64,000 nt of DNA, taken from the NCBI GenBank assembly GCA_022457155.1, contig JAJGOT010000056.1:1937501-2001500 (forward strand), read 5' to 3'. A model generated the notes under the pieces. That model ran no database searches and was not told where the DNA came from. It saw only the letters and a list, made by a program, of their open reading frames with translations. A program made the position numbers and the translations under genes. This stretch comes from Cladopsammia gracilis. Its lineage: Eukaryota; Cnidaria; Anthozoa; Scleractinia; Dendrophylliidae. Of the stretch, positions 1-64,000 are shown one piece after another. The first letter of the stretch is position 1. The number at the start of each line of letters is the position of its first letter.

Positions 1-487
1 ATTGCCCAAAAAGTGAATTACATTACATTGCAGTTACATAATTGTGCTTTTTACAGTTCGAGAGGCTTTCAGTTGAGTGTTGACAGTAACTTTGTGATTG
101 CTTTGGTTGTGCATTGCTACGCTTTGTGATTGGCTAAAAATCTCACGCCACTTTATCAACCAATCAGAAGTAAAATCCCAACCAATCGTGACTTACTTGC
201 ACGCGTTTTCCCGCGCTTGGCGCCGGCGACAAGAGTGATAACTGGTTTTGGTTTTACAATGCTCATTGATAACCGTTCTATAGGTTTAGGTAAACATGCA
301 GGAACAAGAACTCAAACAAACAAAAATAGTAAAGACAAATCAATTGAAAAAATACAAAACGCATTCCGTATTTTCGTTCTTACCGATTTAACAAATTGCA
401 AGAAAGTGTGACCTTTTTATTATGCGACCCTCAGTTATTGTCAGTGCTTAGCTAGCAGGCTATCAAAATGTGCTATTACCATTGTAG
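1..487. repeat. ABCA intron with a dispersed CCAATCA-rich repeat
   Basis: About 85-260 resembles the reverse complement of about 14390-14560. Shared blocks are TTTGTGATTGGCTAAAAA, CCAATCAGAAG and CGTGACTTNCTTGCNCGCG. A more diverged relative lies at about 13560-13760. No coding signal is seen here apart from the acceptor at its end. Confidence 0.5.
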
Positions 488-2780
488 GTTCAACCCTTCT
501 TGCCCGGCTCCACGACCTGCTCTTGATTGGGAGCGTCCAGGGGCGGGTCAGGCAGCGCTGTACATGTTCTTGGAAGCTATTGTCCTGTTTGTGGTCATCA
601 TTTTTATTGAGGTACGCGCATTAACACTGAATTCTTAAAGGGGGGGCTACATCCAGCTTTCATAGATCATTCCTAACAATGTGTATAATGATGTGTATAT
701 TCACGTAGAAAAGTAATGACACCATGTACAAGCCCTTTCATGGCAAGACTTGTTTTATTTTATTAAGTAATAGCAGAAACCCATATGTGGTTGAAATGTG
801 CAACTGTCTCTTGTATGCTTCAAAACAAGCTTCCGATTATTCAATTTGCTAAGGAGTTGTTACAGCCATATTTGGAAAATCAAGATAAAAATATTAACCA
901 ATCAATTTGCTAGAACAACTTGCTTCCAATCTCGAGGGACAGAGGGGTTTCCACATAATTATGGTACTAAACAAAAAATGAATATTTGAAAGCTGTGAAT
1001 GCGCGTTACACATTTCAATGGGTTTCTGGTAATAGGCATGTTACGTCACCAGCTCAAATTCACCACCAATCCCCGTTTGTACGAAATTCCTTGCAAACCT
1101 TTGACAAGTTCACGTTGTTTTTGAGTGGGGTATTCTTTTCAACTGTGCTCCTTTGAGAATACAATTAATTTGACAAGATTGCCACAGGTGTATACTTTGA
1201 AAGCGAGTCTTGGGGGGGAGTGAAGTAAGCTAATCTGACGTAAACACACATAAGGGCTATTGTACTTTACCATCTCTCCGTGGTCTGGTATTTATTTCAT
1301 TAGTTTGTGTTTCCATTCAACAGATGAATTGTTTTATCAGAGCAAGGGTTAAAATGTCTTCTGGTACATTTTCAACCCACAAAAAGGAAGGAGAGGTACA
1401 GTACTGCATTTATTATGAGAAAACTGTATGAGTAAGAAATACCTCCATTTTTAACCGACTCCATTGGTGGGAGGGGGAGAGTGGAGCAAATAAGGGGGGA
1501 GGGGAGAGTGGAGCAAATAAAGGGGGAGGGGTGATGTGAAAATGTTAGAGACTAAAACTAATGCATCGCAAAACAAAACAAGCCTTAATCACGCTAGTTA
1601 CACTATAAAAGGCATGGCACCTCCTTCACTTCACACCCCTTGGGAGGAAATGCAAATTCTTTCAGTCATATAACATGTTTGACTAGAGCATCCTAAATAT
1701 AAAATTGCTTCAAAAATCTCATCCAACCAAGCCGATATTGCCATCAGCAAACTAAAGAAACAAGTTCATAAAGACTTTTGATATAACCTTGGTAATTGTT
1801 TTTTTTTTCCAAATTCTGTCAGCAATGGTCTTAGTAAAGACAAATGTTGTTTGTCAGCTGTTAATGCTTCAGTGGTTTATTTACAACTAAAGGTGCGAAT
1901 GGCCAGGCCAGGCCAGTCTCCTTTAGGGTGATGTCGCAGCTCTTAGAAGGTCTCATACCATTGGCTTGCCACCCTTAGACCTAACAATAGGACAAACAAC
2001 ACAACAATGGACCCTAACCCTAAAAACAATAGCCTTGTTTTACAAGGCCAATTAAAATAGAAGCTTCTAAGAGCTGCGACCCTACCGCTCCTTTATGCCC
2101 GAACTTCCAGTACTTTCATATGTTACTTATGCACTTATTGCGCATGTCAACATCATTGGACTGATTCTTGCGCATGTAGTTCAGCTTGTGTCATCCATGT
2201 AAACAGTACTTATGGAATTATTGTTTGCTTATTTGCTCCACAGGATGAAGACGTGTTTAATGAGCGTATTCGCATAACTAACCAAGCAAATAATGCGACT
2301 GAAGTCGAGGCTGTTGTGCTCAAAGACTTAACAAAGGTTTGTTGTGTAATCTTTTGCCGACAGTTCATTTGGACTGAAGAGACCAAAATTCATATAAACT
2401 TTATCCTAGGAAGGAAGAGTAGGACATTAGAACATTTTAAGCAGTCTTCAAAAACACGTTTGTTTAGGGAGGCCTTTTATCATTTTTATCATTTTTAACC
2501 TGTTGTAAATTTTTAGATATTTTAATTTTTAACATATTGTAATGCGTAGGCGATCATATATCCATGCAGCCTGTGCAATATTACTACCTATTATTATTAT
2601 TATAATTATTATTGGTATGATTATTATTAATATTATTATCTCTATCATACAGACACCTCTGCAACATGGACACTTGGCCCCGCCCCCTTGGTGTGCATAT
2701 TTAAGGAAACAATCATGTTTTTGTAAAAAAACGTGTCAAATGTCTCAAACCAATTGGCCAGGCTCCGGTTGTTCAAAAGG

Positions 2781-2813
<33 letters not shown>

Positions 2814-5800
2814 CACTGGATAACTATTAACAAAATTCGGTGGATAGCGTTGTCCATCGGATAAATCGCTATCCAGTGTATAAGTATTAACAAAATCCGG
2901 TGGATAGTGCAATCCGCCTTTTAAATAACCGTGTCCAGGATTTGCAGAAAATGTTTGTTTAAAAAGAGCAGCTCTTTCTCATAGTTTCAACTTGATAGTT
3001 GTGAACATTAATGTTCATTGTCATTGTCCTTTCCTTACAGGTGTACCGTGGTGCACACATTACTGCAGTTGACCATCTTTGCCTCGGCATTCCACGTGGA
3101 GAGTGCTTTGGTCTCCTGGGTATTAATGGTAAGTTAATTGAAGGGCTCCTGGCAAGAACGTCCTAAGTACTTTTTTGAAGTATTTTCACTAAAATCTTGG
3201 ATTTTTGGCCTCAAAAGGGAATCACTTGCCAAAATTATGACTGGATCATGTAAATATGACTGAAAGGATTTAAACCAGGTCGACAAATCTTCTATCTTAA
3301 AACAGAATGAAAAGGGTGTCCTGGGAGCCATAGGGTGTCTTAGGGGCCCAAAACATTTTCTCAAAGATTCCCCATTTTGGATCTGTTTTAAGTACCTTTA
3401 ACAATAATAAATAATTAATTTGACAAAACTGTACTTTTGAAGCCCTAAAACATACAATTTTAGTGAAAGTTCCCAAAAACATACTTAGGACGTTGTTGTC
3501 GGGAGCCCCTCAATTGTTTCCAATGCAGCCGTTGGTATCGCCGTTATGCAACGCACCTCTCCAATAAGCGTTGCTTGACGACTCTAGCGGTCAAGAGACG
3601 GAGAATAGTCAGTGAACGACAACAAATGCAAACTATTTTACAGTACTTTCCTATGGTGCTGTTCGTATTTAATATTTTACAGAAACAAGTTTCCAACTTT
3701 CAGTTTTTGTACATGACCACCTGTTAAAAGCCGAGGGGTTAATATTGTGTTTTGCCAGATTTTCTCCGATCTTTGGCATTCACTGTTTATTTTTCGTTGC
3801 GTTAAAGGTGCTGGTAAGACTACAACATTCAGTATGCTGACTGGAGATCTGAGCATCACTGAAGGAACGGCTTACTTAGATGGTTTCAACATTCAAACAA
3901 ATCTAAAACAGGTATGTCCTCCAATCTGTTGGTGTGAAATTAATGTCTTCTCATTAAAATTACAATCTTTTAGGCAAATATTAATCACGGTAGCCCCCGG
4001 TAGTTTCTTGGGCCTCTTCATCCCCAGTTGGACGCAGGCCATACACTACTCCCAACCTCTACCCTCGAAGGACAGGCAGTTCTAATCTTTCTCCAGCTCT
4101 TCTTATCACTGGCATGGTCGGCGAATTGGCCTGGGGATATCTGACCATTGTGCTTTCCGGGTAGTCCAGCACTTGTCCAAACGATGTCTGGGATTCGCTA
4201 AGAAAACAATAGATTTGTCCCGCTGGGTAGGGCATTGTTCAAGTGATATATCAATTGTATCGTTCGCCAATCACAGAAATCGCTTGGACAGCTACGGGGT
4301 CGCCCAGCAGGACCCTACTGAAAACCACCTTAAAGTGACGTAGCTATTTGTAATTGCTATTTATTATTATTATTTTGTCAGTGAGTCAGTTACTCAGTTA
4401 GTAACTGAGTTATTACCTTCCGATAAATGGCGTATCAGTTTCGTCTATAGTCGGAACACTTTCTGTTATTAAGTTTAAAGCTTGTGAACAAGCCTTCCAT
4501 TTGGGGATGGGTGAGTAGCGCTCGTCGGCTTTTGTTTTCGCCCCATCCAAACTAGGAGGCTTGTTCACAGGCTAAAAGTCACCATTGAGATAGAACTTAG
4601 CTTTTTATATTGTTCACAGGTTCAGCAAAGAATTGGTTATTGTCCTCAGGTAACTTTTATTTTTATAATTTATATTTTATAACACATTGCAGAATGCAAA
4701 CACGTATTTCCTTAGTATGACAGAACGGTGTCGAGTACAATCATGTATTTTAAAGCGAAGCAAACCTGCAGGATGAAATTCACTCAGCGGCTACCCTTGG
4801 TGCCTTCACATTACCTGCCAACTACAATGCAAAGCTCATTTGAACTATATTCATATATGTACAGTATACCGATCAAAAATAACTTGCCATGTGAGCACAT
4901 ATGAATATGAAACAAGCAAATGAAATGTGGAAAACGTGTGACATTGCGTGACATTACAGTATAAGGACTTACACGCTCGCTCTAGAGTTATGAGCTTGCG
5001 AGTTATTCATTTCCTTTCATTTTGCTGATAGACTATGTTGATTTGTTAGGACATATTTTGTTGTGATCGAGGACCACGAGTGTCGTTTCTTACTTAGGAT
5101 CGCATATGTTTATTGTATAGAACATTCTAGAACGTTCAAAAATAGGCTTAAAATAACATCGGGTCGGATTTCATGTCATGTGATCAGCGCTTTCGAAAGC
5201 GTGTGCTCGGCTACAGTCAAAGCGAGAATATACTTGGTTTTACAGTGAAATTGTGAGTTCTTCAGTGTCTCAGGGAACGTGACAGGGCTAAAAATTCCCC
5301 ACAGAAACACGCCTTGCAAAATTTAAAGTAAAAAAGAGACCACATTGTCCTTCTAGACAATAACACATGGTGTGCTGTGGTGCAGCCTTAATTTCGACCA
5401 TTTCGATTGTTGTTGTTGTTGTTGTTGTCGTTATTGTTGTTGTTGTTGTCTTTCAAACTCGTTTATCTTTTTGTTATAGTTTGATGCTCTGATTGAACTA
5501 CTGACTGGTCGTGAGATGCTAACCATGTATGCTCGGTTGCGTGGAGTCCCAGACAACAAAATCAAAGACATTGTCACGAAAGCCATTGATCTTCTTCATT
5601 TGGGAAAATGGGCGGACTCCCTCTGTGGAAACTACAGGTACAAACGTCTTTGTCGTAACTCCTGGTTATGCTTTTGTTCTAATAGTTGAGAGCAACCAAT
5701 CTTTTGGTTTTACGACACTGCTAGTAATCACCCAAAATACCAGGAAAAGAAGGTGCAGCGCTGTATTTCTCTTACTTAGAAGGACATGTGTCCTTTCAAA

Positions 5801-7633
5801 ACTCCATTTTGATAGGACATTTTACAAAATTGGTCGGACATCCGCCATGTTGGGTTTTTCCTGCAACGTATTTTTTTCAGGACTTTTGTGGTTTGCAATG
5901 TATTTTAGGGCGAATTCAAATCACACGGCCTTTTCTGAGTTGCCTCGAATCCACAGAGCCTTTACAGCATTACCAGCGGTGTAAATTCTTATTTTTAATG
6001 TTTTTGGAATCAAATGTTATGGCTAAAAAAGACTTTAAAGAGAAGAGAAGAGCACATTATGTGGAACTGATTTTTGTAGATTCCACTGTAAATGTTTCCT
6101 GGTTTGTTTGTTGTTTTGCTAGTGGTGGCAATAGAAGGAAGCTGAGTACAGCGATTGCTTTGGTTGGAAACCCGCCCATTGTTTTTCTGGTGAGTCAGTA
6201 GAGCATACTTAACAAAAAGATGACTACCCCCCCCCCCCCTCACAAGGGGCTTATTTCTTTCAAGCACGTTTGAAGGTGGAAGGTGGAAGGGGGGCTTAAT
6301 ACAGAAGGGGTGGGGAGGGGGGGGGGGGGGTAAGACAGTCATTGCCCTCATCATTGCTCGCAACTACTGTACCTAAATCCATTCTCGAATTGGTAAAAAT
6401 GTACCGGTGATACGGTCTGTCGTTTTGGTTATGAATGAATATGGAGGGCGGGGGAGGGGGGGGGGGGGGGCTTGAAAGAGCTTTGGGGCCGTCTGAGATC
6501 GAACCATCTGCCATCTGCTGCTTTCACTGTCTGACCTTATATACTCGATTTTCTTACCCATTCGCCCAGTAGTGTTTTATGCTTCCATTCAGTGTGTTGT
6601 CACGTGTATTGCAGGATGAACCCACTACAGGCATGGACCCAGTTGCTCGTCGTTTCCTGTGGGATACACTGTCTGGTGTCATGAGAGAAGGCCGCTCCAT
6701 CGTGCTAACATCACACAGGTAAGCTACTGTAAATTCACATTGTACTGAACTTGTATCTTTGTGATGGAACAGTCCAAACACATTATTGTTAAAAGAGAAA
6801 CACCGAGAGCGTAAACTGAGATCCTTGGAACCGGCTTTTGGAAAGTCATCGTCGTTAATTTTTGGTCTAAGGGAAAGGCTTCGAGGTCGTGAAACTGTGC
6901 TTATCTAGTGTAACAGCGTTTTTGGCACCTTTGGCTTTTTTACATTTCAGCAATTAATATAACCTTCAGTTGTTAGGTGACATAAGAACGACAAATATCG
7001 ACTCAGGCAATCAAAGTGTTGAAGTATTTCCGTTTTTATTTGTTACTTAGCATGGAAGAGTGTGAAGCTCTGTGTACAAGACTGGCGATTATGGTGAACG
7101 GACAGTTTAAATGCCTTCACACATTATTGTTAAAAGAGAAACACCGAGAGCGTAAACTGAGATCCTTGGAACCGGCTTTTGGAAAGTCATCGTCGTTAAT
7201 TTTTGGTCTAAGGGAAAGGCTTCGAGGTCGTGAAACTGTGCTTATCTTTTGTAACAGCGTTTTTGACACCTTTGGCTTTTTTACATTTCAGTATTCAACA
7301 ATTAATATAACCTTCAGTTGTTAGGTGACATAAGAACGACAAATATCGACTCAGGCAATCAGTGTTGAAGTATTTCCGTTTTTATTTGTTACTTAGCATG
7401 GAAGAGTGTGAAGCTTTGTGTACAAGACTGGCGATTATGGTGAACGGACAGTTTAAATGCCTTGGTTCCACTCAGCATCTTAAGAGCAGGTACTCGTTTA
7501 AACTCCAGCGGTGTACCCTTACATGGGGGAGGGGGGAGGGGGATGTAGGCGGCCGGGGGTGAAAAAATAATGGGGTGGGGCAGTGATATGGTTTGCTAAA
7601 TAAGACGGGACCAGACCCCCTGGATTCCTTCTG

Positions 7634-7673
<40 letters not shown>

Positions 7674-10114
7674 CTTTATTTAAACACGGTAAAAATTCGT
7701 CAGCTAAAAATCATTATAATACTTAACACAAAGCAATAAACTAATATTAAAAAATGTCTATATATGAAGAATTTAATTAAATAATAAAAAGCTGCTTTCC
7801 ACGAATGCCGTGCCTTATAGTTCCTCTTTGAGAAGTCGTTTAAATTGCCCAAGGGACTCAGCTTTCCTTACATTATGAGAAAGGCTGTTCCAGAGCATGG
7901 CGCCACTATAACTGAAACTATTTTTATAATAGTTTGTGCGCGGCAATGGAACATTAAGTTTATCCTCAGAGTCCCTTAGACACATCCTCAGAGTCCCTTA
8001 GACACATCCTGGAACTGAATCAATCCTCCAATAAATAATTAAATAATAAATAAAAACTTTATTTCTGTGTAAGGAATTATAGCAGTCACCCACTATGTAA
8101 GGACACAACTAAAACATTGCAATTATAGATTTCGCGATCATACTTTGATGGTCTGCTAGACTTAAACTTCTCGTTTGCTTCTCGTTGTTCATAATAATTT
8201 ATTTCTCAACACGTTGTTTGTCAGATTTGGAAAGGGGTACACATTGATGGTCAAGGTGGGTGCACCGACCACACCCACGGTAGCAGCTGTCCCTGAAGGT
8301 GAGGCTGGGTTATAGTGTAAACAGATGGAAAGATCTTCACAATAGCCTTCAGTTCAACAAATTAAACAAGCCATATGGCTTATTGGGGGCTGCACTTTGC
8401 GACTAGGATCATTACAAATCCCCGTGTATAGCATGCTAGTCCATCATAATGTTTTATGGCGAGTCCATTTTAAGGATTTGTATCAGAATTTAGCCCTGTC
8501 CCGTTAGTAGGTCTAACCTATTGTTTAGTAGGGTTCTTCAAATGGCTTTGGCTTGTTGTTTGCAGAAAGCCGTTATGTTGCTGTCCCAGCCGTTCAAATT
8601 TCTCCTGCTGGCCTTCCGGGCCAGCCCCAGATCCTCGCCTATCAACCTGTTCAACCGGACAATCCTGACGGCGCAGGGACGTACGCCGTCAACAACGTTA
8701 TGCAGTTTGTTTTTAGTACCTTTGGCGGAGCAAGGCTGATGGATAGTCACAGTGTAAGTCACTGTTTAGTACATCGACCTAGTTCTATCTGAGTCTGTGG
8801 ATGAAATCCTAAAGTGTGACCATTCAAATGAAAGCTACTGAGCAGTACCTTCCTGTGGTACTGTTTATTGTGCTGTGCAAGGTAGTTCTAACTTTTGAGT
8901 CTGTGAATGAAATCCTAAAGTGTGACCATTCAAATGTAAGCTACTGAGCAGTACTTTCCTGTGGTGTTGTTTATTGTGCTGTATAAGTTGGTTCTAGTCT
9001 GAAAAAAATCATTAATTTTCTTGATTGAAATGAAAGTTATTGTATATTTTCGTGTGATTCTGTTTGTTTTTCTCCTTCTATTTTATTATTATTATTATTA
9101 TTTATTTTTTTTTGTGGGGGGAGGGGGTATGGGAGGGGGGTGGGGGTGGGGGGTTTCTCAACTTCAGTATCCTTAATGGAATATTGTTTTCAGGTTAACT
9201 TAGTCGGTCTTGGTATGGATTGTTTTCAGGGCATCTTACATTACCAGATAGAAAATGAAGGTTTGAGTTGGTCCTATATCTTTGGTCAGCTGGAGAGAAA
9301 CAGACACGCCTTGAACATAGTGGATTACAGCATCAGCCAAACAACACTGGAACAAGTCAGTTTACTTGCTCTTTTGCTCTGTTTTTCTCTGTAGTTTATT
9401 CAGTTATTCGAGCTTTTTCAATTTGGGATTAATTGATCTTCATTTCCTTATTTTTTGCAATAAAAATCTTTCCAGGAGGCCTAGGTCAGCCTACTGTTCG
9501 CAGGGCGCAGAGGAGACAAATGCGACTGTTATTTCTTCTATTTTTACCGCGCGAATTGATTTTATGAGAACGAAACTATGAACATGACCACACAGGTGAT
9601 CGGGTTACGCGTCTTGTAATGACTGTGGGCTTCTCGCCAGGAGTACAAACATTTCCTAACAGTAAACTCGTTTTCTTCTGGGCACTTTGTGTCTCGTCGG
9701 AAAGCTTTGCGGGCGACCACTATCTCCTCTGCGCCCTGTGCGATGAAAGTCTTCTGGGAGTGAAGGGAAGGGGTGAGGGCTTTGTGTTAAGAACCTCGTT
9801 CTCATGGTCTCTCTTCTTCCCTCCGTGTCTCTCGCTCCATTCTCCTCTCTCACACTCCAGAGAACGGGGAGAAGAGAGACCCTGGGAACGAGTTAATTGC
9901 GTTCTGAAATAGGCCATTTGCACGATGACGTCATATGACTACAACTACCACAATCCTTCGGTTTTTTGTTTTGTAGTGCAAATTAGGGCCATTGTTTTTT
10001 AAACCTCACTGGGATTACAAAATTTAAATAAGAAATAAAAACGAAATGAATTCTGGTAGTTGTAGTCAAATGACGCCATCGCGCAAATGGCCTATTAGGA
10101 CTCCCCGGTCTTTG

Positions 10115-10149
<35 letters not shown>

Positions 10150-10833
10150 CTTTCGCGCATGTCACCCAAACGTTAAAAGCCCATGAAATATCAACAGGAA
10201 CGCACCCAACGCAAACATTTTTTCCACTTTATAGAATGGAACGTAAAGAGCGTGTAGTTTCATGGGATAGCTGTGGAACCAGGCCTTCTCGGAAATGTCA
10301 CGCAATGACGTGACAGTGCGAATAGATGGTCGCTTTGAGAACTTCGCAGCGATTTTACTCTCTTGGATGCCCGGTGACCCCCATTTTTCTTTCCGTAGAT
10401 CACTTCCTTTCCTAATTTCCTTCATTTTAACAAAAAACAGAAAAAATCTGTACGTGAGAAGTTACAAATATTTCGCCTTTTCTGCTCTCGTGCGACCAAA
10501 GTTTTCTTCGAATGTGGACGGGCAAGACTAATATGTTTTCTTTTTCAAGGCCTATTCTTCCTCAATGAACGACATCAGATGCAAACGTTTACGTAGTAGA
10601 CTTAGTTGTGTTGAATTAAGTACGTTTACCTGATCTAAATTTCACTAAGGTAGCTTCTTTTATTGCTAATAGTTGTTAGCTAAGATCGTCTTTAAATAAC
10701 GAAAGCTTCTTAAAACACATGGTCTTCAATGCGCCTTATCTCGAAAACGAGCACGGTGACCCCCCACTTTTTTGGCCATTTTGGCAATAGTTGATCTTCA
10801 CCTTACTGCATCGCAAGTTTTAAAAAAATCTGT

Positions 10834-10865
<32 letters not shown>

Positions 10866-11657
10866 GTAGTATAAAGGGAGTCAGTCAAATTACGTTTTCT
10901 GAAGGCCCAAAATAAGCCGCCAAACGCCCGAGTTACCACCCCACAGGACTCATTGCATTCGCCCTGTGGGGTGGTAACTCGGGCGTTTGGCGGCTTATTT
11001 TGGGCCTTCAGAAAACGTGAATTTGCCTGACTCCCTATATACTACTCGGGGGCTTTCATATGTTTAAGTTGTTTATAGGCCCTAACCAATTTGCGAGGCC
11101 GTTAGGGCCTGTTAACAACTTAAACATATGAAAGCCCCCGAGTAGTATATAGGGAGTCAGGCAAATTCACGTTTTCTGAAGGCCCAAAATAAGCCGCCAA
11201 ACGCCCGAGTTACCATCCCACAGGGCGAATGCAATGAGTCCTGTGGGGTGGTAACTCGGGCGTTTGGCGGCTTATTTTGGGCCTTCAGGAAACGTAATTT
11301 GACTGACTCCCTATATACTATTCCTTAAACTTATATTTGGTCATTTTCCCAGCCCCCAGCTTCCTGGCTCTTTTTTATGCGTGGGTTATTTGCCATTTGA
11401 AAACAGGTTTTTTTAGTTTAAGTTTGGTTTAATAAAATATAAGCAGCCCTAGTAGAGCATTGAAGTTATGATTTTGATAAGAAAAGCTGTGTTATAAAGA
11501 TCATTCAAAAGGAGGATTCTCTGTTCTTGTTCACGGCTTAATGACGTCTTTTTGGTTGTTTTCTCGGTAGGTTTTCATCAACTTTGCCAAAGAACAGCAC
11601 GCAGAAGACCGCGCTACAGTCAAAAGGAAGTGCATGTGTTTTCCATGCTGTCCATGA
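488..11657 (+). CDS. ABC transporter subfamily A, 3' part (second nucleotide-binding domain to stop)
   Basis: Visible exons are 488-611, 2244-2336, 3041-3128, 3808-3911, 4620-4649, 5480-5637, 6123-6189, 6615-6718, 7397-7489, 8225-8298, 8566-8753, 9230-9355 and 11571-11657. All have AG/GT borders and phases that join in frame. The first visible exon ends in a hydrophobic segment ([18 protein letters not shown]), the last membrane helix. The nucleotide-binding domain follows: Walker A GINGAGKTT split across exons 3 and 4, Q-loop GYCPQ, signature SGGNRRKLS, Walker [13 protein letters not shown] and H-loop LTSH. The C-terminal [14 protein letters not shown] is a hallmark of ABCA proteins. The protein ends in a basic, Cys-rich tail. 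Family members are full-length membrane lipid exporters or floppases; this one would be an ATP-driven lipid transporter, substrate unknown. The 5' part lies outside the window. One exon has a truncated duplicate upstream (7051-7117). Confidence 0.93.
1925..2083. mobile_element. Short TIR element (MITE-like) in an ABCA intron
   Basis: AGGGTGATGTCGCAGCTCTT near the left end is mirrored by AAGAGCTGCGACCCT at the right end, about 160 bp apart. There is no coding capacity. I could not fix a clear target duplication. Confidence 0.55.
2583..2645. repeat. (ATT)n-like microsatellite
   Basis: Imperfect run of ATT, ATA and ATC triplets within an ABCA intron. Confidence 0.8.
2779..2925. repeat. 60-bp tandem repeat with internal palindromes
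   Basis: Units start at 2779, 2839 and 2899, exactly 60 bp apart. Each begins GGTGGATAGCG and contains TATCCACCGGATAAATCGC-like palindromic segments. The third unit is partial and diverged. Confidence 0.85.
3140..3511. mobile_element. TIR element, 372 bp, just inside an ABCA intron
   Basis: The ends GAAGGGCTCCTGGCAAGAAC and the reverse complement of the right end (GAGGGGCTCCCGACAACAAC) are TIRs that continue into ACGTCCTAAGTA on both sides. The flanks carry AATT on each side (3136-3139 and 3512-3515), a possible 4-bp target duplication. The element starts 12 bp after the exon 3041-3128, leaving the GTAAGT donor intact. Confidence 0.75.
5404..5453. repeat. (GTT)n microsatellite
   Basis: About 15 GTT triplets with two interruptions, in the intron just upstream of the 5480-5637 ABCA exon. 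Confidence 0.9.
6225..6480. repeat. C/G homopolymer-rich repeat region
   Basis: C-run near 6229-6240 and G-runs near 6319-6330 and 6458-6471, with GAAGG-type repeats between. Proline-rich readings of the reverse strand here come from the G-runs and are not genes. Confidence 0.7.
6779..7463. repeat. Tandem duplication of about 341-346 bp, intron plus partial exon
   Basis: Copy 1 is about 6779-7119 and copy 2 about 7120-7463. Each carries the same intron stretch followed by the acceptor and the start of the exon. The copies differ by a few substitutions and small indels, for example an extra short insertion just before the shared AATTAATATAACC stretch in copy 2. The duplication is fairly young. 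Confidence 0.85.
7051..7117 (+). pseudogene. Truncated duplicate of an ABCA exon
   Basis: This repeats the first 67 bases of the 7397-7489 exon (peptide [20 protein letters not shown]) with one synonymous difference, and keeps its own acceptor AG. The copy stops at the codons for K-C-L and then runs straight into the next repeat unit, so it lacks the last 26 bases and the donor GT. Using it would read into about 200 bases of intron. It is probably skipped in favour of the downstream intact exon. Confidence 0.8.
7635..7670. repeat. (GATA)n microsatellite at a LINE 3' end
   Basis: Nine GATA units directly abut the 3' end of a minus-strand LINE fragment. Short tandem repeats at the 3' end are typical of CR1/L2-type LINEs. 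Confidence 0.85.
7671..8040 (-). mobile_element. LINE 3' end fragment (CR1-like family)
   Basis: On the minus strand, degraded reverse-transcriptase C-terminal codons are readable ([16 protein letters not shown], then [13 protein letters not shown] before a stop). A terminal ACCGTGTTTAAATAAAGATT follows. The same tail occurs at the 3' ends of the LINEs near 31.1 and 34.55 kb. The copy is 5'-truncated and includes a 20-bp local duplication (TCCTCAGAGTCCCTTAGACA). Confidence 0.75.
8791..9002. repeat. Tandem duplication of about 106 bp
   Basis: GAGTCTGTGGATGAAATCCT starts at 8791, and a near-identical block (GAGTCTGTGAATGAAATCCT) starts at 8897. Similarity continues through TTATTGTGCTGT in both. 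It lies in an ABCA intron. Confidence 0.85.
9908..10096. mobile_element. Short TIR element (MITE), about 190 bp
   Basis: The left end AATAGGCCATTTGCACGATG and the mirrored right end (AATAGGCCATTTGCGCGATG on the minus strand) continue into GACTACAACTACCA on both sides. It is non-coding. Confidence 0.75.
10119..10863. mobile_element. TIR element, 745 bp, TA target duplication
   Basis: The ends AGGACGTTCGCGCCCA and TGGGCGCGAACGTCCT mirror each other. TA lies immediately outside each end, so the target is consistent with Tc1/mariner-type insertion. There is no convincing transposase. It sits 3 bp from the next element. Confidence 0.65.
10867..11320. mobile_element. Foldback element: nested palindrome
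   Basis: The whole 454 bp is an inverted repeat centred near 11093. Each outer arm (about 10867-11043 and 11144-11320) is itself a hairpin built from TTCTGAAGGCCCAAAATAAG, AAACGCCCGAGTTACCA and their complements. The inner arms (CTCGGGGGCTTTCATATG and complement) flank a short loop. CCTTA lies close to both ends and may be a target duplication. It is non-coding and sits in the last ABCA intron. Confidence 0.85.
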
Positions 11658-13808
11658 ACCCGTTCAGGGTCAGCTTCTGAATTTTTTACGTTAGAGTCAG
11701 CCCAGTTGGTAGGAAATGTTAGTCATTGATAGCTAAATTTAGATATTGGTTTTAAACTTCAACTTTTAACTGTTTGCATTATCAGAAGAGATAGTGGGAG
11801 TCTGCCAGCCTGCATGTGCAAGCCTGCATGTGCAAGTCTGCCAAGTTCTTGGTTTGCACGTGACGTCATAAAAATTCAAAAATCTAAACTTTACATCCTA
11901 CAAAGCTGTTTCTAACATGGTATGATCTACAAAAAGTTTCAGGTTTTAAGGGTGTTTTGCTTCCGATTTGTGTCACGCAATTCGTCACGCTATTTCAGAT
12001 AAGCCGTGAAAATGAACAAAATTGAACCATTTGAAAGTTTTTGTTGTATTAAATGTAGATGCTTATAAGCTGATTTAATGTACTGAAGTGGTACACCAAG
12101 ATGGCCCGCTCCATGCAGTGTTACTAAAAGTGTCTAATACTCGTTGAACGAAATGCTCTGGCGCTTCATAATTTGGCCCATGTGTGTAGTTTTAAACTCT
12201 CTACAATTCTATAAACATTTTGGAATCGAAATATATTCTTTAATGCTTCAGAATTTTGATATGACATGATATGACATAAGTGCAAGCCAAGAATTGAACT
12301 GGCCGTTGTAGCGAGGTTTCAGTAAGAGTTAAGTGCATGATCAGGGCAAAAAAGGTAACGGTATGGGTGCTGTAGAGAGATTGCGGTAAGTGTAGGTTTG
12401 ATTACATGTTCATGTTTTAGCCACCGAGGGAGAGTTTCGCCCCGCCTCCCCTCCCCTCCACCCCAATGATCACACCACTGTATCCCCCCCCCCTGGAATC
12501 TACCAGGGTCAAGAAACTGCCCATAACAAAGAGATAGAGAAAGGCATGGAATCTTAAGTAGGGGCAGATTGCGCTGTTTAGGTAATTTAGTATTATGAAC
12601 GTAGAATTTGTATAGTATTCCTTTGACCAAGTGATTAGACCGTCATAAGGAAATGTCAGTAACAAAATGTTCATCTACAACGCCGGACAAAAGATCTTGG
12701 GACAAGGGACAATCGTGCCATTTCTTGGGTCTTCCCCCCACCACCAATACAAAGTTGAGTCATTGTGGCTTGGTTATATGCATAAAACTCGACGTTGTAT
12801 TGGGGGTGGGGAGGGGGAGGTGACAACAAAGGCAATTTGTAGGGAAGTATGTAGTTTTGATTAGTTATGATGCGACAGCTAGGCTAACAGTAAAGATAGG
12901 GTTTGTTCAGTCCGCATAACTCACCACAAAGTTACAATAAATTAAAGGAGGTCCCGGTTTTTTATAAAGCGGTGAGATCTCTCAATCATTTAAACAATGA
13001 ACCATCAGTCAAGTTAGTATAATGAATACTTAATAAGAAAGAAAAGGTTTTGCATAGCTTAGTGATGTGGACCTGCTAAGCTAAATATTAAAGCTATAAT
13101 CTGAGCTGACCTGAAACAAAAGCTCCAAAAATATAAGTTTAAGGTTATTAAAATAACATCACAATTGTATGCACAATTGAAATTTAGATAAAATTCTGTT
13201 TAGAAAAGTAAATATTGTTGTATTTACAAACTTTCAGTTGAATGTTGTAAATCCAAAACCATAGTAATCACTGTGGCCATTCACGACAGATTCAGACAAT
13301 CAAATATTATAAAATGTAGACTTAATATACACAATTGAAATTTAGATAAAATTGTGTTTAGAAAAGATTTACAAAAATATTGAAAATATAGACATAAACG
13401 TAAGTGAAATTTAGATGAAATTGTGTTTAGAAAAGATTTAGAAAAGTAAATATTGTTGCATTTACAAACCTAATAAATAATTAGAAAATGTTTTTTTTTT
13501 ATTCTGGAAATAAGACATGGTTAAAGACGCTAGCTTATACGACGGTTTTCAAGTTAAAAGAAGTGATCACTTTGAGCAATAAGATAGATACCGATAATCC
13601 AACGAACCAATAAGAACTCGAAGTGAATTTCAGCTGCGAGAAAACGCGCGCAAGATACTCGCAATTGGTTTGATTTTACTTCTGACTTGTTAATAAACTG
13701 GCGCGAGAGTTTTAAGTCAACAAAAAGGCGTAGCAATGCAAACCCAATCATGAAGTTACTTTGTTATAACATTGAGCCATACTTGTAATTGTTTCGAGGG
13801 TTTGGGAA

Positions 13809-14275
13809 TTCGTCGTTCCGAGGTTGCGCGGGAGATTGGGTCAAGTTATGTGTCGCAAAGCATCATAGGGCTATTTTGGGGGACGCTTCTCTCGCGAGGT
13901 TGAGTCTACCTTCCATACCTCAGAAGGAGGTTGGACACCTTATTGAGAATTACATAACGTAATGTCGACAATTAGAATTTTATTTTATTTAATGTTTAAG
14001 TGTAAAAAAGAATATCTGAAATCCCCCCTCAGGATTGACCCTGTGACCTCAACTACGCTTAAACTTACATAGCCTACCGTACTACAGTGCCACCTAGCTT
14101 CTCAGATTGCTTAGGCTCAAATTTAACTATATAAACTGCTAACCCCAACCTCAACTGTTACTCCGTTATATAAGTCTCAATAAGGTGTCGGACACGTCAA
14201 TCTGAGCTATGGAATCTAGACTTTTTCCTCTTGCGAAACTTGACCCAATCTCCCGCGCAACCTCGGAACGGCGAA
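13809..14275. mobile_element. TIR/foldback element of about 467 bp
   Basis: The left arm TTCGTCGTTCCGAGGTTGCG and its mirrored right arm (TTCGCCGTTCCGAGGTTGCG on minus) extend over GCGGGAGATTGGGTCAAG. Similarity resumes at the inner ends with GACACCTTATTGAGA. The centre holds a tRNA-like segment on the minus strand. Confidence 0.65.
14020..14112 (-). repeat. tRNA-derived SINE-like segment (tentative)
   Basis: On the minus strand, GGTGGCACTGTAGTACGGTAGG resembles a tRNA A box and CAGGGTCAATCCTGAG a B box, about 45 bp apart. The stems do not fold well. It could be a tRNA-derived SINE head or chance. Confidence 0.3.
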
Positions 14276-15446
14276 TATAGTTACTTAGCTCTTTGCATGT
14301 AGGACTGACATAACAATGAAAATATAAATAATACAGAGGTTTTCAGTTACGTGTCGTGAAACCAAAACCATAGTAACACTCCTGACCAATCACAACAGAC
14401 CCAGACAATCAAATGAACCAATCAGAAGTCGAAGCGAATACATGTAAGCGGCGCCAAACGCGTGCGAGCAAGTCACGCTTGATTTTCGTTTTTCACCTGA
14501 TTGGACGAGAAAAAGGCTCAAGATTTTTTAGCCAATCACAAAGCACTCGATGATATTGTTGATTTACTGTTAGTTGTTACGTTTGTTAGAGGAACAAAGC
14601 CGCGGCACCCTCAAAACGATCTGACCTAGACACAGTTAAAAAACGGAAACACGAGGAAAGTTCAAGTTCGCTATCGACGTGTCGCTGACAGCCTATGTAG
14701 GAGAAGCATAACGTCAAGGAACGTTACTATTAGGGGTAAAAGGCATTATTGGACGAGTTTGACATTTGAAATTTGCACGTAAAGTAAGGGACAGTTTTTT
14801 TGATCCCAACGAAATAAAAGCAAAAACATTTTCTTTAAATTCACTGCATTAATTTGGAAACTGGTCCTGAAGTTTTCTGAGTGCAACTTTTTGTGTGTAT
14901 GTGTGGGGTGAAAGGAGATGGGCTTGGCGTTATTTGAATAATTTTACAGTTTTCCGGTAGCTCTATTTACCTTCTTGTTCAATTTTCTAGGCACACTGCA
15001 AGCAGTGGTGAATCTAAGAGAGGGTCCCAGTCCCTCTCCTTGTGTACCAGACAAATTAAGCTTTTCATTTGTTATTTTTAAAAACTTTGTTTTAATTTTG
15101 ACATGTGTTGCGTGCGTCTTAATCAGATGGGACATCAAACCATTTTATCTAAATACCGCTATATCTTGCATCTGATTGGTTTTGTCTCGTGACACAATGA
15201 TTCTCGCACACTGTAATTTAATGCGCCTGCACACATTTTATTACACACACCAACTGAATAGCTCTCCGTAAAAAAAAAATTAAATGCAGGAATGGCTGTG
15301 CCTGGATTAGAACGAAAGTAGGCTTTCATTCTCAGACAAAATTAGGCCTAGGCAAAGCGATTATTAGATCTAAGCTAGATTCGCGATTAGGTTAGATTTA
15401 GGGATAGGGTCACCTTTTATAATTAAATTTTTGTTGGGTTTGCCGG

Positions 15447-15518
15447 ATCAACCTAGTGGTCTAGTGGTGAAGGAGGGATGTTAGCACGCAGGAGGTTCCG
15501 GGTTCGATTCTGGGTGAT
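15447..15518 (+). repeat. tRNA-like sequence, probably a SINE head or tRNA pseudogene
   Basis: A-box-like AGTGGTCTAGTGGTGAAGG and B-box-like GGTTCCGGGTTCGATTCTGG are spaced as in a tRNA. The 5' ATCAACC can pair with the 3' GGGTGAT with one mismatch. The D-box matches tRNA-Glu/Gly style genes, but T-stem mismatches and a weak anticodon arm argue against a working tRNA. Confidence 0.45.
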
Positions 15519-15912
15519 TTATTGCATTTTTCTTTTTTGATAGGAAAAAAATTCCTGATAATTGGTGAAAAAGTTTCTAAGTGTTGCTCGGAGCCATTCC
15601 TGCAATTAACGCCAGATGTTATGGAGTATTACAGTCCTGCACCGACCTTCCCCTCTCCAAGGCGTTTAACTAAACCGACCCCCACCCCGCTGCGTCCAAC
15701 TCCCCACCCTTCCTCCCACCAACGCTGTTCCCATGGGTTAGGCAGGTGACCATTACATATCGCGGACTCGATGCTCACAGCTGATCGAGTGAAAATTTTA
15801 ATATGCTCAAATGCTCGTTCAACGCATCGCGTCCTCACGAGTTAAAAACTGACGTTGTTGCTAAGCATTAATTAGTGATAGATTCTAATTTATTTGCACC
15901 AAATGCATCGCT

Positions 15913-18900
15913 TTATCTTTCACTTTTGGTTTTCATTTCTCGGAGAACAAAACCTTGAACTTCCTTTACGAACTGGAAAAACTCCGGAAGTTTTTTAATT
16001 ATTTCTTCCGGTTCCCATTCTCCGCTGTTGAGCAACTCGTCCCACTCTCTGCAGTGTAGATGGAGGTCCGTCTGCCAGGAAAGAAAGAACACAATGAGAT
16101 TTGCTAACAAAGACTCGCCTATCATTAAGCGACAAATACTGCGAAATTGACTCCTTTCGGTAAACGATGGTGTTGCCATTCAATAATCGGGGCGGGGGGT
16201 GGGGGGGGGGGGGGTAGCGGGCGGGAGCCCGGGAGAATAGGGGGCGGGAGGAGTACGCGATGCGGGAGAGGGCGGGAAGCGGGAGATAAATGCTATACGC
16301 GGGGCGGGAGCAATGCGTAAAAGGGCGTGAGTCGGTGCGGGAGAACAGGGAAGCGGGAGGTTCTGCCCCCCCCCCCCTCCCCCACCCTTAATCAATTAGG
16401 TCTTACATCGCGATAAAATACTACTGCTCGTTTATTAATCATTACATGAATCGACATGAAACACAGAATCGGGAGGCAGGTTCCAAACATTTCTATTATC
16501 GGTTCACATACATGTATACTTATCCGGCAACAAATCACGGGGCATATTTTCAGTGTTCGCGAAGGGGAGGTAACGGTTTTCAAATAAAGCGATATCAGGA
16601 GTTATACAGTAGTGTTTTCAATGGCGGAAACAGATTCCTTCGTAAGGGGGCGGGGGAGTGAATATGGGGGGGGGGGGGGGGGGGGAGGGAGGGGGTGCGG
16701 CCACTGGTTTCATACAGTAGCGATCGTTTTGAGCCTGTATGTTGTAGACTGGATTTGAATGCATGAACTATAACTCTCGCGATACACCTGCCTTGCCAGG
16801 TGTACGTATGAAGCCTGCACTGGGAATGTCCCGAGTCTATACTCACCCGTGATTAAGAGTAAATATGGAGCTTGCAAATCAGTCTTCAGAAATAATACCC
16901 TTAGTATTCTTTGACGTGTAGTCAAGGTTTTCTAAGGAAATCCAAGCGTGGAAATTGTGCTAAAAGAACCCAAACATTTTGTTCGAGCCAGTTTAAATTA
17001 TTCCCAAATATTTACATACTAATACCGATTCTCTGGACTCCTCTGTTGACATGTCACTACGCCAAGAGCTCTCCTTTGACAGAATAACAGTGAACCCTGG
17101 AGAGACTTCATAGAGAGATCGTTCAGAACATCGCTTATGGATTAAATAAAATCCCTCGGGTGCATTTATCTCTGGGAGACAAATTTCAAATCCATCTTTA
17201 TCCGTCAAAGTCAGTTCTGATAGGTATTTTGCCAGTGTTTGTCTTGATTCTTCGTTGGGGACATAGTCTGTTGCAAGAGCGCTATCTAAAGAAAGACATA
17301 CGCATTTTCATTACAGTTATATTGGATTGTCAGTGGCGGATCCAGGGGGGGGGGGGTGGGAGTCCGCCGGACCCCCCCCCCTCCCCCCTATCAGACCTGT
17401 GTCTCCTATGTGGTTCATAAAAATAATATAATAAAATTGTTTTATACGTAGTTGTTTCACTTCCACCAATTGACTGATTGTCAAGTTTTTGACTTAACAA
17501 ACGCTTTTCGACTCTCAGGAATGCCGGAAATGGCGTTTTAGAGGATAAAATTGGAAATATTTTCTGGGGAGACATACACTCGGACCCCCCTTCCAGAAAT
17601 TCCTGGATCCGCCCTTGATTGTTGGTGTCTTAGTCAAGTGAATTGAGGTGGGGACGGGTCATTAGTCTCACGTCTGGTCCGGTAACTTGCTTGTTGTTGG
17701 GGTGGTAGGGGGCAGTTAGTGGTACAAGCTCCTGCCTCTTGCCAAACAACAGCAGACCACACCCAGACCGTATTCTTTTCTGCGAACTTAATAAGTGGTT
17801 TCAAATAACCGGCGACAATAATAGACCCAAATTTCATTTTTCACCTCTTTAAACAACGGCTGTTCAAATCAAATCAAATCAATTTATCAATTTAATTTGT
17901 TTCGGGATTTTGTAAAGTCACCTTTGGGGGCATCTGTGTAAAAGAGAACGTACCCATAACTGCATTAGGGTGTGTACAAAAGGATGTGTGAGGGTTGTCC
18001 TTGACCATATCATTTCACTCCCAGAGTTGAAAATGTGAGTCGTGTAACTCTGTGTATTAAATCTCACAGTAAAAGCATGAGCAAATTTCAAATAAATGCT
18101 CTTCCCCGATCAGCAATACTCGTCTATTCCACTGCTTCACTTTCAATTTTTCACTAAATAAAGTAGGTATTTTTATTGAATTTTGATCTTAAAATTATGT
18201 TAAATGGGTTTTCTAAAATCACCCATAAGTGGGCTTATATGTGAAAGGGAAATGTACCTTTTATTCCTTAAGGGTGTATACACAAGTAAGCTTGTCAGAT
18301 CAAAAGTAAATCGTACCCGTTCGTCCACGAATACTGAGTCTACAATCAAACTCGCAACCAGGAAACAAAATGTCTGCCTGAAGATATTTTCGAGATGGTA
18401 GAACTAACCATCCTCGGCACCGTGACCGTGTAACTTCGTCTTCAAAGTGAATCTCTTCCAAGATGTTCTTTACATCACTAAAAGGGATCGGAATGTCTTC
18501 TAACTTTTTGCCGGTGTCCGTTTTTGTGATCCACACCTGTTAAAGAGAAAATTGAAAGCACTTTTATATCAGCAAATTTTGGCAAGGATAATGGAGATGT
18601 GTGAATGGTATTCCCGGGTAACTCTGACAGTCAAAAATGGTACAGTTAAACCATTGTTTAGAATTAAACGATTCTCTACCGGCCAAGCGAAAACGTTACT
18701 GAAAATACTCCCCTAAATTGCTGTAAGCCTGACCCATATGAAGCGGTCCCTAAATCGGAACGAGTTATTGTTAACACTCTCAGTGAACGAGTTATTCTCC
18801 ACACCGGTATTAAACGGTCGCTTTGAAACAGGCAACCATATTAATTGATGTGGCTCCTGGTAAACAAGTTTTGTAACATCTTTTCATAGAGAGGCATGTT

Positions 18901-21900
18901 CAATCAATTCGTTCTGACTCAGTCTTCCTTCTTTTTATGCCAGTCGACCCTGTAAGATAACACAATGATGAAGGAATTCGTCCATAAAAGGAACTCAAAT
19001 AGTAACTTCTTCCTGAAAATATATATAAAAAAAGAAGGAGATAAAAAAATTTCATTGCCCTTTTCTGACAATGGACAAATCATGACGGATGAATCCATCT
19101 TAACTGGTGAATCGCGTTTGAAACTCTTCAGAGATCTTTAGGGACGTATTTATATTTTAAGAGGTCCGTATTTACTCTGTGACGGAACTCATGCAGTTTA
19201 GTGTGAATTTCCCGGGATCACAACCGTCGGTTCATGGGTGGACCCAGATCTGCACACCAAAGTGAAATCGGATGTAAGACAAGATTCTCAACGCAATACA
19301 ATTGGATCTTACCTTAAATCTTATTTGACTGCCGCATGGCGTTAAAAATGCCAAATCATATCTCGCTACATAATCTACATATTCTTCTGGAGTTTCATTG
19401 GAAGCAATTCCTTCCAAGATTTTCTCGTCAAGATTCACTCCTTCCTTAAAAGCCGTTCTCCAGAAATTTCCTTCATGTTGCACTTGAAACCTTTCTGTTG
19501 CCTCATCAATTGTCCACTCTCCTTCCTTGGCTTCCTCTGTCACAAATATTAATTTTCATTAAATATCACATCTTAACCCTCAATTGCTAGAAGGAAGTCT
19601 GTAATACTTGTAAGCGGTTGTGTTTATGCCGGTGTTTATATTTTTCAATATCTTTAGAAAATCTCTCTTAAAAGTTGTTATTTAAGGGAGGTAACAAAGA
19701 TGGAAATCTGAAATGTAGAAACCGAGTTTTGATCAAAGGAGCTTACCTCAAACTGATTAACTACTTTTAACGGTTCATATCTCTGCGAAAAGGGGATTTG
19801 CCGGTCATGGGTGAGTGGGTGAAGAATCGGGAATATTCTATCTATGATAGGTCGAACAGTCAAAACGTTTCAAAAATCACAGAAATGACTTTAAGCTCGT
19901 TAGTTAATTTCTGTGGTTTTAATATTCATGCATCGATTCGTTGTAAGATGGTGAATTTGAAGGGTGTCGCAGTCTTCCGGAATCTCGTGTCCAGCACGGA
20001 AAACTGAAATAAATACCTTCGTCAGGTCCTCGGATAATGGCTGAACCAAAGTGACACCACATGTCGGCTTTTAGATACTCTTTTGTCTTCATTTCTTGTT
20101 TTATCTTACGGAGAGACTCCAAAGCGTCACTCACAAGTTTTGAAAGATATGTTGGGTCTTCACTGGAACTGAAAGAGGCCTATAGAAAGGATTAAATAAG
20201 TCATTTTCATTTTCGATTTAAGTTAAGCCTATTTTTTGCAGGCATTGTTGAAACCCTTTAATACGAAAACTTATGTTCCCAGTGTTGCAAGTGACATTCC
20301 AGTCTCGTCCTGAGGACGAGATTGGAATGTCGTCATTTCAAAATGAGGGGGGCGGGCGTAGGCGTAGGGAATAGGGGGTGGGTGTAGGGCGTAGAAACCC
20401 CAGGATAAGGCTGGCAAAATACCCCAAAAGTAGGGTAGAGAAAATGTTTGCAAACCTGTGGCTCGTAGTGCTCAGCCGGTATAAGTCGGTATTGGGCATG
20501 CCATCCGGGATGTACCATACGATCTCCTTGCACCACTGCCTCCAGTTTAAGTTCACAGTCCTTGGGAAGATTCCAGCCATCGATGTAGGTACAGGGTTTG
20601 ACAAATTCGTTTTCTAAACCCCTCACCCTTGCTCCAGCCTAGGAATAGTTTCAGAGCGTTGTGTATTTTTAAAATACATGTAAGGTGCCATTCATTGAGC
20701 AGTTGGTGTTTATGAATCGGCTAAACTGTAGAATACCCGGCCACTTATTTGCATTTCGTTGAATAAGAATGGTTCCTTTTGTTTTTATATGCCTAGTTCT
20801 ATAAAACGTTCTGGGATATGTAAGTGCATGCTTTACTCGCTGGAAAATTCGAGCTATTTTGGCAGCGGGTTCGATGGCCGAAATGCAAGTCAGTTTCCTT
20901 CCTAATGCACTAGTCAATTGAACCCCCCCCCCCGGACCCGGGGCAGATAGGGGGATTTGACAAAGGCCCTGATCAAATTATACCAAACCCCCAGCCCCTG
21001 GGGAAAATCTTGAGATCAAATCCCCCTACCCCTGGAAACAAATTGGCAAGGGATTTAAAAAAAAAAAACATTCACATCGACTTGACCGGGAACAAAATAT
21101 TGCTTTAATAAGGCGATAGTTTTCTTTTTAAATTTTAATAAAACGTACTTTTCGCATGCATTCAGTCCAAATGGCAAGCAAAGAAAATAATCCTGTTTTC
21201 AGGTTTTTAACCTAGCAAAACCTTTCTTAATAAATCTTAATAGCACTTGCTGTGGATTATTAATTTTCGTAAGAATATGAATTTCACATTGTAACAGGTC
21301 ACTTCTGAACAGTGGTTGCTTTGAAAATGTTAAACAGCACATTCAGTGCAAAGCCACTTTCCACTTAGTGCATCCACAAGTCCCACGCATTCGAAATGGA
21401 ACCACTCTATAGGGCAGTCAGGACTATCACATGCGATCACATTGCCAACCTCCGGGGCCGCCGCAACGACACCATGCGTCATTCCCAGCAGCGGCTACCT
21501 TATCCCTGGACTTCTGTACGGCTGACCTCTGCTTTCTTGTAGCTGCTGCCTTACGCGCACCAGTCTTTCGTCGCTTCCTCGTAGCATCAAAATGAGTTAC
21601 CCACATTTCCACGTCTTTAGAACTCAGAAGAGTTTGCCTGGCAAGATCTACCTCTTCTGAGGTCAAGTCTCTGTTCTCCCTGTGAGCTTTCTCAAAGCTT
21701 TTCTTGATGACAGTACTAGGAGGGTAAGTATGAACTGCGGGTAAATCACTGCTATCTGTGGTTAAAACTTCTTCAAGAGGCATAAAGTGCCCCGTGCAAA
21801 ACCCATGGCAATTCTTACATTCCTTAGACCCCCAAGGCCGCTTTGGATCTGGCACCGGTAAAGGCAGGAACTGAACACTGGGTCCGCCGGTCCACTGGGT

Positions 21901-24900
21901 CCACAATGACTCATTTGTGGGTTTTCCTCTCTGGCAAATGGAATATGACTGCAGTCCGCTTCATAACAATCTTGAAGTGCAAAGATTCACTCGGTACGTT
22001 TTTCACCATGTGCCGCTCGCATAGGCTCCAAATTTCTTCGAAGTGGTGTTACAGGTCTGGCTTCTTCTTCTCAAGCCGATTTTGTACCTCGCAGAAATAC
22101 CAGCAAATCTGTGCGCTCTTGTTTCATTTGTGCTGCTCGCTGATCAGTTGCACCTCTGTAGATCTCTGTACATCTTGATTACAGATGAACCGAATGGTAT
22201 TTCATTTACTCTTTTCAAATAAACCTGTAGTGCAGCTTCCATGTTTTCTTGCAATCTTTCTTGGGATATTCTACCAGTTTCGGTTTCATCAGATCCGCAC
22301 CAAGTGGAAGGTATAAACAGGTTGGCGTGAGCACGGCCAACAACACCGTTCTGTGACTCTACAAGATTAAAACAACTCGCACCACTGTTTCTTATTGTGA
22401 CTAGAGTAAATTCTCGTCCTTCATTAAGATGTCATTCTGTCCATCGAAACTGTACCTCCAAATGACTGGGGCCCTCATCGGCGCCTCCATCAACTCTAAT
22501 GCAATCAATCGTCTTCCCTTGAAAACACACATCCATTTCCGGTTTCTCTGTCAAACTGTACAAGTCAGCAAGATGCTGCGTGGCAGTCTTCTCGGGTAGG
22601 ACACCAGGTGCCTTAACAACCCCAACAGACACTTGACCTGTGTTTTCCGTCTTCTAAATAGATAAGACGATGTTTGAATGGTTCTTGTGTGTTTAAGTGC
22701 TGTCCAAGCGAAAACCTGCTTGATCGTCATCATTTTATCTGAGCCATTCATTTAACTGAAGCGTATCTGATCCAGTCCTTTGTAAAAGCAGTACGACCAG
22801 TGGCTATCAAGATTAAATTTAACATCAAAACCTTTACGAGCTCTTCTGCAAGTTATTGCTGCAACACCCTTATAACGTTTAGCAGAAATTCTTCTCTTAT
22901 TTTCTCACAGAACACAGTTGAACAACAGTACCATATGATAATGTTGTGCTGTACTCCTTCTGTAGATGTTCCTGTAATCTCTTGTATGTTACCTTAGGCC
23001 CTTGAGTGCTTTTGATGCTTGTAAAAGTAAAAATGCCTGTCCTACGCCACTGGTCAGCACCAACCCGGTGTTCCGGGACAGACGGCGCGAAATCGATCGA
23101 CTTCTCGACGAACTTCGGTACCAGTCTTTTTCAACCACAGTCAAATCTCCCTCATTTCCCGAGGTGGGGACATACTGAAGACTGAAGACGCAAAACACAT
23201 CTAATCTACCACCCCCAGGGGACAGATCTGTTATCAAAAGTGCTTATATGCCCCTATCATCCCCCTATCTGCCCCGGGTCCGGGGGGGGGGGGGGAGTGG
23301 GGGTTTCAACTAGTGCATAATGTCTCTTTTTTATCCGCTGTAGGGTAAAGGACTTAAAATCACTGAAATTGTTAAAGATAAAATTTAAATTGCCTCAGTA
23401 TGCACCCCTTTTTTGAATTTATCGACAGTAGAATAGAATCTTACTTTTAGTTTCCAATCCATGGCAGACATTCAGTTTCTGATAAAACTTGAAATTTGCA
23501 TCATGTGAGTTAGACTGCATGCATGGTCACTTTAACTTTGAGATATTTTTCTCCATGTAAATATCTGTTGAATGATACTTACTATATTTAGTTTGATATG
23601 CACTTTTGCCTGTTGCCTTTGTTCCTTTGTACCACTGACAATGTACACCTCCCCTTCTTTACGAATCAGTGTTGCTCCTGTCTGGGTGCTGATATCCCTG
23701 AGTTTATCTCCCCCCCTGCCCATGATCAAACCTTTGTAATCACTTGGAATCTCCACTAATTCCCCGGGGGGAGCTGATTCGTGATTATTCTTTTTCTGTA
23801 TTTCCTGCTGTAGAGAAAAGTACAAACAATCTATTGGTCTTCTTTTTTTCTCTGTAAAAACTGGACAGTGTATAAAAGCAATAACAATATTCCTGTTTAA
23901 AACAGCCAGTTCTCATAACAACCATGCGACACGCCACAGGGACAATTGCACAATTATGATATCAGTTCAACGAGGGGACATGTCGCTGCAACATGTCCCC
24001 CGCAACATGTATGGCTCCTACATGTATGTAAAAACTGGACAGTGTATAAAAACAATAACAATATTCCTGTTTAAAACAGCCAGTTCTCATAACAACCATG
24101 CGACACGTCACAGGGACAATTGCACAATTATGATATCAGTTCAACGAGGGGACATGTCGCTGCAACATGTCCCCCGCAACATTTTCATGTGTACAAGTGC
24201 TATGATTTACCTGTCCCTGCTACATGTCCCCGCGGCATGTCCCTGCTACATGTCCCTCCTACATGTCCCTCCTTTGTGTCCCTTATAAGTACCACAAAAA
24301 CATTTGTTGCTGCTACATGTCATGTCTGCCCACCTTTAATCTCTTCTCAATGGCCCTCACTTTGTCACTGTCATACATGTACCATAAATCCTCTTTTAAA
24401 TCTGCCAGGGGTGGGGGGTTATTTATTTGAAGCCCTCTTGAGAGGGGTGCGTATTAAAGAAAGGGACTATAATTTAGCGAGCAATTTATTACTCAATGTT
24501 TTATAATTTATTCATTCATGGTTATGCCCCCTGGGGAGGGGGGAGGGGGGCTTAATAAACTTCTAGCTCCAAACAAGGAGGGGGGGGGGGGGTGGGGGGC
24601 TTATCATGGGTCTCGGTATGAGTCTGGATGTCAAGGAGACAGAATAAGAGGTGTTAGTTCCTTGTGGGAAAAAGTGATCTAGCTGCTCGATAAGAGTAAT
24701 GATTATCATACAACCTGAATACTTTGTACCAAAAACATATATATTTGTTTCCCAACAATGTTCATCATTCATGTAGTTCTTCTGTGTGTTGCAAGAAAGC
24801 ATAAAGACGTTTTTCTCTTTGCGGTATAAATGGCAAAGGGAACATCAAAATCCGTATAATTCTTGCAGCATCTAGTTAGGTGTAAACCATATTTATTCAC

Positions 24901-26445
24901 ATTTTTGTTTACAACACAACTTACCACTTTTTCTAAAATAAGCTTCTTAGCACATTCTCGTTGTGTTTTATTGCCGCTAACTGCAAACTGTTCATCATCC
25001 TTCTCTGTCCTGATAAATGCTCCGGACAATTTCATAAGCTCTTTAATCATGCGTCCACCCTTTCCAATCACATGACCTTTCAAATCTTTTGGCACCTCTA
25101 CAAATTCAGTTACTTCCTTCTTTTGTGCGAAACGGGAGTTGGTAGATCTGTGAAGGGTAAAAAAGAAAATGTTTCTCATTCACTACCTTATTCCCAGAGT
25201 GGGGGGGGGGGGGGTACTCTGTATATTTTTGGGTGGGGATGTGCTGCTGAGACTCTGAAACCCCCCCGGGGGGGGGGGGGGCACTCCCATATATGGGCTA
25301 TACGGGGATGTGCTGCTCAACAGGGTATGGTTTTTGTCTCTCTGAGTCTGGAACAGGGTATACAAATCACTGTTTCTAGTCTGGAACAGGGTGGGAACAG
25401 GGTAGAGTTTACTACTACTTTGGCTCTGGAACAGGGTCGATTTTTTCAGCCTGATTACTCACGATCAAATCAGTTGTTGTTTGCCAGTAATGATGGCATT
25501 AATGCCCAACTAGAGTACATTCTAAGGTAAATGCTTGATGAAAGCATGGTCTAAAATGAATAAATGTGAAACAATAACAGTCGTGAACAGACTTTACATT
25601 TTTTTTTTCTTCTAGTCTGGAACAGGGTACCTTAATTTTTGTGGTTTGTCTGGAACAGGGTATCTTTTTTTGCCAGTTTGTCTGGAACAGGGTTGCAAAA
25701 TTACCTTTATTTTGTCTGGAACAGGGTCAGGATTTCAGATACTCAGCGGCACACCCCTACCCAAATTTTTGGGAGTAGTTGGGATAAGTTGGGATAAGTT
25801 GATAATTTTATACATGTACATAATTATTGCATATTGTAAAGCCTGGGGCATTTGAATTGGCTTAATTTGTGTTCCGAAAAATATCTTTAATTGACAAAAC
25901 TAATGTCTAATTCCTGTCATTTCACTCCCATCCAAATTTTCATAAAAATTATAGTATGGTAAATAAATGAGTTAAATTTGCGCCGTCACTATAACCTCAA
26001 GGAATAAGTAATATAAGCATTTACTGAAGACTGCTTAACTGTAGAGTTCATTCGTACGCACAGTTGACATGTAAGAAAGCAATTCTAACGAAACGAAAGC
26101 ATACATTTATTGTTGGCAGCAATATAGATTGAATTTGCAGAAAGATCAATCGAGTACTTGTATCGACCATCATCATCGTCATCACATCACCATGCATCCT
26201 AAACTATACACTGGCAGGATTTTCTAATGCGAGTACAAACAACAATTGGAACGGTCGAACTCAATCAAATCAAGCGTTCTAAACACGTTTGCGAGAACAT
26301 CGAGGCTTTTTCGTTAACGAGGAATCATCTCCCACAAAGTAAACTAACCCCTTATGAAATTCAACGATATGGAAACTGTAAAGTACACGACTTACCGTTC
26401 TCTTCCGCCGCCTGATCGCCGTCTGTCAGAGCCACGACTTCCCAT
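15913..26445 (-). CDS. KH gene 1: two KH domains plus an uncharacterised conserved C-terminal region (568 aa)
   Basis: Exons in transcript order are 26445-26396, 25147-24925, 23807-23583, 20638-20456, 20179-20017, 19536-19313, 18536-18317, 17285-17026 and 16071-15913. All have AG/GT borders, and the 1,707 bases are in frame from ATG to TAA. Residues 1-17 are Arg/Gly/Ser-rich. KH1 has GKGG at 45-48 and KH2 has GRGG at 121-124, the loops that grip single-stranded nucleic acid. Residues 167-568 form a region I cannot name, with landmarks [51 protein letters not shown] and EEIIKKLPEFFQFVKEVQG. It probably binds RNA; its role is unknown. The downstream paralogue (gene 2) has the same exon phases but continues into a Roc-COR module where this one stops. 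Gene 1 is transcribed away from gene 2's 3' end, 2.9 kb away. Confidence 0.88.
16180..16395. repeat. G-rich minisatellite (GCGGGAG-type units)
   Basis: Irregular units GCGGGAG, GGGCGGGA and GGAGAA, bounded by a G-run near 16200 and a C-run near 16368. It lies in the last intron of gene 1. Confidence 0.75.
16658..16696. repeat. Poly-G run
   Basis: Near-continuous G tract of about 35 bases with a few A. No function inferred. Confidence 0.8.
17332..17618. mobile_element. Short TIR element in a gene 1 intron
   Basis: The ends AGTGGCGGATCCAGG and CCTGGATCCGCCCTTG mirror each other. ATTGT lies outside both ends and may be a target duplication. The element contains paired G and C runs just inside the left end and no gene. 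It starts 47 bp upstream, in transcript sense, of the 17285-17026 exon. Confidence 0.7.
20906..23317. mobile_element. 2.4-kb DNA transposon, TAA target duplication, in a gene 1 intron
   Basis: Both ends read TGCACTAGT inward, followed by a C-run (on the outgoing strand) and GGACCCGGGGCAGATAGGGG. TAA flanks both sides (20903-20905 and 23318-23320). A 3-bp TAA target is typical of PIF/Harbinger, but I could not assign the superfamily from the protein. It carries a decayed minus-strand gene and interrupts the intron between KH2 and the next exon of gene 1. Confidence 0.8.
21330..22745 (-). pseudogene. Decayed transposon gene ending in a PHD finger
   Basis: Readable minus-strand segments are SVGVVKAPGVLPEKTATQHL, KTIDCIRVDGGADEGPSHLE, GVVGRAHANLFIPSTWCGSD, an EEIWSL-CERH segment and KRPWGSKECKNCHGFCTGHF. 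The C-terminus is a PHD-type zinc finger, WCRCGG, then CDSPDCPIEWFHFECVGL and KWLC-EC. At least one internal stop and a one-base frameshift inside the PHD finger break it. PHD fingers are found at the C-terminus of several transposon-encoded proteins. I recognise the style as cnidarian repeat proteins but not the exact family. Confidence 0.7.
23583..23807 (-). CDS. KH2 exon of gene 1
   Basis: It encodes LVEIPSDYKGLIMGRGGDKL, then a short beta segment (EVYIVSGTKEQRQQA), typical of KH domains. The loop is GRGG. The gene 2 counterpart has GTRG at this place. Confidence 0.85.
23854..24183. repeat. Duplicated block of about 155 bp (two copies)
   Basis: GTAAAAACTGGACAGTGTAT begins at about 23854 and again at about 24028. 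The copies stay nearly identical to GCAACATGTCCCCCGCAACAT. They lie in the intron between KH1 and KH2 of gene 1. Confidence 0.85.
24205..24330. repeat. ACATGTCCC minisatellite
   Basis: Repeated TGTCCCTGCTACATGTCCC-type units, also present in the two blocks just upstream. Confidence 0.75.
24405..24612. repeat. G-run repeat region
   Basis: Several G-rich tracts (24410, 24532-24549, 24579-24598) separated by AT-rich sequence and GGGGGGCTTAATAA/GGGGGGCTTATCAT motifs. They resemble the 6.2-6.5 kb region. Confidence 0.6.
24925..25147 (-). CDS. KH1 exon of gene 1
   Basis: It encodes VEVPKDLKGHVIGKGGRMIK and the following SGA-I segment, a classical type I KH fold start with GKGG loop. It ends at a GTG|GTAAGT donor. 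The matching exon in gene 2 (57143-57365) is exactly the same length, 223 bp. Confidence 0.88.
25198..25765. repeat. Low-complexity repeat with GTCTGGAACAGGGTA units
   Basis: At least nine copies of CTGGAACAGGGT occur between 25348 and 25730, preceded by G and C runs and CTATACGGGGATGTGCTGCT. That phrase is related to the CTATACGGGGATGCTCCGCC end of the element at 28.15 kb. The repeat lies in the first intron of gene 1. Confidence 0.75.
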
Positions 26446-26970
26446 GTTCTGCTACAGTCAGTATCACAGCATCACATTTTAACTTGAACGTAAAATTTAA
26501 GTTGACAACAATACGATTCTGTAAATTTTTTTTGGAAAACATTAACACAGGAAGTACTTCCGGGAAAAAACTTGTTACCAGTCTCTCGCGAATACTCTCG
26601 TTTACCCACTATTGCGTATATGTATTTTTTAGATGTAGAGCATTCGTTTCGTTTGTTCAGTGGTGGGTGAACTGTGGAACTTCTACTTTGGGATTGTCCT
26701 GGCAAAACGCACATTTTAAGGATGACAAATGTAGGACGTACATTAATGTCATCAATTCAATGTAGTGACGATAAATATACAGTCATATTCTTGTCACGTT
26801 AACTGATCAAATTCTTCCTTGAGCCCTGGTGTTGAGGTGTCTCTGAATGGGGAACTGTCAACACAGTCCTAGTAAGACTAGTAACGCAGTTGTATTTCAT
26901 AACCTGATCACCAGTTCTAGTTTCTGATCTAGTTTTTGCCTGCATTTTCAAAATTAAAAGCAATGTACAT

Positions 26971-27055
26971 TGTATTTTCATTACGGGATTTGCCCATATT
27001 TGTATTTTCATTACGGGATTTGCCCATATTTGTATTTTCATTACGGGATTCGTAA
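26971..27055. repeat. 30-bp tandem repeat, three units
   Basis: TGTATTTTCATTACGGGATT occurs at 26971, 27001 and 27031, exactly 30 bp apart. Confidence 0.9.
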
Positions 27056-28150
27056 ATGCAAATTTTGCTGCCAATCAAAATAATGTTCGCCTGTCAATCA
27101 AATGTTCCCCTGTGTATAGCTATTATTTTTAAGCGAAAAGAGGTACAACATGTCTATTATTTAGCAGATAATAGAAGAACAATGGATCCTCCACAAGGAT
27201 AACAGTCAAATCAATTGAACTGTGTTGCGTGACAGCATTGCAAAACATTGCACTACAAGCCGGTGCTTTCCTTAAATCGTTAAATCCTTAAATACATTTT
27301 TTTGCAATGGATTTTTAATGCCGAAAGATCGATTTTTTTATACAGAAATCTGAACCGTGTGTCAATTTGCTTCAGTCTGCACTAACTACTTCATGGCGAG
27401 CTATAACAGTACTGGCTGCAAGTGACAATTCAACCTGCAATCCATTCCTTATCCCGAGGGTTTCCCGTTATAGTATGTCTACTCGAACCAAGCCACTTAG
27501 AAAAAAGTTGACCAATCACAATGTATATTAAGAACTAAGGATGGATGGTCTGGACACTTCAATGCTATTGCTCTGATAACGAAAAACGGAAATTTGGTTT
27601 TATGAACTGAGTTAATAACTGAGGCCACCGTAAAGAGATTCACTGAAAAGCTGACGTTTGTTTTCCCGTCTCTAGCACCATCACAGTTTCTTTAGAAAAC
27701 AAACCTTTCATTGTTTACGGTCTTTACGAGAATGGTCGGCATCCTATGTTTTCGTTTTACATTTTAATTGGTCAGTTTTCTGGTTTAAGTTGTCGCACTT
27801 TAGTTCCATTGCAGTTGCATTTGCAGTCATTATCGTAGTTGGTTGTCGTGTTAAAAAGCACACTATTAATTAATAAATTATTAGTAGTAGTAGAATATAA
27901 TGACAGTAAGAGTTGCAGTTGACAAAGATCAAGAGAACCTAGCGAGCGGTCCGTATTAATGAGATACTGGACTTCTTTTTTTACCGAACATGTTTACAAC
28001 TTCAGTCAACATCTTTAAACAGTAAACTCAAATCGTCTGTGGTCCATCTTTAATAGTGGTCTCTATGACAAAATGTGGTTCATTAAGAAAACCAAATCAA
28101 AATTTCTTTTTCTCCTGGAATAGGGCGAGGCCTAAAAAGACCGCTACAAC

Positions 28151-28528
28151 CCCCCCCCGGGAGGGGGGTACTCCCTATAATGGACTATACGGGGATGCTC
28201 CGCCCGAAAGGGGTACCTTTTTGAGGCCGGAGGTATATGAAAGGGTAGGGATTTCACGAGTTGAAGTATATGAAAGGGTAGGGATTTCACGAAGCATAGG
28301 AAAAGGTAGGGAAAGCAAGAGTTGAAGTATGAGGGTAGGGAAAAAGGGCCTTTCAAAATATATCAAACAGACGCACGCAAAGGCTATTTGAAGGGGGTAC
28401 CATTTTCAATGAAAGGTCTATGAAAGGGGCAATATGAAAGGGAAAGGGTTTGGACCTCGGGGCGGAGCATCCCCGTACAAAACTTTGTTGAGTACCACCC
28501 ACGGTGGGGGGGGGGGGGGGGGGGGGGT
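28151..28528. mobile_element. TIR element bounded by C/G runs, TACAAC target duplication
   Basis: The left end has a C-run, GGGGGGTACTCC and ACGGGGATGCTCCGCCC. The right end mirrors it with GGGCGGAGCATCCCCGT, GAGTACCACC and a G-run. TACAAC flanks both sides (28145-28150, 28529-28534). The interior carries direct repeats of TATGAAAGGGTAGGGATTTC. It is non-coding. Confidence 0.75.
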
Positions 28529-28735
28529 TACAACGCCTTCCCTTTTCCAGTTCCAAACGTCAAACATTTACATCATACTTTATGAACACTAAGCCGAAAA
28601 CTTAAACTGCTTCAGAACAAAGCTGCTCGATCGGACCTTATCCGTGACTCCACTCACACCGAGTTCTCCCCCTCCCCCCCCCCCCAAACCCCTCCGAGAA
28701 CAAACCAAGTTAATTACGCAATCTATGAATGGTTC

Positions 28736-28741
28736 TTTATT
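28736..28741 (-). terminator. Candidate polyadenylation signal of gene 2
   Basis: AATAAA on the minus strand about 560 bp past the stop codon at 29301. It is the kind of hexamer expected for a 3' UTR end; no other evidence. Confidence 0.35.
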
Positions 28742-29300
28742 TACTTTGTACAACAAGAAGTTATAGCTTGTCAGGAACTCATTGGGTTTACTTCCTATAT
28801 AGAGGCAGGCTATCCCTGCTGCTGCTAGCTAGTAAGTGTTTTACTGACTCCTGAAATTCCATTTACTTTAAGGTACTGTACACACGTGTTCATTCGTCTC
28901 TAGTAGAAGTTAGACACTTAATTCCGGCTTGTGTAAATGCTAAAATCAAGCTTAAAGTATTTGATTACAGAAGTGCTCGTATTAATTAAGGCCACCATAA
29001 AGTCATCAATACTCAATTCTAATATCATTTCGATTTGGACCCATTGAAAAAGTATCTCAGATCTGCAAGCGAGTTTCTAATCCGGATTAACCCAACACCT
29101 CTATTTTTGTAAAAACACTAACTTTCTTGTACTTGTGTAGCTTGCTTTTCAAACTGAGATATCCAGATTTTGTGACCAAACCTTCTGATATGCATGGGTC
29201 ACGTACCTAAAAAATATCGCTGTACATGTAATACTTAAGATCTTGTGACTCTATATACGATATTACAAACACTGTTGTTAAGGCACCAATTTTTAGAATT

Positions 29301-29494
29301 TTACAGTTCATCAGCCATTACAGGTACTCCACAATCGCATAAAACTTCATAAAGCTCCCCTACAGTAAGGTAACGCTTATTTGCAATATAACACAAGAGT
29401 GCATCGACTGGGTTCAAAGTACGTTTGTTAAGATAACGAATCTCTTCTGGACTCAAACCCAGTTTCTCAGCAACTATCATCCACTCATCTCCAC
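29301..29494 (-). CDS. Last exon of gene 2: Death domain
   Basis: It encodes [20 protein letters not shown], then [20 protein letters not shown] and a TAA. W-x2-VAEKLGLS-x2-EI and the spaced [10 protein letters not shown] are typical of Death-superfamily helices, as in MyD88- or UNC5-type adaptors. The TTGCAG acceptor gives phase 2, joining to ACT ACT G of the upstream exon. Confidence 0.78.
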
Positions 29495-32400
29495 CTGCAA
29501 TATATGAATACGCATCCGTTAGCTTCAGTTTAAGAAAAAACCTTTTTCATAAATGGCGGCCGATTAATAGATCTTTTACGTGCACGCTAATGAGTCCTAG
29601 CCTCTAAATAAAACGTGGCCAAGATAGCTTTTTAAGGCCCCGTCCACACGTATTTTTGAATCCGCAACTTTTTTGTTGCGGATTGGCACTTCCGTCCACA
29701 CGTATCCGGTGAATTCGGCTCACGAATCCGCAACTTTTTGAGTTCGCTCTCCAGAGTGGACATTTTTGAATACGCTACGAGTACGGCATCTTGTGGACGG
29801 TCGAATCCGGATATTTTTGAAAACGCTGACGTAACAGTATCAGATTCAGTCTTTACCCGCGCGAATATTCAACATGGCCGACCGAAATGTTATCGCTTCA
29901 CTTCAACATGGACTTATTTCTAGTCTAATAACGTGTTTACAGTTGAATTTTGATTTGAACTTGGCCTTTGCGTATGCTTTTTTGACAACATTTTAAGAGG
30001 AGCCCTGGCTGCTAGAGCGAATCCGGATACGTGTGGACGGGCAAATACGATTCGAATACGCTACGTGTGGACGCGAATATTTTCCAATCCTCAACAAAAA
30101 AGTTGCGGATTCAACTGAAAATATCCGGATAGGTGTGGACGGGGCCTAACATGCATATAAAAGAATAATATATCAGCACCGTTTGAAAAGGTCTATAACG
30201 ACGAGGTCTGTAAAAGCCAGTGGTATGGAATGGCATATAACTAAGCGAAAGTACAATAAATCCAGGGGGCCTTAAGCCAAAGCATTCTTCCCTAAGACGC
30301 ACGATGATTCTGTAACACAAGTTTTAGAAGACACTTCTTTGACTTTTTTCTTGGAAATAGTTTTGTCTGACAATGGAAATTTAAATGGAAATATATGTTT
30401 TATCTTACTTATAGTCTGGATCGCTAGGTTTTGTTATGTGTTCAATGTTGTGAACAAGGTGCTGTATCGCATTTTTGCTGATCTGAGATTTTAAATAACT
30501 CCGATTTTATAACAATTCATGGCGCGTTGATATGACTTGTAACTCACGAAGTGTAATTCAAAGGAGATACCATTGCTTACATAAAGGAATCTTTCAATTA
30601 TAATTAAGGAAAGCGTTCGCAAACAAAAGGTACCGCTAGCGGAGCACTGATAAAATTGAAACTGACAAAAAATTAATAGGTTAAGATGGAATTGTTAAAA
30701 TCATACCAGACAAGGCGATGGTAAGCTTTCTTCCCTGCAAAATAGGTATACTTCTTACATCAAGGTTTTCAGATAACAAAGGGCCTGGAAGCAAACCGAT
30801 ACACAAATATTACCGCCTATTCATGGATTGGTACGATGTAATGAACAGAGGAAGGATTGGATGCTCACAGACAACACCAATTTCTATATCCCAGTAGCAG
30901 TGACCTTTAAGCGAGTCTACAAGTTTGGATACAGATCTTGACGCCACAGAAGTTAGAATGAATGGGCTATATAATAACTGAACAGAAGTAGAGAACTACG
31001 TAAAATGGAGAGTACTTGTTGACGCACTATTCCCCCACGAATGAAGGAAAGGAATTATGACAATAGTGGTGATTAAGATCTGTAAACTGTAACTGTAAAC
31101 TGTTAGTGTTAATCTTTAATTAAACACGGTAAAATCATCAGGAACCTAACCTAGCTAACCTAACTAGCCTAAACAAATTACAAAGCTAACTACAATTAAT
31201 CTAAATAAACCTGTTTTTCATGAATGCCGTGTGTAGTTTAAATTTAAAGTTCAGATAAGCTGATCGTTTAAATTGACTTAGAGATTTCATTTCTCTCACA
31301 TCACAGGTTAGGCTGTTCCAGAGAACTGCTCCGCTATAACTAAAGCTGTTTTTCATGTAATTAGTTTGTGGGAAGGGGACGACTAGTTTGTTATCAGAGT
31401 CCCTCAGGGAATAGCGCATTTCATTTCGTTTAACAAATTTGAAGGACAGGTATTCAGGAACAAGACCATTTAAACACTTGTAAACCATTAAGATTTTCCG
31501 TATTTGAAACTATGTGCTCTAATCTTTCCAATCGAGTGGTCTAATTAGGCAATTGGCGTCCGCGTCATAGCTAGAAAAGGTTAAAACACGAGCGGCACGG
31601 TTCGGAAGCTTCTGTAGCCTGTCAAATAAAGTTTTACCACAATTACCCCAACCAAGATTGCAGTAATTGAAGTGAGATTGAATAGACCTCATTCGCTTGG
31701 GCGTATTTGTTTACCCATTAGAGACCACGTGTCATTCCCCTGGGTATTATTTCTTTCTTTTCCGTTAACGCTTGATAAGATACATTAATATGGATGTCGT
31801 TCAGACACAGAATTTAACTCCCAAGAGGTTTGTATTGGGAAAACATTACGCCCAAGCGAATAAGGTCTATTAGCGCGTTGTATATATAATGAAGAGTAGA
31901 TGGAGGCACAAAAGGTCTAATTCTTTTCATGGCTCCTATCCCGGAAGCGATCTTTTTAGATAATTTATCAATGTGTATTTGCCACCGTAGATTTTCATCA
32001 ATAAATATTCCAAGCGATTTTACAGAGGAAACTTGTTCTATTGGAATATTATCAATCAATCAATCAATCAATCTTTCAATTTAGATCAATTAATTAATGT
32101 AACAGTGTTGAAAACCAATAAACCAAACAATGACCAATGACAAAAGAAACAAAACTATGCATGTTTCAATTTAAGAATATAAATCATTCATAATATCCTA
32201 CCATATACGGCAATAGATTATATAAAATGAAGATTGTAGACTCTCCTCTTTGTAACTATTGTAACTTGCCAGAAACACTATCACATATGTTAGTTACCTG
32301 TGGTATAATTCAAAAGTTTTGGATCGAAGTGATTAGATGGTGGAACATTCAAAGCGGTGATTGCTATTCAGTAGATGAATTATGTATAATGTATGGTTAC

Positions 32401-35400
32401 AATCCTGAAGATCCCAAAACCCATATATTTAATTATTTCATCCTACTTGGCAAGAGACATATCTTTCTGCAAAAAATATAGCATGGACTCCCGAATCTCT
32501 CCCTTTTTTTGATTTTGTAAGAGATAGGATAATTGTGCAAAGATCAGTTTTATATTCTAAAGGCCAAAAAGCAGAGTTTTTTTTCTCTATGAAAGCCACT
32601 CATTTCTGTACTTTAAGATGTAATGTATAAACGTGTAACGCAAGTTTTGTATGTTTTAATGTTTTGTAATTTAATGTTAATTTGCAACGTGTTGTAAGTA
32701 AAATAGTAGTGGTATTGTGAGTACAGTATTTGTAAGCAGTGTTGTAAGTTATTGATAAATAAATTCGAAAAAAAAAATCAATCAAGAGCTCAGGTGGGCT
32801 TGACAAAGTACTCAATTTTTGTCTAGAACCAATTAGCATGAATTCAGTTTTAGCAGTGTTCAAAGTAAGTTTGTTAGAGATAAGCCACTTGTTTAGATTA
32901 TCCAAATCGTGATTCAGGTATAACTGTATTGAATTCACATTGGCGTCCGCATAAGTGATGTGAGTGTCATCAGCATACATTCTAGGCTGGCATGATGTTA
33001 GGCAGTTTGGCAAGTCGTTAATGTATATGAGAAATAAAAGGGGGCCCAGGATTGTTCCCTGCGGTACCCCACATTTAAGTGAACATATTTCAGAAAGAGA
33101 ACCATCGTTGTGTGCGATTAGTTAAATATGACGTAAACCAATCGAGAGCTATTCCTTATATTCCGTAAAGATTCATTTTGGATAAAAGGATATCATGGTC
33201 GACAGTATCGAATGCCCTTTTTAAATCAAGAAAAAACACAGCATTAACATTTCCACAGTAGATATCAAACGCCCAGTTATCAGTAGCTTCTAGAAGAGCA
33301 GTTACAGTTGAGTGTAATGAGCGAAAACCCGATTGCTATTTAGAAAGGATATTTTCAGTGATCAAAAAATTATACAATTGGTCATAAATAATCCTTTCAA
33401 ACACTTTAGCTATTACTGAAATGACTGAAATAGGCCGATAATTATTTAGATCAGATGGCTCACCTTGCTTAAACAACGGAGTAACTCTGGCACATTTCCA
33501 GTCATCAGGAAATATACCAGAGACTAAGGATTTATTAAATAGATCACATAGTGAAACTGAAATAAGATCAGCACATTTGCGTATTATTTTAGCAGAAATC
33601 CTTTCAACTCAGTTTGCAGGTCAATACATGCATTTGTAGGGGAATGGGCACCACCTTTGCCAGTCATGTGTTACTTTATAACAAACGACACACTCACCAG
33701 TAGTCCCAGCCGGTGTAATTTGTCTTAAGTGTTTGACCACATCAAGTCTGTTTGAACACTTAGCTTTCCTAGCCAAGCAGCGGATCAGTTGTTTGGTCCC
33801 AGGTTCTGGCTGTTCCAGAGAGGCTTGATCCAACTGGAGACTCTCTTTCAGTCGACAAACAACCTGTTTGGAATCACATGACTGGTCCAAAAAAGACTCC
33901 AAGACACCATCAGGAAGAGCTACCGTTTTTACCACATTTTCTTTGAAATAAATCAAATCAGTAGATTTAGAAGTGTTTAAAGTCACAGCATTGTCACGGT
34001 GTATCTTTCTGGACGAAAGACTGACATATACTAAGACGTATATTAACCCTGATATATACTTAAACTATACACCGTTCTAACGATCTTGCAATTTTCAAGC
34101 TTTCACAGCATTCGTTTCATTGTGAACTGTGTATTGAATATTAGGCACATTGACAATTATTTAACCGTCGTATAGTTACTAGCCGACTTGGGTTTAGTTC
34201 CCTGCTACACTAAAACAAAGTCGCTTGCCTGCGTGGATTCTCTGGAATACTCTACCGCATCAAAGGATGTTGGCAGAAGCTTACCTTCATCTAAAGAAAA
34301 AAGGCCCCCGTCACGTTCAACAACTGCTAGCTGCGAAAAAAAATAGGAACATCTTAACTGTCTTCTTTTAAATTACCCTCAGAAAAAGATTGCTCGCTGT
34401 AGTTAACTGTTGGGTAATCTATGACTTCAAAATTTCGGCATCAATTATATTACGATATTACGTTCCTTTTACGCTGCCAGTGCGGGTGATCGTAACATCA
34501 GGGACCCGTTACTTTCGTAAATTACTAAAAAAAAACATAAAAAAATATCTTTATTTATACACGGTTAAAAATATCGGTATTTACAATATAAAAAAGCAAT
34601 TCACTGTTTTACATATTTGCCGTGTGAGAGTCCGATAGGGAAAACCATTCACTGATACCTTTTTTAAAAAGGCTCAGTGATTGAGTTGTTATTAGTTCCT
34701 CTGGAAGGTTATTCCACAGGAAAGCTCCACTATAGCTAAAGCTTCGCTTTAGGTAGTCAGTTCTCGGCTTAGGTAATGCTAGTCTTTGTTTAGCGTCACG
34801 AAGATCATAAGACGTAAGTCTTGGTGTAAACATATCACAGAGATAAACTGGGGCAAGCTTATTAAGAGTGAATGTCACTAAAAATCAAAGATGATCATCA
34901 AAATCGCGGACACGGCTCAAAGTTCGATTTCCTTGATACTTTTTATATTGATACACTATTGTATCGTAGTAAACAAAACGGGGTTAGTTTGTTCTAATAT
35001 TCGCTTGTTTAAGAGTAATTAAATAAAAACCGTTGGGTCCGGATCGATTCAAATTTGCTTGTACGAAGGAACGAAATTTCGCATTGTTTATGGCGGTCTC
35101 GCTTAAGTGAAAAATAGACAGTAAATCTTTTATTGACATTATGTCATAGTTTAGTCCTTAGCAAATGTAACAAAGTTAAAAAAGGAATTTTTTTTCGTTT
35201 TACAGACAAGTTGTGAGCCTTTATTCGAAGCCACCTTGAAGCTTTTTTTGAATAGCTCTGAGGTGGCCTAAAATACATGCCATAAAACCCTGTCGGTACG
35301 TCAAAATAAATCCCCAGACTTTACTGTGGATACAGTTAAAAGATAGCTAATGTTAGTTTCGCTTTCATTTCCTTGGGATCTCTATTAGTTTTGCGCTGCG

Positions 35401-38400
35401 CCCTCCTTGAAGTTTCCTAATTTGACATATTTTCCGACGGCCGCCATATTGAAACTGTAACGCAAAGCATCCAAACAAAATATACACAGCTGTTAAAAAA
35501 TCATAAAAAATGGCTTGAAATCATAAATCCAAGTATGGTGCAGCTTTATAGAACGTTGTTTGTATCTTACGTTTAACATAACATAAATCGGAGCAAAGAA
35601 GTTTACACAACCCGGTGAACCGATGTAAAAGTGCTGCTTACACCGACCTTTAGAATTTCGCCGGCCGTGACTGAAACATCAACTACGTTCTGTTGAAACC
35701 GCCACCTACAGATTTCCTCTCTGCCAGTTCAAATCTTTTTGTTTCGCATTCTGGATCACATTATTTATGAAATCTTGTTTGAGGACTGCATTCACTGATC
35801 ACACAATAAGAATGAGTAATCAGCCTATATGCACTGTGAGGCCTCTGTGTAAATATTCCAGCGGTCACGTTCCTACAAAAATGTCAAAGTTCAATCTCAT
35901 TGATTACGACTCAAACAAAAAGACAATATAAATTCAATTTGTACCAAAAATTCGAATTGATACTGTTGTTTTTTTTTAATCGTGTCTGTAATGGTTACCT
36001 CCTTTGAAAGTTAGATATCTTGCTTCAAATCTGTTTATTTTTTTAGCTGGCTTGCGTGACACTGTAGCATTAGCACTGCCTATATTCCCTACTTGATTCA
36101 ATGCGAAAGATAGTAGTAAGTCCGTTGTAAATTTAGAACAACCAAAGAAACAAATAAAAGTCTCGTAAAAGGGAAATTGACATGAAAATGGTGAATACAA
36201 ACACTTAATTGGGTTGCGTTCAACGAGGAGTTGTTATCTCTTTTATAATTGAATTATGCACTGAAAGTGAAATGGAAAACATTTTGAGCTGTCAATTTTC
36301 TTTCATGTTTCCGGTATCAATTTGTTCGCTGCCTCAGTAAAACAGACAGTTTATGGATATTCGAATTTGAAGAATACGAACGTCTTACCAAATTAAAGAA
36401 TGGTCTTGGTCTCTTTTGGTCGGTGGAGAATGTGAACCGGGTTCAAGATAAAGGACTCAGTCGTGTGAGATTGTGCCTCTTGTATCATGCAGCAAGAATA
36501 TATCAAGCCACAAAAAGTTGCCAAAGTTTAGTTGCTGCGAAACCGAAGTTGAACTTATTTTAGCGCGAAGTGCCTGTATCCAAACGCCAGCAAACATCCA
36601 GGAAATAGTCACCTGTGCTCATCTGTCCTTTACTGACTGCGCAAGTTTGGGCATTGGCTGGCGGAGGTCTATTAGACTATAATAATATTAAAATGTCTTT
36701 ATTCTTGGATCAGATTCCGGAATTCCGGAATTTTTTTCAGAATTTTAGACATTGAAAATAATTTTAGAAAAATAGTAAAATTTGGTAGAATTTTAGAGAA
36801 ATATCAGCTTCCAGGTGACACCGCTGACCAACTTGAGGGCTCACCCTCACAGTAGTGTCTACAGTGCAGTTAATCAGCGGTTTCCCACTCAAATTATGCT
36901 TTGCACGTCTCTGTTCAGTCTGTTGGTAGCAAATATGGCTGATTCCAGTGAGCCAGCTCACGGTCAGAATTTTCGAGAATTTAAGACATTTTTGAAACAA
37001 TTTTAGAGCTTTTTTGGTTAAATTCCGGAAAGAATTTTAGCCCATTTCTCGAGAATTTTGTATCTAAGCCTACTTTATTCAATCGATGAACAAGGCTATG
37101 TAGTGCTTCACAGAAAACTTCGGAGCAAAGTGAAGACTCGAAGAAAACGCTGAACGGGGCTCTAGCTTGTGTCAGTCTAAATTCATATTATTGGAAGTTA
37201 CTAGACTCCAAACATGAGATTCTTCTAATTCTGAGAATTCATTCCAGATGGTATGGTTCAGGTAAATTTAAGTAGGTTTATTTTTAATTACTCGGAATGG
37301 TTGTGTCAGAGTCAAATACATAAACAAAATGGTTAACAAAACGTTTGGGCCCGCAGCCTCCAGTACGATGTCCACGTAAGGCCTTGGTGACGCGTGGACG
37401 GGATAGAAAGCCTGGACATTAGGCTGAAGTCCTGCCACCACCCACCCACGAACATACACACGTGAAATTGCCTGGACTGGACTAGAGTATTTAATTATAT
37501 GTGCGGTAATAAGACAATTTATTTTTTCGAAAAGAATAATGAACAGTATTGTAATGATCGTTTCCGGTTATTCCATTTCCGGTCATGCACGTGCATGTGA
37601 CGTGCATGTGGCGTAAGGCGCGACCCGCCTATAATGTGTGAGTTTACATTAACATAACGAGCAAGTAATTATTAGCATAGGGCAAGAAGTTGGGATCTTG
37701 TGTGTGTAGTCTTCGAGTCGAAATATACGATGTTTTAACCTATCTGCTGGCTGATTATTGACACGACACGACTCGACATGGTGTCAGGAGTTAGAGGAAA
37801 TTAGAGCGGACTGAAACACGTCGAAATCTCCGGCAAAAATCGCGTCGAAATATCTGCTTTTAGGCGGTTTAACACACCGAGCGAGCGGACATGGCTGCCA
37901 TGGGATTCAAAACCCCAGAGATGAATTGGGACGCGTCAGATTTGCGAGACGAATTGGCGAAATTCAAGCAATACTGTGATTTGATCTTCAGCGGTCCATA
38001 TTCAAAAAAGTCGGAGAAGGAACAAGCCTCATTCATTTTACTATGGATTGGCAGGCAAGGTTTAGAGACATTCAACAGTTGGGCATGGGAGAACGATGGA
38101 GACCGTTCAAAGCCAGCAGTAATTTGGGAGCGATTTGAGAGGCACGTGGCGCCGAAAGTAAACCACAGGTTAGCGAGATATCAGCTTCAACAACTCAGAC
38201 AGAAGAATGAAGAATTAATCGACGATTTCTTAACGCGTTGCCGAAATCAAGCTACGAAATGCAGGTTCAGAGACAAGGCCGAATCGGACGAGCGCCTGAT
38301 CGAACAACTAATAATTGGAAGTAAACACAAGAAAGTTCAAGAAAGATTACTGGAAAAAGGCGAAGAGCTTACCCTCGACGAAGCTATCGACATCGCCAGG

Positions 38401-41400
38401 ACGTACGAAGCCACAATTTCTCAAATGGAACAACTAGAAGGTGAAAGCAGCAAAGATATTCATGGGATCAAGGGCAACGACGACAATAAGCCAAAGAAAT
38501 GCCCCAACTGTGGACTCGAGCACCCCTTGAAGCCCAGAGAAAAATGCCCCGCCTATGGATCCGTATGTCTGAACTGTCAGAAAGACAACCACTGGGCAAG
38601 AGTTTGCCGTTCCAGGAACCAAGGAGGAACACGTGGAAGGTCTAGAAACAGAGGAAACACCAGATCTCGTCCTCGCTCTAGGAGCAGAGAGCGACGCGGC
38701 AGACGAAGATCCGCCAGTACCAACCGCAGAGATCAGAATGCAAGAGAGTTAAGTGATCAGTTTGAAACAATCACATTTGAATCAATCACCGTTGATGCTA
38801 CTGAGCCCCAAGCTCGACGTGCAGATGAAATCTTTGTAACTATAAACATTGATTTGGACACAACCAACAAACAACCAACAGCACTCAAAGCGAAGTTGGA
38901 TACAGGAGCCCAAGGAAACATCCTGCCCCTGAGACTGTTTCGTCGTATGTATCCTCAAAACATCACACCAGAAGGTTTTCCCAAGGCAGGAGTTCTCAAT
39001 CACTCACCTACAGTGCTTACGGCTTATGGAGGGACAAAGCTGGCTCAACATGGCAAATGCAGAATCCCTTGTGAATACAAAGGTAGAAAAGCGGTTGCAA
39101 CCTTCTACGTCACAGAAGCAAACGGTCCAGCTATCATTGGCCTACCTACGTCCCTCGAGCTCAACCTTGTCACCCTGAATTGCTCTGTTCAGCAAAGCTC
39201 ACCACAAAATGTCAACCACACGGCCGAGCAAGCTACACCCATCAAAAGCAAGGATGATTTGGTGCAAAGATATCCTGATTGCTTTGATGGTATTGGCAAG
39301 TTCCAAGGCCAATACCATATCACTGTAGATCCATCAGTACCCCCGGTTGTCCATGCCCAAAGGCGTGTGCCGCTAAGTCTACGTGATGACATCAAAGAGG
39401 AGCTGGACGACATGGAAGCTCGCGGCATAATCATGAAGATTAAAGAAGGCGAACCAACCGCCTGGGTTAACAGCCTAGTGTATCGCAGAAAGCCAAACGG
39501 CTCACTCAGAATATGCCTGGACCCCAAAGACCTCAACAAAGCCATTTCCAGAGAGCACCATGCGATTCCAACCATACCAGAGATCCTTCCAAAGCTAAAT
39601 GGAGCCAAATGCTTCTCCATACTGGATGCCAAATGTGGATATTGGAACGTTGAGTTAGACCAAGAATCAAGCTATCTGACAACCTTTAACTCACCATTAG
39701 GCCGCTACAGATTTCTTCGCATGCCATTCGGTCTCAAGATGTCACAGGACGTATTCCAAGCTAAGATAGATCAGACCTTCGAGGGCTGCGAAGGTACAGT
39801 AGGGATCGCTGATGACATAGTGGTTTTTGGAAAGTCAGAAGAGGAGCACGACCTTCACCTCACCGAGATGCTAGACAGATGTAGAACCACTGGGCTGAAG
39901 TTAAACCCAGACAAATGCAAGATTAAACAGAGGAAGATTAAATTCTATGGAGTCATATGTGGTGAAGAAGGAGTACAGCCAGACCCTGCCAAAGTTTCAG
40001 CCCTAAAGAACATGGCACCTCCTACTAGTAAACAACAGTTGCAGTCGTTCCTTGGTTTGGCAACATACATGGGCCCATTCATTTCAAGTCTCAGCACCTT
40101 GACAGCCCCCCTGCGAGAGCTAGTTAAAGATAACAGCATCTTTAATTGGAACCCTACACACCAACAAGCCTTTGAAGCAATCAAGAGTGCCATCAGTGCT
40201 GAAACTACTCTGGCATACTATGATCCAACTAAAGAAGTCACTCTTCAGGTTGATGCTTCAACGACAGGTCTTGGAGCTACCTTACTGCAGGATAAAAAGC
40301 CAATCGTTTTCGCCAGTAAAGCCTTAACGGACACTGAGTCGCGTTATGCCAACATAGAGCGAGAGCTACTAGCTGTGGTGTATGGATGCGAACGTTTTCA
40401 CACTTACCTGTACGGCCGAACCTTCATCGCAGAATCAGACCACAAACCATTAGAGGCGATCCAGTTAAAAAACCTCATCTCAGCACCCCCAAGGCTGCAA
40501 AGAATGCTCCTGCGATTACAGCCATACGACATTACTATCAAGTATAGGCCAGGCAAGCAAATGCAGATAGCCGATGCTCTCTCAAGGCTATCTCCTGAAG
40601 ATGTTGCTCCAATAGCTGATCTAAATGTGCAGATTCACGACATACGTCCACAATTCTCAGACAAGTGTTTGCAGAACATCCAGGCAGAAACAGCTAAAGA
40701 CCCTGAGCTTGCCACCCTCAAGGAAGTGGTGTACAACGGTTGGCCCTCCACAGTGAAAGAGCTTCCCGCACTCGTACGACCTTACTGGACTTATCGAGAA
40801 GAGCTATCGATTGAAAACAGTATGATTTTCAAGAGTAACCGAATTATTATCCCACAGTCACTCCAGGGAGAAATCTTATCCAAGCTACATGCCAGTCACC
40901 AAGGTACAGAGAAGACCAAGTTAAGAGCACGCACGTCAGTATTTTGGAGGAACTTGAACAAAGATATTGAAGAATTAACTAAGTCGTGTTCAAAATGCCA
41001 GGAACTGCAGTCCAAACAAGCAAGAGAACCCTTGCTGCAAACTGAAGTACCGCCAAGAGCCTGGCACACTATAGGAACTGACATCTTCTACCTTGACGAT
41101 GACGAATTTCTTTTGGTTGCGGATTACTACACCAAGTACCCGTTTGTCAGAAAAATTCCCAAGGGCCGCAGCACTAGCAAGTGTGTCGCAGAGCTGACCA
41201 AGCAGATCTTCAGTGAGCAGGGAATCCCTCGAATCGTGAGATCAGACAACGGTCCCCACTTTCAAGGTGACTACCGGCAGTTCGCGAAGGAGTATGGATT
41301 CCATCACGTGACAAGTTCCCCCAACTACCCGCGTAGTAACGGTTTCATTGAAAGCCAAGTTAAAGTCGTGAAAAGAGCTCTGAAGAAAGCAAAGGTGTCC

Positions 41401-44400
41401 AATGTAGACCCGAACATGGCCCTCTTATGCCTTCGAGCAACTCCGATTGACAACAAAATACCATCTCCAGCGGAACTACTGTTCGGAAGGCAAGTACAAG
41501 ACAATCTACCCAGGAAAATCCAAAGTGACCAAGCCAGTGATGACGTTATCAAACGATGATCAGCACACCACTACTCTACCCAGTCTGGTCCAAGGAGAAC
41601 GTGTGACCATTCAGAACCCCAGAACACTGAAATGGGATCCAGCTGTGGTACTGAATAAGGTTGAAGGAGTCCCCCGGTCTTATACAGTGTCTACACCAAG
41701 TGGCAAGCAACTACGTCGTAACCGATCCCAAATACGGCAAATCCCTCAAAGTTCCCCTAAACAGGTCAAGTTTGACCTGAGGAGAAATCAAGTTTACAGA
41801 TTTTCCCCAGAAGTAGAGCACAGATCTCCTATTATGCAGCCCAGCCAGCCAAGCCCTAGGAGCAGTCCACGTTTGGGAACTGGCCATTCAGCCCACCCTG
41901 CTCAAGAAACTGTCCAACCCATCATCCAACCTCCAGAGGCTACCCGATCAGTAGGAGTAAACTCAACCCCAACTGCTGGAGGACAATACGTGACCCGTAG
42001 TGGGAGGACAGTCAAGGCACCCGTCAGGATGGGCATTTAAAACATTTTTGTCTCGTTTGTTTTCTTTCTTCTTCAGATGAACATTATTAGGTCATTGCTT
42101 AGAGGAACATTGCTAAGAACATTTCTTATAGTTCTAAGTCAGAGGAACACTTTATCAGGGTGTATCCCTACCGGACTCAGCAGAGCTGTTTAGTTCTTGA
42201 TCTATACTAGTTTGTTATTTCACACTTTAATTATAATTGCTAGTGTTAAAATATCACTCAGGTATTAGCTTTTCGGAAAAAGGGGGATGTAATGATCGTT
42301 TCCGGTTATTCCATTTCCGGTCATGCACGTGCATGTGACGTGCATGTGGCGTAAGGCGCGACCCGCCTATAATGTGTGAGTTTACATTAACATAACGAGC
42401 AAGTAATTATTAGCATAGGGCAAGAAGTTGGGATCTTGTGTGTGTAGTCTTCGAGTCGAAATATACGATGTTTTAACCTATCTGCTGGCTGATTATTGAC
42501 ACGACACGACTCGACAAGTATAGATACGGAAAATAGTACAGTTGCGGACTTACATTGGCCACTTGAGATGGAATGGGCGCTAAAAGCAACGAAGAGGCGA
42601 ACTTAGATCACTGAGGAACAAAAGAAATTTCTTACAGAACAATTTGTTATTGGAGAAGAAAGCTGGAATAAGGCCGATTCAAAAGAAGTGTCCGAGTCAG
42701 GGGTCAGAATCGGGGGCTCGATTTTTCGATTTTTGGGAAGATGTTATTTCGCCACAACAAGTGACAGGTTTCTTCTCTCGACTGGCCGCAAAGATTCAGA
42801 AGAGTCATTGACGCAGCACGAAGAATCTAGAGCGACGACGACGATCAGAATAATCCGGTTAAAGTTGAATCTTTGCATTGAAGGCTCCATGCAGTTGTCG
42901 AAGAGGAAATTGCTTTACGACACCCTAGTCCTATCCCGCAACATCTGTAATTTAGTGCCACGAAAAGGGTATCGACCTTATCGGTAGCCATGCTGAGGGA
43001 GATTTGCCAGTATCTAGTATGTTTCTAGCGGGAATCATTTTTCAAGAAACAGAAGGACTGCTAGTTAACTATAGCATAATTATTACTAAAAAAGTTATTT
43101 GTTTGTTCAAATCAGTACAAGTATTATAGCTGCAATCTGGTTTTTGATTTTCTTAGGAGCCCATACCCAGGGTTATGGGCTCCTGATTTTCTACATGTCA
43201 TTAGTATTGCCGCGGGAAGCTGGTGGTGGTGCTGGTGGCTCGGGAGTATAGCATTGGGGTTAGTGAACATTCTCTCACGCTACGCGCTCGCTTAGCCTCG
43301 CGCTCGAGTTTTGCGCTCGTTCGATCGCGCTCCGCGCTCGACTAAGCTCGCCTTGTGGGCAAGTCAGAAAAATGGCCTTCTTTATTAACACTAAGCAAAT
43401 GCAGGAGCACATGGCAAATGTGAAGCCCGTGCCAGGTGCGAAAATGCAAAGCAGTTTTGGTGAAATTAATTCGCACGAAGAGCTGCATGACACTGGGGAA
43501 AATAAGAGTTCATCAATAAATTTCATCCTTGACATTTAAACGTATTTTTAAATTTTTACCCATCTCCAGGCTGGAAATAAATCATTTGTGCTCTGTATTG
43601 CGTGACAGATGGGACCTTTTGAAATATCGTATTACGTTACTGTGTTGGTGAAATATTATTTATATTCAAGGCCGAAACATAAGACAAAGTTTTGCTCGCA
43701 AAGACAGAAGCGTTTCATGGATAATGTAAAGGAAAAAAGCAATCAACTCAAACTGTGTGGATTCAAATCTACGGCAGCCAAGCGGACTGTTGAGTGAGGT
43801 TAGTCACCGCAAAGCTATTTGATGTTAATGTTTGCAATGACCTTTGCCCAACGGCTCTGTTTTAATATCATTAAGTTCAACTTCACACTAGACTTTCTCT
43901 TATTACTGATTGTATTTTTTTATAAAAGAAACACAAAGGCGATTTACGTTTGATAGATAGAGCAAAAGTATGCCACTGACGGCTGCGTAGCATAACAGTT
44001 CAACAGAATCGTCCAGTTCAACTGTCTGACCTGCTGCAAATTTCAAAATGGCGGATAGCGAAAATATGCTCACTTTAGGATTGTTTTGTCGGAAAAGTAA
44101 AAAAGATCCCAAAGAAATGAAACGGCAAAAATTGAAAGCCATCCTTTAACGTGGCTCGTGAGGTTTTCTGGTGAGATTTGATACGTACCGCGGGCATTTT
44201 TGGTTTGTTTGTTAGAGGTACCGACGAGCACTTTTCAGGGAAGTCGCGGGTGCACTTCTTAAAAAAATCAGGAAAAAATTTAAAACGGAGTTATTGAACT
44301 GTCACTACACTCGTTGAACTAATGAGGCACTAAACGATTAGGATTTGTGCAAAAATGCTTCAAAAATTGCGATTAACCGACCCGGCAAAGTCGTGAATGT

Positions 44401-47400
44401 TGACAATTTTGCAAGCTTTGTTTACGAAAAATACCGTTAACGGTTTAATATTAATTTCTCATAAACGAAATAATATTTCAGTAAATAAACCTCCCTTTCA
44501 TATGTGTCGTACTTAGGCCTACCAATATACAAAGTATGAGCGAAATTGAATTTTGAGCTGTGTCCGAGATATCGATGGTCCTTAGTGACATTCACTCTTA
44601 ACACTTTTGTACATTATATTTGCTTTTTGCTTGGCCCTTCTAACACACAAGTTATCCCACCCAAGTGAGTTAAGAAGAAACCTAGAGTTCGTATCATAGC
44701 TTGATTTAGTAATAACTCTTGCAGCCCGGTTTTGTAGTTTTTGAAGTTTCTCACTCAGCTGTTGTGACAAGTCATCACAAACAACACTGCAGTAATCAAA
44801 GTGTGGTTGGATCAGGTCTTTGTAAATTTTGATTGCAGTGTGCATGGATATAAATGGTCTGACTCGTTTAAGTGCACCAATACTGGAAGCAACTTTCTTT
44901 GAAATTTCGCGTATGCGCTCTTTCCAGGAAAGGTTTTAATCTATGTAAAGCCCAAGAGATTTGCTATAATTAGTTTGATTTATTATGATGCCGTCTACAT
45001 TGACGCTAATTGTGTAATCGTTTAGATACTGTAATTTTTGACGCGAGCTAATGACCATTAACTCAGTTTTAGCAACATTGAGACTTAACTTATTGGCCTT
45101 ATTAACTTCAGTTCACTGTTAATTTGATTTTCGATATCAACAAGGCTAGATGCAACAAAAGTGACATTCGTGTCATCAGCATACATTCTTGGGGAGCCTC
45201 GATTTAGGCAATTTGGTAAATCATTTAAGTAAATCAAAAATAGTAGCGGACCGATTATTGACCCTTGCGGTACTCAACAGTTTAAAGGGCTAGCACTAGA
45301 TAAATGATTATTTATATTGCATCTTTGCATACGATTTGTTAAGTAAGATTCAAACCATGCCCGGGAATTTTGATCAGCTCCATATCTATCAAGTTTTTGT
45401 AAGATAATTTTATGGTCTCTTTCTGAAAGGTTGGGGGAGGGGGGGAACACTTTGCCAACTCTACTGAACTTTTCACAGTTTTAAGTGTTACTTTTCATGT
45501 TACTCCCAGCTTGAACTAATAACGTTAGAGAAAGTTGTATTTCCCCAGTATTGCTGCGTAACAGCTCTTTATTATGCTTTTTAGTTGTTGTGATTACGAC
45601 AAACTGCACTTCAAGGCGAAAATACATTTCGTACTACTGGTCCATGACATCCTGGACGACAACGTTCTTTTTGCTTAAAACCCCTATTATTGTATGAAAC
45701 ATCTTAAAGCTATTCACCTGTTGTCCTTGAGTAGAAAACCAAGGTGCGAACTGCATAACCTGAACTCTGGTGTTTTGAGCGGAAGCTGACCGGGTACAAA
45801 AGATGTCTTCCTTGGATCTGTACAACTCGGGCACGGTCAGAAAGTGAAGGCATTGTTCTTCTTTGCATTCCTCTACCTGATGAGTTTGGCAATAGTCAAC
45901 TGCTTTTCCCTGACAGCAGACTGGACAGATGACACTCATTTCATATTTCATATTCCTTAGCCAGCAAAACTCATTGCGCATGCACTCCAGCATCAAGCCC
46001 AGCTTACTCACAACACGAGAACAGATAAACCCAACAACGGCATCATATTGCAAATCTGCTGACAGTGCCATCCTTGAAGATAGATCTTCCGGCAACTCAA
46101 GACTGCGATTCCCTCCGTGAACAACAACTTCAACGGTTGAAGAGTGGCATACCAGGATTACGGAGTAGTCATCTTTAGTTGTGAAAAACCTTGCAAAATT
46201 GTGAAACAACTGAGGTTTCCCTGCTCTCCACAACTTTTCGTTGCTCCATTCAAAGAACTGCTGCACTAACCGGGGAAAAAAAGCTGGAGGAACTTGACCA
46301 TTTGCAAAATTGATAAAGAGAGAGGGAAATTTTGCAGACGCCGTTAGCTGAAGAATCTTCTTTGGTGGATGTGACTTCAACATTGATGGGACTAGATAAC
46401 TCTTGTCGCTCGAAGTATCTGATGGCCAAGGGCACAACAAGCTAAATTTCTTCATGATTTCAATGAGATTCTCAGACGTTTCTTTCTTGTTAAACAAAGG
46501 GCCCCATACATGCGCTAAAAGTTTTTCATCCAGGATTCCTTCCCGCTCAAGCTTACACCATAGATCTATGAATTTTTTTTCTTCTTCGTTATAGGGCTTG
46601 ACAGTTATCACCTTCTTAAACACGTCAACTAACCACTGAGGATCCAAGACTATCAGATTTTTCAACTCTGCAGTGTCGTCAAAATGAATTAAACACCTCA
46701 GGTCATGCAAATAGTTCATCAAGGTCGTAAACTCTTGGTCTTTATCAATGTTGCAGAATTGTGATGCAATATCTCCTGCGGTCTGCAGGGAAATGCATTT
46801 GTATCCCTTTTTCTTCACAGCTTGAAGCATTTTCTCAAATTTTAACCACTTGATTGGAATGGCTTTGTTTATATGTGGTAGGTCTTTCGCGACAGCAAGT
46901 ATTTGCTGGCGCAAACGCACGACTTCTGGGCAATCAATTTTGTTGTCTCTCAGACTTGTGTTATCCACAAAGAACACGTCCAACAAATGAACACCATACG
47001 GCTTACTCTTTAGAAAACCAAATATCTCATGGGATAGTTTCCTGGGATTATGACCGTAAGGTGTATCTGCATGAGTACACACTAAGAAAACTGGTGGAAG
47101 CTTTTCTGGCAAAGCCTCAGACTTAGGACTTGCATCACTGTTTTCCTCTAAACAGTTGACTACAGAAGCCACAGACCTCATCCAAAAATCAAGGTTATCC
47201 AAATTAGTTTTGAGATTGAAGTTTTCTTGCTTTTCTTTATATACCCCTTGCTTCACCAGGGGCTTGGCAATGTCGTGTGGATTTAGGTTGAGATCATAAA
47301 CCAAGCAGTAGATCGCTTTTGCTGTAAGAAAGAGTGGATGTGTCTCATAATAAACTGACTGTCCAGCAAAATCCCAAAACGTTGAAAAAATGTCCTCTCT

Positions 47401-50400
47401 ACTGTCATCCAAATCTCCTCGAAGCAACGATTCCGCTACAGCTGCTACCTCTTCGGGAACATTTGTAGTGGAGAAGTTAACGTCATCTTGGTTTTCTTCC
47501 GTTGGATCAGCTGATACATGGGGTTCGTGTCTGCTGAGGGTGGGTTTTGAATCCCTAGATGTTTGAATACGCACGGCATCTTTTGATGACTCGGTGGGCC
47601 TTGGTTCCCTTGGTACGTCGTTAACTTCAAAATCATAGCTATATTGATTTTCATCTGTATCTGTTTCCACTTTTGTGCTTTTTCTTTTCTCCTTTACACT
47701 ATCCACTATCTGCTTTCCCATTATCAAAGCTGTGTGATAATCACAGGAAATGTCTGCATCACAATTTTTGTCTTCATTTATCGTCCCTGTCCTCCACGTC
47801 TCTGTGGACACTTTGAAATGAGAAGGATCCACATCTATGCCAACAGTACTGTCTTCGTCCGGGTTGAAACAGATCCCTTTCAACGACTTCTTTAAGCTGG
47901 TCTTTCCTGCTCGGTCTTGTCCAATGAGCATTAACGGGAACCTCTTGACAGATGTTTCTCCATGAGAAATGGCTTTATTATAGGCTTCCAAAGCTGAAGG
48001 GCCCCTCGCAAGAATCTCTGGTGGAACTGTAAACGAGAACAATGATAAAAAAAAAAACGTGTGTTGTTATGCAATACATGTAGTATGTAGAGTTTCACAG
48101 ACACTTTTTTTTAAAATGAAATGATCTTATTAAAAGATCTAATATATGGTCATGTGTTCTTGGCCGGGTTGTTCAAAGCACGATTAAGCTAACCCAGGAT
48201 TAGCATTATTTTGATCCCAGTTAAATATCTACTCAATAGAAATAAAAAATTTTCCAAAGGTTTTCTGCCCTTCAGTTTCAACTTTGACTTGTCTTCACTT
48301 AAAACTAATAATAAGCATTTGAAAACACTTTTAAACAAGAGAAATGAAATCCTCAGTTAACTTTTAATCCTGGATTAGTGTCAATCGGCTGTCGAACAAC
48401 CGGGCGCTGGATAATTTGTTACTGTTCTGCACAAGATAGATTGTAAGGCAGGATAACATCGAACAGTCTTGCACGAACAACAGCAATCTTATAATTTGAC
48501 CAAACGAAGGTATTTTCTAAGAAAAGATCATGTTATAAAATAATATTTAATATATAAAATAAAAATAATATAAAATAATGTAATAAAACCATTAAAATAA
48601 TATTTTATTAATAATCTATTTAATCTTTGTTAGTTGAGGGTGATGGTTTTATTTCCGCATTAAAACAACATTGCATTATTCTTACTTGTTTTCGTCAATA
48701 CAGCTCTCGCCATTTCATGAAATACAGTCCCTTGCACTTCCTTTACAAACTCGAAAAACTCGGGTAGCTTCTTAACTATGTCTTCCGGTTCCCAGACCCC
48801 GCTACTGAATAAAGTGTCCCACTCATCGCAATGCAAGTGGACATCAGTCTACAAACAATGAGGACAGGGACTCGCTTTAGCAAGAGCAGCTCCCGGGAAG
48901 GGAGGTGGGGGGGGGGGGGGTACTCGTTATATTTCTGGGTGGTGGTAAGCCACTGAGACATTGAAAACCCATACCCTATACCAGACGATGTTCAGCCGAT
49001 TTTGCAACCCTATACTCTTGGCACCCAAAATCCTTGGCATATCCCAGGCTTGCTTTTTATAGAAACTCTATATCAGTTCATACCACTAATCAGTTTCCTG
49101 GTAAATGATACCATATTCCAGACCAAACCTCTTTGATTTCTATGCCCTATCCCTATAAACTGTTTTAGAACCATAGCCTTCGTAGCGGCACATACCTATA
49201 TAGTTTATATATGACAGTACCACCCCCCGCCCTCCCCCCCCCCCCCTCCTCGGGAGCAGCTTCAAAAAAAGTGTTCATGTTATCTGTGGTCATTTGTTGG
49301 TTATTTGTCTTTGCTTTTTGTTACATCTTCTGCCACCATGGGTAACCTCCTTTCATAACATAGAATTTATTCAGTAACTTTCTCAACTTTGATAAAATCC
49401 TTCTAATAGATTAATCAATGAAGTGAACTGTAGTCTCCAGACTTAACAAAATCGTCATTATTGGGAACTCTAAGTCTTGCATGTGACTTCGACAAACAGT
49501 GCCTTGCCCCATAGTGCCTTGCAATTGACACAGCACAGACACTTGCTCCTTCCTCCCTTTCTAATTTTCCCCATTAGCATTACAAGATTAAAAAGTACCG
49601 ATTCAATGGTTTCCTTGATTCCTAAGTTCCACGTGCGCTCCTCGGAGATGATGATAACAAATCCTTCATCAGTTGTGTACTCAGTTCGCTCAGAAAATCG
49701 CTTATGTATTAGATGAAACCCTTCAGGTATATCCTGTTCTGGTAAACGTAGTCCAAACGCATCTTCCTCTGTCAAAGTCAGTCCAGACAAGTACGTTAAC
49801 AAAGCATTTCGTACTTCTTCTTCCTGTGCAGCGTCTGTGGCCAGGGCGCTTTCTGTGGCAAGAATACCAACGCATTAACAATCGATTATTTTGATAAATA
49901 AATCACGCTGTTCTTTTTTTTCTTGGGCAAGTTGTCGTTTAAATGAAAGAGAGGGCATTATTCAACCAAAATCGCTCGGACCTAAATGTTTTTATTACGT
50001 ATATATTACCCTAAGTCATTGACATTTGGCAGACCCCGCAATCCAATTGATGGGCTGTTACTAATAATCGAATCTTTTTGGTTGTCTGATTGCCAGTGAT
50101 TGGCTAATAGGCAACGGTTGCGTGCGGTTATTCTTCAGCACAGTAGTTACTAGAAGGATGCCTGCGCATTCTCTAATCCTCTTGAGGATGCCTGAACTTT
50201 AGATTAACTCTCGTACATCACTTTATTAAGTTTTTTTTCCATTGGCAACTTTCAAGATCTTTTTTAAAAATATGTAATAGTTTAACATAACCTCTTACCT
50301 GTTCGCCCGCGAACGGTGAATCTGCAATCAAACTCACAACCAGGAAACAAAATGTCTGCTTGCAGATATTTCACGGATTTAAGAACCAGCCATCCTCGGC

Positions 50401-53400
50401 ACAGTGTCCGTGTTGCTTCGTCTTTAAAATGTATCTCCCCCAAGAGGTTCTTAATGTCACTTGGAATGTCATCAAATGTTCCTCTGAAGTTCTTATTTGC
50501 AACCCAAACCTAAATAAAATAAAGAGGAATTGTTCAGTCTATTCTACTTGTGTTTGGACTTAATAGTTACCTTTTATCGTATTCTCCATACGAGTAGATT
50601 GTGGTTAATCTAAAAAGGCCAGCGGACACTATTTTATTACCTACGACAACGGTTTTCGCGATAAAAAAAACCCCTTCACCTAAGTATGAACTAAATGAAT
50701 ATGAAACTAATATCAGAAATGCCAACCAGACACAAGCCACCTCAATTCACATCATGAATCTTTCCAGATTCTGAAGAGTCTGTTCGCCTGGGAATACGTG
50801 CATCAATGTGAAGTGTATTTCTTGGAATTGGTTAATCCTCGAATACTTCGTTTAAATTCTCAACATCAAGCCTTACCTTGCACCGTATTTGATGCATGCA
50901 TGGTGTTATAAATGTTAAATCATGTCTTGCAACATATGGAACATCCTCAGGTGTTTTTTCCTTGTAGTGTCCTCTAAAGATTCTCTTGTTGAGATCCACT
51001 CCTTCTTGAAACCTCAGTTTCCAGTAATGTTCTCCAGTTGGAGATTGAAACTTTGCTGTTGCCTCATCAACGCTCCATTCTCTTTCTTCAACTTTCTCTA
51101 AGAAAGATAACGTTTTTGTTAATTAGGAAAAAGAAATTTGCCGGCAACGCAAACTGGACACAACATCGGTAAAAGAACTTAAGATGATTCCTTAAGCCTG
51201 GTTTTCACTAGCGACGCAAGCACAAGCGCAAGCATAAGCGCAAGCATAAGCGCAAGCACAAGAGCCCTTATTTCGCCGTGAAAACGAGCTTGACGCAAGC
51301 ATAAGCACAAGCGCAAGCCGAGCACAAGGATCAAAATAGTTTGATTCTTGTGCTTGCGTCGCATGTGAAAACGGAACATAACACAAGCACAAGAAAAAAG
51401 CAGTGATTCTGATATGATTTTGAAGGAATGTTTGAACAAAAAAGGTTAGTTAAGAAAATCATCTTCGAAAGTCATTTGTGAGTTATTCACTTAGTTTGCT
51501 TGCCTTGATTGTACGAATCTTGCTGGTTACAAACCCCGTCGTTGCCATGAAAATTTTTCTTTTCATTTTCAAGCGAAAATAACATTATTTGAGCTGTCAG
51601 TCAATGAGTAAAACAAACAGATTCATGTTTTCCGTCACTCAAATGCACAAAACCTGGTTTTAACAATGATCAAATATTGCTTGTGAATATTTCGTTCTTA
51701 ATTGTGCTTGTGCTTGCGTTCGTTTTCACTTGTACAGAATTCTTATGCTTGCGCCTATGCTTGCGCTTGTGCTTGCGTCGCTAGTGAAAACCAGGCTTTA
51801 GTATTGCACTGCGCATCACTGCTGCGCATAACGTCTTCGTCATTAGCGAGCGTGAGCACGCACATAGTCTAAACCAGGAGGGTTTCCTTTGAGGATAAGT
51901 TAGTCAAATGAATAAGTGGCTGTTTCTTCCTTAATGAGCATGGTGACCTATCTTTTTTATTGCATAATTGTACTGTTAAAATCACCCTCTTTGAGTATTC
52001 GTCAGGAAATAAAGTTATCGCTAAAAACGCGTACACACTCATTACTCGTGCCCATAAAATTATTGACCTTGAGATCATGCACGAAAGGAGCGTTTTGAGT
52101 CAGTGTCATTTGAGGTTGCGTGCTTAGTAAATCATATATCAAATCGTTCCTTATGGTCGATGCATTGTATCTGTTACAGTTTTCCAGGCATTTTATTTTA
52201 ACTTTGCTTCAAGCTACCACATAAAGTAAAGTGAACCGATCAAATAATCGCGCGCGTGATAGGTAGTACTACATGGATAAATAGGTCAATTTTACTCCAT
52301 CGCAACTCTTTCGCGAGCATGGTGACCTTTGTTTTTTATTGCATTTTCGAAACAATTTCTGGTAGGGAATGAATCAGGGAAAGTTTTACAAAACTTGTTC
52401 GTCAACTTTTATTTCTGAGGAATCACCTTAACACATAACACTGACATAAGACAATACTGTCACAAAAAACACAGCAACAAAATAAAGTAAAAGTCGACAT
52501 AACTTAGTACAAGTCAATCAAAATTCAACACAGGGCTTTTGCTAGTAATGACAGCAAGCAGCGCGTAAGATGTTACAGCCGGAATTTTCAAGCAATTTCC
52601 ATTTTTTTTTCTAAGTCAAAGTACCGGATTTTTTATGTCCAGGAAACGGGCGCTCTGGACGTTAGGTCCAGCGTCCAACCTCAAACGAAAACCCTGTTAA
52701 CACAACCCTACCTTCGCGTGGGACCCGAACAATAGCGCTTCCAAAGTGGCACCGCATGTCGACCTCTGGATTTGCTCCCATTTCATGTTTGATCATTTGC
52801 AGGGTAATCAAGACATCCTTCGTGAGCAGTAGCTGGTAGCTTGAGTAACTTTCAGAACTGCAAGATTCCTAAAACATAACATAAACAACATAAAACGATT
52901 ATCAAACTTATCACATGAAACAATTTTTGACTACAATCAGCATAAAGCTGCTTCCATGTATATGCGGTTTAAAGAACACAGTTTTCGCTTACGCTTCGTT
53001 TTACGCTTTAGTGCTATCCAATAATGTGCCTTAATAGCAGAAGACAATTGCAGCCATTTTATAAGGCAGCAAACCACCCATTACTAGATGGAGTGGGTAG
53101 ATCTTATCTACATGTACTTACTATTCAATCGCACTTTATCAATTTCACCCTTTTACTTTAAAAGCTCCATTTATATGGTATATTTCATGAGCGACCTTGA
53201 TATTTAATTTGATAGGAGTGGCACAATAAGTTTTGTTATATAGCTGTAGTTTTTCTCAATACAACGCGTGCGTTGATTGGTTGATTCATGGTCACATGAC
53301 ATCTAACAAACAAACTGTTTCACGCCAATTGTCCTAAGCGGGCAACATTTGCGAAAGCGGGAAACAATTTTGATGTCAGAGGGTAACATTGCACTTCAGT

Positions 53401-56400
53401 CTTCGCAATTGTAAAACCGCCGTTGTCGTTTCATAGGGTTAGTAAGAGCATGCATAGTAGCCACAACAACAAATATGCTTACGTGTGGTTCATTTTCCTT
53501 TGCTGGTTTCAATCGGTACTGTACATGGGATCCGACAGGATGACCATTGCAATCCTCCTGCGGCACCTGCCTCAGTTTGAGTTTAGTGTCTGAAAGATTC
53601 CACCCATCGATGTAGCGACTAACTTTGTTGGAATCATGTTCCACACCCCTAATTCTTCCATCCGACTGAAAAAAAGGTGAGATTAGTTAGTAAAAGCAAC
53701 TATCGCTGCTGGCAAACGGCAGTGGTTTCTTATTCTAAAAAAGAAAACGCATATTAATTAAGCATGCTAAGACCCCAATAACAAATAATTTAAGTCCCCC
53801 AGCTGGGTCCCAATACCAAATGATGACTAAACATGCAGTCTGATTCCATGTCCTCTTATTTTTGCTATGCGTGGGAAGAATCGATTGATACGTGAAATCT
53901 GCTATGTTTCCCTGAGAATAGAGTTATAATGCTGAAAGGAAAGCAGTTTTTCTTTCTTTTTTTTTTGAGGGCTTACGCAATTTCGAAAAAGGTTATCACT
54001 GACTTAGCTACTAGCTTTAACTAAGAGAAATCAAAGCCTCATATTTGAGCGACCCATCTTTACAATCAAAGGTTCCTCAGTGAGCCAACTTGTGAATTTG
54101 AAACGCTCTAAATGAAAGATTCTACACCAAATGTGCAGAGGCTATGAGTACGACCCGAGGGCAGTACTTCGGTATTTATTTTGTGAATAGAAGATATTAA
54201 GTTCCGTAAAGGAGCATCAAAGGATTTTGCGTTACCCGATGGTGAATTCAAATTGACTATTTCATCGAGTCAGATCTCGAGTCTGCGATGGGAAAAGAAC
54301 CCTTTATACAAATGTTGTTGAAGGAAGATGCTATGTAAGCGATTCCCCGCAGATTATTCAACACAAAACTCTTATTATGAGCTTGGGTTGCCCTGTCAAA
54401 ACTTGTACAGCAACAAAGCTAATATTACGTCAAGCTAAAAATATACCAAATATTAGTCGTGGACATCATAATAACTGCCCGGTAATTTTGAAACAACATA
54501 TTGGTAGCCACGAACGACCGCCCAAGAGTGAAGTTGTACTATTTTGACATGATAAGATAAGCACTGCAAGAGTCGCACGGAAGATTTGGTACGCCTAAAT
54601 TGGCCTTAAAACCTGCACAGGTGGTTGTTGGGTGTCCCTGCGGAATTTGCTTTCCACTTTAAGCAACAATCCGTTATATCCGAGGTTTCAAAATCACCAA
54701 CTACGAGCCCTTACAAATAAAATCGTTCGCTTTATCGGCACTAAGTAAACCGATTTCGTCCAGTCAAAATACACCTTATGTTTCATACCTTGCATAGTTA
54801 CAACGCAACTACTGTGTCAAGCTAGAAATATAACAGATATCTCAAACTGTTAGTTGCATCATCTTCTTGTGCTCTGTTTATTCCTTTTCCTGTTTTTGTA
54901 CAATTACATCAAGCTTAAAATATACCACACGCCGCAAACTGCCTACGACATCACCCGATCTTGCTGCGAAGCTAGTCTCTAGGGAATTACAAACTTGTGC
55001 CGAAGGGTAACGGAAAAACACGAATATATACCGAGTATCAAAATTGTCCAAAATCATACCCCTCAGTAACTAAGGGCCATCATGTTACCTGATACCCATC
55101 GTTAAAAATGGCATGTGTGGCTTCAAATTGCAGTTTTTGGTAGACATACTGCATATTAAGGGTTTAATAAAACGATTTGGCAAAATAATCTAGGTCATTC
55201 GATCATACATACTTATTAGTAGAGACTTAAAGGGCCGGTTATTTAAACGAAGTTTAGAAGGTGTTTGACAAAACGCGGTCTGAACCAATTGCAATCTAGC
55301 CAGCCCTAGTATTGAACCGTTGCTCACTGTAAACAGTGTCAAGAAGGCATGTAGTACAGACTAGAAAAACATAAACAGATGAAGAGGTCCATTGATTGTC
55401 TTTTAAGAAAACCACGGTATAAGGTTCACTTCGTTTAAATAACCGGCCTAAAACGTCCTAATTTGGATCACATTTAACGAAAAACAAAAACACAAAAAAA
55501 AACGTTTACCCACCACTGCAATTCCGATTAATGCTTGTGCATTTTTTCTTTGTTCGTCAGTTCCACAGGTTATATAAACTTCTCCATTCTTATAATAAAT
55601 AACTTTTGCTCCTGTCTGGGCGCTAATTTCTCGAAGTTTTGCTCCTCGTGTCCCCATTACTAATCCTTTGTACTTGTCTGGAATTATCACTTGTTCCCAC
55701 ATTGTACTTTTTACATTTTGCTAGATAGATAGAAAGAAAGAAAGAAAGAAAGAAAGATACAAACAAACAACTTTAAATGTATCTAATGTGATGTCACAGT
55801 CGTTATTAAAACATGAACAGCAAGTAATACATTTATCAGTGACCATCCCCGGTGAGGTGGGGTATGGGTGATGGTGGGGGTTGGGGAGGTGACCCCTGCA
55901 GAGTTGAGCCTGGCACTAAGGGGATTAGCCACATTTGGAATTTTCTGAAAGATATATTAATATATTGATTTTGTAAATTATTTATTTATTTGATCGAAGA
56001 AGGTTATTTTAGCATAGAGAAAATTAACCTGATTCTAATCGTTCCTCCATAGTCTTAACACTATAATTTTTACAACTACTTTGCTCAACACTGACAACCG
56101 CCAGATGAGAAAAAAGATTGAAAACTACCAGTACCATAACGAATGCAGAGGAACTCAAGTTATTATAAACAAATAACTGTAGAACTATAAATCCATTCCG
56201 TTCTTCAATTCCCCTTCCGTTAACGAACACAGCCTTTTAACTGAACGTACGTTCACAACGGAAACAACGGTAGTTCTCTTGTGTTAACCCAGCCCACCTA
56301 CCCGGGACAGACAATATACAGTAAAGAAATGATCTTCATCATATCAAAGAGGTTAATCATCTAAATACATGCTCGTAAGCTAGAGCCAAACTCCAGAAAC

Positions 56401-57365
56401 TTTGAAAGCACACCAGACAACACGTCGCAAACATAAAACTACAGTAGGGAGTCTGTGTAGGCCTGTCACGTTTTTATGACCTTTACGAGAATCAAGATAG
56501 AATGGTTTTTGGCCTACGGTCGAACCCCTATTAAGCGGCCACCCTTGGAGAACTGGCAAGTGGCCGCTTAATAGGGGTTCGTCAGAAAATAGCATAATGC
56601 GTGGTATGAACGTCACTTTATTTGAATACAACACAGTTGGAGGACTGTTGAACGTAATACAGCCTGTGTTCTGACTGTAAATTCAAGTTCGTAATTTCAG
56701 TCTGATGGACAGTTATCGACGTTCAAATTTGACACGCTCTAAACTTTATTTATATGCTGATTACCATATGTTGTTTACACAAATCAAAATATAGTACATT
56801 ACTTGACTCTCATCTGTCATCATGTTATTCAAAACGATGCCAGCTGCGTGTATTAAATTTTAAGATGGCCGCTTAATAGGGGTAAAAACAATAAGAAAAC
56901 CCTCATCGGGACCGCCAAAAGGTGGCCGCGGTCGCTTAATAGGGGTTTTATTTACAGTATTATACTGACAATAAATTTCGGACTTTGATAACTGGCCGCT
57001 TAACAGGGGGTGGCCGCTTAATAGGGGTTCGACTGTATAACTGAGTGTAAATGTCTTGTATTTATGACTGGTACATAGAAAAGTTAAATCATGTATTTTT
57101 AAGAATTATTTCATATGCATGTCATTTTTATTTACAACTTACCACTTTTTCTTCGATAAGCCTTATAGCGCATGCTCTTTGCTCCTTATCGCCGCTTACT
57201 GTGAACCCACTCTGTGAACTAACTTTTGCTCCCGACTTTTGCATAATTTCATGTAGCATACAGCCACCCTTTCCAATCACGTGACTCTTCAATTCTCTTG
57301 GGACCACTACAAACTCACTCTCCATTTCTTCTTCACTTTGCTCCTTGATACTGTAGTAAGCCAGT
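29301..57365 (-). CDS. Gene 2: KH-KH-unknown region-Roc-COR-Death protein (5' exon not visible)
   Basis: Exons in transcript order are 57365-57143, 55720-55514, 53665-53483, 52868-52712, 51097-50877, 50509-50299, 49852-49599, 48848-48686, 48026-45718, 34330-34285, 33940-33698 and 29494-29301. After one leading base they read 1,470 codons without a stop until the TAA. In visible residues, KH1 has GKGG at 31-34 and KH2 GTRG at 97-100. The unrecognised region shared with gene 1 spans about 144-539. Roc has GQDRAGKT at 575-582, DFAGQ at 758-762 and THAD at 857-860. COR follows to about 1300, and Death-type sequence occupies 1310-1469. Roc-COR proteins are GTP-dependent signalling switches, Death domains bind partners in immune or cell-death pathways, and KH domains bind RNA. 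A combined RNA-sensing role is inference. The link across the 11.4-kb intron to the Death exons rests on matching phases and domain logic. A first coding exon ending in phase 2, as in gene 1, should lie beyond 64 kb. Confidence 0.78.
29636..30146. mobile_element. Harbinger-like TIR element, TAA target duplication
   Basis: GGCCCCGTCCACACGTAT at the left is mirrored by ATAGGTGTGGACGGGGCC at the right. TAA flanks both sides (29633-29635, 30147-30149). Multiple TCCGCAACTTTTTTGTTG subterminal repeats lie in both orientations. It is non-coding, in an intron of gene 2. Confidence 0.8.
31683..31869. mobile_element. Small TIR element inside LINE B, AT target duplication
   Basis: The ends AGACCTCATTCGCTTGGGCG and CGCCCAAGCGAATAAGGTCT mirror each other. 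Removing the element and one AT copy restores the LINE reading frame ([11 protein letters not shown]), so the insertion boundaries are well defined. An AT target duplication is typical of ISL2EU/Harbinger-like elements. Confidence 0.75.
32060..32776 (+). mobile_element. 5'-truncated L1-like LINE inserted in LINE B
   Basis: The plus-strand reading holds the C-terminal zinc motif [17 protein letters not shown] (C-x2-C-x7-H-x4-C) and WIEVIRWWN, typical of L1/Tx1-type LINEs. It ends with AATAAATTCG and an A-run. The 9-bp sequence ATCAATCAA flanks it (32051-32059, 32777-32785). Removing it with one copy restores the host LINE frame (ELLIDNIP). Confidence 0.85.
33698..34330 (-). CDS. Two Death-region exons of gene 2 (34330-34285 and 33940-33698)
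   Basis: The 46-bp exon encodes [15 protein letters not shown]; the 243-bp exon continues [29 protein letters not shown] and [12 protein letters not shown]. The L-x2[18 protein letters not shown] pattern resembles the last helices of a Death domain. Acceptors (CGCAG, TTCAAAG) and donors (GTAAGC, GTGAGT) fit, and phases join to the Roc-COR exon upstream and the last exon downstream. Confidence 0.65.
37550..37778 (+). repeat. 5' LTR of the Gypsy element
   Basis: 229 bp, TG...CA ends, with GCACGTGCATGTGACGTGCA (E-box/CRE-like palindromic repeats) near the start. It should act as promoter for the element; the transcription start is not determined. Confidence 0.92.
37891..41559 (+). CDS. Gypsy gag-pol polyprotein (1,222 aa)
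   Basis: Order by residue: gag-like N-terminus (about 1-190); Cys/His knuckles [20 protein letters not shown] and [14 protein letters not shown] (about 205-240), then an Arg/Ser-rich stretch; aspartic protease DTGA at about 337-340; reverse transcriptase with [15 protein letters not shown] and IADD at about 639-642; RNase H VDAST at about 787; and integrase with an H-H-C-C zinc site ([16 protein letters not shown]) near 1000-1050. Integrase catalytic residues are D near 1064, D near 1119 and E near 1154. Start: ATG at 37891, in frame with gag. The frame stops at the end of the integrase core; the C-terminal piece is in another frame. Confidence 0.93.
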   Translation: MAAMGFKTPEMNWDASDLRDELAKFKQYCDLIFSGPYSKKSEKEQASFILLWIGRQGLETFNSWAWENDGDRSKPAVIWERFERHVAPKVNHRLARYQLQQLRQKNEELIDDFLTRCRNQATKCRFRDKAESDERLIEQLIIGSKHKKVQERLLEKGEELTLDEAIDIARTYEATISQMEQLEGESSKDIHGIKGNDDNKPKKCPNCGLEHPLKPREKCPAYGSVCLNCQKDNHWARVCRSRNQGGTRGRSRNRGNTRSRPRSRSRERRGRRRSASTNRRDQNARELSDQFETITFESITVDATEPQARRADEIFVTINIDLDTTNKQPTALKAKLDTGAQGNILPLRLFRRMYPQNITPEGFPKAGVLNHSPTVLTAYGGTKLAQHGKCRIPCEYKGRKAVATFYVTEANGPAIIGLPTSLELNLVTLNCSVQQSSPQNVNHTAEQATPIKSKDDLVQRYPDCFDGIGKFQGQYHITVDPSVPPVVHAQRRVPLSLRDDIKEELDDMEARGIIMKIKEGEPTAWVNSLVYRRKPNGSLRICLDPKDLNKAISREHHAIPTIPEILPKLNGAKCFSILDAKCGYWNVELDQESSYLTTFNSPLGRYRFLRMPFGLKMSQDVFQAKIDQTFEGCEGTVGIADDIVVFGKSEEEHDLHLTEMLDRCRTTGLKLNPDKCKIKQRKIKFYGVICGEEGVQPDPAKVSALKNMAPPTSKQQLQSFLGLATYMGPFISSLSTLTAPLRELVKDNSIFNWNPTHQQAFEAIKSAISAETTLAYYDPTKEVTLQVDASTTGLGATLLQDKKPIVFASKALTDTESRYANIERELLAVVYGCERFHTYLYGRTFIAESDHKPLEAIQLKNLISAPPRLQRMLLRLQPYDITIKYRPGKQMQIADALSRLSPEDVAPIADLNVQIHDIRPQFSDKCLQNIQAETAKDPELATLKEVVYNGWPSTVKELPALVRPYWTYREELSIENSMIFKSNRIIIPQSLQGEILSKLHASHQGTEKTKLRARTSVFWRNLNKDIEELTKSCSKCQELQSKQAREPLLQTEVPPRAWHTIGTDIFYLDDDEFLLVADYYTKYPFVRKIPKGRSTSKCVAELTKQIFSEQGIPRIVRSDNGPHFQGDYRQFAKEYGFHHVTSSPNYPRSNGFIESQVKVVKRALKKAKVSNVDPNMALLCLRATPIDNKIPSPAELLFGRQVQDNLPRKIQSDQASDDVIKR
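41560..42040 (+). CDS. Integrase C-terminal part of the Gypsy element, shifted frame
   Basis: This +1-shifted frame (open from 41447) carries [20 protein letters not shown] and [11 protein letters not shown], typical of the integrase C-terminus (the 'GERV-x-N' and 'W-x-PA-V' signature). A Pro/Ser-rich tail ends [17 protein letters not shown]. Either a programmed shift or, more likely, a small deletion with frameshift separates it from pol. The inverted copy has the same arrangement. Confidence 0.75.
42288..42516 (+). repeat. 3' LTR of the Gypsy element
   Basis: Same 229-bp sequence as the 5' LTR with no difference noticed. It directly follows the polypurine tract. Confidence 0.92.
42568..43030 (+). 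pseudogene. Decayed gene remnant in element X
   Basis: The reading starts [12 protein letters not shown], hits a stop, then [20 protein letters not shown] and [11 protein letters not shown]. After a frameshift it reads [20 protein letters not shown], and in a third frame MLREICQYL. This fits the C-terminus of repeat-encoded proteins I associate with cnidarian genomes (memory only). The mirrored copy is at 58979-59441 on the minus strand. Confidence 0.5.
44602..45717. other. Intron stretch: LINE A upstream half and Roc-COR exon flank
   Basis: The minus-strand LINE occupies up to about 45430. A G-run lies at about 45434-45445. The remaining 270 bp before the Roc-COR donor include the alternative stop at 45634-45636 and nothing else recognisable. 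Confidence 0.6.
45718..48026 (-). CDS. Roc-COR exon of gene 2
   Basis: A single 2.3-kb exon of 769 codons plus two bases, much longer than its neighbours. It carries the GTPase P-loop ([15 protein letters not shown]), switch II DFAGQ, THAD guanine motif, then COR sequence such as [13 protein letters not shown] and LVVDP-like [13 protein letters not shown]. Near its end is a Cys/His cluster ([17 protein letters not shown], then C-x4-C-x-H). About 130 acidic, Ser/Thr-rich residues are inserted between the P-loop and DFAGQ. The donor CAG|GTGAAT gives phase 0. If unspliced, the frame continues 26 codons to a stop at 45634-45636, a possible alternative short form. Confidence 0.88.
48163..48405. 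mobile_element. MITE-like TIR element in a gene 2 intron
   Basis: GCCGGGTTGTTCAAAGCACG and CTAACCCAGGATTAG on the left are mirrored by CTAATCCAGGATT and GGCTGTCGAACAACCGGGC on the right. It is AT-rich inside and non-coding. Confidence 0.7.
48891..49255. mobile_element. TIR element bounded by G and C runs, GCAGC target duplication
   Basis: The left end is TCCCGGGAAGGGAGG plus a G-run and GTACTCG. The right end mirrors it with GTACCACC, C-runs and CTCCTCGGGA. GCAGC flanks both sides (48886-48890, 49256-49260). It starts 43 bp upstream, in transcript sense, of the 48848-48686 exon acceptor. Build and size resemble the 28.15-kb element. Confidence 0.75.
51195..51797. mobile_element. 603-bp TIR element with GCAAGCACAAGC subrepeats, TTA target duplication
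   Basis: The ends AGCCTGGTTTTCACTAGCGA and TCGCTAGTGAAAACCAGGCT mirror each other. TTA flanks both sides (51192-51194, 51798-51800). Subterminal arrays of AAGCGCAAGCATAAG-type units lie in opposite orientation at each end. A 3-bp TTA target suggests PIF/Harbinger. Confidence 0.82.
51801..52711. other. Gene 2 intron, no gene recognised
   Basis: AT-rich sequence. GAGCATGGTGACCT followed by TTTTTTATTGCAT occurs near 51936 and again near 52316 (GAGCATGGTGACCTTTG), hinting at an old duplication. Nothing else is supported. Confidence 0.45.
53666..55230. other. Gene 2 intron, no gene recognised
   Basis: AT-rich, with some similar phrases (TCAAGCTAAAAATATACC near 54430, TCAAGCTAGAAATATAAC near 54817, TCAAGCTTAAAATATACC near 54909) that suggest a decayed repeat. 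No open frame or RNA gene is supported. Confidence 0.5.
55231..55450. mobile_element. MITE-like TIR element, about 220 bp
   Basis: GGGCCGGTTATTTAAACGAAG at the left is mirrored by CTTCGTTTAAATAACCGGCC at the right. It is non-coding and ends 64 bp from the KH2 exon donor of gene 2. Confidence 0.75.
55514..55720 (-). CDS. KH2 exon of gene 2
   Basis: It encodes [29 protein letters not shown] and [13 protein letters not shown]. The acceptor TAG lies in a short GATA/GAAA microsatellite on the plus strand. The donor is GTG|GTGGGT, chosen because it keeps phase 0 into the next exon. Overlapping alternatives shift the frame. Confidence 0.82.
55722..55757. repeat. GATA/GAAA microsatellite next to the KH2 acceptor
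   Basis: TAGATAGATAGAAAGAAAGAAAG on plus becomes a pyrimidine-rich tract on minus. It provides the polypyrimidine stretch and TAG acceptor of the gene 2 KH2 exon. Confidence 0.8.
56517..57035. mobile_element. Pogo/mariner-like TIR element, TA target duplication
   Basis: The left CGGTCGAACCCCTATTAAGC and right GCTTAATAGGGGTTCGACTG mirror each other, with TA outside both ends. TGGCCGCTTAATAGGGG recurs internally at least five times in both orientations. No transposase is seen. Confidence 0.75.
57143..57365 (-). CDS. KH1 exon of gene 2
   Basis: It encodes [20 protein letters not shown], then [20 protein letters not shown]. Length (223 bp) and phase match the gene 1 KH1 exon. Its acceptor AG is only 47 bp from the end of an inserted transposon copy, so little of the original upstream intron is visible. 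Confidence 0.88.
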
Positions 57366-58978
57366 CTGAGAAGTATAAACAAAACCAAAGGAATATTGGG
57401 TAAGATTTTAAGAGTGAATGTCACTAAGGACCATCGATATCTCGGACACAGCTCAAAATTCAATTTCGCTCATACTTTGTATATTGGTAGGCCTAAGTAC
57501 GACACATATGAAAGGGAGGTTTATTTACTGAAATATTATTTCGTTTATGAGAAATTAATATTAAACCGTTAACGGTATTTTTCGTAAACAAAGCTTGCAA
57601 AATTGTCAACATTCACGACTTTGCCGGGTCGGTTAATCGCAATTTTTGAAGCATTTTTGCACAAATCCTAATCGTTTAGTGCCTCATTAGTTCAACGAGT
57701 GTAGTGACAGTTTAATAACTCCGTTTTAAATTTTTTCCTGATTTTTTTAAGAAGTGCACCCGCGACTTCCCTGAAAAGTGCTCGTCGGTACCTCTAACAA
57801 ACAAACCAAAAATGCCCGCGGTACGTATCAAATCTCACCAGAAAACCTCACGAGCCACGTTAAAGGATGGCTTTCAATTTTTGCCGTTTCATTTCTTTGG
57901 GATCTTTTTTACTTTTCCGACAAAACAATCCTAAAGTGAGCATATTTTCGCTATCCGCCATTTTGAAATTTGCAGCAGGTCAGACAGTTGAACTGGACGA
58001 TTCTGTTGAACTGTTATGCTACGCAGCCGTCAGTGGCATACTTTTGCTCTATCTATCAAACGTAAATCGCCTTTGTGTTTCTTTTATAAAAAAATACAAT
58101 CAGTAATAAGAGAAAGTCTAGTGTGAAGTTGAACTTAATGATATTAAAACAGAGCCGTTGGGCAAAGGTCATTGCAAACATTAACATCAAATAGCTTTGC
58201 GGTGACTAACCTCACTCAACAGTCCGCTTGGCTGCCGTAGATTTGAATCCACACAGTTTGAGTTGATTGCTTTTTTCCTTTACATTATCCATGAAACGCT
58301 TCTGTCTTTGCGAGCAAAACTTTGTCTTATGTTTCGGCCTTGAATATAAATAATATTTCACCAACACAGTAACGTAATACGATATTTCAAAAGGTCCCAT
58401 CTGTCACGCAATACAGAGCACAAATGATTTATTTCCAGCCTGGAGATGGGTAAAAATTTAAAAATACGTTTAAATGTCAAGGATGAAATTTATTGATGAA
58501 CTCTTATTTTCCCCAGTGTCATGCAGCTCTTCGTGCGAATTAATTTCACCAAAACTGCTTTGCATTTTCGCACCTGGCACGGGCTTCACATTTGCCATGT
58601 GCTCCTGCATTTGCTTAGTGTTAATAAAGAAGGCCATTTTTCTGACTTGCCCACAAGGCGAGCTTAGTCGAGCGCGGAGCGCGATCGAACGAGCGCAAAA
58701 CTCGAGCGCGAGGCTAAGCGAGCGCGTAGCGTGAGAGAATGTTCACTAACCCCAATGCTATACTCCCGAGCCACCAGCACCACCACCAGCTTCCCGCGGC
58801 AATACTAATGACATGTAGAAAATCAGGAGCCCATAACCCTGGGTATGGGCTCCTAAGAAAATCAAAAACCAGATTGCAGCTATAATACTTGTACTGATTT
58901 GAACAAACAAATAACTTTTTTAGTAATAATTATGCTATAGTAAACTAGCAGTCCTTCTGTTTCTTGAAAAATGATTCC

Positions 58979-59441
58979 CGCTAGAAACATACTAGATACT
59001 GGCAAATCTCCCTCAGCATGGCTACCGATAAGGTCGATACCCTTTTCGTGGCACTAAATTACAGATGTTGCGGGATAGGACTAGGGTGTCGTAAAGCAAT
59101 TTCCTCTTCGACAACTGCATGGAGCCTTCAATGCAAAGATTCAACTTTAACCGGATTATTCTGATCGTCGTCGTCGCTCTAGATTCTTCGTGCTGCGTCA
59201 ATGACTCTTCTGAATCTTTGCGGCCAGTCGAGAGAAGAAACCTGTCACTTGTTGTGGCGAAATAACATCTTCCCAAAAATCGAAAAATCGAGCCCCCGAT
59301 TCTGACCCCTGACTCGGACACTTCTTTTGAATCGGCCTTATTCCAGCTTTCTTCTCCAATAACAAATTGTTCTGTAAGAAATTTCTTTTGTTCCTCAGTG
59401 ATCTAAGTTCGCCTCTTCGTTGCTTTTAGCGCCCATTCCAT
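58979..59441 (-). pseudogene. Decayed gene remnant in the second copy of element X
   Basis: Mirror image of the remnant at 42568-43030 with the same stop and frameshifts. Confidence 0.5.
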
Positions 59442-59492
59442 CTCAAGTGGCCAATGTAAGTCCGCAACTGTACTATTTTCCGTATCTATACT

Positions 59493-59721
59493 TGTCGAGT
59501 CGTGTCGTGTCAATAATCAGCCAGCAGATAGGTTAAAACATCGTATATTTCGACTCGAAGACTACACACACAAGATCCCAACTTCTTGCCCTATGCTAAT
59601 AATTACTTGCTCGTTATGTTAATGTAAACTCACACATTATAGGCGGGTCGCGCCTTACGCCACATGCACGTCACATGCACGTGCATGACCGGAAATGGAA
59701 TAACCGGAAACGATCATTACA
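59493..59721 (-). repeat. 3' LTR of the second Gypsy copy
   Basis: Reverse complement of the 229-bp LTR at 42288-42516; no difference noticed. The 5' LTR of this copy lies outside the window. Confidence 0.92.
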
Positions 59722-59968
59722 TCCCCCTTTTTCCGAAAAGCTAATACCTGAGTGATATTTTAACACTAGCAATTATAATTAAAGTGTGAAATAACAAACT
59801 AGTATAGATCAAGAACTAAACAGCTCTGCTGAGTCCGGTAGGGATACACCCTGATAAAGTGTTCCTCTGACTTAGAACTATAAGAAATGTTCTTAGCAAT
59901 GTTCCTCTAAGCAATGACCTAATAATGTTCATCTGAAGAAGAAAGAAAACAAACAAGACAAAAATGTT

Positions 59969-60449
59969 TTAAATGCCCATCCTGACGGGTGCCTTGACTG
60001 TCCTCCCACTACGGGTCACGTATTGTCCTCCAGCAGTTGGGGTTGAGTTTACTCCTACTGATCGGGTAGCCTCTGGAGGTTGGATGATGGGTTGGACAGT
60101 TTCTTGAGCAGGGTGGGCTGAATGGCCAGTTCCCAAACGTGGACTGCTCCTAGGGCTTGGCTGGCTGGGCTGCATAATAGGAGATCTGTGCTCTACTTCT
60201 GGGGAAAATCTGTAAACTTGATTTCTCCTCAGGTCAAACTTGACCTGTTTAGGGGAACTTTGAGGGATTTGCCGTATTTGGGATCGGTTACGACGTAGTT
60301 GCTTGCCACTTGGTGTAGACACTGTATAAGACCGGGGGACTCCTTCAACCTTATTCAGTACCACAGCTGGATCCCATTTCAGTGTTCTGGGGTTCTGAAT
60401 GGTCACACGTTCTCCTTGGACCAGACTGGGTAGAGTAGTGGTGTGCTGA
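59969..60449 (-). CDS. Integrase C-terminal part, second Gypsy copy, shifted frame
   Basis: Identical to the matching region of copy 1, including the frame break after the integrase core. The break therefore predates duplication of the composite. Confidence 0.75.
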
Positions 60450-63400
60450 TCATCGTTTGATAACGTCATCACTGGCTTGGTCACTTTGGATTTTCCTGGG
60501 TAGATTGTCTTGTACTTGCCTTCCGAACAGTAGTTCCGCTGGAGATGGTATTTTGTTGTCAATCGGAGTTGCTCGAAGGCATAAGAGGGCCATGTTCGGG
60601 TCTACATTGGACACCTTTGCTTTCTTCAGAGCTCTTTTCACGACTTTAACTTGGCTTTCAATGAAACCGTTACTACGCGGGTAGTTGGGGGAACTTGTCA
60701 CGTGATGGAATCCATACTCCTTCGCGAACTGCCGGTAGTCACCTTGAAAGTGGGGATCGTTGTCTGATCTCACGATTCGAGGGATTCCCTGCTCACTGAA
60801 GATCTGCTTGGTCAGCTCTGCGACACACTTGCTAGTGCTGCGGCCCTTGGGAATTTTTCTGACAAACGGGTACTTGGTGTAGTAATCCGCAACCAAAAGA
60901 AATTCGTCATCGTCAAGGTAGAAGATGTCAGTTCCTATAGTGTGCCAGGCTCTTGGCGGTACTTCAGTTTGCAGCAAGGGTTCTCTTGCTTGTTTGGACT
61001 GCAGTTCCTGGCATTTTGAACACGACTTAGTTAATTCTTCAATATCTTTGTTCAAGTTCCTCCAAAATACTGACGTGCGTGCTCTTAACTTGGTCTTCTC
61101 TGTACCTTGGTGACTGGCATGTAGCTTGGATAAGATTTCTCCCTGGAGTGACTGTGGGATAATAATTCGGTTACTCTTGAAAATCATACTGTTTTCAATC
61201 GATAGCTCTTCTCGATAAGTCCAGTAAGGTCGTACGAGTGCGGGAAGCTCTTTCACTGTGGAGGGCCAACCGTTGTACACCACTTCCTTGAGGGTGGCAA
61301 GCTCAGGGTCTTTAGCTGTTTCTGCCTGGATGTTCTGCAAACACTTGTCTGAGAATTGTGGACATATGTCGTGAATCTGCACATTTAGATCAGCTATTGG
61401 AGCAACATCTTCAGGAGATAGCCTTGAGAGAGCATCGGCTATCTGCATTTGCTTGCCTGGCCTATACTTGATAGTAATGTCGTATGGCTGTAATCGCAGG
61501 AGCATTCTTTGCAGCCTTGGGGGTGCTGAGATGAGGTTTTTTAACTGGATCGCCTCTAATGGTTTGTGGTCTGATTCTGCGATGAAGGTTCGGCCGTACA
61601 GGTAAGTGTGAAAACGTTCGCATCCATACACCACAGCTAGTAGCTCTCGCTCTATGTTGGCATAACGCGACTCAGTGTCCGTTAAGGCTTTACTGGCGAA
61701 AACGATTGGCTTTTTATCCTGCAGTAAGGTAGCTCCAAGACCTGTCGTTGAAGCATCAACCTGAAGAGTGACTTCTTTAGTTGGATCATAGTATGCCAGA
61801 GTAGTTTCAGCACTGATGGCACTCTTGATTGCTTCAAAGGCTTGTTGGTGTGTAGGGTTCCAATTAAAGATGCTGTTATCTTTAACTAGCTCTCGCAGGG
61901 GGGCTGTCAAGGTGCTGAGACTTGAAATGAATGGGCCCATGTATGTTGCCAAACCAAGGAACGACTGCAACTGTTGTTTACTAGTAGGAGGTGCCATGTT
62001 CTTTAGGGCTGAAACTTTGGCAGGGTCTGGCTGTACTCCTTCTTCACCACATATGACTCCATAGAATTTAATCTTCCTCTGTTTAATCTTGCATTTGTCT
62101 GGGTTTAACTTCAGCCCAGTGGTTCTACATCTGTCTAGCATCTCGGTGAGGTGAAGGTCGTGCTCCTCTTCTGACTTTCCAAAAACCACTATGTCATCAG
62201 CGATCCCTACTGTACCTTCGCAGCCCTCGAAGGTCTGATCTATCTTAGCTTGGAATACGTCCTGTGACATCTTGAGACCGAATGGCATGCGAAGAAATCT
62301 GTAGCGGCCTAATGGTGAGTTAAAGGTTGTCAGATAGCTTGATTCTTGGTCTAACCCAACGTTCCAATATCCACATTTGGCATCCAGTATGGAGAAGCAT
62401 TTGGCTCCATTTAGCTTTGGAAGGATCTCTGGTAAGGTTGGAATCGCATGGTGCTCTCTGGAAATGGCTTTGTTGAGGTCTTTGGGGTCCAGGCATATTC
62501 TGAGTGAGCCGTTTGGCTTTCTGCGATACACTAGGCTGTTAACCCAGGCGGTTGGTTCGCCTTCTTTAATCTTCATGATTATGCCGCGAGCTTCCATGTC
62601 GTCCAGCTCCTCTTTGATGTCATCACGTAGACTTAGCGGCACACGCCTTTGGGCATGGACAACCGGGGGTACTGATGGATCTACAGTGATATGGTATTGG
62701 CCTTGGAACTTGCCAATACCATCAAAGCAATCAGGATATCTTTGCACCAAATCATCCTTGCTTTTGATGGGTGTAGCTTGCTCGGCCGTGTGGTTGACAT
62801 TTTGTGGTGAGCTTTGCTGAACAGAGCAATTCAGGGTGACAAGGTTGAGCTCGAGGGACGTAGGTAGGCCAATGATAGCTGGACCGTTTGCTTCTGTGAC
62901 GTAGAAGGTTGCAACCGCTTTTCTACCTTTGTATTCACAAGGGATTCTGCATTTGCCATGTTGAGCCAGCTTTGTCCCTCCATAAGCCGTAAGCACTGTA
63001 GGTGAGTGATTGAGAACTCCTGCCTTGGGAAAACCTTCTGGTGTGATGTTTTGAGGATACATACGACGAAACAGTCTCAGGGGCAGGATGTTTCCTTGGG
63101 CTCCTGTATCCAACTTCGCTTTGAGTGCTGTTGGTTGTTTGTTGGTTGTGTCCAAATCAATGTTTATAGTTACAAAGATTTCATCTGCACGTCGAGCTTG
63201 GGGCTCAGTAGCATCAACGGTGATTGATTCAAATGTGATTGTTTCAAACTGATCACTTAACTCTCTTGCATTCTGATCTCTGCGGTTGGTACTGGCGGAT
63301 CTTCGTCTGCCGCGTCGCTCTCTGCTCCTAGAGCGAGGACGAGATCTGGTGTTTCCTCTGTTTCTAGACCTTCCACGTGTTCCTCCTTGGTTCCTGGAAC

Positions 63401-64000
63401 GGCAAACTCTTGCCCAGTGGTTGTCTTTCTGACAGTTCAGACATACGGATCCATAGGCGGGGCATTTTTCTCTGGGCTTCAAGGGGTGCTCGAGTCCACA
63501 GTTGGGGCATTTCTTTGGCTTATTGTCGTCGTTGCCCTTGATCCCATGAATATCTTTGCTGCTTTCACCTTCTAGTTGTTCCATTTGAGAAATTGTGGCT
63601 TCGTACGTCCTGGCGATGTCGATAGCTTCGTCGAGGGTAAGCTCTTCGCCTTTTTCCAGTAATCTTTCTTGAACTTTCTTGTGTTTACTTCCAATTATTA
63701 GTTGTTCGATCAGGCGCTCGTCCGATTCGGCCTTGTCTCTGAACCTGCATTTCGTAGCTTGATTTCGGCAACGCGTTAAGAAATCGTCGATTAATTCTTC
63801 ATTCTTCTGTCTGAGTTGTTGAAGCTGATATCTCGCTAACCTGTGGTTTACTTTCGGCGCCACGTGCCTCTCAAATCGCTCCCAAATTACTGCTGGCTTT
63901 GAACGGTCTCCATCGTTCTCCCATGCCCAACTGTTGAATGTCTCTAAACCTTGCCTGCCAATCCATAGTAAAATGAATGAGGCTTGTTCCTTCTCCGACT
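60450..64000 (-). CDS. Gypsy gag-pol polyprotein, second copy (5' part outside window)
   Basis: Same domain order as the first copy, from gag through the integrase core. Differences from copy 1 are I to L and E to G in the reverse-transcriptase region, R to C just after RNase H, and G to D right beside the second integrase catalytic Asp (SDND instead of SDNG). The last may weaken integrase. Window end removes the first about 40 residues. Confidence 0.92.
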   Translation of the reverse strand, partial: SEKEQASFILLWIGRQGLETFNSWAWENDGDRSKPAVIWERFERHVAPKVNHRLARYQLQQLRQKNEELIDDFLTRCRNQATKCRFRDKAESDERLIEQLIIGSKHKKVQERLLEKGEELTLDEAIDIARTYEATISQMEQLEGESSKDIHGIKGNDDNKPKKCPNCGLEHPLKPREKCPAYGSVCLNCQKDNHWARVCRSRNQGGTRGRSRNRGNTRSRPRSRSRERRGRRRSASTNRRDQNARELSDQFETITFESITVDATEPQARRADEIFVTINIDLDTTNKQPTALKAKLDTGAQGNILPLRLFRRMYPQNITPEGFPKAGVLNHSPTVLTAYGGTKLAQHGKCRIPCEYKGRKAVATFYVTEANGPAIIGLPTSLELNLVTLNCSVQQSSPQNVNHTAEQATPIKSKDDLVQRYPDCFDGIGKFQGQYHITVDPSVPPVVHAQRRVPLSLRDDIKEELDDMEARGIIMKIKEGEPTAWVNSLVYRRKPNGSLRICLDPKDLNKAISREHHAIPTLPEILPKLNGAKCFSILDAKCGYWNVGLDQESSYLTTFNSPLGRYRFLRMPFGLKMSQDVFQAKIDQTFEGCEGTVGIADDIVVFGKSEEEHDLHLTEMLDRCRTTGLKLNPDKCKIKQRKIKFYGVICGEEGVQPDPAKVSALKNMAPPTSKQQLQSFLGLATYMGPFISSLSTLTAPLRELVKDNSIFNWNPTHQQAFEAIKSAISAETTLAYYDPTKEVTLQVDASTTGLGATLLQDKKPIVFASKALTDTESRYANIERELLAVVYGCERFHTYLYGRTFIAESDHKPLEAIQLKNLISAPPRLQRMLLRLQPYDITIKYRPGKQMQIADALSRLSPEDVAPIADLNVQIHDICPQFSDKCLQNIQAETAKDPELATLKEVVYNGWPSTVKELPALVRPYWTYREELSIENSMIFKSNRIIIPQSLQGEILSKLHASHQGTEKTKLRARTSVFWRNLNKDIEELTKSCSKCQELQSKQAREPLLQTEVPPRAWHTIGTDIFYLDDDEFLLVADYYTKYPFVRKIPKGRSTSKCVAELTKQIFSEQGIPRIVRSDNDPHFQGDYRQFAKEYGFHHVTSSPNYPRSNGFIESQVKVVKRALKKAKVSNVDPNMALLCLRATPIDNKIPSPAELLFGRQVQDNLPRKIQSDQASDDVIKR

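What the first reader, a model, noticed from the sequence alone, without database searches (positions are those of the whole stretch)
29301..57365. KH-KH-unknown-Roc-COR-Death protein: an apparently undescribed domain combination
Twelve exons join in one 1,470-codon frame that combines tandem KH domains, a conserved region I cannot name, a Roc-COR GTPase module with all its nucleotide motifs, and Death-type C-terminal domains. Roc-COR-Death combinations are known in animals (DAPK1 type). Tandem KH domains at the N-terminus of a Roco protein are not something I know of. An RNA-binding head on a GTPase/Death signalling body would suit an RNA-triggered immune or cell-death switch; that role is inference.
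Basis: partly seen in the sequence, partly recalled or inferred. Interest (0 to 1): 0.88.

Follow-up and report, generated by a model that had tools for sequence, protein, structure and literature searches.

The report
Coral RNA-sensor-like Roco death protein
A stony-coral gene joins RNA-binding domains and a barrel shaped like enzymes that grip the raw 5' end of RNA to a signalling GTPase and a cell-death domain, which makes it a candidate new kind of foreign-RNA sensor.

Summary
One minus-strand gene (57365-29301) reads as 13 exons, not 12: KH, KH, "unknown", Roc, COR, helical domain, Death. Twelve database proteins from six stony-coral species carry the unknown region and Roc-COR on one predicted chain (KH annotated in 9).
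The Roc-COR-Death body is expanded in corals and carries other heads (SH3-SH2, kinase, cullin, PDZ, HEPN, TPR, GT4-conflict, TRADD-N), several joined where the window's Roc-COR exon begins. A second head copy without Roc-COR lies at 25147-15913.
Best reading: an RNA-5'-end-triggered GTPase/Death switch in a shuffling coral conflict family. Gene structure, kinship and fold rest on sequence and models; ligand and immune role are inferred.

The parts
57143..57365 (-). Gene A exon 1 seen: ATG at 57325, KH1 (GKGG loop). Frame is open upstream of the ATG, so an earlier exon is possible
55514..55720 (-). Gene A exon 2: KH2 (GTRG loop)
53483..53665 (-). Gene A exon 3: start of barrel region X
52712..52868 (-). 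Gene A exon 4: X, first barrel strand (DMRCHFG)
50877..51097 (-). Gene A exon 5: X, tunnel residues R, D and K (P0011 sites 340, 342, 356)
50299..50509 (-). Gene A exon 6: X, tunnel residues (P0011 sites 397, 411, 420, 422, 426)
49599..49852 (-). Gene A exon 7: X (other possible donor at 49584)
48686..48848 (-). Gene A exon 8: X, last strand DVHLHC and C-terminal helices
45718..48026 (-). Gene A exon 9: Roc GTPase ([17 protein letters not shown]) and COR in one exon; its start is the head-body junction shared by other coral Roco proteins
34285..34330 (-). Gene A exon 10: 46-nt linker exon
33698..33940 (-). Gene A exon 11: helical domain ending PAGTTG, five helices in the model of P0171; fold not identified
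30707..30784 (-).
29301..29494 (-). Gene A exon 13: rest of Death domain and stop
15913..25147 (-). Gene B: 8 exons (24925-25147, 23583-23804, 20456-20638, 20017-20179, 19313-19536, 18317-18536, 17026-17285, 15913-16071), KH-KH-X head alone, stop at 15915-15913 then AATAAA; start codon not found; no Roc-COR exon further 3' in the window
34862..44601 (.). 9,740-nt transposon with TTAA at both ends and a shared 18-nt terminal repeat, in the intron between exons 9 and 10, inserted into a LINE and itself holding an LTR element

Best explanation
Gene A encodes one coral Roco protein of about 1,482 aa. Its head is two KH domains followed by a Cet1/RESC-like triphosphate-tunnel barrel; its body is Roc-COR, a helical domain and a Death domain. 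Most likely the KH domains hold single-stranded RNA while the barrel takes up the RNA's 5'-triphosphate end without cutting it. Binding releases or dimerises the Roc-COR module, and the Death domain then recruits Death-domain partners, giving an immune or cell-death signal to RNA that lacks a cap. It is one member of a stony-coral family in which one Roc-COR-Death body has been joined to many heads at one exon boundary. Shown here: gene structure, kinship, barrel fold (by model of a relative), conserved one-faced charges, head exchange. Inferred: 5'-triphosphate as ligand, no catalysis, GTP-controlled dimerisation, Death signalling, antiviral role.
Confidence: 0.45

Rival explanations
1. The barrel is an active RNA 5'-triphosphatase (or another tunnel phosphohydrolase): the protein modifies RNA ends as an effector, and Roc-COR-Death controls where or when.
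For: Cet1-like fold. Acids and histidines remain in the tunnel: D269 30 of 31, D420 32 of 32, D518 27 of 28, H520 28 of 29.
Against: First strand reads DMWCHFG (DMRCHFG in gene A) and last strand DLHLHC, where Cet1 has the E305/E307 pair and E496 (residues from PMC10201420; placement by strand order, not superposition). RESC proteins that lost two of these three acids are inferred inactive there.
Confidence: 0.15
2. A regulator of the animal's own RNA: the head binds particular mRNAs or small RNAs, and Roc-COR-Death is a scaffold for RNP assembly or stress signalling, not immunity.
For: KH domains resemble those of FUBP, Nova, hnRNP K and IGF2BP. Stand-alone head proteins exist, apparently including gene B.
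Against: Kin of the body carry GT4-conflict, TRADD-like_N and HEPN heads, and copies are many and divergent, as in conflict families.
Confidence: 0.25
3. The head and the Roc-COR-Death body are separate genes, and the joined chain is a prediction artefact here and in relatives.
For: Long transposon-filled introns, no transcript data, and many database rows with body or head alone, though these may be truncated models.
Against: Phase-matched splices; the same X-Roc junction sequence in 13 of 14 relatives searched by pattern, P0008 being the miss; the LINE that brackets the big insertion.
Confidence: 0.08
4. A decaying paralogue: the frame is open but the gene is no longer expressed, being broken up by fresh transposons.
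For: A 9.7 kb insertion in one intron, and an identical inverted copy that begins about 40 nt upstream of the first exon seen.
Against: Thirteen open exons with GT/AG ends; dN/dS about 0.3 between heads A and B; P-loop and KH loop motifs intact.
Confidence: 0.07

Closest known systems
RESC1-RESC2 of trypanosome RNA editing
   Different: No KH, Roc, COR or Death reported in the parts of PMC10201420 that I read; obligate domain-swapped dimer; about 10% identity. Whether X binds 5'-ppp like RESC2, or not, like RESC1, is unknown
Cet1/Pct1-type RNA triphosphatases (triphosphate tunnel fold)
   Different: The metal-binding glutamate pattern looks largely replaced; coupled to KH and Roco-Death instead of capping
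Coral Roco proteins with other heads (SH3-SH2, kinase-OSR1_C, Cullin, PDZ, GT4-conflict, HEPN, TPR)
   Same: Same Roc-COR core (46-59% identity), mostly the same tail, and in 5 of 9 searched the same head junction pattern
   Different: Different N-terminal head
DAPK1 and LRRK/bacterial Roco proteins
   Same: Roc-COR module; DAPK1 also ends in a Death domain (recalled)
   Different: No kinase, no LRR; head is KH-KH-barrel
RIG-I-like receptors
   Same: Proposed job: sense foreign RNA ends and signal through death-fold domains (recalled)
   Different: No helicase or RIG-I C-terminal domain found; unrelated parts. Nematostella RLRs cluster with MDA5 and a RIG-I agonist raised no significant antiviral-type response (PMC8476169, abstract)
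TRADD-N/GT4 conflict proteins of marine invertebrates (PMC8195603)
   Same: Lineage-specific expansion, constant regions with variable domains; P0218 has GT4-conflict and TRADD-like_N ahead of Roc-COR-Death
   Different: The passages read do not describe Roco or KH-barrel members; 'Roco' occurs once in the text held, in a reference title

Membership tests
Roco (Roc-COR) proteins | Roc G domain with P-loop, DxxGQ and (T/N)KxD-like motif, directly followed by COR | tested here: met
Death domain proteins | Six-helix death fold | tested here: met
KH (type I) RNA-binding proteins | KH fold with GxxG loop | tested here: met
   KH_1 in two stretches, E 1.7e-20 in the whole chain; GKGG and GTRG; KH fold matches for relative P0011
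Cet1-like triphosphate tunnel RNA triphosphatases | Tunnel beta-barrel | tested here: met
Cet1-like triphosphate tunnel RNA triphosphatases | Catalytic glutamates (Cet1 E305, E307, E496) | tested here: inconclusive
   First strand DMWCHFG and last strand DLHLHC lack the ExE pattern, but equivalence rests on strand order, without superposition
RESC2-type 5'-triphosphate binder | Basic residues at K311, R359, R402, R424 positions | tested here: inconclusive
   X has conserved R340, K356, R397, R422, R481, R485, and conserved charges favour one strand face; exact equivalence not tested
DAPK family | N-terminal protein kinase domain | tested here: not met
   No kinase match in the 1,461-aa chain at E up to 10
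RIG-I-like receptors | SF2 helicase and C-terminal RNA-binding domain | tested here: not met
   No such Pfam match in the 1,461-aa chain at E up to 10
SLS1 (fungal KH and beta-barrel protein) | SLS1_C domain | tested here: inconclusive
   Only E 0.15, below cut-off, in 1 of 8 members; not compared by structure

The most novel reading that the evidence does not exclude
Stony corals have their own class of cytosolic receptor for uncapped, 5'-triphosphate RNA. It is built from two KH domains and a RESC2-like triphosphate tunnel mounted on a Roc-COR GTPase with a Death domain. It would fill the RIG-I niche with unrelated parts, inside a family where one Roc-COR-Death exon set is re-equipped with many sensor heads by exon shuffling.
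Probability: 0.3. Interest if true: 0.93.

Novelty: new variant of a known kind. Interest (0 to 1): 0.82.

Why it matters
How cnidarians, and corals in particular, detect RNA viruses is largely open (general knowledge). The abstract of PMC8476169 reports that Nematostella RLRs are MDA5-like and that a RIG-I agonist raised no significant antiviral-type response. A KH-KH-triphosphate-tunnel head on a Roco-Death body gives a concrete, purifiable candidate for a missing 5'-end sensor. It would also be, to my knowledge, the first metazoan use of the RESC/Cet1 barrel as a receptor head rather than a capping or editing part. The wider coral Roco family, with one body and many heads at one exon boundary, is a natural laboratory for how signalling receptors are assembled.

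Tried and rejected
SLS1-like head: suggested by KH-KH followed by a beta-rich region; only E 0.15 in 1 of 8 members, and the fold search gave Cet1/RESC instead.

Sequence-only identification of X: no significant Pfam, NCBIfam or PDB sequence match beyond the KH part (in one search the best 60 of 72 were shown). Pattern scans of prokaryote and viral contigs with X gave 27 and 15 stretches, none a relative by tblastn.

GT4 tail of P0009: first read as a C-terminal swap in place of Death. In P0206 and P0218, where I checked positions, GT4 is an N-terminal head, so P0009 may be a fusion of two neighbouring gene models. It is not used as evidence.

Fold of the exon-11 helical domain: five helices in the P0171 model, no separate match; left unnamed. 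The Roc part of that model is poor (mostly pLDDT under 50), apparently because P0171 lacks the start of Roc.

Head tree: fused and stand-alone heads are mixed (8 changes). Many short 'alone' rows may be truncated gene models, and P0015 runs into the Roc-COR start, so this tree does not show how often the fusion arose. In the Roc-COR tree (quick method, head labels set by hand from precomputed domain lists) 16 of 52 rows have no recognised head; with them counted, KH-X needs 3 changes, without them 1. P0138 and P0204 were left out of it.

Limits of counts: the protein searches listed 10 of 10, 120 of 522 and 120 of 1238 matches and only see relatives sharing exact words, so absence from other cnidarians is weak evidence. 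In one search, 39 rows have E of 4.5e-75 or less and the next row 1.3e-25; of the 39, 24 are named and all 24 are stony corals (taxonomy recalled); 32 of the 39 went into alignment A2. The one-face test used thresholds chosen after seeing the data.

Own-genome searches did not complete, so copy number in this genome, and the species, are unknown.

Full report
What is in the window. On the minus strand one gene (A) reads through thirteen exons from 57365 to 29301. I rebuilt it from stop-to-stop frames and splice-site scores (the splice weights were recalled generic ones), joined it and refined it against relatives. All junctions are GT/AG and phase-compatible. A thirteenth, 30784-30707, was missed: tblastn with P0003 and P0006 hits it at 63% and 69%, and it fits phase 1/1 between exons 11 and 13. 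In an alignment with seven relatives it encodes [11 protein letters not shown]...LTIALSG, the part that forms the first helix of the Death fold in the P0171 model. Pfam's Death match starts after it either way. Exon 7 probably ends at 49599. The chain is 1,482 aa.

Is it one gene? Pfam finds KH_1 (two stretches), Roc, COR-A and Death above their cut-offs on the 12-exon chain. A protein search with that chain returned ten proteins; nine are coral relatives aligned over 70-100% of the query at 44-56% identity, and the tenth is a distant LRR-Roc-COR protein. In all, twelve full-core database proteins carry X, from Oculina patagonica, Stylophora pistillata, Orbicella faveolata, Montipora foliosa, M. 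capricornis and Acropora palmata. KH is annotated in 9 of the 12, COR-A in 12, Roc in 11; the Death-tail pattern is present in 7, and P0217 has the domain by alignment, so not every predicted chain is complete. The sequence across the head-body junction (...FVKEVQ...PPEILARG and variants) is found in 13 of 14 relatives searched by pattern (P0008 was not matched). The second doubtful junction, 45718/34330, spans an intron of 11,387 nt with a LINE parted by a 9,740-nt element with TTAA at both ends and a shared 18-nt terminal repeat. The two LINE pieces match consecutive parts of another LINE copy in the window, at 48% over 52 and 47% over 68 residues. Without that element the intron would be about 1.6 kb, which supports the two flanks as old neighbours. 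Gene predictions in relatives are not RNA evidence; none was available here.

Does X keep a binding tunnel? Across the 32 rows of A2, R422 and D420 are invariant and R340, D342, K356, R395, R397, R426, R481 and R485 nearly so (P0011 numbering). Of 24 strongly conserved charged or histidine sites inside predicted strands, 22 fall on one alternating face of their strand, against 17.6 expected at random, P 0.005. The thresholds were set after seeing the data. Of 19 sites compared, gene B matches P0011 at all 19 and gene A at 17, with R in place of W271 and L in place of R395. Against this, paralogues P0006 and P0191 have lost the DxHxH strand, and P0006 has Q at 481. The Cet1 ExE pattern on the first strand is DxW or DxR, and the last strand reads DLHLHC; by strand order this looks like a binder rather than an enzyme, but acids and histidines remain and no superposition could be made, so catalysis is not excluded.

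A coral family with exchangeable heads. A search with the body of P0004 found 1,238 matches, of which 120 were listed. Of 54 rows with a long core, including gene A, 46 end in the same LY...AD tail pattern, while what precedes the core ranges from 0 to 953 residues. Scanned heads, 7 of 7 lying before Roc, are SH3+SH2, kinase+OSR1_C, Cullin, PDZ, GT4-conflict, HEPN, and GT4-conflict+TRADD-like_N; TPR heads appear in precomputed domain lists. Five of nine non-KH heads searched by pattern join at the same P(P/H)EI(L/R)ARG start, which in the window lies at the first codons of the Roc-COR exon; the other four were not matched. In a tree of 52 Roc-COR cores the KH-X proteins need one change among rows with a known head, and three when the 16 rows without a recognised head are counted. 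They occur in both robust and complex corals (clade names recalled), so the fusion looks old. Expansion with constant regions and changing domains resembles what PMC8195603 describes for TRADD-N proteins (passages read).

A second copy. Gene B (25147-15913, same strand) has eight exons of the KH-KH-X head, open throughout, nearest to Porites evermanni P0012 and Oculina P0011 (66% identity each). A stop follows, then AATAAA; no Roc-COR exon was found by tblastn in the rest of the window, though one beyond the window is not excluded. Heads A and B differ with dN 0.35 and dS 1.17, which shows constraint on the protein.

How it most likely works. KH domains hold single-stranded RNA; the barrel takes the 5'-triphosphate; ligand binding changes Roc-COR nucleotide state or dimerisation; the Death domain nucleates a signalling complex. 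Only the parts are shown; ligand, switch and output are inferred from RESC2, Roco and Death-domain biology. An immune role is favoured by the conflict-type heads of its kin, and by the report that a RIG-I agonist raised no significant antiviral-type response in Nematostella (PMC8476169, abstract), which leaves room for another 5'-end sensor in cnidarians. Nematostella is not a coral, so that point is only suggestive.

Novelty. Ten paper searches were made. Those aimed at KH-Roco, Roc-COR in corals, or KH with RNA triphosphatase and immunity listed 20 of 47, 20 of 351, 20 of 460, 16 of 17, 0 and 1 papers; in the titles and abstract starts shown I saw no description of this protein. Subscription journals are mostly not held. 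I file it as a new variant of a known kind, a Roco-Death protein with a head that I have not seen described on such a body.

Noticed in passing
38009-44601 and 57408-64000: A 6,593-nt inverted pair at 100% identity that runs to the window end. Both copies begin with the same TTAA terminal repeat, so this is either a very recent second insertion of the same element or an assembly artefact.
   Followed up: partly
37550-42516: An LTR element with identical 229-nt direct repeats and a gag-pol-like frame on the + strand, 37873-41559 (judged by eye), sits inside the TTAA element. The part of it inside the inverted pair is present in the second copy too: a transposon apparently carrying a retrotransposon with it.
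   Followed up: partly
44935-44602 and 34860-34615: One LINE on the minus strand is split by the TTAA element; the two pieces match consecutive parts of the LINE copy at 31710-31204.
   Followed up: yes
33608-31204: Another LINE reverse-transcriptase relic on the minus strand, in the intron between exons 11 and 12 of gene A (judged by eye).
   Followed up: partly
23130-21430: Several minus-strand frames in an intron of gene B look by eye like a broken transposon-type gene; not identified.
   Followed up: no
P0009 (Stylophora pistillata LOC111344458), residues 1133-1493: A head-X Roco gene model that runs into a GT4-conflict domain instead of the Death tail; a real swap or a fusion of neighbouring gene models.
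   Followed up: partly
P0131-P0243, ena, jgi and lgn rows: Many unnamed body-only proteins of about 720-840 aa; they look like the single large Roc-COR exon of corals called as one open frame on environmental or assembled contigs.
   Followed up: no
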